From Verrucomicrobiota bacterium (GTDB taxonomy: Bacteria; Verrucomicrobiota; Verrucomicrobiia; Opitutales; UBA953), in NCBI GenBank assembly GCA_030834165.1, contig JAURFU010000013.1, positions 1-41,597 on the forward strand: 41,597 bases of DNA, written 5' to 3'. Every line of letters starts with the position of its first letter. Within the stretch, counting starts at the first letter, position 1. The translations under genes and the position numbers were made by a program. This document shows positions 1-41,597 of this stretch, one piece after another. The notes below the pieces were generated by a model. The model made no database searches. It saw only the letters and a program-made list of their open reading frames with translations, and was not told where the DNA came from.

Positions 1-73
1 CGGATCGCGACCACAGCCGTCTCATCGTTATTCCGTACTCGATATCACGACCTGAAGCGCCAAGATCTCCGCC

Positions 74-502
74 ATGACCGCCACGCTGCTCGCCCGCGCC
101 ATCGGCGCCCTTTCCGCCATCCTCCTCGCGCTCGGCGCGGTCGGTCCGCTCGCCAAGGCGATGCTGATGACGGCCTATCTGAGCGATGTTTCGCCGACCC
201 GGGTGACGATCCTGCTGGTCGTCGCCGGTGGCGCGCTGGCCTGCGCGGCGATCGGACGGACGGGTTGGCTCGCGGTCACGGCCCTGCTCGCCATCGGCAC
301 GCTGGGCTCCATGGCCATCAGCACCGGCGAACAGACTTACATCCCTGTCGTGAGCGATGTGCTCAAACTGATCACCGACGCCCTGACCTCGATCTTCACC
401 GATTTCGCCAAGGCAGTCGTCAATCTGCAGTGGGGCGCGCTTTGCTTGGTCGGTGGAATCGTGCTGATGTTGGGAGTGGGGTTGGTGAGTCGGAAATATT
501 GA
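74..502 (+). CDS. Small four-helix membrane protein, unrecognised
   Basis: I do not recognise this 142-residue protein. It shows four hydrophobic stretches, at about residues 7-30, 44-62, 66-83 and 117-138, separated by short loops, and ends in Arg-Lys-Tyr, so it is probably an integral inner-membrane protein without an enzymatic domain. No cysteine or charged motif stands out. The ATG at 74 is the first in a frame that matches the GC-rich codon use of the neighbours; no clear Shine-Dalgarno sequence precedes it. The 73 nt upstream hold nothing I can identify. A perfect 8-bp hairpin starts right after the stop codon, followed by the shared intergenic repeat module. It could be the last gene of an operon entering from the left. 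Confidence 0.6.
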   Translation: MTATLLARAIGALSAILLALGAVGPLAKAMLMTAYLSDVSPTRVTILLVVAGGALACAAIGRTGWLAVTALLAIGTLGSMAISTGEQTYIPVVSDVLKLITDALTSIFTDFAKAVVNLQWGALCLVGGIVLMLGVGLVSRKY

Positions 503-503
503 G

Positions 504-524
504 CGCAGGCGTAGTGCGCCTGCG
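504..524 (+). repeat. Stop-adjacent hairpin
   Basis: CGCAGGCG (504-511) pairs perfectly with CGCCTGCG (517-524) around the loop TAGTG, starting 2 nt after the TGA. No T tract follows, so it is not a canonical intrinsic terminator. It is the first of seven gene-end hairpins of this kind in the window. Confidence 0.6.
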
Positions 525-558
525 AGGGGGCACGTGGGCACGGTGACACTTGGACAAG
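525..558 (+). repeat. Repeat family E, copy 1
   Basis: This copy carries GGGGGCACGTGGGCACGG followed by TGACACTTGGACAAGG. The same head recurs near 5247, 12991, 29347, 39631 and 41232, each time shortly downstream of a plus-strand stop codon. Confidence 0.75.
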
Positions 559-579
559 GTGAAACAGAGAGGCAAACCA

Positions 580-633
580 GGTAGGGGCGTGCGGCCCGCA
601 CGCCCGAGGATGACCGGGCCGGTCATCCCTACC
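580..633 (+). repeat. REP/BIME-like double hairpin, copy a
   Basis: The 54-nt element begins GGTAGGG and ends with the exact inverse CCCTACC. Inside are hairpin 1 (GCGTGCG/CGCACGC, loop GCC) and hairpin 2, the near-perfect palindrome GATGACCGGGCCGGTCATC. Each end reads GTAG on its own strand, which is the foot tetranucleotide known for REPs mobilised by RAYT transposases. It can therefore be read as two inverted REPs. It lies beyond the 3' end of the minus-strand ATPase gene. Confidence 0.85.
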
Positions 634-637
634 TTAG

Positions 638-676
638 CCGCAGGTAAAATCCCGGTCTCCGGTTTCCCCTCGGGTG
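638..676 (+). repeat. Repeat family C, right arm only
   Basis: CCGGTCTCCGGTTTCCCC with flanking CGCAGGTAAAATC matches the right arm of the composite C elements found at 5333, 18528, 25499, 29493, 35499 and 39895. No left arm is visible here, so this is a half element next to REP copy a. Confidence 0.65.
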
Positions 677-679
677 TAT

Positions 680-1465
680 TTACCCCCAAGGATTGAGTTT
701 CAGTTTCTCGATCTTGGCTCCGGGCAGACCGAGGAGGCATTCGCCGACTTTGAGACGACTGAGATCGGTGGCCAGCTGGCTCGCGGGCGTGGCCAGCGGC
801 TGGCCGAAATGATTGAGCGGCATGGGTCGGTCGCCGGAAATCTGACGCGTGGGATCGGTCGAGAGCAGCGCCTGCGACATGGTCTTCAGGCAGCGCTTGA
901 AGAAGTGATAGAAGCAGACGTGCGTGCTGAAGAGCGCGAGGAGATCGTCATCGAGGGTGCTGGGCGACTGGCAGGTGACGATGAGCGTATAGCCGGACTT
1001 CACGGCGGTGCGGAGGAGCAGCCCGAAAGTCGAAAGCGCCGAAGATTGGTGCGAGATGTCGACGACGAGGAAACGGCGGGCTTCTCGGTCCGGCGGATTC
1101 TTCACGAGTTCGACATAGAGCGAACGCAGCAGGAGGTCGGCCATAGCGTCACGTCCCGCCCGCTCACAGGCGAGGGTCGCGATGGCGGACGAGCCGAGGA
1201 GATCCGGAGCCGGCGACGGGGCGTTGGGATTGGAGATACCGAAAGTCTCTTCGCCATAGACCTCGCGGCGGAGGCCTTTGATCTTGGCGCCGATGACGTC
1301 GGCATAGTCGATGACGAGCACCTGGGCGCCCGAGGCGACGAGACCAGGGATGATAGCCTCGCGCAGCAGGTGCGATTTGCCCGCGCCAGGAGCGCCGGAG
1401 ATGAGCACATGCCCTCCCCCGATCACCCCTTGGGTGTGATGAGGGGTCCAGACGCCTAAATTCAT
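680..1465 (-). CDS. Solitary HerA/FtsK-like P-loop ATPase
   Basis: A 261-residue cytoplasmic ATPase core. Residues 19-31 give a Walker A motif (GAPGAGKS, 24-31) preceded by the HVLIS strand seen in HerA, FtsK and conjugation ATPases. The Walker B-like strand RRFLVVDIS (130-138) has its Asp at 136 but Ile where most relatives carry the catalytic Glu. TCQSP (164-168) after a KSGYTL stretch resembles the HerA/VirB4 'TQSP' strand. At 261 residues it is much shorter than typical HerA or VirB4 proteins, so it is a bare motor domain. The frame stays open upstream to 1552, but those residues come from REP copy b, so I start at the ATG at 1465. It is transcribed divergently from the RAYT gene and lies between two REP copies. 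DNA or protein translocation is possible; I cannot name the substrate. Confidence 0.7.
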   Translation of the reverse strand: MNLGVWTPHHTQGVIGGGHVLISGAPGAGKSHLLREAIIPGLVASGAQVLVIDYADVIGAKIKGLRREVYGEETFGISNPNAPSPAPDLLGSSAIATLACERAGRDAMADLLLRSLYVELVKNPPDREARRFLVVDISHQSSALSTFGLLLRTAVKSGYTLIVTCQSPSTLDDDLLALFSTHVCFYHFFKRCLKTMSQALLSTDPTRQISGDRPMPLNHFGQPLATPASQLATDLSRLKVGECLLGLPGAKIEKLKLNPWG

Positions 1466-1505
1466 AGGGCGATGGGAGATGAAAGCGGAGAGGAAAGCAA
1501 TCCAA

Positions 1506-1559
1506 GGTAGGGGCGTGCGGCCCGCACGCCTGAGGATGACCGGGCCGGTCATCCCTACC
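1506..1559 (+). repeat. REP/BIME-like double hairpin, copy b
   Basis: Same 54-nt structure as copy a, with CTGAGG in the linker between hairpins. It lies in the divergent gap between the ATPase start (1465) and the RAYT start (1620), so it may overlap promoters of both. Confidence 0.85.
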
Positions 1560-1619
1560 TAGATACAGATGAGGTAATACCTATGTTTCCTCGACATACA
1601 TATAGTCTTCGATGGGTAC

Positions 1620-2054
1620 ATGCTGCAGAGAAAGACGCTTCCTCATAGAGTCCCAGAATGGGTAGATCGCGATGACCACTGGTTCATTACCATCTGTTGC
1701 ACACCGCGAGGAGAAAACCAGCTAGCCAAGGCTAGCGCCTTCGGAACCCTGGCCGAAAGCATTCGCTTCAGGGAAGATAGAGGAGATCTAAAAATAGCCA
1801 TCCTCACAGCCATGCCTGACCACCTACACTTTATCTGCCAAATCAACCATTACCGGGGAATGTCCAAAATCATTAAAGAACTGAAAGGCTATATCGCAAA
1901 AACGGAAGGCGTTCGCTGGCAGGAAGGCTATTTCGACCACCGACTACGAAGCCCGAACGAGTACTTGGATAAACACGCCTATGTCAGACGCAATCCAGTA
2001 CGCGCGGGCTTCTGTGCGACCCCCGAAGACTGGCCCTACACCCTCGAGAGGTAG
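1620..2054 (+). CDS. REP-associated tyrosine transposase (Y1/IS200-like)
   Basis: A 144-residue single-strand DNA endonuclease/transposase of the Y1_Tnp (HUH) superfamily, acting in the cytoplasm on hairpin DNA. The HUH motif is His68-Leu-His70 in MPDHLHF. The probable catalytic tyrosine is Tyr121 in YVRRNPVRAG, preceded by GYFDHR, a RAYT signature order (HUH, FxDR-like, Y..NPVRAG). The N-terminal HWFITICC strand and C-terminal PEDWPYT tail are also family-typical, so the protein looks complete and intact. The gene has lower GC and more A/T-ending codons than its neighbours, suggesting transfer. Its TAG stop (2052-2054) lies inside the GGTAGGG foot of REP copy c, so coding sequence and repeat overlap. 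The ATG at 1620 is the first in frame. Confidence 0.88.
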   Translation: MLQRKTLPHRVPEWVDRDDHWFITICCTPRGENQLAKASAFGTLAESIRFREDRGDLKIAILTAMPDHLHFICQINHYRGMSKIIKELKGYIAKTEGVRWQEGYFDHRLRSPNEYLDKHAYVRRNPVRAGFCATPEDWPYTLER

Positions 2055-2112
2055 GGGCGTGCGGCCCGCACGCCCTTGTATCGAACGGATGACCGGGCCG
2101 GTCATCCCTACC
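2050..2112 (+). repeat. REP/BIME-like double hairpin, copy c
   Basis: Same feet and hairpins as copies a and b, but a longer linker (TTGTATCGAAC) makes it 63 nt. It supplies the stop codon of the RAYT gene and sits between two convergent genes, where its symmetric hairpins could end transcription from either side. Confidence 0.85.
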
Positions 2113-2151
2113 TAGATACAAGAGCGACCGATCCGGTGCTGCCCCTGCCGC

Positions 2152-2904
2152 TTACTTCGCCGAGGCGCTGTAGATCTTGAGATCGTCGAAATGGCCGCTG
2201 GAGCCAGGAGCGACACCGGCGACGCCGAATTCGAAACGGGACTTGGTGGCGTGGGCGATGCCGGAAGACTTGAGGTAACCGACGGGCTTACCGTCGAGGA
2301 CGACGCGAATCTGGTCGTCGACGATCTCGACGACGAGGTTCTGCCACTCGCCCGGCTTCACGTCGGCGGGGAACGTGGCGGAGCGACCGACGATGAGCTT
2401 CTGGCCTTCGGCCTTGCGGGCCGGGTCCTGGAGCATGGCGCGGGTCTCGTTCTTCATGCCGCCGTCGCGCTCGTCGATGATCTGGACGGAGCCCTTCTTG
2501 GTCTTGGCGTCATAACGGACCTGGGCGCGGCAGATATGGCCGTAGTGGGCGGCGGTGTACTTACGGTCGTCGAGCTCGACGTCGACCATCGAGGCGCCGT
2601 CCAGCTTGATGCGGACTTCGACGACGGAATCCTTGGTCGGGACTTCGAGACCATGCACGGCGGCGTGGGCCTTGATGACGGACTTGCCGTCCTTCGTGGG
2701 CTCATCCTTCACACGGGTCTGGACGCCCTTGAGCGCGCCTTCCTCGACGGAGAAGGTCGGGACGACCTTGACCCAGCGCTTGTCCGGCGTGCCGGAGAAA
2801 TCATCGGCGAAAAGCAGCTCGCCTTTCTTGGCGATGGATTCGGCAGGGATGGTCGGAGCGGCGAAAGCAGCGGCGGCCAGGAAGAGAGGGAGGAGGGGGC
2901 GCAT
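2152..2904 (-). CDS. Secreted beta-sandwich (LamG/DUF1080-like) protein
   Basis: A 250-residue exported protein. Residues 1-16 (MRPLLPLFLAAAAFAA) form a signal peptide. The rest reads as one concanavalin-like domain: LFADDFSG near the start, EVRIKLDGAS and VDVELDD strands in the middle, GEWQNLVVEIVDDQIRVVLDG and a closing GHFDDLKIY strand. These are hallmarks of the LamG/DUF1080 (3-keto-disaccharide hydrolase-like) fold. I see no confident catalytic pair, so a carbohydrate-binding role is as likely as hydrolysis. An in-frame start 45 nt upstream would bury the signal peptide, so I use the ATG at 2904. The gene stands alone between REP copies c and d. Confidence 0.65.
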   Translation of the reverse strand: MRPLLPLFLAAAAFAAPTIPAESIAKKGELLFADDFSGTPDKRWVKVVPTFSVEEGALKGVQTRVKDEPTKDGKSVIKAHAAVHGLEVPTKDSVVEVRIKLDGASMVDVELDDRKYTAAHYGHICRAQVRYDAKTKKGSVQIIDERDGGMKNETRAMLQDPARKAEGQKLIVGRSATFPADVKPGEWQNLVVEIVDDQIRVVLDGKPVGYLKSSGIAHATKSRFEFGVAGVAPGSSGHFDDLKIYSASAK

Positions 2905-2975
2905 ATTCGAGGTAATGAGGACTGGAGGGCCAGAGACAAGAGCGGACAATTAGTCTCGAGGACTCGAAGGCTGCA

Positions 2976-3029
2976 GGCAGGGGCGTGCGACTCGCGCGCC
3001 CGAGGATGACCGGGCCGGTCATCCCTACC
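2976..3029 (+). repeat. REP/BIME-like double hairpin, copy d (diverged)
   Basis: The left foot is GGCAGGG instead of GGTAGGG, and hairpin 1 is GCGTGCG/CGCGCGC, which still pairs through one G-U. Hairpin 2 and the right foot CCCTACC are unchanged. It lies in the leader of the minus-strand gene starting at 2904. Confidence 0.8.
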
Positions 3030-3050
3030 CAGCGAGGCTAAGCCGCTTAT

Positions 3051-3091
3051 GGGGTCAGACACGTTCAGAATTCCGAACGAAGTCAGACCCC
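3051..3091 (+). repeat. Repeat family H, copy 1 (palindromic)
   Basis: GGGGTCAGACACGTTCAG is mirrored by CCGAACGAAGTCAGACCCC around a near-palindromic GTTCAGAATTCCGAAC core. A second copy lies at 7358-7397. Both sit about 90-100 nt upstream of a plus-strand start codon (3192 and 7488). Confidence 0.7.
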
Positions 3092-3191
3092 ATGGCGCGG
3101 CAGAAGCCTCGGGTCCTCCTGCCCTCCCGTCATCGGGCCCTCCTGCTTTGTCCCTTTACACTTTTGAGCCTTTCCACCGAGATGGGCCGCG

Positions 3192-5234
3192 ATGTCCACC
3201 AGCAGGCTGAATTTCAAACTCGAGGCGACGGCGACCGGTTCGCGCGCCCGGGCGGCGACGTTCCGCACCCTGCACAACGAGGTGAAGACGCCCCTGTTCA
3301 TGCCCGTGGGCACCCAGGCGACCGTCAAGGCCCAGACCTTCGACACCCTGCTCGCTTCCGGCTCCCAGATCCTGCTGGCGAACACCTATCACCTGCTCCT
3401 GCGCCCGGGTCCTGAGGTCTTCAAGAGCTTCGGCGGCATCCATAAGTTCACCGGCTGGGAGAAATCCTTCCTCACGGACTCCGGCGGCTTCCAGATCTTC
3501 TCGCTACCGCATGCGCGCAATATGAAGGAAGAAGGCGCCGAGTTCCGTAGCTACGTCGACGGCTCCATCCACCTGCTCAGCCCCGAGACCAGCATCGGCA
3601 CGCAGGTCGCCATCGGCAGCGACATCATGATGGTGCTCGACCAGTGCATCCCCTCGACGGCCGACAAAGCCACCGCCAAGGAAGCGTTGGAGATCACCCA
3701 CCGCTGGGCCATCCGCAGCCTCAAGGCCCGCGGAGATTCGCCCCAGTCGATGTTCGCGATCGTCCAGGGCGCCCTCTACCCGGACCTTCGCAAGATCAGC
3801 GCCGACGGCCTGACCCAGCTGCCCTTCGACGGCTTCGCGATCGGCGGCCTCGCCGTCGGCGAAGGCAAGAGCGAGCGCGAGGATACCTGTGAGATCGCCG
3901 CGGCGATGCTCCCGCACGACAAGCCGCGCTACCTGATGGGCGTCGGCACGCCGCTGGACCTGCTCGAAGCCGTGCACCGCGGCGTCGACATGTTCGACTG
4001 CATCATCCCGAACAAGGTCGCCCAGTTCGGCACCGCCTACACCTCCCGCGGTATCCTCCAGCTGCGCCGCTCGATCTATAAGTTCTCCGAGGAGAAACTC
4101 GACCCGACGTGCCAGTGTCCGGTCTGCGCCAAGTATTCGCGCGGCTACCTGCACCACCTCACCAAGACGCAGGAACCGCTCGGCTGGACGCTGCTCGGAC
4201 AGCACAACATCTACTTCTACCATCAGATGATGCGGGAGATCCGCCAGAGCATCCTGGATGACACCTTCCTGGCCTACTACCACCAGCGCCGTCAGGTCCT
4301 GCAGGTCGAGGACATGGACAATCCCGCCGTCCCGCCGAAGGTCGGCAAGGAACGCCGTCCGCGCACGCTGGGCGATTACGAGATCCACATCCACGAAGAA
4401 GGCTTCGCGAACATCCGGCAGATTTCCTCAGGCGAGATCATGCACCTCCGTCGCGCGCCGATGGACGAAGCCAAGGCGTTGTACATCGACCAGGCCAAGC
4501 TCGCCGAACGCCTGAAACTACCGGAAGGCAAGACGCCGGAGACCGCCGCCCCGATCGTCATCTGGGACCTCGGTCTGGGCGCAGCCGCCAACGCCATGGC
4601 GTCGATCTATTGCTACGAATCCGAGGCCGCCAAGGGCCCCGTGCGCCGGATGCGCGTCATCAGCTTCGAGAACGACCTCGATTCGCTCAAGCTGGCCATG
4701 ACGCATAAGAACCGCTTCGAGTACCTGCGTCACTCAGGCCCCGACGCCGTGCTCGCCCGCGGCACGTGGCAGTCGCGTCAATATCCCGGCCTGAGCTGGG
4801 ACCTGCATGTCGGCGATTTCTGGGCGCTCGCCGCGAAGGCCTCCGCCGCGCCGGACATCATCTACTACGACTTCTTCTCGCAGAAGACCAACGCCGACTG
4901 CTGGGAGCTCGAGTCGTTCAAGAAGCTCTTCGCCTTCTGCGATCCGCAGAAATCGGCGCAGCTCTTCACCTATTGCTCGTCGACGACCATGCGGGTCGCG
5001 TTGCTCAACGCTGGCTTCTTCGTGGCCGTCGGCGAAGGCACCGGATCGAAGAAAGAGACCGTCATCGCGCTGAGCCCCGGTTTCCCGACTCCCTGCCCGC
5101 ACACGCTCGTCGGTCGCGAATGGCTCGAACGCTGGCGCCGCTCGTCGAAGAAATTCCCGGACGGGCTGACGCCGGAACAGCAGGCCGCGGTGGAGAAGAG
5201 GATTGAGGGGCATCCGCAATTTTCAGCAGGCTGA
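3192..5234 (+). CDS. tgt: tRNA-guanine transglycosylase fused to MnmC/MnmD-like methyltransferase
   Basis: A 680-residue cytoplasmic tRNA-modification enzyme. Residues 1 to about 370 are bacterial TGT, which exchanges G34 of GUN-anticodon tRNAs for preQ1. Visible are Asp96 in LTDSGGFQ, GGLAVGE (219-224), the nucleophile region DMFDC (Asp269) and the zinc ligands Cys307, Cys309, Cys312 and His338. Residues about 395-680 resemble the MnmC/DUF752 methyltransferase: WDLGLG (458-463) as SAM motif I, FEND (492-495) as the acidic strand end, DIIYYDFFSQ (555-564) and TYCSSTTMRVALLNAGF. Usual TGTs are about 370-400 residues, so the extension is a real second domain. Both activities would act on wobble position 34. 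Oddities: PNKVAQFG replaces the usual PTRNARNG-type loop, and DQC replaces DEC near the substrate pocket. ATG 3192 lacks a clear Shine-Dalgarno. Confidence is high for TGT and moderate for the methyltransferase. Confidence 0.88.
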   Translation: MSTSRLNFKLEATATGSRARAATFRTLHNEVKTPLFMPVGTQATVKAQTFDTLLASGSQILLANTYHLLLRPGPEVFKSFGGIHKFTGWEKSFLTDSGGFQIFSLPHARNMKEEGAEFRSYVDGSIHLLSPETSIGTQVAIGSDIMMVLDQCIPSTADKATAKEALEITHRWAIRSLKARGDSPQSMFAIVQGALYPDLRKISADGLTQLPFDGFAIGGLAVGEGKSEREDTCEIAAAMLPHDKPRYLMGVGTPLDLLEAVHRGVDMFDCIIPNKVAQFGTAYTSRGILQLRRSIYKFSEEKLDPTCQCPVCAKYSRGYLHHLTKTQEPLGWTLLGQHNIYFYHQMMREIRQSILDDTFLAYYHQRRQVLQVEDMDNPAVPPKVGKERRPRTLGDYEIHIHEEGFANIRQISSGEIMHLRRAPMDEAKALYIDQAKLAERLKLPEGKTPETAAPIVIWDLGLGAAANAMASIYCYESEAAKGPVRRMRVISFENDLDSLKLAMTHKNRFEYLRHSGPDAVLARGTWQSRQYPGLSWDLHVGDFWALAAKASAAPDIIYYDFFSQKTNADCWELESFKKLFAFCDPQKSAQLFTYCSSTTMRVALLNAGFFVAVGEGTGSKKETVIALSPGFPTPCPHTLVGREWLERWRRSSKKFPDGLTPEQQAAVEKRIEGHPQFSAG

Positions 5235-5246
5235 AAATTGCGGATG
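5211..5246 (+). repeat. Perfect 16-bp hairpin across the tgt stop codon
   Basis: CATCCGCAATTTTCAG (5211-5226) is exactly mirrored by CTGAAAATTGCGGATG (5231-5246) around the loop CAGG. The left arm encodes the last residues and the TGA lies in the right arm. No T tract follows. The right arm looks like an inverted copy of the gene's own 3' end. Confidence 0.9.
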
Positions 5247-5320
5247 GGGCACGTGGGCACGGTGACACGTGGGCAAGGGAGTGAACTAGAGGCCCGGAGG
5301 CTCAGAGGCTCGGTTGACCA
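5247..5320 (+). repeat. Repeat family E, copy 2
   Basis: GGGCACGTGGGCACGGTGAC is followed by CACGTGGGCAAGG and then CTAGAGGCCCGGAGGCTCAG. The GAGGC-word tail is mirrored by an inverse module (5751-5781) just before the next gene, so the pair brackets the whole 557-nt gap. Confidence 0.75.
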
Positions 5321-5386
5321 GAACGAGGCAGCACTCAAAGGGTGCACCATAGGGAAACCGGATAGTAGGCTGGGGGAAATCGTCTT

Positions 5387-5529
5387 CGGGTGTCGGGTGA
5401 CGGGCATGGGCATCGGGAGTTCAGGTGCCGGCCGTTCGGCCATCAGGTGCTGGCAACCGGGTTCCGGCGGCTGAAGGCAGAACGGCTGCCTCCCGAAAGG
5501 CCGACCACCGTGGCCATCACCCGTCACCT
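5387..5529 (+). repeat. Repeat family D, copy 1
   Basis: The element opens with GGGTGTCGGGTGACGGGCAT and closes with GGCCATCACCCGTCACC, so the ends are inverted repeats. It contains the palindromic GGCCGTTCGGCC and a CCGGGTTCC block. The only other copy is at 35552-35693, also inside a C element. Confidence 0.7.
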
Positions 5530-5548
5530 GGAAATATGCAGCCACAGC

Positions 5549-5576
5549 TAGGGCAGCACGCGGTGCTGCCCCTACC
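5549..5576 (+). repeat. Short TAGGG-footed single hairpin
   Basis: TAGGGCAGCAC pairs with GTGCTGCCCCTA around the loop GCG. On the minus strand it begins GGTAGGGGCAGC, giving the same GTAG foot as the REPs with a different hairpin. It may be a one-hairpin REP-type unit. Confidence 0.6.
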
Positions 5577-5640
5577 TCAATTCCGAACAAACCTCCCGGT
5601 CTCCGGTTTCCCGTTGGGCGCTGTAGCTTTTATCCGTCAT

Positions 5641-5731
5641 CGATTCAGTCATCTGTCATCGACCCAGCCCTCTTCCCTTCAATTCAGCCCTCTATTCAGT
5701 CCTCAACGCAGTCCTCCATTCAGCCCTCTGT
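5641..5731 (+). repeat. Repeat family F, copy 1 (12-nt period array)
   Basis: Degenerate 12-mers run ATTCAGCCCTCT, ATTCAGTCCTCA, ACGCAGTCCTCC, ATTCAGCCCTCT, preceded by CATCGATTCAG-type words. The array is pyrimidine-rich on the coding strand and ends 61 nt before the dctA start. Confidence 0.8.
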
Positions 5732-5750
5732 TTTTAGCTTTCCCCTCCTT

Positions 5751-5781
5751 GCCTCAGGCCCTCCGGCACTCTAGTCCTCGG
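5751..5781 (+). repeat. Inverse E module (E')
   Basis: GCCTCAGGCCCTCCGGCACT followed by CTAGTCCTCG is close to the reverse complement of the GAGGC-word tail of family E at 5285-5312. Its twin is at 29730-29763. Confidence 0.55.
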
Positions 5782-5791
5782 CCCACCCCCC

Positions 5792-7042
5792 ATGCGCCTC
5801 CTCCGCCATCTTTACGTGCAGGTCCTGATCGGGATCATCTTGGGCGGAGTCGTCGGCTACGTGTGGCCGCAGTTCGGCGCGGAGCTGAAACCGCTCGGCG
5901 ATGCGTTCGTGAGCCTGATCAAGATGCTCATCGGGCCGATCATCTTCACGACCGTCGTGGTCGGGCTGGCGGGCATGGGCGATTTGAAGAAAGCCGGCAA
6001 AGTGGGTCTCCGGGCCTTCGTCTACTTCGAAGTCGTCACCACGCTGGCGTTGGTCATCGGACTCGTCGTCGCGAACCTCTTCACGCCTGGCGCGGGCTAT
6101 CACGCGGATCCGGCCACCTTGGACGCCAAGGCTACGGCGGGATACGCCCAGGCCGCCCAGAACCTGGGCTGGGTGGACACGCTCCTCCACATCATCCCCA
6201 AGAGTTTCGTGAGCGCCTTCGCCGAAGGCGACGTCCTGCAGGTGCTGCTGCTCGCCCTGCTCTTCGGCTTCGCCTTGGGGCGGATCGGCGACCATGGCCG
6301 GCCCGTCATCAATCTCCTACATGAAGTCGCCCGGGTCTTCTTCGGCATGGTCGGCTTCATCTGCAAACTCGCGCCGCTGGCCGCGGCGGGCGCCATGGCC
6401 TTCACCATCGGCAAATACGGCATCGGCACCCTCGTGAACCTCGGGCAACTGATGCTGTGCGTCTACCTCACCTGCGGGCTCTTCATCTTCGTCGTCCTCG
6501 GAGCGATCATGCGGCTCAGCGGCTTCAGCCTCATCCGGACGCTCCGCTACGTGAAGGAAGAGCTCCTGATCGTCGCCGGCACCTCTTCGTCGGAGACCGC
6601 CCTGCCCGGCCTCATGGACAAGATGGAGAAAGCCGGCTGCGCGCGGCCCGTCGTCGGCATCGTCGTTCCCGCCGGCTATTCGTTCAACCTGGACGGCACG
6701 TGCATCTATCTGACCATGGCGGCGCTGTTCATCGCCCAGGCCACGGACACCCCCATGACGCTCGGGCAGCAGCTCAGCCTCCTAGCGGTGCTTTTGCTCA
6801 CCTCCAAGGGCGCGGCCGGCGTGACCGGCAGCGGCTTCATCACCCTCGCCGCCACGCTGGCCACCACCGGCTCGATCCCCGTCGCCGGCATCGCGCTCAT
6901 CATCGGCGTGGACCGGTTCATGTCCGAGGCCCGCGCCATCACCAATTTCATCGGCAACACCGTCGCCACGCTCGTGATCGCGAAATGGTGCGGGGAGTAT
7001 GATGCGGAAAAAGGCGAAGCGTGCGTAGCGCGCAAGGGCTAG
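5792..7042 (+). CDS. dctA: C4-dicarboxylate:cation symporter DctA-like
   Basis: A 416-residue inner-membrane transporter of the dicarboxylate/amino acid:cation symporter family, driving uptake of succinate, fumarate and malate with sodium or protons. It aligns along its whole length with DctA as I know it: [15 protein letters not shown] in the first third, [15 protein letters not shown], the hairpin motif [24 protein letters not shown] with the NLDGT cation/substrate motif, [12 protein letters not shown], and [12 protein letters not shown] near the end. Length matches the family (about 420-430). The ATG at 5792 is preceded by a run of C, not a Shine-Dalgarno. It is a single-gene unit, with repeat mosaics on both sides. 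Assignment to DctA rather than a glutamate carrier rests on overall similarity and is fairly sure. Confidence 0.92.
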
Positions 7043-7075
7043 AGCTAGGGCCAGGGCCGGGGCTGGGAAGAAACC

Positions 7076-7130
7076 GTGCAAAGGTGCAAATCGGCCTGCG
7101 GCCTGTGCAAAGGTGCAAAAGTGAGAGACA
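7076..7130 (+). repeat. Repeat family B, copy 1
   Basis: GTGCAAAGGTGCAAA, a short hairpin (GGCC TGC GGCC), then GTGCAAAGGTGCAAAAGTGA and GAGACA. The GTGCAAAGG words are direct repeats on both sides of the hairpin. This copy stands outside any J arms. Confidence 0.75.
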
Positions 7131-7138
7131 GAGTTACA

Positions 7139-7322
7139 TTCAGGTCTCGGGTCTCAGCTGATCGGGTATCAGGTGCGGGTGATAATGTGCAAAGGTGCAA
7201 ATGCGGCGTGGCCGCGTGCAAAGGTGTAAAGGTGAGAGACATCCAAACAGGCCCGAACCTGAACCTGATGCCGAATACCCCAACCCGGGACCTGATGACT
7301 GAGACCAGGGACCCGAGAACGG
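7139..7322 (+). repeat. Repeat family J with B core, copy 1
   Basis: The left arm is an array of GGTCTC, GGGTATCAGGT and GCGGGT words. The right arm (7251-7322) carries the complementary ACCTGATG, ACCCGGGACCTGATG and GAGACC words. A B element (7187-7247; GCGGC GTG GCCGC hairpin) sits at the centre. The arms would pair imperfectly into a long stem. Confidence 0.65.
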
Positions 7323-7357
7323 AAAGCTGCAACTGCCCTAGCCCGAGCGAAGCAGAC

Positions 7358-7397
7358 GGGGTAAGACACGTTCAGCATTCCGAACGAAATCAGACCC
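7358..7397 (+). repeat. Repeat family H, copy 2
   Basis: GGGGTAAGACACGTTCAG, core ATTCCGAAC, then GAAATCAGACCC. It differs from copy 1 (3051) at only a few positions and lies at the same kind of distance upstream of a start codon. Confidence 0.7.
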
Positions 7398-7425
7398 GCT
7401 GCCTTCCGACACCGATTTGTCACAT

Positions 7426-7431
7426 TATAAA
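7426..7431 (+). promoter_or_regulatory. Possible -10 box for the efflux operon
   Basis: TATAAA lies in the only A+T-rich stretch of this gap, 56 nt before the permease start. No good -35 box is visible at the expected distance, so this is weak. Confidence 0.25.
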
Positions 7432-7487
7432 CAGGATAGGTGTTGAAATCTTTGGGAGAAAGTAAGGTTCTCTACGTACCCCCTTTC

Positions 7488-10400
7488 ATGAGCTTACTTT
7501 CCATGGTCCTTCGTCGGCCGGTCACCTTGGTCGTCGGTGTCCTCGCCCTCGTCCTGTCCGCGGTCTTCGGCCTCAACCGCATGGCCAAGGACGTCTTCCC
7601 GCCCCTGAACGTCCCGACGATCTACGTCGCCCAGCCCTACGGCGGCATGGACGCCGCGAAAATGGAAGGCTTCCTCACCTTCTTTTACGAATACCACTTC
7701 CTCTACATCACCGGCATCGAGCACGTCGAATCGAAGAACATCCAGGGCGCGGCGGTGATGAAGCTCCAGTTCCACCCCGGGACGGACATGTCGCAGGCCA
7801 TGAGCGAGACCATCGCCCAGGTTAACCGCTCGCGGTCGATGATGCCGCCCGGCACCGTGCCCCCGTTCGTCATGCGTTTCGACGCCGGCAGCGTGCCCAT
7901 CGGCCAGCTCGTCTTCGCGAGCGAGACCCGTTCCGTCGCGCAGCTGCAGGACGCCGCGCTGAACACCGTCCGTCCGCTCTTCGCCACCCTGCCCGGCGTC
8001 TCGGCCCCGCCGCCCTTCGGCGGCAGCGCCCGCACGATCCTCATCAACCTGAACCCCGACCGTTTGCGCAGCACCGGCGTCACCCCCGAGGAAGTCGCGG
8101 CCGCCTTGGCCGGAGCCAACGCGATCGTGCCCGCGGGCAACCTCGTGCTCGGCGACCAGAACCTCCTCGTCCCGATCAACGCGACGGTCAGGACCATCAA
8201 GGACCTGGAGAACGTCCCCGTCCGGCCTGGCCAGAACCCCGCCGTGCTCATCCGGGACCTCGCGCAGGTCGTCGACGGCGCCGATGCCGTGACCAGCTAC
8301 GCCCTCGTGAACGGACGTCGCACCGTCTACATCCCCGTCACCAAGCGCGCGGACGCCTCCACGCTCACCGTCGCCAGCCTCGTCAAAGCCAACCTTCCCG
8401 TCTTCCAGAACGCCGTGCCGGCGGACATCAAGGTCGGCTACGAGATGGACCAGAGCCCGATCGTCGAGCGCGCGATCGCGGACCTCTTCCTCGAGGCCGT
8501 GCTGGGCGCCGTGCTCACCGGCCTGATGGTGTACCTCTTCCTGCGGGACGCCCGCAGCACGCTGGTCGTGGTCGTCAACATCCCCCTCGCCCTTCTCATC
8601 GCCGTGCTCGGCCTCTGGCTCTGCGGGCAGACCATCAACCTGATGACCTTGGGCGGCCTCGCGCTGGCCGTCGGCATCCTCGTGGACGAAGCCACCGTGG
8701 CCATCGAAGCCATCCAGCAGGAACGAGAGAAAGGCCTGCCTGTCGCACGCGCCGTGCGGACCGCGATCACCGCGACCGCCGGCCCGCGCTTCCTCGCCAT
8801 GGCGTGCGTGGTGGCCGTCTTCCTCCCCTCCCTCTTCATGGAAGGCCCTGCGCAGGCGCTCTTCCTGCCGCTCTCGCTCGCCGTCGGCTTCAGCATGTTC
8901 GCCTCCTACGCGCTGTCGTCCACCTTGCTCCCGATCCTGGCGGTCTGGCTGCTCAAGGACGAAGGCGCGCACGCCCCGGGCTTCTTCGCCGGCGTCAAGG
9001 CCCGCTATGAGGCCATCCTGCGCGGCGTCCTCGCCCGGGGGGCCCTCATCGCCGTCGCCGCCGTGGCGCTGGCCGGACTCTTCATCTTCGGCGTCGGCCC
9101 GAAACTCGGCCGCGAGATCTTCCCGCCTGCCAATAACGGCCAGCTCCAGGTCCGCCTGCGGGCTCCGGCCGGGACCAAGCTCGAGCGCACGGAGCAGATC
9201 GCCTTGCGCGTGCTCGAAGTCATCCGCGAGGAAGTCGGCGACGGCAACATCGGCACCACGCTCGGCCTGGTCGGGGTGCATGCGCCGAACTACCCCGTCA
9301 ACCTCGTCCACGCCTGGAACAGCGGCACCGACGAGGCGACCTTGCAGGTCCAGCTCAAGGAAGGAGCCAAGGTCGACCTCGAAGCAGCGAAGGAAAGCCT
9401 GCGCCGGCGGCTCGCCGCGGCCCTGCCGGACGTCCGCCTCTCCTTCGAACCCGCGGACATCGTCAGCCGCGTCATGAGTTTCGGCGCGCCGACCCCGATC
9501 GAGATCGCCGTCAGCGGCCCTTCGCTGGCGGACAACCGCGCGCATGCGGAGGCCATCCGCGCCCAGCTGGCCAAGATCCCCGAGCTGCGCGACCTCCAGT
9601 TCGCGCAGACCATCGACACCCCTTCGCTCGAAGTGAACATCGACCGCGAGAAAGCCGGACTCATGGGCGTGCGGCTCGCCGACGCCGCGCGCTCCGTCGT
9701 GGAGGCCGCCGGCTCGAGCCGCTTCATCCTCGCCAACTACTGGGCCGACCCCAAGACCGGCGTCGCCCTGCAGGTGCAGGTCCAGGTGCCGCCCGCGCAG
9801 ACCAAGAGCGCCGAGGACCTCCGCAACCTTCCCGTCGGGTCGACCGGCCAGCAGCCCGTGCTGCTGCGCTCGATCGCCACGCTCAAGGAAAGCACCACCG
9901 TCGCCCAGTTCGACCGTTACAACATGCAGCGCCTCGCGACCCTCACCGCGAACTACGCCGGCACGGACCTCGGCCACCTCTCGGCGCGGATCGACGAAGC
10001 CATCACCGCCGCCGGCAAGCCGCCCGCCAAGGTCAAGGTCGACCAGCGCGGCCAGGTCCCCCCGCTGCGCGAACTCCTCAACGGCCTAGGAGCCGGCCTC
10101 GGCATCGCGCTCGTCATCGTCACCCTCCTGCTCGCGGCCAACTTCCAGAGCATCCGCCTGGCCGGCATCGTGCTGGTCTCGCTCAGCGTCGTGATCGCCG
10201 GCGTCATCGCCGGGCTGCTGGCCACCGGCTCGACGTTGAACATCGAAAGCTTCATCGGCGCCATCATGGCCGTCGGCGTCGCCGTCGCGAATTCCATCCT
10301 CCTGCTCACCGCGGCCGAGGAAGCCCGACGCGGCGGAGCCACCGCGGAAGCGGCCGCCTTCCAAGCCGGCTCCACGCGCCTCCGCGCGATCCTGATGACC

Positions 10401-10640
10401 TCGCTCGCCATGCTCGCCGGCATGATCCCCATGGCCCTCGGTTGGTCCGAAGCGGGCAGCCAGACCGCTCCGCTCGGCCGCGCGGTCATGGGCGGTCTCA
10501 TCTTCGGCACCTTCGCCACGCTCACCGTCGTCCCCGCCGCCTATGCCTGGCTCATGGGCTCCGTCGGCCGCGCCTCCCTTTCCGTCGACCCTGACGATCC
10601 CCACAGCCCCCATTACCACAAAGACCATGCCGTCTCCTAA
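7488..10640 (+). CDS. RND efflux transporter, inner-membrane permease
   Basis: A 1050-residue AcrB/CzcA-superfamily proton-driven pump in the inner membrane, exporting drugs, lipids or metals to the periplasm or outside via the adaptor and channel encoded next. It has the duplicated RND layout: N-terminal TM helix (RRPVTLVVGVLALVLSAVFG), a first large periplasmic domain, TM2-7 with GLALAVGILVDEATVAIEAI, a second periplasmic domain and TM8-12 ending near GTFATLTVVPAAYAWLMG. In AcrB the TM4 relay is Asp-Asp; here it is Asp-Glu. The TM10 Lys is replaced (VGVAVANSILLL). I use ATG 7488 because the sequence from there starts like other RND pumps; a GTG at 7440 would add 16 unconvincing residues. 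The gene overlaps the adaptor gene by 14 nt. Substrate unknown. Confidence 0.9.
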   Translation: MSLLSMVLRRPVTLVVGVLALVLSAVFGLNRMAKDVFPPLNVPTIYVAQPYGGMDAAKMEGFLTFFYEYHFLYITGIEHVESKNIQGAAVMKLQFHPGTDMSQAMSETIAQVNRSRSMMPPGTVPPFVMRFDAGSVPIGQLVFASETRSVAQLQDAALNTVRPLFATLPGVSAPPPFGGSARTILINLNPDRLRSTGVTPEEVAAALAGANAIVPAGNLVLGDQNLLVPINATVRTIKDLENVPVRPGQNPAVLIRDLAQVVDGADAVTSYALVNGRRTVYIPVTKRADASTLTVASLVKANLPVFQNAVPADIKVGYEMDQSPIVERAIADLFLEAVLGAVLTGLMVYLFLRDARSTLVVVVNIPLALLIAVLGLWLCGQTINLMTLGGLALAVGILVDEATVAIEAIQQEREKGLPVARAVRTAITATAGPRFLAMACVVAVFLPSLFMEGPAQALFLPLSLAVGFSMFASYALSSTLLPILAVWLLKDEGAHAPGFFAGVKARYEAILRGVLARGALIAVAAVALAGLFIFGVGPKLGREIFPPANNGQLQVRLRAPAGTKLERTEQIALRVLEVIREEVGDGNIGTTLGLVGVHAPNYPVNLVHAWNSGTDEATLQVQLKEGAKVDLEAAKESLRRRLAAALPDVRLSFEPADIVSRVMSFGAPTPIEIAVSGPSLADNRAHAEAIRAQLAKIPELRDLQFAQTIDTPSLEVNIDREKAGLMGVRLADAARSVVEAAGSSRFILANYWADPKTGVALQVQVQVPPAQTKSAEDLRNLPVGSTGQQPVLLRSIATLKESTTVAQFDRYNMQRLATLTANYAGTDLGHLSARIDEAITAAGKPPAKVKVDQRGQVPPLRELLNGLGAGLGIALVIVTLLLAANFQSIRLAGIVLVSLSVVIAGVIAGLLATGSTLNIESFIGAIMAVGVAVANSILLLTAAEEARRGGATAEAAAFQAGSTRLRAILMTSLAMLAGMIPMALGWSEAGSQTAPLGRAVMGGLIFGTFATLTVVPAAYAWLMGSVGRASLSVDPDDPHSPHYHKDHAVS

Positions 10641-11640
10641 GCTCCTCGCGCTCTTCCTGAGCGCCCTCTCCCTGCAGGCCGCCGACCTCACCGTCACGCG
10701 GCTCAAGACCGGGGACATCACCCGCTCCGTGCAGTTGCTCGGCGAAGTCCGCCCGCGCCAGCAGGTGGCCCTCTACGCCAAGGTCGGCGGCTACGTGAAG
10801 GCCCTGCGCGTCGACATCGGCGACCGCGTCGAAGCCGGCGCCGTGCTGGCCGAACTCGAAGTCCCGGAGCTCGTCGCCGACGAAGCCCGGACGCGGGCCG
10901 AACTCGCAATCGCGGAGCTGGAAGCCAAGCGCGCGCAGGAAGCCTACAAACAAGCCCCTGACCTCGTGCCTCGCCAGCAGGTGGACGCCGCCGTGGCCAA
11001 GCTCGCCATCGCCAAGGCCCAGCAGGAGCGCAACGCCACCTTGCTCGGCTTCGCGCAGATCCGCGCGCCTTTCGCCGGCGTCGTAAGCCGCCGCTCGGTC
11101 GACCTCGGCGCGTTCGTCCCCGCCGCGACCGGCGGTGGCGCGGGCCAGGCGGCGCTCTTCGTCCTGACCGACCTCGCCAGCGTGCGCGTGCAGGCCGCCC
11201 TGCCGGAAGTCGAAGCCGGCCTCGCGGCCCCCGGCCAGGCCGTCAGCATCCTCGCCGAAGCCGCGGGCGCGAAGCCCTTCGAAGGCAAGCTCACCCGCAC
11301 CGCCGGCGTGCTCGACAATCCGAGCAAGACCATGCTCATCGAGACCGAGCTCGCCAACCCGACCGGCGCGCTCAAGCCCGGCATGTATGCCAACGTCAAG
11401 CTCGGCATCGAGACGCATCGCGGCACGAAGCTCCTGCCCCTCACCGCCGTCGTCATGGAGAAGACCGTCGCCACCGCCTACGTGCATGAGGCCGGCAAGG
11501 CCCGTCGCCGCGTCCTCAAGGCCGGCTTCAACGACGGCGTGAACCTCGAGGTCCTCGACGGGGTCAAGCCGGACGAAGACGTGCTCGTGGTCGGCGCCAC
11601 GCCCCTCACCGACGGCCAGGCCGTCACCCTCGCCAAGTGA
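10627..11640 (+). CDS. RND periplasmic adaptor (membrane fusion protein)
   Basis: A 337-residue periplasmic adaptor of the HlyD/AcrA family linking the permease to the TolC-like channel. The signal peptide is MPSPKLLALFLSALSLQA, without a lipobox cysteine, so it is probably not lipid-anchored. GEVRPRQQVALYAKVGGYVK is the first half of the barrel-sandwich (lipoyl-like) hybrid. Residues about 75-135 form a short alpha-hairpin (EARTRAELAIAELEAKRAQ...). The second lipoyl half (IRAPFAGVVSRRSVDLGAFV) and beta-barrel follow. ATG 10627 lies inside the permease gene (stop 10638-10640), a 14-nt overlap implying translational coupling. A longer in-frame start at 10543 would hide the signal peptide and is rejected. 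Confidence 0.88.
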   Translation: MPSPKLLALFLSALSLQAADLTVTRLKTGDITRSVQLLGEVRPRQQVALYAKVGGYVKALRVDIGDRVEAGAVLAELEVPELVADEARTRAELAIAELEAKRAQEAYKQAPDLVPRQQVDAAVAKLAIAKAQQERNATLLGFAQIRAPFAGVVSRRSVDLGAFVPAATGGGAGQAALFVLTDLASVRVQAALPEVEAGLAAPGQAVSILAEAAGAKPFEGKLTRTAGVLDNPSKTMLIETELANPTGALKPGMYANVKLGIETHRGTKLLPLTAVVMEKTVATAYVHEAGKARRRVLKAGFNDGVNLEVLDGVKPDEDVLVVGATPLTDGQAVTLAK

Positions 11641-12941
11641 TGCGCCTCGCCCACCTCCTTGCCCTCGGCCTTGCCGCGGGCCCGCTCGCCGGCCAGGAAG
11701 CCGTCCGCAGTGAACCCATCGACCTCCCGACCACCTTGCGGCTCGCCGGGGCCCAGTCCTTGGACGTCCAGCTGGCGGAAGCCCGTTGGCGGGAAGCGCA
11801 GGCCAGCGCGGACAGCACCGTCTGGGCCCTCTTCCCGACGATCTCGCCCGGCGTCGGTTATCGCAAGCATTCCGGCCAGCTGCAGGACATCGTCGGCCAG
11901 GTGAGCGACATCACCAAGGAATCCGTCAGCGCCGGCGCCACGCTCGGCGTCTCGCTGGAACTCGGCGAAGCCGTGTATCGTCGCCTCGCGGCGAAGCAGG
12001 TCGCGCTCGCGGCCGGCCATCAGTTCGAAGCCCAGCGCCGGCAGACCGTGCTCGCCGCCGCCGCCGCCTATTTCGAACTCAGCCGTTCGCATCAGACCGT
12101 CGCCCTGCTCGAGGACGCCGTGAAGACCGCCCGCGAATACCATGGGCAGCTCACCAAGGGCGTGAAGGCCGGCGTCACCTTCAAGGGCGACGAACTCCGC
12201 GCCGCCAGCCAGGTCCACCGGCTGGAGCTGCGGCTGCGTCAGGCGCTGGACCAGCGGCGCGGCGACGCCGCCCGCCTCGCGCAGACGCTGCGTCTCGACA
12301 TCGCCGAAAGCCTGAGGCCGGCGGACGACCGCCCGCTCGCGCTGACGCTCGTCAAGACCGACGCCAAACTCGACGACCAGGTCCGCCTCGCGGTCTCGCG
12401 TCGCCCGGAACTGCAGGCCGCCGGAGCCCTGCAGGAAGCCGCGACCCAGCAAGGCAAAGCCGCCGACTACGCCCCGCTCTACCCGACGCTCGGCGCGCAG
12501 GTCTTCGCCGGCGGACTCGGCGGCAGCGCCAGTTCGGCCCGCCGGGATTTCGACAACAGCACGGACACCTTCGTCACCCTTTCCTGGAAGATCGGCGCCG
12601 GCGGACTGTTCGACAGCTCTCGGTCGGACGGCGCCAAGGCGCGACTCAAGCAGACCCAGCTCGGCGAAGCGCGGGCGCGCGATGAGATCGTCCGTCAGGT
12701 CGTCGAAGCTCAGGCCAGCACCCATTACCTCGCGCAGCAGCTCAAGATCGCCGAGGAAGGCGTCAAGACCGCCGAAGCCGGCTACAAGCTCGCGCTCGGA
12801 CGCAAGGAACTCGCCGTCGGCGTGGTGCTCGAGACGCTGCAGTCCCAGCAGGACCTCATCCAGGCCCGCCTCGATTACGCGCTCACCGTCGGCGAATGGA
12901 ACAAAGCGCAGTATCGGTTGAAGTTTGCGGTGGGAGAATAG
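11640..12941 (+). CDS. TolC-like outer-membrane efflux channel
   Basis: A 433-residue outer-membrane factor completing the tripartite pump. The signal peptide is MRLAHLLALGLAAGPLAGQ. Two repeated halves rich in long alpha-helices follow, with the OEP-typical QSLDVQLAEARWREAQAS near the start and a second copy around EEGVKTAEAGYKLALGRKEL and SQQDLIQARLDYALTVGEWNKAQY at the end. Its ATG shares one base with the adaptor's TGA (TGATG), so translation is coupled. A GTG one codon upstream is the alternative start. A repeat mosaic begins just after the stop, marking the operon end. Confidence 0.88.
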   Translation: MRLAHLLALGLAAGPLAGQEAVRSEPIDLPTTLRLAGAQSLDVQLAEARWREAQASADSTVWALFPTISPGVGYRKHSGQLQDIVGQVSDITKESVSAGATLGVSLELGEAVYRRLAAKQVALAAGHQFEAQRRQTVLAAAAAYFELSRSHQTVALLEDAVKTAREYHGQLTKGVKAGVTFKGDELRAASQVHRLELRLRQALDQRRGDAARLAQTLRLDIAESLRPADDRPLALTLVKTDAKLDDQVRLAVSRRPELQAAGALQEAATQQGKAADYAPLYPTLGAQVFAGGLGGSASSARRDFDNSTDTFVTLSWKIGAGGLFDSSRSDGAKARLKQTQLGEARARDEIVRQVVEAQASTHYLAQQLKIAEEGVKTAEAGYKLALGRKELAVGVVLETLQSQQDLIQARLDYALTVGEWNKAQYRLKFAVGE

Positions 12942-12990
12942 TTCGTGGGCCGGAGGGCACGAGGGCCGGAGACATGCGCGGCGGAGCCGC

Positions 12991-13070
12991 GAGGGGGCAC
13001 GTGGGCAAGGTGATACGTGGACAAGGATTGCAAATCAGGGCCCGGAGGCTCAGAGGCTCGGTGGATCAGA
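12991..13070 (+). repeat. Repeat family E, copy 3
   Basis: GAGGGGGCACGTGGGCAAGG, then TGATACGTGGACAAGG and GCCCGGAGGCTCAGAGGCTC. It is preceded by a 6-bp GGA-loop hairpin, as several other copies are. Confidence 0.75.
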
Positions 13071-13080
13071 GAACACATCT

Positions 13081-13290
13081 TCAGGTCTCAGGTCTCAGCC
13101 AATCGGGTATCAGGTATCGGTTATCAGGTTCAGGTGCGGGTGCGGGTAATAAAGTGCAAAGGTGCAAATGCGGCGTGGCCGCGTGCAAAAGTGCAAAGGT
13201 GAGAGACATCCAAAAAGTCCCGCACCTGCACCTGGTGCCGAACACCCGAACCCGTGACCTGATGGCTGAGACCCGGGACCTGAGAATGGC
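13081..13290 (+). repeat. Repeat family J with B core, copy 2
   Basis: The left arm has CAGGTCTCAGGTCTCAG and ATCAGGT/ATCGGT/GCGGGT hexamer-like words. The right arm has GCACCTGCACCTGGTG, CCGTGACCTGATGG and GAGACCCGGGACCTGAG. The B core (13154-13216) contains GCGGC GTG GCCGC between GTGCAAAGG direct repeats. Confidence 0.7.
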
Positions 13291-13303
13291 AAGCTGCAGC
13301 CAA

Positions 13304-13425
13304 CCTCTGTCATCGACTCAGTCCTCTGCCATCGATTCAGCCATCTTCTCCTCAATTCAGCCCTCAACGCAGTCCTCAATTCAGTCCTCCATCTTTCATC
13401 CTTTCCCCCCATCTTCCATCGTGCA
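13304..13425 (+). repeat. Repeat family F, copy 2
   Basis: CATCGACTCAGTCCTCTGCC words are followed by 12-mers ATTCAGCCCTCA, ACGCAGTCCTCA, ATTCAGTCCTCC. The array ends 15 nt before the next start codon, so it is part of its leader. Confidence 0.75.
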
Positions 13426-13440
13426 TCTTGTGGCCACACC

Positions 13441-14634
13441 ATGCGCTTCCTGAGCCTCGTCCTTGGATTCCTCCTGCTGACCGGCTGCCGCCAGCAGAAG
13501 CCGATGCCCGACAATGAGAACGCCGTCACGGCTTTCGCGCTGCAGCATTTCGTCGACGGCGACGTGATCACCGGCGCCGTGACCGCGGTGGTCGGACCGG
13601 ACGGACTCATCGCCGTCGAAGCCTTCGGCCTGGCAGACGTGGCGCAGAAGCGCTCGATGAGCAAGGAATCGATGTTCTGGATCGCCTCGATGACCAAGCC
13701 TATGACCGCCTTGGGCGTCATGATGCTCGTCGAAGAAGGCAAGGTGAAGCTGGACGACCCGGTCGAAAAATACGTGCCCGCCTTCAAGGGCATCCAGCTC
13801 AAGACCGCGCAGGGCCTCGTCGCGCCCAAGCGCCTCGTCACCGTCAAGGACCTGCTCACGCACACCAGCGGGCTCGACACCACCGTCGCGACGCCCGCGG
13901 GCAAGCCGGTCGACACCCTGCCCTTGGCGGCGATGGCCGAGGCCTACGCTACGCGCCCGCTCATCACCGAGCCCGGCAGCAAGTGGACCTACAACAACAA
14001 CGCCATCAACCTCCTGGGCCGCATCATCGAAGTCGCCAGCGGCAAACCGTACGCCGACTTCATGCAGGAGCGCCTGTTCGATCCGCTCGGCATGGAGAAC
14101 ACCACCTTCTGGCCGAACCCAGACCAGCTCGACGTCGTCGCGAAGCCCTATTCGCTGGACAAGAGCAGCGGCGGCCTGGTCGAGGCCAAGAACAGTCGTT
14201 TCAGCGAACCGTTGCACGACCTGAAGCGCACCGCGATCCCGGCCGGCGGGCTCTACTCCTGCGCCCGAGACCTCGGCCAGCTCTACCAGATGCTGCTCAA
14301 TGAGGGCGAACTGGACGGCCGTCGTTACCTCAAGTCCGCGACGCTGAAGCAGATGACCACTAACCAACTGGGCGACCTGCCCGGAGTCAGCTTCGCGCCG
14401 GGCATGCGCATGGGTCTCGGCTTCCACATCGTCGGCGAGCCGCAGGGCGTGACCGAAAGCCTCTGCGCAGGCTCGTATGGCCATGGGGGCGCCTACGGCA
14501 CCCAGGCGTGGATCGACCCCGTCAAGCAGCGAGCCTACGTCCTGCTGATCCAGCGCACCGACCTCAAGAATTCCGACCAGAGTGATATCCGTCGCGAGTT
14601 CCAGAAGGCGGCGAGGGAAGCGTACGCGAAATAA
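13441..14634 (+). CDS. Beta-lactamase-fold serine hydrolase lipoprotein
   Basis: A 397-residue class C beta-lactamase/EstB-like serine hydrolase. MRFLSLVLGFLLLTGC is a lipoprotein signal with lipobox cysteine at residue 16, so it should be membrane-anchored on the periplasmic side. The nucleophile motif SMTK is at 83-86, the Tyr-Asn-Asn triad motif at 184-186 (WTYNNN) and the third motif HGG in GHGGAYGTQAW near residue 344. All three catalytic elements are intact. Family members are esterases, D-aminopeptidases or penicillin-binding-like proteins; a true lactamase is only one option. It is a single gene with repeat blocks on both sides. The stop codon lies in a perfect 12-bp hairpin. Confidence 0.85.
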   Translation: MRFLSLVLGFLLLTGCRQQKPMPDNENAVTAFALQHFVDGDVITGAVTAVVGPDGLIAVEAFGLADVAQKRSMSKESMFWIASMTKPMTALGVMMLVEEGKVKLDDPVEKYVPAFKGIQLKTAQGLVAPKRLVTVKDLLTHTSGLDTTVATPAGKPVDTLPLAAMAEAYATRPLITEPGSKWTYNNNAINLLGRIIEVASGKPYADFMQERLFDPLGMENTTFWPNPDQLDVVAKPYSLDKSSGGLVEAKNSRFSEPLHDLKRTAIPAGGLYSCARDLGQLYQMLLNEGELDGRRYLKSATLKQMTTNQLGDLPGVSFAPGMRMGLGFHIVGEPQGVTESLCAGSYGHGGAYGTQAWIDPVKQRAYVLLIQRTDLKNSDQSDIRREFQKAAREAYAK

Positions 14635-14653
14635 CGTGGAGCGTTATTTCGCG
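14625..14653 (+). repeat. Perfect 12-bp hairpin across a stop codon
   Basis: CGCGAAATAACG (14625-14636) is mirrored by CGTTATTTCGCG (14642-14653), loop TGGAG. The TAA is in the left arm, so the right arm looks like an inverted copy of the gene's last codons. No T tract follows. Confidence 0.9.
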
Positions 14654-15069
14654 AGGTCTAGAGCCAGGGCTAGGGCTGGGGCTAGGAATACCAGAGGCCC
14701 GGAGGCTCGGAGGCTGGTGGACCAGAGAGCACCGCTTCGGGTCTCGGGTCACGGCTGATCGGGTATCAGGTACGGGTCATCTGGTGCGGGTACGGGTGCG
14801 GGTATTAATGTGCAAAAGCGCAAATACGGCATGGCCGCGTGCAAATGTGCAAAGGTGAGAGACATCCAAAAAGTCCCGAACCTGAACCTGATGCTGAACA
14901 CCCGAACTCGAGACCTGATGGCCGAGACCTGGGACCTGAGAATGTTTTGGCGATGTCCGGTTTCCCCTTGAGCGGAATAAGAGTCAGTTACAGCGGATTA
15001 AGGTCATATCGGTGGATTGCCATGGAGGAGAACGGAGGGCTCAATCTGCTCACCCCAACCCACCCCGCC
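14635..15069. other. Intergenic repeat mosaic, 435 nt
   Basis: No gene is visible. After the stop hairpin come a CTAG/CAGGG-word tract (14658-14687, shared with 7036-7068), a truncated E tail (14691-14728), J arms with B core (14738-14945), and a lone C right arm (14949-14977). The last 90 nt before the start codon hold nothing I can identify. Confidence 0.7.
14738..14945 (+). repeat. Repeat family J with B core, copy 3
   Basis: Left arm words TCGGGTCTCGGGTCACGG, GGGTATCAGGT and GGTGCGGGTACGGGTGCGGG; right arm CCCGAACCTGAACCTGATG and GAGACCTGGGACCTGAG. The B core at 14810-14872 has hairpin CGGC ATG GCCG. Confidence 0.65.
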
Positions 15070-16461
15070 ATGTCCCTGTCCCGACGTTCCTTCCTGAAGT
15101 CCGCCGCGTTGGCCACGCTCGCCTTCCCCGCCGTCGTCCGCGCACGGAACCTGAACTCACAGGTCCAGATCGCCGCGGTCGGGGTCGACGGCAAAGGTTA
15201 CAGCGACATCCACGAGACCGGTTCGCACCCCAAGGCCAAGTTCGTCGGATTCTGCGACATCGACGCCGGACGCTTTGCGAAGATCGACGCCCGTTATCCC
15301 GGCGTGACCCACTACGCCGACTGGCGCGAGATGTTCGCCAAGCTCGGCGACGGCTTCGATGCCGTGACCGTCTCGACCCCGGACCATATGCATGCGCTGC
15401 CCACCATGGTCGCCATGCGCGCCGGCAAGCACGTCTACTGCCAGAAGCCGCTCACGCACACCGTCTGGGAAGCCCGTCAGCTCCGCCTGCAGGCCGCCAA
15501 GTCGAAAGTCCGCACCCAGATGGGCAACCAGATCCATTCCGCCAAGGAATACCGTACGGGCGTGAGACTCATCCAGACCGGACGCATCGGCAAGATCCTC
15601 GCCGTGCACACCTGGCATCCGAACACCGGCAACAAGTACACCGGCATGACCGCCGCCCCGGCCTCCGGTCCCGTGCCCGCCGGCGTCGAGTGGGACCTCT
15701 GGCTCGGCTGCGCGCCCGCCCGCGAGTTCGCGCCGGACGTCTACCACCCCTTCAAGTGGCGCGACTGGGTGGACTTCGGCTGCGGCACCATGGGCGACTT
15801 CGGCTGCCACCTGCTGGACCCCGTCTTCACCGCGCTCAAGCTGGGCAACCCGCTCAGCGTCAAGGCGGACAGCGTCGGCGCCAATCCGCAGACCTGGTGC
15901 CGCGAGCAGACGATCGAGTGGACCTTCCCCGGCACCGAATACACCAAAGGCGACACCCTCAAGGTCACCTGGTATGACGGCGGCCGCCTGCCTGACCTTG
16001 CGCTCGCGCAGATGCCGGCCGGCAAGAAATTCGTCAACGCCGGCTCCATCTTCATCGGCGAGCTCGGCGTCATGATGCTCCCGCACGTCGGCATGCCGAT
16101 GCTCTTCCCCGAGGAGAAGTTCGGCAAGAACCTCAACCCCGGCGAGCTCGCCCGTCGCGCCCGGGCCAAGGACAAGCCCACGGACAAGGTGGCGGTCGAC
16201 CTCGCTGATTACGTCGAAGGCTCAAGCCACTACCACGCCTGGGTGGACGCGATCGTCGAGGGCCACGAGACCACGGATAATTTCGCCTACGCCGGCCCGC
16301 TGACCGAAGCCGTGCAGCTCGGCAACGTCGCCTCGCGCTTCTCGGGCGTGAAACTTGATTGGGACGCCGCCGCGATGAAGTTCCCGGGCAAGCCCGAAGC
16401 CGAAGCCTTGCTGACGAAGCCGTATCGCAAGGGATGGGAACTCATCGCTGCGGATCGCTGA
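15070..16461 (+). CDS. Tat-exported Gfo/Idh/MocA-family oxidoreductase
   Basis: A 463-residue NAD(P)-dependent sugar or inositol oxidoreductase. The N-terminus SLSRRSFLKSAALATLAF is a Tat signal, so the folded enzyme with bound cofactor is exported, as is common in Planctomycetes and Verrucomicrobia. A Rossmann half follows (IAAVGVDGKGYSDI, then FVGFCDIDAGRF), the helix-turn VSTPDHMHALPTMVAMRAGKHVYCQKPL with Gln-Lys-Pro in place of Glu-Lys-Pro, and DFGCHLLDPVF carrying the usual catalytic-region His. An in-frame ATG at 14839 would add 77 residues made of repeat DNA, so 15070 is preferred. The partner substrate is unknown; neighbouring sulfatases suggest carbohydrate catabolism. Confidence 0.85.
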   Translation: MSLSRRSFLKSAALATLAFPAVVRARNLNSQVQIAAVGVDGKGYSDIHETGSHPKAKFVGFCDIDAGRFAKIDARYPGVTHYADWREMFAKLGDGFDAVTVSTPDHMHALPTMVAMRAGKHVYCQKPLTHTVWEARQLRLQAAKSKVRTQMGNQIHSAKEYRTGVRLIQTGRIGKILAVHTWHPNTGNKYTGMTAAPASGPVPAGVEWDLWLGCAPAREFAPDVYHPFKWRDWVDFGCGTMGDFGCHLLDPVFTALKLGNPLSVKADSVGANPQTWCREQTIEWTFPGTEYTKGDTLKVTWYDGGRLPDLALAQMPAGKKFVNAGSIFIGELGVMMLPHVGMPMLFPEEKFGKNLNPGELARRARAKDKPTDKVAVDLADYVEGSSHYHAWVDAIVEGHETTDNFAYAGPLTEAVQLGNVASRFSGVKLDWDAAAMKFPGKPEAEALLTKPYRKGWELIAADR

Positions 16462-16469
16462 GCGAGGCA

Positions 16470-16521
16470 GTGCAAAGGTGCAAAGCGGAGCGGAGCTCCT
16501 GTGCAAAAGTGCAAAGGTGAG
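16470..16521 (+). repeat. Repeat family B, copy 5 (without J arms)
   Basis: GTGCAAAGGTGCAAAG, hairpin GGAGC GGA GCTCC, then GTGCAAAAGTGCAAAGGTGA. It starts 8 nt after a stop codon. The hairpin differs from the other B copies but is again perfectly paired with a GGA loop. Confidence 0.7.
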
Positions 16522-16528
16522 ATGCGGC

Positions 16529-16676
16529 TCTCAAAGGGAGACCGGAAACCGGATGATTGGCTGGGTGGCGTAAAGGTAGGGGCGTGCGGCCCGCACACCC
16601 TTGGATGACCGGGCCGGTCATCCCTACCTCGAGACAGAGATCAGCCCACCGGTCTCAGGCTCCTCTTTGAGTTAAC
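16529..16676 (+). repeat. Composite repeat C, copy 2, carrying REP e
   Basis: Left arm CTCAAAGGGAGACCGGAAAC (16529-16548) with GATTGGCTGGG; right arm CCGGTCTCAGGC...TCTTTGAG (16647-16672). A complete REP element lies between the arms. Confidence 0.65.
16575..16628 (+). repeat. REP/BIME-like double hairpin, copy e
   Basis: 54 nt with GGTAGGG/CCCTACC feet. Hairpin 1 is GCGTGCGG CCCGCACAC with one changed base; hairpin 2 is intact. It sits inside the arms of C copy 2. Confidence 0.85.
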
Positions 16677-16727
16677 CCAAGATGAAACCTTGCCCATCGG
16701 CGGGGGTTACTAGGATGAGCTTACCCC

Positions 16728-18407
16728 ATGACGTTCACCCGACTCCTCGCTTTTGGCTTTTGTTGCGCCGCCCTGACCGCCGGCGAAACCAAGCCGCTCA
16801 ACGTCCTGTTCATCGCCGTCGATGACCTGCGACCCGAAGTCAACGCCTCCGGGAGCAAGGTCATCAAGACTCCGAACATGGATCGGATCGCCGCGAGGGG
16901 GACCACTTTCGACCGCGCTTACTGCCAGCAGGCCGTGTGCAGTCCGTCACGCTCGTCGCTCATGACCGGCCGACGCCCCGACGCCACCCGCGTCTGGGAC
17001 CTCGAGACGCACTTCCGCACCGCCCTACCCGAAGCCGTCACCGTCGCCCAATATTTCAAGAACCACGGCTACCACAGCCAAGGCATGGGCAAGATCTTCC
17101 ATGGCGGTTTCGACGATGCTCCCAGCTGGACGGTGCCCTGGCAGACCCCCAAGGCGCCGCAATACGCCACCCCGGCGAACCAGCAGCTCCAGGCCGGCAA
17201 CGTCGACAAGAAAGGTCGCGGACGGGGTCCGGCCTATGAATCGGCAGACGTCGCGGACGACACCTACACTGACGGCAAGACCGCCCGCCTCGCGGCCACG
17301 ACCTTGGCCGAGCTCAAGAAACAAGGAAAGCCCTTCTTCCTGGCCGTCGGCATGGCCAAGCCCCACCTGCCGTTCGTCGCCCCCAAGAAATACTGGGATC
17401 TCTACGACCCCAAGGACATCTACGTCCCCGCCTTCCAGAAACTCCCGGCGGACGCGCCTAAGTTCGTCGGCCACACCAACGGCGAACTCGGCAGCTACGC
17501 GGGCATGCCGAAGGACGGCGTCGTCGATGACGCGACCGCCCGGACGCTCCGTCACGGTTATTACGCCGCCATCAGCTACATGGACGCCCAGGTCGGGCTG
17601 GTCCTGGACGCGCTGGAAAAGGAAGGCCTGGCGCAGGACACCGTCATCGTCCTCTGGGGCGACCACGGCTGGCAGCTCGGCGAGCACGGCCTGTGGCATA
17701 AGCACACCAACTTCGAGGTCGCCGCGCGGGCGCCCCTGCTGATCAGCGTGCCCGGACAGAAGGCGGCCGGACGCAAGAGCGCCTCGCTGGCCGAGTTCAT
17801 CGACATCTACCCCACCCTCGCCGACGTCTGCGGACTGCCCAAGCCCAAGGACGTCGAAGGCGTGAGCCTCAAGCCGGTGCTCGACGACGCCGCAGCGCGC
17901 GTCCGCCCCGTCGCCATCAGCCAGTATCCGCGCAGCGATGCCGGCAAGACCCTCATGGGCTACAGCATCCGCGATGACCGCTGGCGCCTGACGCTCTGGC
18001 GCGACCGCAAGGACAACGCCATCCACGCCACCGAGCTCTATGACGAGACCAACGACCCCCACGAGACCGTGAACGTGGCGGCCAAGGCCGAACACGCCGA
18101 AGTGATCGCCCGCCTGACGAAGTTCCTGCCGCCGCCCATCGCTCCGTCGACGGCGCAGAACACGGAAAGCAACGCCGGCAAAGGCAAGAAAGGCAAGGGA
18201 GCCGCCAAGGGCGACCCCAAGGCCGGCACGCGCGACCGCGGAGCCATGTTCGACGCCCGCGACGCCAACAAGGACGGCAAGCTGAACAAGGAGGAATTCA
18301 TGGTCCGGCAGCCCGACCCCGAGCAGGCGGCCCTGAACTTCGTGCGCTTCGACAAGGACAAAAGCGGGGACGTGGACCGTCAGGAATACGTCGGCTCGGG
18401 CAAGTAA
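16728..18407 (+). CDS. Iduronate-2-sulfatase-like enzyme with C-terminal EF-hands
   Basis: A 559-residue secreted sulfatase. The signal peptide is MTFTRLLAFGFCCAALTAG. The metal-binding NVLFIAVDDLRPEV (Asp32, Asp33) and the formylglycine motif Cys71-Ser-Pro-Ser-Arg75 (AVCSPSRSSLMTGRRPD) mark a type I sulfatase whose cysteine must be matured by an anaerobic or FGE-type system not seen here. VILWGDHGWQLGEHGLWHK is typical of iduronate-2-sulfatases. After a Lys/Gly-rich linker (about 480-500) come two EF-hand loops, DANKDGKLNKEE and DKDKSGDVDRQE, an unusual calcium-binding addition. It probably desulfates polysaccharides. Single gene; ATG 16728 preceded by CCCC. Confidence 0.9.
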   Translation: MTFTRLLAFGFCCAALTAGETKPLNVLFIAVDDLRPEVNASGSKVIKTPNMDRIAARGTTFDRAYCQQAVCSPSRSSLMTGRRPDATRVWDLETHFRTALPEAVTVAQYFKNHGYHSQGMGKIFHGGFDDAPSWTVPWQTPKAPQYATPANQQLQAGNVDKKGRGRGPAYESADVADDTYTDGKTARLAATTLAELKKQGKPFFLAVGMAKPHLPFVAPKKYWDLYDPKDIYVPAFQKLPADAPKFVGHTNGELGSYAGMPKDGVVDDATARTLRHGYYAAISYMDAQVGLVLDALEKEGLAQDTVIVLWGDHGWQLGEHGLWHKHTNFEVAARAPLLISVPGQKAAGRKSASLAEFIDIYPTLADVCGLPKPKDVEGVSLKPVLDDAAARVRPVAISQYPRSDAGKTLMGYSIRDDRWRLTLWRDRKDNAIHATELYDETNDPHETVNVAAKAEHAEVIARLTKFLPPPIAPSTAQNTESNAGKGKKGKGAAKGDPKAGTRDRGAMFDARDANKDGKLNKEEFMVRQPDPEQAALNFVRFDKDKSGDVDRQEYVGSGK

Positions 18408-18456
18408 GCAGCCGCGTCCGGGCAAGGGTGCTCGGCCCTACCCCGCGGTATTCAAA

Positions 18457-18510
18457 GGTAGGGGCGTGCGGCCCGCGCGCCCACGGATGACCGGGCCGGT
18501 CATCCCTACC
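18457..18510 (+). repeat. REP/BIME-like double hairpin, copy f
   Basis: 54 nt, feet GGTAGGG/CCCTACC. Hairpin 1 is GCGTGCG/CGCGCGC with one G-U pair; linker CCCACG. Same orientation as all other copies. Confidence 0.85.
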
Positions 18511-18527
18511 TCGTGACAGAGGCAGCA

Positions 18528-18615
18528 CTCAAAGGGGGCAGCAAAGGGAGACCGGATAGTTAGCTGGGGACATATAACCGCAGCATATATTCCGGTCTCC
18601 GGTTTCCCTTTGATT
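18528..18615 (+). repeat. Composite repeat C, copy 3 (no cargo)
   Basis: Left arm CTCAAAGGGGGCAGCAAAGG plus GAGACCGGATAG; right arm TTCCGGTCTCCGGTTTCCCT. Only about 20 nt lie between the arms, so this is an unoccupied form compared with copies at 16529 and 25499. Confidence 0.75.
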
Positions 18616-18697
18616 CGTTGAATCGTTTCGGGTGGCAGGTGGCAGCCTCAGGTGGCGGGTGGCGGGAAGATACCGAACTCTGTGGGGTAGGATGGTT

Positions 18698-18751
18698 GGC
18701 AGGGGCGTGCGGCCCGCGCGCCCACGGATGACCGGGCCGGTCATCCCTACC
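18698..18751 (+). repeat. REP/BIME-like double hairpin, copy g
   Basis: 54 nt with left foot GGCAGGG, hairpin 1 GCGTGCG/CGCGCGC, linker CCCACG and intact hairpin 2. The linker and hairpin match copy f, so these two may be duplicates of each other. Confidence 0.85.
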
Positions 18752-18829
18752 CATGCACGACGCATTGCTTACGGCTTCTCCTTGAGCAAGTTGGCACGGC
18801 CACGCCCTCGATGCCTTCCTTGGTCCGGC

Positions 18830-19699
18830 TCACTCCGTCCGCAGTCGGTCGGTCTCGCGCACGCGGAACTGCGTCGGCGTGAACCCCGTATGCTTCTTGA
18901 AGTCCTTGCTGAAGAAGTAGCGGTCGGAATAGCCCACCTGCTCGGCGATCTCCTTGATGTCGTCGGCCGTGTCGGCCAGCCGTCGCTTGGCCTGGCTGAT
19001 GCGCTCGCGCCGCAGCCAGTCGATCGGACTGGTCCCGAAGGACGATTTGAAGACCCGCGAGAAATGGGTCGGACTCAGCCCGGCGAGCCGGGCGAGCGAA
19101 GGCACCGTATGTTTCTCGAAGTAGAAAAGCTTCATCTGCTCGACGCAGCGGGCGAGGGCCGGCGGCACCTTGGGCGCGAGCTCGCTCGAGCGCTGGCGGG
19201 CGCAATACGCCAGGGCGATGAGCGCGGCCACCTGGGCATGGATCAGCGCCGGCGACTCGGGAGAGTCGGCCGGGATGAGCCGGAAGAGCTCCTTGAACAC
19301 CGGCGTGGCCGCACGCAGGTCCATGCCGGCGACCACCGGGGCCTCGCGGACGCCGAGGAGGTCGGACAACTGCGCCAGACGCGGCCCCTCGGCGCGGATC
19401 CAGTACACCTCCCAGGGATCGTCCGGCACCGCGCCGTGCTCGTGCGGGTGGTGGCAGTTGATCCAGACCAGGTCGCCGCGGCGGACCTGATGCGTGCGGC
19501 CCGCGATGCGGGTCCAACCTTTGCCGCGGAGGCAGAGGATCAGCTCATGTCCGGGGAAGTGGTCGCGCTTGATATGATGCTCCGGGCCGGCGAGCAGATG
19601 ACCGGCGCGCGGGACGGTATAGAAGACCTCCTGGTGCGAAGGATTCGGGGTCGCGTAGAGCGAGACCGGGAAGCGGTTGGCGACGGGGAGCTGAGCCAT
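18830..19699 (-). CDS. AraC-family transcriptional regulator
   Basis: A 289-residue regulator. The N-terminal half is a cupin sensor (GHLLAGPEHHIKRDHFPGHELILCLRGKG...RRGDLVWI), probably binding a sugar. The C-terminal ~100 residues are the double helix-turn-helix: SLARLAGLSPTHFSRVFKSSFG as HTH1 and IKEIAEQVGYSDRYFFSKDFKKHTGFTPTQFR as HTH2, ending close to the C-terminus as usual. I take ATG 19699 (MAQLPVANRF); an in-frame ATG 42 nt upstream would bring the start within 32 nt of the divergent gene. It is transcribed away from the DUF1549/DUF1553 gene and likely regulates that gene and those after it (inference). Confidence 0.88.
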   Translation of the reverse strand: MAQLPVANRFPVSLYATPNPSHQEVFYTVPRAGHLLAGPEHHIKRDHFPGHELILCLRGKGWTRIAGRTHQVRRGDLVWINCHHPHEHGAVPDDPWEVYWIRAEGPRLAQLSDLLGVREAPVVAGMDLRAATPVFKELFRLIPADSPESPALIHAQVAALIALAYCARQRSSELAPKVPPALARCVEQMKLFYFEKHTVPSLARLAGLSPTHFSRVFKSSFGTSPIDWLRRERISQAKRRLADTADDIKEIAEQVGYSDRYFFSKDFKKHTGFTPTQFRVRETDRLRTE

Positions 19700-19772
19700 G
19701 GTAGGATAATACAACCCGCCGGTCGGGGCATGCCATTTCAAACTGCCGGCATCGGCGTAGAATAACCCCCAG
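19700..19772 (+). promoter_or_regulatory. Divergent promoter region between regulator and target
   Basis: 73 nt separate the two divergent starts. TAGAAT at 19758-19763 is a possible -10 box for the plus-strand gene, only 9 nt before its ATG, with TTTCAA 16 nt upstream as a poor -35. TGCCGGCA (19744-19751) is a short palindrome that could be an operator half. All weak by eye. Confidence 0.3.
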
Positions 19773-22810
<3,038 letters not shown>

Positions 22811-22811
<1 letters not shown>

Positions 22812-22841
22812 GAGTATTGAGTATGGAGTATCGAGTATAGG
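22811..22841 (+). repeat. GAGTATNGA tandem words, copy 1
   Basis: AGAGTATTGAGTATGGAGTA followed by TCGAGTATAGG. The same words occur at 25411-25441, and in reverse (CCATACTCCATACTCTG) at 25855. Copies 1 and 2 each follow a stop codon closely. The rest of this 83-nt gap has CATCTGTCATC words like those in family F. Confidence 0.65.
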
Positions 22842-22894
22842 AGACACACCCAAACAGCATCCATCTGTCATCCGCCATCTGTCATCTATTCCAA

Positions 22895-23959
22895 ATGCCC
22901 CCCCTCTCCCGTCGTTCCTTCCTCGCCACCGGTCTGGCCGCGTTGGCGGCCCCGCGCGTGCTGGCTCAGGCCGGCGCCACGCCGGCGCATCACGGCGCCA
23001 TCGTCGGCCACGGCGCGCTCCGCTACCGGGTGGATAAGCTCTGGTGCCAGGCCGATAAATCCAAGCACCCCGTGAAGGATTGCCATGAGATGGTCCAGTC
23101 CGCCGACGGACGCCTCTTCCTGATCACCAATCACAAGCAGAACAACGTCCTCGTCTTCGACACCCAGGGCAAGGTGCTCGACGCGTGGACCCTCGGCATG
23201 GGCGCCGGACATGGGTTGACGCTGCATCGCGAGGCCGACGGCACCGAGTACCTCTACCTCACGGACAATTCCGGACGCATCGCCAAGACCACCCTGGCCG
23301 GCAAGGTCGTGCTCGAACTCCCGCACGCGCAGAAGTGCGGCGCCTACTCCGACAAGGAACCTTACGCCCCGACCGAGACCGCCGTCGCGCCGAACGGGGA
23401 CATCTACGTCGCCGACGGCTACGGCTCGCAGTTCATCCTCCGCTTCGACAAGACCGGCAAGTATCTCAGCAAATTCGGCGGCAAGAGCACCCAGCCGACG
23501 AACCCCGGCAAGTTCATGCAGGCCCATGGCGTCGCCATCGACAACCGAGGCCCCGAGCCCTTGCTCGTCTGCACGGAACGTGTCCGCAACGAATTCAACT
23601 GGTTCACCCTCGAAGGAAAGCACGTCAAGGGCGTCTATCTCCCCGGCGCCTACGTCAGCCGACCCGTGATCGCCGGCAAGCACCTCTACTCCGGCGTCTG
23701 CTTCGGCGCCAAGCCGGACGATTACCGTATGTGGCAGGGCCGCGGCTTCGTCACCATCCTCGACGAGAACAACCGCGTCGTCTCGAACCCTGGCGGCCAG
23801 GAACCCAAGTATGTCGACGGAAGGCTCCAAGCCATGCTGCAGGACCAGCCCGTCTTCAACAACTGCCACGACGTCTGCGTCGACGCCCGCGGCGACCTTT
23901 ACGTCTGCCAGTGGGCCAGCGGCAACGTCTACCCCTACAAACTGCATCGCCTCGCATGA
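22895..23959 (+). CDS. Tat-exported NHL-repeat beta-propeller protein
   Basis: A 354-residue secreted six-bladed propeller. SRRSFLATGLAALAAPRVLA is a Tat signal. NHL-type strands repeat through the protein: DGRLFLITNHKQNNVLVFDTQGKVL, EYLYLTDNSGRIAKTTLAGKVV, GDIYVADGYGSQFILRFDKTGKYL (the clearest NHL blade), GVAIDNRG, and GDLYVCQWASGNVYPYKL. The fold resembles peptidyl-hydroxyglycine lyase-like and SMP-30-like propellers, but I cannot assign a catalytic residue set. It lies between the DUF1553 and DUF1501 genes, and its stop overlaps the next start (ATGA), so it is co-translated with the DUF1501 protein. Confidence 0.8.
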   Translation: MPPLSRRSFLATGLAALAAPRVLAQAGATPAHHGAIVGHGALRYRVDKLWCQADKSKHPVKDCHEMVQSADGRLFLITNHKQNNVLVFDTQGKVLDAWTLGMGAGHGLTLHREADGTEYLYLTDNSGRIAKTTLAGKVVLELPHAQKCGAYSDKEPYAPTETAVAPNGDIYVADGYGSQFILRFDKTGKYLSKFGGKSTQPTNPGKFMQAHGVAIDNRGPEPLLVCTERVRNEFNWFTLEGKHVKGVYLPGAYVSRPVIAGKHLYSGVCFGAKPDDYRMWQGRGFVTILDENNRVVSNPGGQEPKYVDGRLQAMLQDQPVFNNCHDVCVDARGDLYVCQWASGNVYPYKLHRLA

Positions 23960-25398
23960 GCACCGACCCCTTCGACGCCTCCCGTCGCTATTTCCTCGGC
24001 CAGTGCACCGGCCTCTCGATCGGCGCCATGGCGCTCTCGACGCTCGTCGGCCGCGCCCTCGCGGCGGACGGCGCCCCGAAGATCGGCTTGCCGAACCTCC
24101 CGCACTTCGCCGCCAAGGCCAAGCGCGTCATCTTCCTGACCCAATCGGGCGGACCTTCGCAGATCGAGCTCTTTGACGAGAAGCCGGGCCTCATCGACCT
24201 CGCCGGCACCGAGCTGCCTGAATCCGTCCGCCGCGGGCAGCGGCTCACGACCATGACCTCGGGCCAGAAGCAGCTCATCAAGCCCGCCGCCACGAAGTTC
24301 GAGCGTTGCGGAAAGAGCGGCCAGAGCATCGGCGAGTGGCTGCCGCACCTCAAGACCGTCGCGGATGACCTCTGCATCGTGAAGTCGATGCACACCGACC
24401 AGATCAACCACGCCCCGGCCATGACGCAGTTCCTGACCGGCAACCAGATCCCCGGTCGGCCGAGCCTCGGCGCCTGGGCGAGCTACGGCCTCGGCAGCGA
24501 GAACCGCAACCTCCCCGATTACCTCGTCCTGCTGTCCAAGATGCAGCGCCCGAGCGACCAGCCCTTGTATGACCATTACTGGGGCAGCGGCTTCCTCCCC
24601 TCCCGCTATCAGGGCGTCAAGCTCCGCAGCGCCAAGGACCCCGTCCTCTACCTCCGCGACCCCGACGGACTGCCGCGCGAACTCCGCCGCGAGATGCTCG
24701 ACGGCCTCGGCGCGATGAACCAGCGGGCGCTGGAGCGCAGCGGCGACCCCGAGATCTCCACGCGCATCCGCCAATATGAGATGGCCTACCGCATGCAGGC
24801 CAGCGTGCCGGAACTCACCGACCTCAGCGACGAGAAGGACGAGGTCTTCGAGCTCTACGGACCCGATTCGCGCCGACCAGGCAGTTACGCCGCCAACTGC
24901 ATCCTGGCCCGCCGCCTGATCGAACGCGGCGTGCGCTTCGTGCAGCTCTTCCATCCGGACTGGGATCATCACAGCCGCCTCACCTCCTGGTGCACCGCGC
25001 GTTGCCGCGACACCGACCAGCCCAGCGCGGCGCTCGTCAAGGACCTCAAACGTCGCGGACTCCTCGAGGACACCCTCGTCGTCTGGGGCGGAGAGTTCGG
25101 CCGCGGCGTCGCCGGCCAGGGCAAGTGGGACAGCCCCGAAGCGGGCCGCGACCACCACCCGCGCTGTTTCACCATGTGGATGGCCGGCGGCGGCGTCAAA
25201 GCCGGCACCACCTATGGTGAAACGGACGAATTCAGCTACAACGTCGCCAAGGATCCCGTGCACGTGCACGACCTGCACGCCACCATCCTGCACCTCATGG
25301 GCATCGACCATGAGCGCTTCACGTATCGTCACCAAGGGCTGGACTTCAGGCTCACCGGGGTCGAGCCGGCGAAGGTCGTGAAAGGGATTATCGCGTAA
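23956..25398 (+). CDS. DUF1501 family protein, Tat-exported
   Basis: A 480-residue DUF1501 protein, a sulfatase/alkaline phosphatase-fold family common in Planctomycetes and Verrucomicrobia. The N-terminus ASRRYFLGQCTGLSIGAMAL is a Tat signal. Family hallmarks are KRVIFLTQSGGPSQIELFDEKPGL, KSMHTDQINHAPAMTQFLTGN, RLIERGVRFVQLFHPDWDHH, VVWGGEFGR and AGRDHHPRCFTMWMAGGGVK, the last two carrying the putative metal-binding Asp/His positions. The ATG overlaps the propeller stop by ATGA. The frame is open much further upstream inside the propeller gene, but the Tat signal fixes the start here. Partner of the DUF1553 protein in most genomes. Confidence 0.9.
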   Translation: MSTDPFDASRRYFLGQCTGLSIGAMALSTLVGRALAADGAPKIGLPNLPHFAAKAKRVIFLTQSGGPSQIELFDEKPGLIDLAGTELPESVRRGQRLTTMTSGQKQLIKPAATKFERCGKSGQSIGEWLPHLKTVADDLCIVKSMHTDQINHAPAMTQFLTGNQIPGRPSLGAWASYGLGSENRNLPDYLVLLSKMQRPSDQPLYDHYWGSGFLPSRYQGVKLRSAKDPVLYLRDPDGLPRELRREMLDGLGAMNQRALERSGDPEISTRIRQYEMAYRMQASVPELTDLSDEKDEVFELYGPDSRRPGSYAANCILARRLIERGVRFVQLFHPDWDHHSRLTSWCTARCRDTDQPSAALVKDLKRRGLLEDTLVVWGGEFGRGVAGQGKWDSPEAGRDHHPRCFTMWMAGGGVKAGTTYGETDEFSYNVAKDPVHVHDLHATILHLMGIDHERFTYRHQGLDFRLTGVEPAKVVKGIIA

Positions 25399-25498
25399 GC
25401 GACGGAGACGGAGTCTCGAGTATGGAGTATTGAGTATAGGGAGAGGCAAACTAGCTGGCCGGTTGACAAGTTGACATGTTGGCAAGGATGAGTGGCAG

Positions 25499-25675
25499 CG
25501 CTCAAAGGGGGCAGCATAGGGAGACCGGATAGCTGGTAGGGGCGTGCGGCTCGCACGCCCGAGGATGACCGGGCCGGTCATCCCTACCCTACGCGGCCAA
25601 GCCGCGAGCGGTTAGCGGTAAGCGGTTGGCGGTTGGGAGCGGCAAATATTCCGGTCTCCGGTTTCCCTTTGAGCG
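25499..25675 (+). repeat. Composite repeat C, copy 4, carrying REP h
   Basis: Left arm CTCAAAGGGGGCAGCATAGG with GAGACCGGATAGCTG; right arm ATTCCGGTCTCCGGTTTCCC TTTGAGCG. REP h begins immediately at the end of the left arm. A hairpin CGCGGC CAA GCCGCG and AGCGGTT tandem words fill the rest. Confidence 0.75.
25535..25588 (+). repeat. REP/BIME-like double hairpin, copy h
   Basis: 54 nt with perfect GGTAGGG/CCCTACC feet. The hairpin 1 loop is GCT instead of GCC. Same orientation as the seven other copies. Confidence 0.85.
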
Positions 25676-25729
25676 GATGAATCGTTTCGGGTGACGGGTG
25701 GCAGCCCCGGGGCTCGGTTGGCGGGATTA

Positions 25730-25782
25730 TCCATTCAGGCCTCCATTCAGCCCTCAATACAGTCCTCTATTCAGTCCTCCAG
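25730..25782 (+). repeat. Repeat family F, copy 3
   Basis: Four 12-mers: ATTCAGGCCTCC, ATTCAGCCCTCA, ATACAGTCCTCT, ATTCAGTCCTCC. This is the cleanest four-unit array. Confidence 0.8.
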
Positions 25783-25820
25783 TTTGTGGCGGCCTGACCG
25801 CCTAGCGATTGAACCAAACA

Positions 25821-25853
25821 CAGCGATGTCGTGACGCGGTCCCGACCCTACCC
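25821..25853 (-). repeat. Repeat family K, copy 2 (inverted)
   Basis: CAGCGATGTCGTGACGCGGT followed by CCCGACCCTAC is the reverse complement of the sequence at 41291-41321 with one or two differences. On its own strand it begins GGTAGGG, the REP foot. Confidence 0.7.
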
Positions 25854-25948
25854 CCATACTCCATACTCTGAGGATTCCGCCTCCATTTCCCACCAATTGA
25901 ACAACCGCCGTTGACGGGTGTCCAAAGGCCATAGAAAACATCCCTCCC

Positions 25949-28900
25949 ATGAGAAACCCCCTCTCTGCGCTGCTGGCCGTGTGGCTGGCCGCCCTCTCCC
26001 CTCTTTCCGCCCAGGAAGGCTTCAAGCCGCTCTTCGACGGCAAGTCTCTCGCCGGCTGGGACGGCAATCCGGAGCTCTGGTCCGTCGAGGACGGCGCCAT
26101 CACCGGCAAGACCAAGGGACCGGACCATCTCGCCTACAACCAGTTCCTCATCTGGCGCGGCGGCGTCGTGAAGAACTTCGAGCTCCGCGCCAAGATCAAG
26201 TGCTCCGCCAGCAACTCCGGCATCCAGTACCGCAGCAAGGAGCTCGCCGAAGCCGGCAAGTGGGTCGTCGGCGGCTACCAGTGCGACGTCCACGCCAACG
26301 CGCCATACAACGGCATGGTCTACGAAGAACGCGGACGCGGCATCCTCGTGCAGAACGGCCAGAACGTCGTCATCGACGACAAAGGCGACAAGTGGCTCGC
26401 CGCCGAGCGTGACGCCGTGAAGGTCGATTTCACCGAGTGGCACGAATACGTCATCGTCGCGCAGGGCAACCACCTCATCCACAAAGTAGACGGCAAGGTC
26501 ACCATCGACCTCGTCGACCACGACCCCAAGAACCGCTCGCTCGAAGGCCTGCTCGCCTTCCAGGTCCACAAAGGCCCCGCGATGGTCGTCCAGATCAAGG
26601 ACGTCGTCCTGAAGGAACTCCCTGACAGCCCGCTCATCACCCTCGACAAGAGCCCGATCCCGAGCGACGCCCAGCGCATCGTCCCGCCTGCGGCCAAGAA
26701 GGCTCCGGCCAAGACCGCTCCCAAGGCTCCGGCCAAGGGCAAGGGTAAGGCGCCCGCCAAGAAGGCCCCCGCCGGCGATACTGGTAAGGCCATCGGCGAG
26801 AACAAAGCCACGCCCGTCAGCCGCATCAAGGCCCCCGCCGGCTTCAAAGTGGAGCTCCTCTACTCCGTCCCCGGCGCCGAACAAGGCTCGTGGGTCGCCC
26901 TGTGCGCGGACGACAAAGGCCGCATCTACGCCAGCGACCAGTACGGCGACCTTTATCGCTTCCCCGCCCCGGCGGCCGGTCAGCCCCTCAAGGCGTCCGA
27001 CATCAAGAAGATGCCCGTGAACATCCGCGCCATCAACGGCATGACCTGGGCCTTCGGCGCGCTCTACGCCGGCGTCAATGATTACGAGAAGAAGATCCCC
27101 AGCGGCTTCTACCGTCTCAGCGACAGCGACGGCGACGACCAGATCGACAAGGTCGAACTCCTCCGCGACATCCAATCGGGCGGCGACCACGGCGTCCACA
27201 AGGTCGTCGTCACCCCGGACCAGCAGGGCTTCTACCTCATCTGCGGCAACAACGCCGTGAAGACCGAGACCCCGGCCACGTCTCCCGTCGCGCCGCTCTG
27301 GGGCGACGACCACCTGCTGCAGCGTCTGCCGGACGGACGCGGCCACAACCGCCACGTGCTCGCGCCGGGCGGCATCGTCTACCGCATCAGCAAGGACGGA
27401 AAGAGCTTCGAGACCTTCGCCAGCGGCTTCCGCAACATCTACGGCGGCGCGCTCAACCGCGCCGGCGACCTGTTCACGTACGACGCCGACATGGAGTATG
27501 ACTTCAATACCCCGTGGTATCGTCCCACCCGCGTGAACCATGTCGTCAGCGGCGGCGAATACGGCTGGCGCAACGGCGCCGGCAAGTATCCTGAGTTCTA
27601 CGCCGACAACCTGCCCGCCACCGTGAACATCGGCCCGGGCTCGCCCACCGGCGTCGCCTTCGGCTACGGCGCGAAGTTCCCGGCCAAGTACCAGGAAGCG
27701 CTGTTCATCATGGATTGGAGCTGGGGTAAGATCTACGCCGTCCATCTCAAGCCGCAGGGCGCCAGCTATGCCGGCACCAAGGAGGACTTCATCCTCGGCG
27801 CGCCGCTGCCCGTCACCGACCTCGTCATCCATCCCGGCGACGGCGCGATGTATTTCGCCATCGGCGGCCGCAAGGTGCAGTCGGGCCTCTACCGCGTGAC
27901 CTACGTCGGCCAGGAATCGACGGCCCCGGTCAAGGTCGACGCCCCCGCCCCCTCGGCGGAGGTCCTCGCCCGCAAGGCCCTCGAACAGTTCCATGGCAAG
28001 CAGGACCCCAAGGCCGCGGACGTCGCCTGGCCCCATCTCTCGTCGTCCGACCGCTGGCTGCGCTCCGCCGCGCGCGTCGTGCTCGAGCACCAGCCCGCCG
28101 CCGGCTGGGCTGAGCGCGCCTTCGCCGAGCAGGACGCCACCGCCCGCCTCGAAGCCCTGCTCGCCCTCGCGCGACAGTCGGCCCCCTGCCCTTACCACAC
28201 CGCCCAGGCCGCCAAGCCCGATCCGCGCACCGGCATCGCGCCGACCACCGCCGAGCCCACCCCGGCCCAGGCCGCCCTGCGCGACCGTCTGCTGGCCGCG
28301 CTGCGCGGCATGGACTTCGCGAAGCTGACCAAGAGCCAGAAGCTCACGCACGCGCGCCTCGCCCAGATCGTCCTGCACCGCTACGGCAAGCCGGACGCCG
28401 CCGGCGTCGCCGCCGTGACCGCCCAATACGACGCCGCCTACCCTGCGGCCGACTTCGAGCTCAACTGGCTCCTCACCGAGACCCTTTCGTTCCTGCAGTC
28501 GCCGACGCTCGCCGCCAAGGGCATGGCCCTCGTGGCCGACGCCGGCAGCCAGGAGCCCGAGATGGAATACATGCGCAGCCTGCGCATGCTCAAGGCCGGC
28601 TGGACGCCCGCCCTGCGCGAAGCCCAGCTCAACTGGTTCGTCAAGGCCGCCAGCTACCGCGGCGGCTCGAGCTTCGGCAAGTTCATCGAACTCATCCGGA
28701 ACGACTCCCTCGCGACCTTCACGCCGGAGGAGCTCGCCCGTCACGAGAAGCTCATCGCCCTGGCCAAGAACCCGCCCGTGAAGTCGGCCTATGAGAACGT
28801 CGGCGCCATCTTCGCCGGACGCACGCCGAAGGACTGGACGCTCGAGGAACTCAGCGCCGCCGCGAGCACCGGCATGAAGGGCCGCGACTTCGAGAACGGC

Positions 28901-29329
28901 CGCAAGATGTTCGGCGCCGCCGCCTGCTTCGCCTGCCACCGCTACGGCAACGCCGGCGGCATGAACGGTCCGGACCTCACCGGCGCCGGCGGGCGTTACA
29001 GCCCGCACGACCTCCTCGACCAGATCATCAACCCCAGCAAGGAGATCAACGAGCAGTTCGCCCCGGTCGTCGTCACCAAGACCGACGGCACGACCGTCAC
29101 CGGCGTGATCGTGAACCTCAACGGCGATACCGTGCAGATCAACACCGACCTCTCGGACCCTGACCAGCGCGTCGGCTTCGACCGCAAGCAGGTGCAGAGC
29201 ATCGAAGTCTCCAAGGTCTCGCCGATGCCACCCATGCTCCTCAGCATGCTGACCAAGGAGGAAGTCCTCGACCTCGTGGCCTTCGTCCTCAGCGGCGGCG
29301 ACAAGGAAAACGCGGCCTTCAAGAAGTAA
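25949..29329 (+). CDS. DUF1080-propeller-haem fusion protein
   Basis: A 1126-residue secreted protein in three parts. Signal peptide to about residue 21. Residues 22-225 are a DUF1080 (3-keto-disaccharide hydrolase-like) domain: FKPLFDGKSLAGWDG at the start and FELRAKIKCSASNSGIQYRS. Residues 248-280 form a Lys/Ala/Pro linker (repeats of KAPAK). Residues about 285-650 are the PVC-type membrane-bound-dehydrogenase propeller (GFKVELLYSVPG..., DGDDQIDKVELLRDI, NGMTWAFGALYAG). A helical region follows and ends in a cytochrome-like domain near residue 993 (CFACH), then GGMNGPDLTGAGGRYSP and a DGTTVTGVIV tail. It probably binds and oxidises sugars outside the cytoplasm. Single gene, ended by the terminator at 29446. 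The CCC-rich start context lacks a Shine-Dalgarno. Confidence 0.88.
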   Translation: MRNPLSALLAVWLAALSPLSAQEGFKPLFDGKSLAGWDGNPELWSVEDGAITGKTKGPDHLAYNQFLIWRGGVVKNFELRAKIKCSASNSGIQYRSKELAEAGKWVVGGYQCDVHANAPYNGMVYEERGRGILVQNGQNVVIDDKGDKWLAAERDAVKVDFTEWHEYVIVAQGNHLIHKVDGKVTIDLVDHDPKNRSLEGLLAFQVHKGPAMVVQIKDVVLKELPDSPLITLDKSPIPSDAQRIVPPAAKKAPAKTAPKAPAKGKGKAPAKKAPAGDTGKAIGENKATPVSRIKAPAGFKVELLYSVPGAEQGSWVALCADDKGRIYASDQYGDLYRFPAPAAGQPLKASDIKKMPVNIRAINGMTWAFGALYAGVNDYEKKIPSGFYRLSDSDGDDQIDKVELLRDIQSGGDHGVHKVVVTPDQQGFYLICGNNAVKTETPATSPVAPLWGDDHLLQRLPDGRGHNRHVLAPGGIVYRISKDGKSFETFASGFRNIYGGALNRAGDLFTYDADMEYDFNTPWYRPTRVNHVVSGGEYGWRNGAGKYPEFYADNLPATVNIGPGSPTGVAFGYGAKFPAKYQEALFIMDWSWGKIYAVHLKPQGASYAGTKEDFILGAPLPVTDLVIHPGDGAMYFAIGGRKVQSGLYRVTYVGQESTAPVKVDAPAPSAEVLARKALEQFHGKQDPKAADVAWPHLSSSDRWLRSAARVVLEHQPAAGWAERAFAEQDATARLEALLALARQSAPCPYHTAQAAKPDPRTGIAPTTAEPTPAQAALRDRLLAALRGMDFAKLTKSQKLTHARLAQIVLHRYGKPDAAGVAAVTAQYDAAYPAADFELNWLLTETLSFLQSPTLAAKGMALVADAGSQEPEMEYMRSLRMLKAGWTPALREAQLNWFVKAASYRGGSSFGKFIELIRNDSLATFTPEELARHEKLIALAKNPPVKSAYENVGAIFAGRTPKDWTLEELSAAASTGMKGRDFENGRKMFGAAACFACHRYGNAGGMNGPDLTGAGGRYSPHDLLDQIINPSKEINEQFAPVVVTKTDGTTVTGVIVNLNGDTVQINTDLSDPDQRVGFDRKQVQSIEVSKVSPMPPMLLSMLTKEEVLDLVAFVLSGGDKENAAFKK

Positions 29330-29331
29330 GC

Positions 29332-29346
29332 GAAGGCTGAGCCTTC
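29332..29346 (+). repeat. Stop-adjacent hairpin
   Basis: GAAGGC pairs with GCCTTC around TGA, beginning 3 nt after the stop codon. The same stem with a GAA loop follows the gene ending at 41213. Confidence 0.65.
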
Positions 29347-29430
29347 AGGGGGCACGTGGGCACGGTGACACGTGGACACGGGGAGACACGAACTAGAGGC
29401 TCCGAGGCCCAGAGGCCCGGAGGACCGGAA
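29347..29430 (+). repeat. Repeat family E, copy 4
   Basis: AGGGGGCACGTGGGCACGG, TGACACGTGGACACGGGG, then CTAGAGGCTCCGAGGCCCAG and AGGCCCGGAGG. It is nearly identical to copy 5 (39631), including the terminator that follows. Confidence 0.8.
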
Positions 29431-29445
29431 GGAAAAGTCAAAGGA

Positions 29446-29477
29446 GACCGGTGGCCGAAAGGTTGCCGGTCTTTTTT
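29446..29477 (+). terminator. Intrinsic terminator
   Basis: GACCGGTGGCC, tetraloop GAAA, GGTTGCCGGTC, followed by six T. Eleven base pairs including three G-U. It lies 117 nt after the stop of the DUF1080 fusion gene and would end its transcript. An almost identical copy is at 39729. Confidence 0.85.
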
Positions 29478-29492
29478 CATCATGCCCGCTAA

Positions 29493-29602
29493 CCCAAAGG
29501 GGGCAGCAGAGGGAAACCGGATAGGTGGCTGGAAAACATCTCCGCCACCATCAAGAATCATCCCCGCAGGTGACATTCCGGTCTCAGGTTTCCCTTTGAG
29601 CG
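29493..29602 (+). repeat. Composite repeat C, copy 5 (short interior)
   Basis: Left arm CCAAAGGGGGCAGCAGAGGG plus AAACCGGATAG; right arm ATTCCGGTCTCAGGTTTCCC TTTGAGCG. About 45 nt lie between, with no REP or D element. Confidence 0.7.
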
Positions 29603-29615
29603 CCGCAGCCACCCC

Positions 29616-29712
29616 CTGTCATCGATTCAGCCCTCTGTCATCGACCCAGTCATCTCCTGCTCAATTCAGCCCTCCATTCAGCCCTCAACGCAGTCCTCCA
29701 TTCAGCCCTCCG
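29616..29712 (+). repeat. Repeat family F, copy 4
   Basis: CATCGATTCAGCCCTCTGTC words, then 12-mers ATTCAGCCCTCC, ATTCAGCCCTCA, ACGCAGTCCTCC, ATTCAGCCCTCC. The order matches copy 1 unit for unit, including the ACGCAG third unit. Confidence 0.8.
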
Positions 29713-29729
29713 TTTTGCCGCTTCCCCTC

Positions 29730-29763
29730 CTTGCCTCGGGCCCTCGGGCCCTCTAATCCTCGG
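29730..29763 (+). repeat. Inverse E module (E')
   Basis: GCCTCGGGCCCTCGGGCCCT CTA matches the reverse complement of the E copy 4 tail at 19 of 23 positions in my hand alignment. It lies just before the esterase start codon. Confidence 0.6.
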
Positions 29764-29771
29764 ATACCCCC

Positions 29772-30662
29772 ATGCGCCTCATCCTCACCCTGCTCTCCCT
29801 TTGCGTCGCGCTGACCGCGGGCGCCCAGGAAAAAACCGCCAAGAAGAAAGCGGGCGGATATCCGCCCGTCATCGAAGGCACGAGATCCGAGACCTACCGC
29901 AAGGCCGGCGAAACCGAGCTCAAGGTCTGGATCTTTGATTCACGCCAGAAGATGACGGAAAAGCCTCTGCCCGCGATCTTGTTCTTCTTCGGCGGGGGCT
30001 GGACCGGCGGCTCGCCGACGCAGTTCGAACCGCAGAGCCGTCACCTCGCGAACCGGGGCATGGTCGCCATCGTCGCCGACTACCGGGTCAAGACGCGCCA
30101 GAACGCCAAGCCTGCGGACTGCGTGTCCGACGCCAAGGCTTGCGTGCGCTGGGTGCGCGCGAACGCCGCGCGCCTGGGCATCGACCCGCAGCGGATCGCC
30201 GTCGCAGGAGGTTCGGCCGGCGGACATCTCGCCGCCTCGACGGCGACTCTTCCCGGACTGGACACCGCCCAGGATGACAAGTCGGTCTCCTGCCTGCCCG
30301 ACGCCCTCGTGCTCTACAATCCCGGCACCGTCATGGCGCCGTTCCCCGGACTGGACCTCAAAGGCTTCGGCGCTGGGCTCGACAAGGACAAGTTCGGCTG
30401 CGAACCCGAAGAGATCTCGCCGCTGCATCACGTGAAGAAAGGCGCCCCGCCCACGATCATCTTCCACGGCAAGGCCGACACCACCGTGCCTTATGCGACC
30501 GTCGAGAAATTCACCGAGGTCATGAAGGCCGCTGGGAACCGCTGCGAGCTGATCGGCTACGAAGGCCAGCCGCACGGCTTCTTCAACAAGGCGAAATTCG
30601 CCGAGACCCTCGCGGCGACCGACGCCTTCCTGGTCTCCCTCGGCTACCTCCCCGCCAAATGA
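29772..30662 (+). CDS. Secreted alpha/beta-hydrolase (carbohydrate esterase-like)
   Basis: A 296-residue exported esterase of the BD-FAE/acetyl-xylan-esterase-like alpha/beta-hydrolases. Signal peptide MRLILTLLSLCVALTAGAQ. The oxyanion-hole strand is ILFFFGGGWTGGS (the HGGGW type with Phe in place of His). The nucleophile Ser148 lies in GGSAGGH, the acid is the Asp of HGKADTTVP, and the catalytic His is in GQPHGFFN, giving a full triad in the usual order. It is the first gene of a three-gene operon; its TGA overlaps the sulfatase ATG (ATGA). It may deacylate sulfated polysaccharides before desulfation (inference from context). The leader contains an F array and an E' module. Confidence 0.85.
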   Translation: MRLILTLLSLCVALTAGAQEKTAKKKAGGYPPVIEGTRSETYRKAGETELKVWIFDSRQKMTEKPLPAILFFFGGGWTGGSPTQFEPQSRHLANRGMVAIVADYRVKTRQNAKPADCVSDAKACVRWVRANAARLGIDPQRIAVAGGSAGGHLAASTATLPGLDTAQDDKSVSCLPDALVLYNPGTVMAPFPGLDLKGFGAGLDKDKFGCEPEEISPLHHVKKGAPPTIIFHGKADTTVPYATVEKFTEVMKAAGNRCELIGYEGQPHGFFNKAKFAETLAATDAFLVSLGYLPAK

Positions 30663-32461
30663 ACGCCATGCGTACCCTGCTCGCCGCCCTGCTCCTCCTC
30701 GCCGCCCGGCTCGCCGCGGCGACCCAGCCCAACGTCATCGTGCTGCTGGCCGACGACGCCGGCTGGGGCGATTATTCCTTCAACGGCAACCGGCTGGTCG
30801 CGACGCCGAACATCGACGCGATCGCCAAGGCCGGCGCGCATTTCGACCGCTTCTTCGTCCAGCCCGTCTGCTCGCCCACCCGTTCGGAATTCCTGACCGG
30901 ACGCTACCATCGCCGGCTCGGCGTCTATGGGGTCTCCACCGGACAGGAGCGCATAAACCCGGACGAGAAGACCTTCGCCGACTCCTTCAAGGCCGCCGGG
31001 TATGTGACGGGGATCTTCGGCAAGTGGCACAACGGCAGCCAATGGCCCTACCATCCGCTCGCCCGGGGCTTCGACACTTTCTGGGGCTACACCTCCGGCC
31101 ATTGGGGCGAATACTTCGACGCGCCGCTGGAGCACAACGGCGTCATGAAGAAGTCGCAGGGCTACATCGTCGACGTCCTGACCGACAAAGCCCTGCAGTT
31201 CATCGAACGCAACAAGGGCAAGCCTTTCCTCTGCTACGTCCCCTTCACCACGCCGCACTCGCCTTGGTCGGCTCCGAAAGAAGACTGGGCGCGTTTCAAG
31301 GACAAGCCGATCGCCCAGACCGCCACCCAGGCCAAGCAGGAGAAAGCCGATGAGACGCGTTGCGCGCTCGCCATGGTCGAGAACCAGGACCGCAACGTCG
31401 GCCGCATCCTCGCCAAGCTCAAGGAGCTGAACCTCGAGGACGACACCATCGTCGTCTACTTTTCGGACAACGGACCGAACGGCCATCGCTGGACCGGCGG
31501 GATGAAAGGCACCAAGGGCACCACCGACGAGGGCGGCGTCCGCTCCCCGCTCTTCATCCGCTGGCCCGGCCGGATTGCCGCGGGCACGCAGGTGAAGCCC
31601 ATCGCCGGGGCGATCGACCTCGCCCCGACCCTGCACGCCCTCGCCGGCGTGAAGCGCGTCGGCGACAAGCCGCTCGACGGCCGAGACCTCACGCCGCTGT
31701 TCAAGCGAGGATACGATGCCGACTGGGCGCCTCGGCAGATTTTCCAGACCTGGGGCAGCAGCATCAGCGTGCGCACCGATACCCATCGTCTAGATAACGC
31801 CGGCAACCTCTTCGACATGATCGCCGACCCCGGACAGACCACGCCCATCCAAGCCAGGCAACCCGCGCTCGCCCAGGAGCTCGTCACCGCGGTGGCCGAC
31901 TGGCGCAAGGAGATGGGGATTGCCGCTCCCGCCGGCGGCAAGGGCAAGGCCAAGGGGGGCAACGGACCGGGCAACGCCGTCGATCCCCGCCCGATCTCGG
32001 TCGGCTACCGCGAATTCCCGATCACCATGCTCCCGGCCCGCGACGGTGAACCCCGCGGCGAGATGCGTCGCAGCTCAGGAGCGCCCAACTCGTCCTATTT
32101 CGTCAACTGGACCAAGCCCACGGACGCCGCCGTCTGGAACATCGAGGTCGTGAACGCCGGCACCTACGTCGTCACCCTCGACTACGCCTGCGCCGCGTCC
32201 GACGTCGGCGCGTCGCTGGAACTGTCATTCGAAGGCACCCTGCTCAAGGGTAAGCTCACCGAAGCCTTCGACAGTCCGCTCAAGCACGAACAGGACACCC
32301 TCCCGCGGCCTCACGGCGAATCCGTGATGCGTGACTTCAAGACCATGACCCTCGGCGAAGTGAAGCTCGAGCCCGGCAAAGGCGAACTCCGCCTCCGCGC
32401 CACGGCCATCCCCGGCAAGGGCGTGATGGAACTGAGGCGCGTCACCCTGACGCTGAAATAA
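30659..32461 (+). CDS. Secreted arylsulfatase with C-terminal beta-sandwich domain
   Basis: A 600-residue type I sulfatase. Signal peptide MNAMRTLLAALLLLAARLAAA (an alternative ATG is three codons in). NVIVLLADDAGWGD binds the metal and Cys71-Ser-Pro-Thr-Arg75 (VCSPTRSEFLTGRYHRR) is the formylglycine site. GKWHNGSQWPYHPLARGFDTF and VVYFSDNGPNG are also family motifs. Residues about 440-600, after a Gly/Lys linker, form a separate domain (AGTYVVTLDYACAASDVGASLELSFEG) like the carbohydrate-binding beta-sandwich often appended to such sulfatases. Overlaps the esterase gene by ATGA and is followed after 2 nt by the cytochrome protein. Sulfatase identity is sure; substrate is unknown. Confidence 0.9.
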   Translation: MNAMRTLLAALLLLAARLAAATQPNVIVLLADDAGWGDYSFNGNRLVATPNIDAIAKAGAHFDRFFVQPVCSPTRSEFLTGRYHRRLGVYGVSTGQERINPDEKTFADSFKAAGYVTGIFGKWHNGSQWPYHPLARGFDTFWGYTSGHWGEYFDAPLEHNGVMKKSQGYIVDVLTDKALQFIERNKGKPFLCYVPFTTPHSPWSAPKEDWARFKDKPIAQTATQAKQEKADETRCALAMVENQDRNVGRILAKLKELNLEDDTIVVYFSDNGPNGHRWTGGMKGTKGTTDEGGVRSPLFIRWPGRIAAGTQVKPIAGAIDLAPTLHALAGVKRVGDKPLDGRDLTPLFKRGYDADWAPRQIFQTWGSSISVRTDTHRLDNAGNLFDMIADPGQTTPIQARQPALAQELVTAVADWRKEMGIAAPAGGKGKAKGGNGPGNAVDPRPISVGYREFPITMLPARDGEPRGEMRRSSGAPNSSYFVNWTKPTDAAVWNIEVVNAGTYVVTLDYACAASDVGASLELSFEGTLLKGKLTEAFDSPLKHEQDTLPRPHGESVMRDFKTMTLGEVKLEPGKGELRLRATAIPGKGVMELRRVTLTLK

Positions 32462-32463
32462 GC

Positions 32464-35451
32464 ATGCGCTCGGCGGCCTGCCTCCTCTTGCTCGCCGGCG
32501 GACTCGGCGGCGCGGAAGCCCCGCCGACCAGCAACGCCCAGGTGGCCGAGATGGCCAAGGCGTTCAAAGGGCGTGGCGTGCAGGCCGACGACACCCCACC
32601 CTCGACGCCGGCCGAGGCCTTGCGTAAGTTCACGCCACGACCGGGACTGACCGTCGACCTCCTCGCCGCGGAGCCCGCGATCACGCAGCCCATCCATGGA
32701 AGCTGGGATTCGCGGGGACGTCTCTGGGTCGTCCAGTTCCGCCAATACCCCTTCCCCGCCGGACTCAAGGTCGTCAGCTATGACCAGCACCTGCGGGCGC
32801 AGTTCGACCAGGTGCCGCTCCCTCCGCCCGGCGGGATCAAAGGCGCCGATGTCATCAGCGTCCTCGAAGATACCGACGGAGACGGCACCTATGACAAACA
32901 GACCGACGTCCTGAAGGGCCTCAACATCACCACCGCCGCGGTGGCAGGCAACGGAAGGCTCTGGGTCCTGAATCCCCCTTACCTGCTCAGCTACGGCCTC
33001 GAGGAAGGACTTCCCGTCGGAGACCCCAAGGTCGAACTAGCGGGCTTCGGCCTCGAGGACACGCACAGCACCGCGACCAACCTGCAGTTCCACGTCGACG
33101 GATGGATCTACGGCGTCAACGGCAGCACCACCACCGGCGACGTCGGCGTGCCGGGCGGAACGCGCACGCGCTGGTCCGGACAATGCGTCTGGCGCTTTCA
33201 TCCCACGAAGAAAACCTTCGAGATCTACGCCGAAGGGGGCGGCAACACCTACAGCCTGGATTTCGACGGGCGGGGCCGGGTCTTTTCCGGCACGAACTAC
33301 GGCGACACCCGCGGGATGCATTATGAATTCGGCTCCTATGGCGTGAAGAACTGGGGCAAACATGGCCCGCTCACCAATCCGTACGCCTACGGCTGGTTCG
33401 AGCACATGGCCAACACCGGGGACAAGCGTCGCTTCCCGCAGGCCTTCGTCATCTACGAAGGCGGCCTGCTCGGCCCCGAATATGAGGGCAAGATCCTGGC
33501 CGCGAACTCGCTCGCCAACAAAGCCTACGTCAGCCGCCGCATCCCCCACGGCGCGACCTTCCGCACCGAGGATGAAGCCGACCTCATCGCCAGCAGCGAC
33601 CGTTGGTTCCGTCCCGTCTGGACCGGCGTCGGGCCGGACGGAGCGGTCACGATCGCGGACTGGTATGACACCCGCCTCAGCCACGTGAATCCCATCGACG
33701 ACTGGGACAAGCAGCGTGGAAGACTCTATCGTATCCGTCCGGCAGGCGTGAAGGTCGGACTCAGGCCCTTCGACCTCTCGACCGCTCCGACCACCGATCT
33801 CGTCGCCCTGCTCACGCACCGCAACGAATGGTTCCGCAAGCAGGCCGTCCTCGAGATCGGCTGGCGCCGGCTCAAGGACGCGACCCCCGCGCTCCGCACG
33901 ATGCTCGGCGGCCCTCAGGCGCTCGAAGCCCTTTGGGCGCTCGACCTCCTCGGCGCCGCCGGCGATCCGCCGGTCACGCACGCCGACCCCTACGTCCGCC
34001 GCTGGAGCTGGAAGATGCTCGGCGAGCGCAAGAACGCTCCCTCCGTCGCGCAGATCGCCGCGGCGAAGCAGGAAACCCATCTTGAAGTCCGGGCGCAGAT
34101 CCTCGCTTCGGCGAAGCGCATGCCGGCGGAAGCCTTGCCCCTGCTGGCCGCCGCCCTCGGCGAACCCGATCCATCAGGCCGCATCGACCTGCTTGCCTGG
34201 TGGGCCCTTGAAGCGCACCTCGGCTCATCCCGCGAACGCGACTCCGCGCTTGCCTATCTGCGCAGCGCGCCGGAACTCCTCGGTTCGGCGCTGTTCCGCG
34301 ACGCCTTGGCCGAACGTCTCGGCAAGCGTCTCGCCCATGGCGCGGAGGAAAGCAGCCTGGCCGGCGTCGAAAGCATCCGCTCGATGTGTCCGCCGGACGT
34401 CGCCGCCAAGCTCGTCGGCGGCGTCCTCGCGATGCTCGAGCAAGGAGACCTTCCGCCCATGCCAGCCGGCCTGCGCGCCACGATCGAGCAACGCCTGACG
34501 GAAAGCGGAGGCAAACCGCTCCCCCTCGCCGCCCTCCGCGCGGGCGAGAAGACCGCGCTGGCCGCCGCCCTCAGGGAACTGACCGACAAGCAGACGCTCG
34601 CCCGCCGCCGCACCGAAGTCGCCGACGCCCTCACCCTCGCCGGTCGTCCTGAAGCCATCGACCCGTTGATCAAGCTCATCGTCGCGAACGGGACCGAGGC
34701 GAAGAAATCCCTTTTCCTCGCCCTGTCGCGTTATGACGATCCTCGGGTGCCGAAGGCCGTCATCGAGAGCTACGAACGATCGATCGCCGCGGATGACGGC
34801 CTGCGCGACCTCGCCCTGCGCACGCTCGCTTCACGCCCGGCGTGGGCGCGCCTGCTGATCGCAGCGGTGCATACCGGCAAGATTCCCGCCCCGGCGGTCA
34901 CGGCGGACATCGCCCGGGCGCTGTTGCGTCACGCCGACCCCGAAATCAACGCGGCGGTGGATCGACTCTGGAAATCCCTGCTCATCACCGGACTTACGCC
35001 GGAGAAAGACCGTGAAGTCGCGCGGCTGCGGGCGTTGGCCCGGGCCGGCGAAGGCGACGTCGGCCAGGGCCGCGCGCACTTCCTCGCGCGTTGCGCGAGC
35101 TGCCACGTGCTCAAGGATGAAGGCGGCCTAATCGGCCCGGACCTCACCGGCTACGACCGCACCAGCCTGGACTTCTGGATACTCAACATCGTCTACCCCA
35201 GCCTCGAGATCCGCGAGGGCTTCGGCTCCTACGACCTGCGCCTCAAGGACGGCTCCGTCGCCCACGGCATCCTCGAACGACGCGACGGCGGCGAAATCGT
35301 GCTCCGCGACCTCGCAGGCAACCGTACCAAGATCAAGGAAGACAGAGTCGACGCGTTGATCGCCAGCCCGACTTCGGTCATGCCGGAGGGCTTGCTCGCC
35401 GGCATGTCCGACCAGGATCTGCGCGACTTCTTCGCCTACCTAATGAGGTGA
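32464..35451 (+). CDS. PVC-type propeller-HEAT-haem protein
   Basis: A 995-residue secreted protein of the PVC 'membrane-bound dehydrogenase'/haem-binding CxxCH class. Short signal peptide MRSAACLLLLAGGLGG. The propeller spans about 60-430 (GLTVDLLAAEPAITQPIHGSWDSRGRLWVVQFRQYP, DTDGDGTYDKQTDVLKGLN, GWFEHMANTGDKRRFPQAF). Armadillo/HEAT-like helices follow at about 430-850. The C-terminal cytochrome-like domain has CASCH near residue 878, then GGLIGPDLTGYDRTS and a DGSVAHGILERRDGGEIVLRD tail. It is the last gene of the esterase-sulfatase operon, 2 nt after the sulfatase stop. It may oxidise the released sugar and pass electrons to a membrane chain; this is inferred. Confidence 0.88.
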   Translation: MRSAACLLLLAGGLGGAEAPPTSNAQVAEMAKAFKGRGVQADDTPPSTPAEALRKFTPRPGLTVDLLAAEPAITQPIHGSWDSRGRLWVVQFRQYPFPAGLKVVSYDQHLRAQFDQVPLPPPGGIKGADVISVLEDTDGDGTYDKQTDVLKGLNITTAAVAGNGRLWVLNPPYLLSYGLEEGLPVGDPKVELAGFGLEDTHSTATNLQFHVDGWIYGVNGSTTTGDVGVPGGTRTRWSGQCVWRFHPTKKTFEIYAEGGGNTYSLDFDGRGRVFSGTNYGDTRGMHYEFGSYGVKNWGKHGPLTNPYAYGWFEHMANTGDKRRFPQAFVIYEGGLLGPEYEGKILAANSLANKAYVSRRIPHGATFRTEDEADLIASSDRWFRPVWTGVGPDGAVTIADWYDTRLSHVNPIDDWDKQRGRLYRIRPAGVKVGLRPFDLSTAPTTDLVALLTHRNEWFRKQAVLEIGWRRLKDATPALRTMLGGPQALEALWALDLLGAAGDPPVTHADPYVRRWSWKMLGERKNAPSVAQIAAAKQETHLEVRAQILASAKRMPAEALPLLAAALGEPDPSGRIDLLAWWALEAHLGSSRERDSALAYLRSAPELLGSALFRDALAERLGKRLAHGAEESSLAGVESIRSMCPPDVAAKLVGGVLAMLEQGDLPPMPAGLRATIEQRLTESGGKPLPLAALRAGEKTALAAALRELTDKQTLARRRTEVADALTLAGRPEAIDPLIKLIVANGTEAKKSLFLALSRYDDPRVPKAVIESYERSIAADDGLRDLALRTLASRPAWARLLIAAVHTGKIPAPAVTADIARALLRHADPEINAAVDRLWKSLLITGLTPEKDREVARLRALARAGEGDVGQGRAHFLARCASCHVLKDEGGLIGPDLTGYDRTSLDFWILNIVYPSLEIREGFGSYDLRLKDGSVAHGILERRDGGEIVLRDLAGNRTKIKEDRVDALIASPTSVMPEGLLAGMSDQDLRDFFAYLMR

Positions 35452-35452
35452 G

Positions 35453-35469
35453 CGCGGCGGGACGCCGCG
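35453..35469 (+). repeat. Stop-adjacent hairpin
   Basis: CGCGGCG pairs perfectly with CGCCGCG around GGA, 1 nt after the TGA. No T tract follows. Confidence 0.75.
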
Positions 35470-35498
35470 AGTGGGCGCGTAGGCAAGGATGAGGCTCC

Positions 35499-35746
35499 AC
35501 TCAATGGGGGCAGCATAGGGAAACCGGATGATTGGCTGAGGGCATAAATCTGCGGGTATCGGGTGACGGGCACAGGTATCGGGATTACAGTTATCGGCCA
35601 TTCGGCCATCGGGAGCTGGCGCCGGGTTCCTGCGACCGAAGGCTGAACGGCCGACTCCCGAGAGGCTGACACCCTTGGCCGTCACCCGTCACCTTCTAGC
35701 ATCATGCCCGCAGGTAACATTCCGGTTTCCGGTTTCCCCTTGAGCG
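35499..35746 (+). repeat. Composite repeat C, copy 6, carrying element D
   Basis: Left arm CTCAATGGGGGCAGCATAGG with GAAACCGGATG; right arm ATTCCGGTTTCCGGTTTCCC CTTGAGCG. Element D occupies 35552-35693. Confidence 0.75.
35552..35693 (+). repeat. Repeat family D, copy 2
   Basis: GCGGGTATCGGGTGACGGGC at one end and GGCCGTCACCCGTCACC at the other. Internal GGCCATTCGGCC and GCCGGGTTCC match copy 1 (5387-5529), with clear divergence between. Confidence 0.7.
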
Positions 35747-35757
35747 CTGCAGCCACC

Positions 35758-35861
35758 ATCTGCCATCGATTCAGTCCTCTGCCATCGACCCAGTCATCTA
35801 CTCTTCAATTCAGCCCTCTACTCAGTCCTCCACGCAGACCTCCGTTCAGTCATCCATTCAG
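35758..35861 (+). repeat. Repeat family F, copy 5
   Basis: 12-mers ATTCAGCCCTCT, ACTCAGTCCTCC, ACGCAGACCTCC, GTTCAGTCATCC after CATCGATTCAG words. The most diverged array; it ends 44 nt before the small membrane-protein gene. Confidence 0.75.
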
Positions 35862-35905
35862 TAGGCACCCTTGACGGATGGGCTGAGCGGCACCAAGTTC
35901 GACGT

Positions 35906-36109
35906 ATGAAGGCCATGATGCTTTTCCTCCTCGGCGTGCGCCTGCTCTTCTTGTCGGCCGCCGGGACGATGTGCGTCTACGGACTGATACATGCGACCGA
36001 TCCCAACGTGCAATGGTATTGGACCGTCGGACATGTCGTCGTGCTCATAGCCTGCATGTTCCTCATCGGGAAAGTCTGGGCCTCGCTTAAGGCGACCTGG
36101 AAGGAATAA
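35906..36109 (+). CDS. Small two-helix membrane protein, unrecognised
   Basis: A 67-residue protein with two hydrophobic helices (about 6-28 and 41-59), a short polar loop (HATDPNVQWYWT) and a basic C-terminus. I do not recognise it. Support for its being real: it follows an F array as larger genes in the window do, and it ends 94 nt before the next gene with no repeat block between. Start could be any of three close ATGs (residues 1, 4, 5). It might be a membrane anchor for the large secreted protein that follows (speculation). Confidence 0.5.
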   Translation: MKAMMLFLLGVRLLFLSAAGTMCVYGLIHATDPNVQWYWTVGHVVVLIACMFLIGKVWASLKATWKE

Positions 36110-36180
36110 GCCTCGGTTTAAATGAGGGAAATCGGCGCCCGTTTCAGGCAAGTCGGGCTGGATTAACCTCGGACGATGCC

Positions 36181-36209
36181 CAGCATGGGGTGACTCACTT
36201 CCCATGCTG
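36181..36209 (+). promoter_or_regulatory. Hairpin that would mask the start codon at 36204
   Basis: CAGCATGGG (36181-36189) pairs perfectly with CCCATGCTG (36201-36209) around an 11-nt loop, and the ATG at 36204 lies inside the right arm. As RNA this could limit translation initiation of the 1122-residue protein. Seen directly; function is inferred. Confidence 0.5.
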
Positions 36210-39200
36210 ACTCGCGCCCTGCTCTTCGCCCTCACCTGCTTCGCCGTCGGCGTCTCCGCCGCCGACAAGCCGGTCACCGACCACAGCAAACTCAAGACCA
36301 AGGAGGACAAGGCGAATGCCGCCAACTGGCCGGACAACAGCAAGGGCTCGCCGACGCCGCACGCCCCGGCCGAGAACCCGCCGGCCGCGACGACCACCCG
36401 CAGCCAGCAGGTCGCGCCGCCCACCGCCGGTGAACGCGTCGTCTTCATCGGCAACGGCTTCGCCGAGCGCGACACCTACTACGGCCGTCTCGAGACCGAG
36501 CTGCAGCTCCGCTTCCCGCAGCAGGGACTCATCGTGCGCAACATGGGGCGCTCCGGCGACACCCCGGCGTTCCGTCCTCACCCCGCCCGCGCCAGCCAGT
36601 GGGCTTTCCCCGGCGCCGAGAAGTTCCACCCCGAATACGCGCAGCATAACGGCAAAGGCTTCTTCTCCACGCCCGACCAGTGGCTCTATCACCTCAAGGC
36701 CGACACGATCGTCGCCTTCTTCGGCTACAATGAGTCGTTCGACGGACCCGGGCGTGCCGCCAACTACGAAGCCGAGCTCGATGCGCTCGTCGCGCACTCC
36801 CTGAGCAAGGCTTACAACGGCAAGACCGCGCCGCGTCTCGTGCTCGTCTCCCCGATCGCCTTCGAAGACCTCTCCGCCGTCCGTGATCTCCCGAACGGCC
36901 AGAAGGAGAACGCCAACCTCGGGCTCTACGTCGCCGCCATGGAGCGCGTCGCCAAGAAGCACGGCCTCACCTACGTCGACCTCTTCCACCCCACCCTCGC
37001 GGCCTACGGCAAGAGCAAGGCTCCTTACACCGTCAACGGCTTCGCCCCTTCCGACTTCGGCTACCGCGAGATCGCCAAGCTCCTCGCCGACGGCCTCTTC
37101 GGCGCCACCCAGCGCGCTTCCCAGGCCGACGAATCCCTCGTGAACGCAGCGGTGAAGATGAAGGACACCATGTGGAACACCGACTACTCGATCCTCAACG
37201 GCGTCCACACCCACGGCCAGCGCTACAACCCCTTCGGTCCGCAGAACTACCCCGACGAAATCTACAAGAGCCGCCAGCTCACCGCGATCCGCGACGCGCT
37301 CATCCACGACGTCGCCCAGGGCAGGAAGACCGACCTGGTCGTCGACGACTCCAAGACGCTGGTCCTGCCGCCCGTGCCCACCAACTTCAAGCCGAGCGAG
37401 AAGAACGGCAACCCGACCGAGTTCCTCTCCGGCGAGGCCGCCATCGAGAAGATGAAGCTGGCCCCCGGCTACAAGGTCTCGCTCTTCGCCTCCGAAGAGA
37501 AGTTCCCCGACCTCAAGAAGCCGGTGCAGATGTCCTTCGACGCCAAGGGCCGCCTCTGGGTCGCCACGACGCCGACCTACCCGCACTATCGTCCCGGTGA
37601 CGCGTTCCCCGACGACAAGATCCTCATCCTCGAGGACACGGACGGCGACGGCAAGGCCGACAAGCAGTCCGTCTTCGCCGATAAACTCCATATCCCGATC
37701 GGCTTCGAGATCGCCCCCGAAGGCGTCTACGTCTCCCAAGAGCCGAACCTCGCCCTGCTCGTCGACGACGACAAGGACGGCAAGGCCGACCGCATGGAAC
37801 TGATCCTGCACGGCTTCGACTCCCACGACTCGCACCACGCCATCTCGGCCTACTGCGCCGACGCCTCGGGCGCGTTCTACCTGCTCGAAGGACGCTTCCT
37901 GCACAGCCAGGTCGAGACCCCGTATGGCCCGCGTCGCTGCAACGACGGCGGCGCCTGGCGCTTCGATCCGAAGTCCTATCGCCTCGAGCGCGTGCAGGCC
38001 GACGTCTCCAACCCGTGGGGCTTCTCCTTCGACTATTGGGAGCAGCCGTTCCTGTCCGACGCCTCCTCCGGCGAGAACTGGTGGGCCGTGCCGCTCTCGG
38101 CCAAGGTCCCCTACGGCATCGAGCAGATCAAGGTCGAACAGTTCGTCCCCAAGCGTTCCCGCCCGACGTCCGGCGCCGAGTTCGTCTCCTCCCGTCACTT
38201 CCCCGACGCGCAGCAGGGCGACTTCATGATCTGCAACACGATCGGCTTCCTCGGCATCAGCTTCGGCAAGAAAGCCGACGACGGCGCCGGCTTCACCGGC
38301 AAGGCCAACGGCGATCTCCTGACCTCCACCGACGGTAACTTCCGCCCGGTCGACCTCGAGTTCGCCCCGGATGGTTCGCTCTACTTCATCGACTGGCACA
38401 ACCCGCTGATCGGCCACATGCAGCACAACGCGCGCGATCCGAACCGCGACCACGAGCGCGGCCGCATCTACCGCATCACCTATCCCGAGCGTCCGCTCGT
38501 GAAGCCCGCGAAGGTCGCCGGAGCCTCCGTGGCCGAGCTCCTCGAGAACCTCAAGGAACCCGAATACCGCACCCGCTACCGCACCCGTCGCGAACTCCGC
38601 GGCCGTGCGCCGGGGGAAGTCCTCCCGGCCGTGAAGGCCTGGGTCGCCAAGCTGGACCCCAAGGACCCCGCCTACGAGCACCACCTCTGCGAAGCCATGT
38701 GGGCCACCTGGGCGCAGAACAAGCCGGACGCCGAACTCATCGCCCAGGTCCTCAAGGCCAAGCAGCCCGAAGCCCGCGCCGCCGCCGTGGATGCCATCCG
38801 CCACTCCTTCTGGAAGATTCCGAACCACGTCGCCCTACTCCAGCAGGCCGTGCGCGACGAGAATGCGCGCGTGCGCCTGACCGCCGTCGTGGCCGCCACC
38901 TGGCTGGACAACGCCGAAGGCGCCAAGATCGCCGTGGAGGCCTTCCGCCTGCCCGTGGACCGCTGGATCGGACCCGTCCTGCATTACGCCCTCACGTACA
39001 CGCTCAAGGACGACGTCGACGCCCTCAAGGCCGCCGGCCAGCTCAACCTCGACGGCAACCAGTCCGCCGCGGACTACTTCAGCGGCAAGCTCAAGATCGG
39101 CCAGCCCGTCGCCGAAGCCGGCACCAACTCCAAGCCCTCGCGGAAGCTCACCGCCGCGGAAGAAAAGGTCTTCAAGCTCGGCCGTGAGATCTACTTCCGT

Positions 39201-39572
39201 GACGCGCATTGCGCGACCTGCCACCAGGCCGACGGCAAGGGCATCCCGAACATCTATCCCCCGCTCGCCAAGAGCAACTGGATCGATGACGACGAACGCC
39301 TGACCAAGATCCTGCTCAAAGGCATCTGGGGCCCGATCAAGGTCAACGGCAAGGACTTCGACCCCACCAAGGGCGTCCCGCCCATGATGGGCTTCGGCGG
39401 CCTGCTCAACGATGACGAAGCCGCGGCCGTGCTCAGCTACGTCCGCCTCTCCTTCGGCAACAACGGCAAGCTCGTCTCGCCCGCCACCGTGAAGAAGGTC
39501 CGTGAAGCCACCAAGGACCAGGTCAACTTCTACATGGCCGACGAACTGCTCAAGCAGCACCCGCTGAAATAG
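36204..39572 (+). CDS. Degenerate SGNH-propeller-HEAT-cytochrome fusion
   Basis: A 1122-residue secreted protein. Signal peptide MLTRALLFALTCFAVGVSAA. Residues about 75-300 follow the SGNH/GDSL hydrolase order, but block I is FIGNGF (83-86, no Ser nucleophile) and the last block reads VNGFAPSDFGYREIA instead of DxxH, so the hydrolase looks inactive; block III remains as FFGYNES. Residues about 405-780 are the PVC dehydrogenase-like propeller (YKVSLFASEEKFPDLKKPVQ, LEDTDGDGKADKQSVF, DSHDSHHAISAYCADASG). HEAT-like helices follow, then a cytochrome c domain with CATCH near residue 1004 and a Met-rich PPMMGF ligand loop. It likely oxidises a sugar with the SGNH part as a binding module. It ends before the terminator at 39729. 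Confidence 0.88.
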   Translation: MLTRALLFALTCFAVGVSAADKPVTDHSKLKTKEDKANAANWPDNSKGSPTPHAPAENPPAATTTRSQQVAPPTAGERVVFIGNGFAERDTYYGRLETELQLRFPQQGLIVRNMGRSGDTPAFRPHPARASQWAFPGAEKFHPEYAQHNGKGFFSTPDQWLYHLKADTIVAFFGYNESFDGPGRAANYEAELDALVAHSLSKAYNGKTAPRLVLVSPIAFEDLSAVRDLPNGQKENANLGLYVAAMERVAKKHGLTYVDLFHPTLAAYGKSKAPYTVNGFAPSDFGYREIAKLLADGLFGATQRASQADESLVNAAVKMKDTMWNTDYSILNGVHTHGQRYNPFGPQNYPDEIYKSRQLTAIRDALIHDVAQGRKTDLVVDDSKTLVLPPVPTNFKPSEKNGNPTEFLSGEAAIEKMKLAPGYKVSLFASEEKFPDLKKPVQMSFDAKGRLWVATTPTYPHYRPGDAFPDDKILILEDTDGDGKADKQSVFADKLHIPIGFEIAPEGVYVSQEPNLALLVDDDKDGKADRMELILHGFDSHDSHHAISAYCADASGAFYLLEGRFLHSQVETPYGPRRCNDGGAWRFDPKSYRLERVQADVSNPWGFSFDYWEQPFLSDASSGENWWAVPLSAKVPYGIEQIKVEQFVPKRSRPTSGAEFVSSRHFPDAQQGDFMICNTIGFLGISFGKKADDGAGFTGKANGDLLTSTDGNFRPVDLEFAPDGSLYFIDWHNPLIGHMQHNARDPNRDHERGRIYRITYPERPLVKPAKVAGASVAELLENLKEPEYRTRYRTRRELRGRAPGEVLPAVKAWVAKLDPKDPAYEHHLCEAMWATWAQNKPDAELIAQVLKAKQPEARAAAVDAIRHSFWKIPNHVALLQQAVRDENARVRLTAVVAATWLDNAEGAKIAVEAFRLPVDRWIGPVLHYALTYTLKDDVDALKAAGQLNLDGNQSAADYFSGKLKIGQPVAEAGTNSKPSRKLTAAEEKVFKLGREIYFRDAHCATCHQADGKGIPNIYPPLAKSNWIDDDERLTKILLKGIWGPIKVNGKDFDPTKGVPPMMGFGGLLNDDEAAAVLSYVRLSFGNNGKLVSPATVKKVREATKDQVNFYMADELLKQHPLK

Positions 39573-39630
39573 CAGACTAGTTGACCCGTTGATCAGTTGG
39601 CCGGTTGGCCAGAACGCGGCGGAGTCACTC

Positions 39631-39715
39631 AGGGGGCATGTTGGCAAGGTGACACGTGGACAAGGGGAGATACAAATCAGAGGCTCCGAGGCCCAGAGGC
39701 CCGGAGGGCCAGAAG
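39631..39715 (+). repeat. Repeat family E, copy 5
   Basis: AGGGGGCATGTTGGCAAGG, TGACACGTGGACAAGGGG, then AGAGGCTCCGAGGCCCAGAG. With its terminator it is a near copy of 29347-29477. Confidence 0.75.
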
Positions 39716-39728
39716 GAAAAACAAAGGA

Positions 39729-39760
39729 GACCGGTGGCCGAAAGGTTGCCGGTCTATTTT
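39729..39760 (+). terminator. Intrinsic terminator, near copy of 29446
   Basis: The stem-loop is identical to the one at 29446 (GACCGGTGGCC GAAA GGTTGCCGGTC), but the tail is TATTTT followed by T instead of six T. It would end the transcript of the 36204-39572 gene. Confidence 0.8.
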
Positions 39761-39771
39761 TGGCAGGCAAA

Positions 39772-39878
39772 GGTAGGGCGGGCTCTCCGAGCCCGCCGTT
39801 GGGCGTTGCGAGCAACCTTTCTCGAAAGAGATGCGCTCCTCCGTCCGCGAACGGACGGCTCGGAGAGCCGTCCCTACC
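39772..39878 (+). repeat. 107-nt multi-hairpin element with REP feet
   Basis: It starts GGTAGGG and ends CCCTACC like the 54-nt REPs, but the interior differs: GCGGGCTC/GAGCCCGC (loop TCC), GTTG/CAAC, TTTCTCGAAA, CCGTCCG/CGGACGG (loop CGAA) and GGACGGCTC/GAGCCGTCC (loop GGA). Up to five small hairpins therefore lie between the feet. Only one copy is in the window. Confidence 0.7.
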
Positions 39879-39894
39879 TAAGACGGAGGGCAGC

Positions 39895-39985
39895 GCTCAT
39901 AGGGGGCAGCAGAGGGGAACGGACAGTTGGCTATGGTTTCATACCCGCAGGGTTAATCCCGGTCTCCGGTTTCCCCTTGAAGCGC
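39895..39985 (+). repeat. Composite repeat C, copy 7 (short interior)
   Basis: Left arm CTCATAGGGGGCAGCAGAGG with GGAACGGACAG; right arm CCCGGTCTCCGGTTTCCCCT. No REP or D cargo lies between; the 107-nt element lies just outside on the left. Confidence 0.65.
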
Positions 39986-40124
39986 CGAATCGCTTCGGGT
40001 GGCAGGGGCAGGCGCGGCGAAAGCCGCGGCCTGACCGCTTCTTTTATAGCATTCGATATTATCTACACCCTGCCTCCGCAGGCTGGGATTGACCGAGGCC
40101 TAGGCCTTGGGGTTTATTCCGACC

Positions 40125-41213
40125 ATGCGCATCATCTCCACCCTCGCCCTGGCCCTCACCGCCGCCCTCCTGCCCGCGCAGGACTTCGACTTCAAAGGAG
40201 TGCCTGCCGAGTATGCGGTGACCTTCGCCACCACCAGTTCGCGCGGCCTCAAGATCAGCGATTCGCCGGAGGCCAAGGCCTTCAAGGCCCGCATCGAGAA
40301 ACTCGTCGCCGGCTTCGACAAGAGCGGCCAGGACAGCAAGCAGATGCAGGCGGCCATCAAGAACGCGACCGGACTCGACCTGGAATCCTCCGACAACCGC
40401 TACGCCGGCGGCTTCTCGGTCAGCAAGGAAGGCTCCTTCACCGGCGGCCTGATCGTCCACGGCCGTCATGACAGCGCCAAGCTCGCCGCCCACGCCGGCG
40501 CCAACAATGTGCCCACCCTGCGCGCCGGAAACACCAAGGGCTGGAAAGCCGAGGAACTGATCGCCTCCCTCAGCAGGGAACTCGGCCAGGCCGCCAGCAA
40601 CTTCCCCGCCCCCGGCCAAGACAAGCCTGACAGCCAGGAAGAATTCGGCGTCTTCGACGTCGACAACGACACCCTCGTCGTCGCTCAGCCCAAGGAAGCC
40701 GCCCGCATCATCGGACTGCTCAAGGGGCAAGGCGCGTCCTATGCCCTGCCTGCCGCCCAGCGTTCCGCGCTCGCCGCCACCGGCCGTCCCTACATCGTGT
40801 TCTCCGTCAACGCCGCCAAGCTCCCGGCCACCCCGGAACTCGCCCAGAGCGGCTTCGTCGCCGGCCTCTTCGCCATGGGCGAGAAAGGCAACGAGCAGGT
40901 CATGAAGATGAACGCCGTCTTCTCCTCCAAGGAAAAGGCCGCGCCGATGGCCATGCAGGCCCAGGGCATGCTCGCGATGGCTCCGATGATGCTCGCCGCC
41001 GCCCCTTCCAAGCCCGAGACCGTGGAAGAAAAAGAAATGAAGGCCCTCGCGGGTGAGTTCCTCGCCGGCATCCAGCCCGTCGAAGCTTCCGGCAATCAGG
41101 TCACCCTGACCGCCAAGTGGGATACGCTCAAACTTTACGACATGATGGAGAAGATCGTCGCCATCGGCGCCACCAAGATGAAGGAAATGCCCGCGCCGGC
41201 GGTCGGGAAGTAA
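40125..41213 (+). CDS. Secreted protein of unknown function
   Basis: A 362-residue protein with signal peptide MRIISTLALALTAALLPAQ. I do not recognise its family. It is acidic-basic mixed and rich in Lys and Ala; alternating strands such as YAGGFSVSKEGSFTGGLIVHGR, EFGVFDVDNDTLVVAQPKEAARIIGLL and GRPYIVFSVNAAKLP suggest two similar alpha/beta repeats. A Met/Ala-rich helix (MAMQAQGMLAMAPMMLAAAP) follows, and QVTLTAKWDTLKLYDMMEKI comes near the end. The only Cys-free, haem-free secreted protein of this stretch; it has no CxxCH. ATG 40125 is chosen over one 18 nt upstream because the signal peptide begins here. Single gene, with a stop hairpin at 41215. Confidence 0.75.
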   Translation: MRIISTLALALTAALLPAQDFDFKGVPAEYAVTFATTSSRGLKISDSPEAKAFKARIEKLVAGFDKSGQDSKQMQAAIKNATGLDLESSDNRYAGGFSVSKEGSFTGGLIVHGRHDSAKLAAHAGANNVPTLRAGNTKGWKAEELIASLSRELGQAASNFPAPGQDKPDSQEEFGVFDVDNDTLVVAQPKEAARIIGLLKGQGASYALPAAQRSALAATGRPYIVFSVNAAKLPATPELAQSGFVAGLFAMGEKGNEQVMKMNAVFSSKEKAAPMAMQAQGMLAMAPMMLAAAPSKPETVEEKEMKALAGEFLAGIQPVEASGNQVTLTAKWDTLKLYDMMEKIVAIGATKMKEMPAPAVGK

Positions 41214-41214
41214 G

Positions 41215-41231
41215 CGAAGGCGAAGCCTTCG
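41215..41231 (+). repeat. Stop-adjacent hairpin
   Basis: CGAAGGC pairs perfectly with GCCTTCG around GAA, 1 nt after the TAA. The family E head GAGGGGGCAAGTGGG follows directly. Confidence 0.75.
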
Positions 41232-41290
41232 AGGGGGCAAGTGGGACTCAATAGAGGCCCTGAGGGCCCGAGGACCAGAGGGAGGATGAT

Positions 41291-41321
41291 GGTAGGGTCG
41301 GGACCGCGTCACGACATAGCG
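41291..41321 (+). repeat. Repeat family K, copy 1
   Basis: GGTAGGGTCGGGACCGCGTC followed by ACGACATAGCG. It carries the GTAG foot but not the REP hairpins. The other copy (25821-25853) is in the opposite orientation. Confidence 0.7.
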
Positions 41322-41325
41322 ATGC

Positions 41326-41466
41326 ACTTTCGGGTCTCATGTCTCGGTTGATCGGCTATCAGGCACGGGTCTCCTGGTTCGGGTACGGGTGCAGGCCCGC
41401 ACCTATACCTGGTGCTGAACTCCCGAACCTGGGACCTGATGGCCGAGACCCGTGACCTGAGTATGA
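41326..41466 (+). repeat. Repeat family J without B core
   Basis: Left arm TCGGGTCTCATGTCTCGG, GATCGGCTATCAGG and CGGGTACGGGTGCAG pass straight into right arm GCCCGCACC, CCTGGTGCTGAACTCCCG and GACCTGATGGCCGAGACCCG. The GTGCAAAGG core present in the other three J copies is absent, so this is an empty form. Confidence 0.7.
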
Positions 41467-41481
41467 TTGTCATGTAGGCAC

Positions 41482-41506
41482 AAAAAAGCCCCCGAACTCG
41501 GGGGCT
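41482..41506 (-). terminator. Intrinsic terminator (minus strand)
   Basis: Read on the minus strand: AGCCCCCG, loop AGTT, CGGGGGCT, then a run of T. An 8-bp perfect GC stem with a T tract, 22 nt after the stop of the minus-strand gene at the window edge. Clearest canonical terminator in the window. Confidence 0.92.
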
Positions 41507-41527
41507 GATTCGTGATGGCCGGATGGC

Positions 41528-41597
41528 TTACTTGCCGCCGCAGCAACCCGAGGAAGCAGGCTTCTCGGTGGAGCAGCAGGAAGAATCTTCCTTAGTG
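41528..41597 (-). CDS. 3' end of a gene with a cysteine-rich tail
   Basis: Only the last 23 codons are inside the window. They encode CCSTEKPASSGCCGGK at the C-terminus, with two Cys-Cys pairs, a Gly-Gly and a terminal Lys. Such tails can bind soft metals, but the main domain is off the edge and I cannot name it. Frame and strand are supported by the TAA at 41528-41530 and the canonical terminator just beyond it. Confidence 0.65.
   Translation of the reverse strand, partial: TKEDSSCCSTEKPASSGCCGGK

What the first reader, a model, noticed from the sequence alone, without database searches (positions are those of the whole stretch)
504..41466. Intergenic space is a modular mosaic of about a dozen repeat families with fixed order and polarity
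Nearly every gap between transcription units (5235-5791, 7043-7487, 12942-13440, 14635-15069, 16462-16727, 18408-18829, 25399-25948, 29330-29771, 35452-35905, 39573-40124, 41214-41527) is built from the same modules: stop hairpin, E head, GAGGC words, C arms with cargo, J/B, F array, E'. Where several occur, the order along the plus strand is the same: E after the upstream stop, F before the downstream start. Junctions inside operons (10627/10640, 11638/11640, 23956/23959, 30659/30662, 32461/32464) have none. In 29330-29771 the E tail and E' match as inverse sequences at 19 of 23 positions, and C arms nest inside them. I know of no described system with this layered layout.
Basis: partly seen in the sequence, partly recalled or inferred. 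Interest (0 to 1): 0.8.

Follow-up and report, generated by a model that had tools for sequence, protein, structure and literature searches.

The report
Two-sided repeat mosaics between bacterial genes
In a group of uncultured Verrucomicrobiota, many spaces between genes are patchworks of about a dozen short repeat families that almost always face each other across one turning point; compared with a related species they sit in the same places but with largely different sequence.

Summary
The repeat modules are real and far above chance (644 recurring 11-mers vs 2-6 in shuffles). They cover 71% of gap bases in this window, but most sampled gaps of the genome lack them (105 of 329 carry repeats; 38 of 163 held out). 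The claimed link to gene direction fails: E lies at 3' and 5' gene ends in proportion to the ends available (strict word 21:16). The rule found instead is stronger: left of one switch point modules are G-rich, right of it C-rich, whatever the flanking gene strands (different-family arrays 253:4 pairs, 48:0 gaps; held-out vote 36:2; two congeners 8:1 and 7:0 gaps). 'C arms' are GTAG-type REP palindromes; their RAYT transposase sits in the window (1620-2054) between REP pairs. E and T occur in 16 and 14 of 18 congeners, in 0 of 10 other genera. Against one species with ~91% identical genes, module-bearing gaps are the same gaps (19 both, 34 neither, 1 discordant), yet share a median 45% of letters (86% in module-free gaps). 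I infer RAYT-driven REP spread plus homology-directed tract copying. Function is untested.

The parts
1620..2054 (+). RAYT (REP-associated tyrosine transposase), 144 aa, with HLH and a Tyr...NPVRAG stretch (motif names recalled)
   Evidence: Pfam Y1_Tnp 29 bits, cut-off 23; only PF01797 match in the genome at E<=0.001; sequence
1503..1561 (.). REP pair left of RAYT: GGTAGGG-hairpin ... hairpin-CCCTACC
2049..2113 (.). REP pair right of RAYT; its head supplies the RAYT stop codon
579..634 (.). REP pair (C arms)
2975..3030 (.). REP pair (left head GGCAGGG)
16574..16629. REP pair right of a T-type left arm (16533-16553); a degenerate right arm follows (seen by eye, not found by the scan)
18456..18511 (.). 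REP pair
18697..18752 (.). REP pair
25534..25589 (.). REP pair nested inside T element
39771..39879 (.). REP pair with 49 bases between the arms, another stem family
   Evidence: inverted repeat I5
529..542 (+). E array (8-bp words like CGTGGGCA)
5248..5277 (+). E array
12996..13009 (+). E array
29351..29380 (+). E array
39635..39664 (+). E array
5288..5301 (+). W array (GAGGC words)
14693..14714 (+). W array
29395..29424 (+). W array
39679..39708 (+). W array
5334..5615 (.). T element, arms 5334-5361 and 5595-5615, other modules between
18528..18611 (.). T element, arms 18528-18555 and 18591-18611
25501..25670 (.). T element, arms 25501-25528 and 25650-25670, with REP pair and M array between
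29493..29597 (.).
35500..35741 (.). T element, arms 35500-35527 and 35721-35741
39896..39978 (.). T element, arms 39896-39923 and 39958-39978
5685..5729 (-). F array (12-bp words)
13346..13390 (-). F array
25736..25780 (-). F array
29655..29711 (-). F array
35799..35855 (-). F array
7076..7230 (+). four K arrays (GTGCAAAG words) with small hairpins and other words between
25608..25639 (+). M array (7-bp words)
22812..22838 (+). P array (GAGTATGG words)

Best explanation
The gaps are a long-lived community of non-coding repeats. (1) REP palindromes spread as single-stranded DNA by RAYT transposases (gene and flanking REPs shown here, mobility inferred from the known family). (2) T elements (about 84 bp, hairpin-like) and short G-rich word arrays (words of 6, 7, 8 or 12 bp) are multiplied and reshuffled by homology-directed copying of tracts between module-bearing gaps, plus unequal pairing of the words (inferred). 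Because such exchange is anchored on modules already present, a copied tract keeps its orientation and its side of the gap. Polarity is therefore inherited, content turns over fast, and module-free gaps stay module-free. The first polarity (G-rich arm on the left) was probably set by palindromic founders and propagated since (assumption). Modules that would spoil promoters or operons are lost, so they pile up in convergent and long gaps (inferred from the distribution).
For: RAYT in window with REP pairs on both sides; tagged hairpins on both sides in 16 of the 20 RAYT loci fetched. Single-switch rule: different-family word arrays 277:8 pairs, 52:0 gaps, 253:4 and 48:0 with a strict E word. 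Same gaps, changed content against G011: 19 both, 34 neither, 1 discordant; shared letters 45% vs 86%, median length change 70 vs 0 bp. 101 aligned tracts of 60-250 bp at >=85% are shared between different gaps, one of 125 bp at 99.2%; 72 of 101 keep orientation and side (given the polarity rule this last count is consistency, not independent proof). Genes before the similar tracts at 29330 and 39573 are not paralogs. Left half matches the reverse complement of its own right half better than other gaps' right halves (28.5 vs 22.6, 107 gaps, KS p 1e-6; modest: median rank at 27%, 9% in the top 5%). Any module word: convergent gaps 37 of 56, divergent 21 of 108.
Against: 29 of 101 tracts do not keep side and orientation. 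Why the 12 counted families have the G-rich arm on the left is assumed, not derived; family S, dropped from later counts, was 3 inward to 5 outward. In G016 the per-gap vote about the midpoint was only 16:11, although pair order was 26:1 gaps. Module-free gaps also carry some C-rich skew before starts, so part of the polarity may be background.
Confidence: 0.5

Rival explanations
1. The architecture is selected: gaps need a strand-asymmetric, self-complementary stretch (for example a bidirectional terminator or transcript-end stabiliser: G-rich sense RNA after stops, C-rich leaders before starts), and any repeat family can serve as building block.
For: Modules are commonest in convergent gaps. 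Some orthologous gaps keep a two-sided layout made of different families: N165:12074-12220 K+..K- here, V+V+..V-V- in G011; N165:14730-14910 REPs here, E+E+E- there. Module gaps fold better than shuffles (median z -3.5, 80 gaps; module-free -1.2, 70; coding 0.0, 60). Module-free gaps already have C-rich leaders.
Against: Divergent gaps, which have no 3' end, obey the rule too (10:0 and 5:0). T loop orientation is random in co-directional gaps. 1 of 22 T pairs shows a change on both sides. Chimeras of two gaps keep a bit over half of the folding excess (z -2.0). Terminator-like scan of 25300-40300 near chance (17 vs 12.1, sd 3.5).
Confidence: 0.25
2. Nested mobile palindromes: each family is a hairpin element that inserts preferentially into the loop of another hairpin, giving Russian-doll gaps that read the same on both strands.
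For: REP pair inside T arms at 25501-25670; REP dimers inside palindromes are published for A. variabilis, T. roseum and H. neapolitanus (PMC3733652 section 7); T+/T- pairs with starts about 57 bp apart in G015, G016, G001.
Against: Most word arrays are one-sided: E on both sides in 5 of 38 gaps, F in 0 of 16. At N165:13772 the extra modules of G011 lie outside the shared core yet in the same orientation.
Confidence: 0.2
3. Break healing by addition of G-rich words to 3' ends (telomere-like), then end joining.
For: Polarity is that of two telomere-like ends joined head to head; tandem words of 6-8 bp.
Against: No reverse transcriptase (PF00078) match in this genome or in 17 of 18 congeners, no Ku (PF02735) match in any of 29 genomes (many are incomplete); word families are shared between gaps and species.
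Confidence: 0.03

Closest known systems
GTAG-type REP / REPIN with RAYT (PMC3733652, passages and section 7 read; PMC3116915, abstract read)
   Same: GTAG-headed palindromes, head-to-head pairs, RAYT flanked by them, intergenic, several stem families; Opitutus terrae (Verrucomicrobia) is called highly enriched in GTAG repeats.
   Different: Here REPs are one of about a dozen families in a partly ordered mosaic; the word arrays and T are not REPs.
Neisseria intergenic mosaics (dRS3/RS elements recalled; listing and one sentence)
   Same: Several short repeat families interleaved in intergenic space.
   Different: Sequences not compared; a single-switch polarity or conserved-site turnover is not known to me there (recall).
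Intergenic heptamer arrays (TAACTGA in Beggiatoaceae, PMC4679880; abstract read)
   Different: One word, mostly just upstream of starts; here about ten word families, mirrored inside the gap.
REP dimers inserted in palindromes (A. variabilis GTAG-15, T. roseum GTAG-23, H. neapolitanus CGTC-1; PMC3733652 section 7)
   Same: Nesting of REP pairs inside another palindrome.
   Different: REP plus one palindrome; no word arrays described in that section.

Membership tests
RAYT / GTAG REP (REPIN) system | Y1-type transposase gene | tested here: met
   Y1_Tnp over cut-off; sequence (catalytic motifs named from recall)
RAYT / GTAG REP (REPIN) system | Transposase flanked by inverted GTAG-headed palindromes | tested here: met
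   1503-1561 and 2049-2113; 16 of 20 fetched RAYT loci both sides by script, 4 not (L151, L152, L158, L159); 20 of the 31 matches had loci examined
RAYT / GTAG REP (REPIN) system | Same palindromes dispersed elsewhere | tested here: met
   17 sites of one stem (<=2 mismatches) in the genome, 8 of them in this window
RAYT / GTAG REP (REPIN) system | Mobilised by the RAYT | not testable with these tools
   no population reads or assay
RAYT / GTAG REP (REPIN) system, for modules E,W,Y,P,K,F,M,A,V,Q,T | GTAG head plus hairpin | tested here: not met
   word arrays, or CTCAAAGGG-ended elements for T
MITE (for T) | Terminal inverted repeats, uniform short element | tested here: met
   19 distinct copies of 83-90 bp (4-bp flanks included) in 4 species; 22 at looser settings
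MITE (for T) | Target-site duplication and matching autonomous transposase | not tested
   no clean empty site was found; no transposase with T ends was sought
Neisseria-type mosaic (NIME) | dRS3 20-bp inverted repeats around RS units (recalled) | not tested
   dRS3 sequence not compared

The most novel reading that the evidence does not exclude
A genus-level intergenic architecture in which the sites and the two-sided polarity (one switch point per gap) are conserved while the sequence filling them is interchangeable among about a dozen repeat families: conservation of structure without conservation of sequence, kept either by selection on a strand-asymmetric hairpin or by orientation-inheriting exchange between gaps.
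Probability: 0.4. Interest if true: 0.8.

Novelty: new variant of a known kind. Interest (0 to 1): 0.62.

Why it matters
It gives a simple, nearly exceptionless rule for how bacterial intergenic repeats are laid out, in a genus of which 55 genomes are held (this one included; the pair-order rule was examined in three of them, and E/T presence in 19), so it can be tested at scale. It separates two things usually confounded, conserved position and conserved sequence, and shows intergenic DNA more than half replaced between two species whose genes are about 91% identical.

Tried and rejected
Rejected: gene-strand (transcriptional) polarity; segmental duplication with paralogous genes (no significant match; a second pair is distantly related, 27% identity over 390 aligned columns); known RNA families (0 Rfam matches at gathering thresholds in the window); break healing with RT and Ku; selection on the T hairpin as seen by covariation (1 of 22 pairs).

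Led nowhere: a common linker after all arrays (no motif common to all families; E is often preceded on the gene side by a small hairpin; the P and F regexes matched nothing, Y only 3). My coding control for repeats was flawed because sampled segments could overlap (101 of 329 'hits') and is not used. Promoter-like scan of 25300-40300 at chance (1 vs 1.2).

Dropped before later counts: families S (3 inward, 5 outward) and D (1 copy). Adding S back to the pair test with strict E gives 263:4 pairs, 49:0 gaps. The loose E word also hits many places outside gaps (231), so some E hits there are chance; one search repeats the key counts with a strict word (inward 37, outward 1; tandem words 44:1).

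Limits: gene calls come from my own codon-bias script, which missed some genes (the RAYTs at 1620-2054 and on C59), so a few 'gaps' contain genes. Module words were set by eye; the held-out test used k-mers fixed beforehand. First-sample contigs were partly picked because they hit E; in the held-out set C33, C59 and C129 were picked for RAYT/REP hits, the rest by number. The genome is 81% complete in 150 contigs; repeats break assemblies. G011 gaps 187, 323 and 401 contain N runs and were kept in the counts. Only one species pair was compared gap by gap.
Full report
WHERE IT IS. The window is contig C43 of a 2,251,837-base, 150-contig genome. The nearest named relatives of its sulfatase are Opitutae/Opitutia MAGs such as Opitutia bacterium UBA953, so it is a Verrucomicrobiota of that group; several of those named loci also carry the modules. 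Gene calls put nearly all window genes on the + strand.

IS IT THERE. Yes. In 782,460 bases of this genome I called 329 gaps of >=40 bp; 644 11-mers recur in four or more gaps, against 2-6 in three Markov-shuffled sets. In the window 14 of 16 gaps match other gaps, 71% of gap bases. Elsewhere it is patchy: 105 of 329 gaps overall; 5% of gap bases on the 167-kb contig C62, 12% on C73, none on C57 and C75. In a held-out 361,608 bases, 38 of 163 gaps carry at least ten of the k-mers fixed beforehand. So 'nearly every gap' is a property of the window.

WHAT THE MODULES ARE. (a) C arms are GTAG-headed palindromes in head-to-head pairs. The window holds a RAYT gene, 1620-2054, the only PF01797 match in the genome at E<=0.001, with such a pair on each side; its stop codon lies in the right-hand REP. 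A search with this protein found three RAYTs in this genome (this one included) and RAYTs in 10 of 18 congeners and 3 of 10 other genomes of the order. In 16 of the 20 RAYT loci fetched (of 31 matches) my script found tagged hairpins on both sides; related RAYTs share stems and others differ. (b) T is an element of about 84 bp with inverse ends and a conserved loop word; 19 distinct copies in four species, 22 at looser settings. (c) E, W, Y, P, K, F, M, A, V, Q are arrays of short words. Autocorrelation of module gaps peaks at lags 7 (0.322), 8 (0.313) and 12 (0.298); gaps without modules give 0.26-0.29 at all lags; E words in tandem keep a small vocabulary (CGTGGGCA 32, AGGGGGCA 26, CGGTGACA 11 of 147).

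THE POLARITY RULE. Orienting each recurring word so that it is G-rich, the G-rich form prevails in the left half and the C-rich form in the right half of 68 of 76 gaps (++ 31:3, -- 13:4, +- 14:1, -+ 10:0); held out 36 of 38. By family over 492 gaps, inward:outward per gap half: E 57:13, W 22:3, Y 11:2, T 42:15, R 108:25, P 23:0, K 28:7, F 27:3, M 27:6, A 34:3, V 21:10, Q 18:2; with a strict E word E is 37:1. Families S (3:5) and D (one copy) were dropped. A test without the gap midpoint: for two modules of opposite orientation in one gap, the G-rich one is on the left in 756 of 808 pairs (97 gaps to 1; this includes the two arms of REP and T palindromes), in 323 of 331 pairs of word arrays (67:0), and in 277 of 285 pairs of arrays of different families (52:0); with strict E 253 of 257 (48:0), with S added 263 of 267 (49:0). 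Of 50 gaps with at least four non-REP modules, 34 have exactly one switch (9.9 expected at random), and 44 of 47 with both orientations start G-rich and end C-rich. Congeners, all modules: G045 206:26 pairs (20:1 gaps), G016 224:33 (26:1); different-family arrays 53:6 (8:1) and 15:0 (7:0). The cruder midpoint vote was 21:6 and 16:11; the latter is weak.

NOT TRANSCRIPTIONAL. If the rule followed genes it should fail in convergent or divergent gaps; it does not. E is at 3' and 5' ends 29:28 (loose), 21:16 (strict) or 19:10 (strictest), none different from the 170:138 ends available; F leans to 5' ends, 17:10, p 0.07. The T loop points either way in ++ (9:8) and -- (3:2) gaps; in -+ gaps 4:2, and in +- gaps 10:1, which I cannot explain. 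All six sampled copies of the T variant of this window point the same way, five in ++ gaps and one in a +- gap.

ORDER. Partly fixed, counted from the gene side inward: E, W and P outside R; E outside T and V; F outside T; R outside V. No order for T/R, K/R, A/R, F/R, M/R.

GENUS TRAIT. The E head is found in 16 of 18 congeners and the T word in 14 of 18; both in 0 of 10 genomes of other genera of the order. In small stretches of the two congeners without an E match (G009, G018), 1 of 15 and 1 of 7 gaps held any non-REP module word. GTAG REPs themselves reach further (L155, another genus).

SAME PLACES, NEW CONTENT. Against G011 (flank identity 77-97%, mostly 85-97%, in the 20 gaps printed) 54 syntenic gaps could be paired: 19 carry module words in both, 34 in neither, one only a 7-base REP word in G011 (Fisher p 1e-13). 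Module gaps share a median 45% of the longer gap's letters and differ by a median of 70 bp; module-free gaps share 86% and differ by 0 bp. In N165:12074-12220 a two-sided K layout here is a two-sided V layout there; in N165:14730-14910 REPs here, E words there; in N165:17997-18154 outer arrays and a terminal hairpin are shared and about 200 bp more lies inside in G011; in N165:13772-13955 extra W and REP modules lie outside a shared K core, in the same orientation. Module words were defined on this genome, so families private to G011 would be missed. The gap after tgt differs in module content in each of the near congeners printed.

HOW IT PROBABLY WORKS. Shown: RAYT with REPs; copies between gaps (101 aligned tracts of 60-250 bp at >=85%: 48 same strand and same half, 24 inverted and opposite half, 29 otherwise; one of 125 bp at 99.2%; end type of the two places same 54, different 47); genes before two similar tracts (25949-29329 and 36204-39572) unrelated. 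Module gaps are more self-complementary than shuffles (median z -3.5, 80 gaps) and than chimeras of two gaps (-2.0); module-free -1.2, coding 0.0. Inferred: exchange is anchored on existing modules, so it preserves orientation and side and cannot easily reach empty gaps. That one idea covers polarity, turnover, site conservation and word shuffling. It does not explain why the families have the G-rich arm on the left in the first place.

COMPARISON. REP/REPIN/RAYT systems are well described, including Opitutus terrae and REP pairs inside palindromes (PMC3733652, passages and section 7 read; PMC3116915, abstract). Intergenic heptamer arrays are known (PMC4679880, abstract). Neisseria mosaics were seen only in a listing and one sentence. 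In the listings of searches (open-access library) no title or abstract opening describes the single-switch rule or the repeats of this genus; most subscription papers are not held.

Noticed in passing
window 2049-2054: The RAYT's stop codon is supplied by the GTAG head of the right-hand REP, so gene and REP are fused.
   Followed up: partly
window 41291-41320 and 25823-25862: REP-like arm (GTCGGGACCGCGTCACGAC) matches the REPs beside a RAYT of another congener (L152), not those printed beside this genome's three RAYTs: a REP family perhaps without a resident transposase (genome 81% complete).
   Followed up: partly
window 29440-29478 and 39720-39757: Two nearly identical terminator-like hairpins with T runs follow the E and W arrays; the scan lists the second only.
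   Followed up: no
window 3192-5234: Queuine tRNA-ribosyltransferase with a C-terminal SAM-methyltransferase domain (PF05430) in one frame.
   Followed up: no
G000:C110 7051-7358 and 8499-8765: 125-bp block at 99.2% identity in the right part of two neighbouring gaps: a very recent copy.
   Followed up: partly
L204, L209, L219 downstream of tgt; window gaps at 503 and 12942: E arrays are often preceded on the gene side by a small hairpin of variable sequence.
   Followed up: partly
window, 8 of 17 genome sites of one REP stem: REPs of the window's RAYT are concentrated in this 41.6-kb contig, suggesting local spread.
   Followed up: no
own sample, T loop word in +- gaps: 10 of 11 T loop words in convergent gaps are on the + strand; unexplained, perhaps chance of contig orientation.
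   Followed up: no
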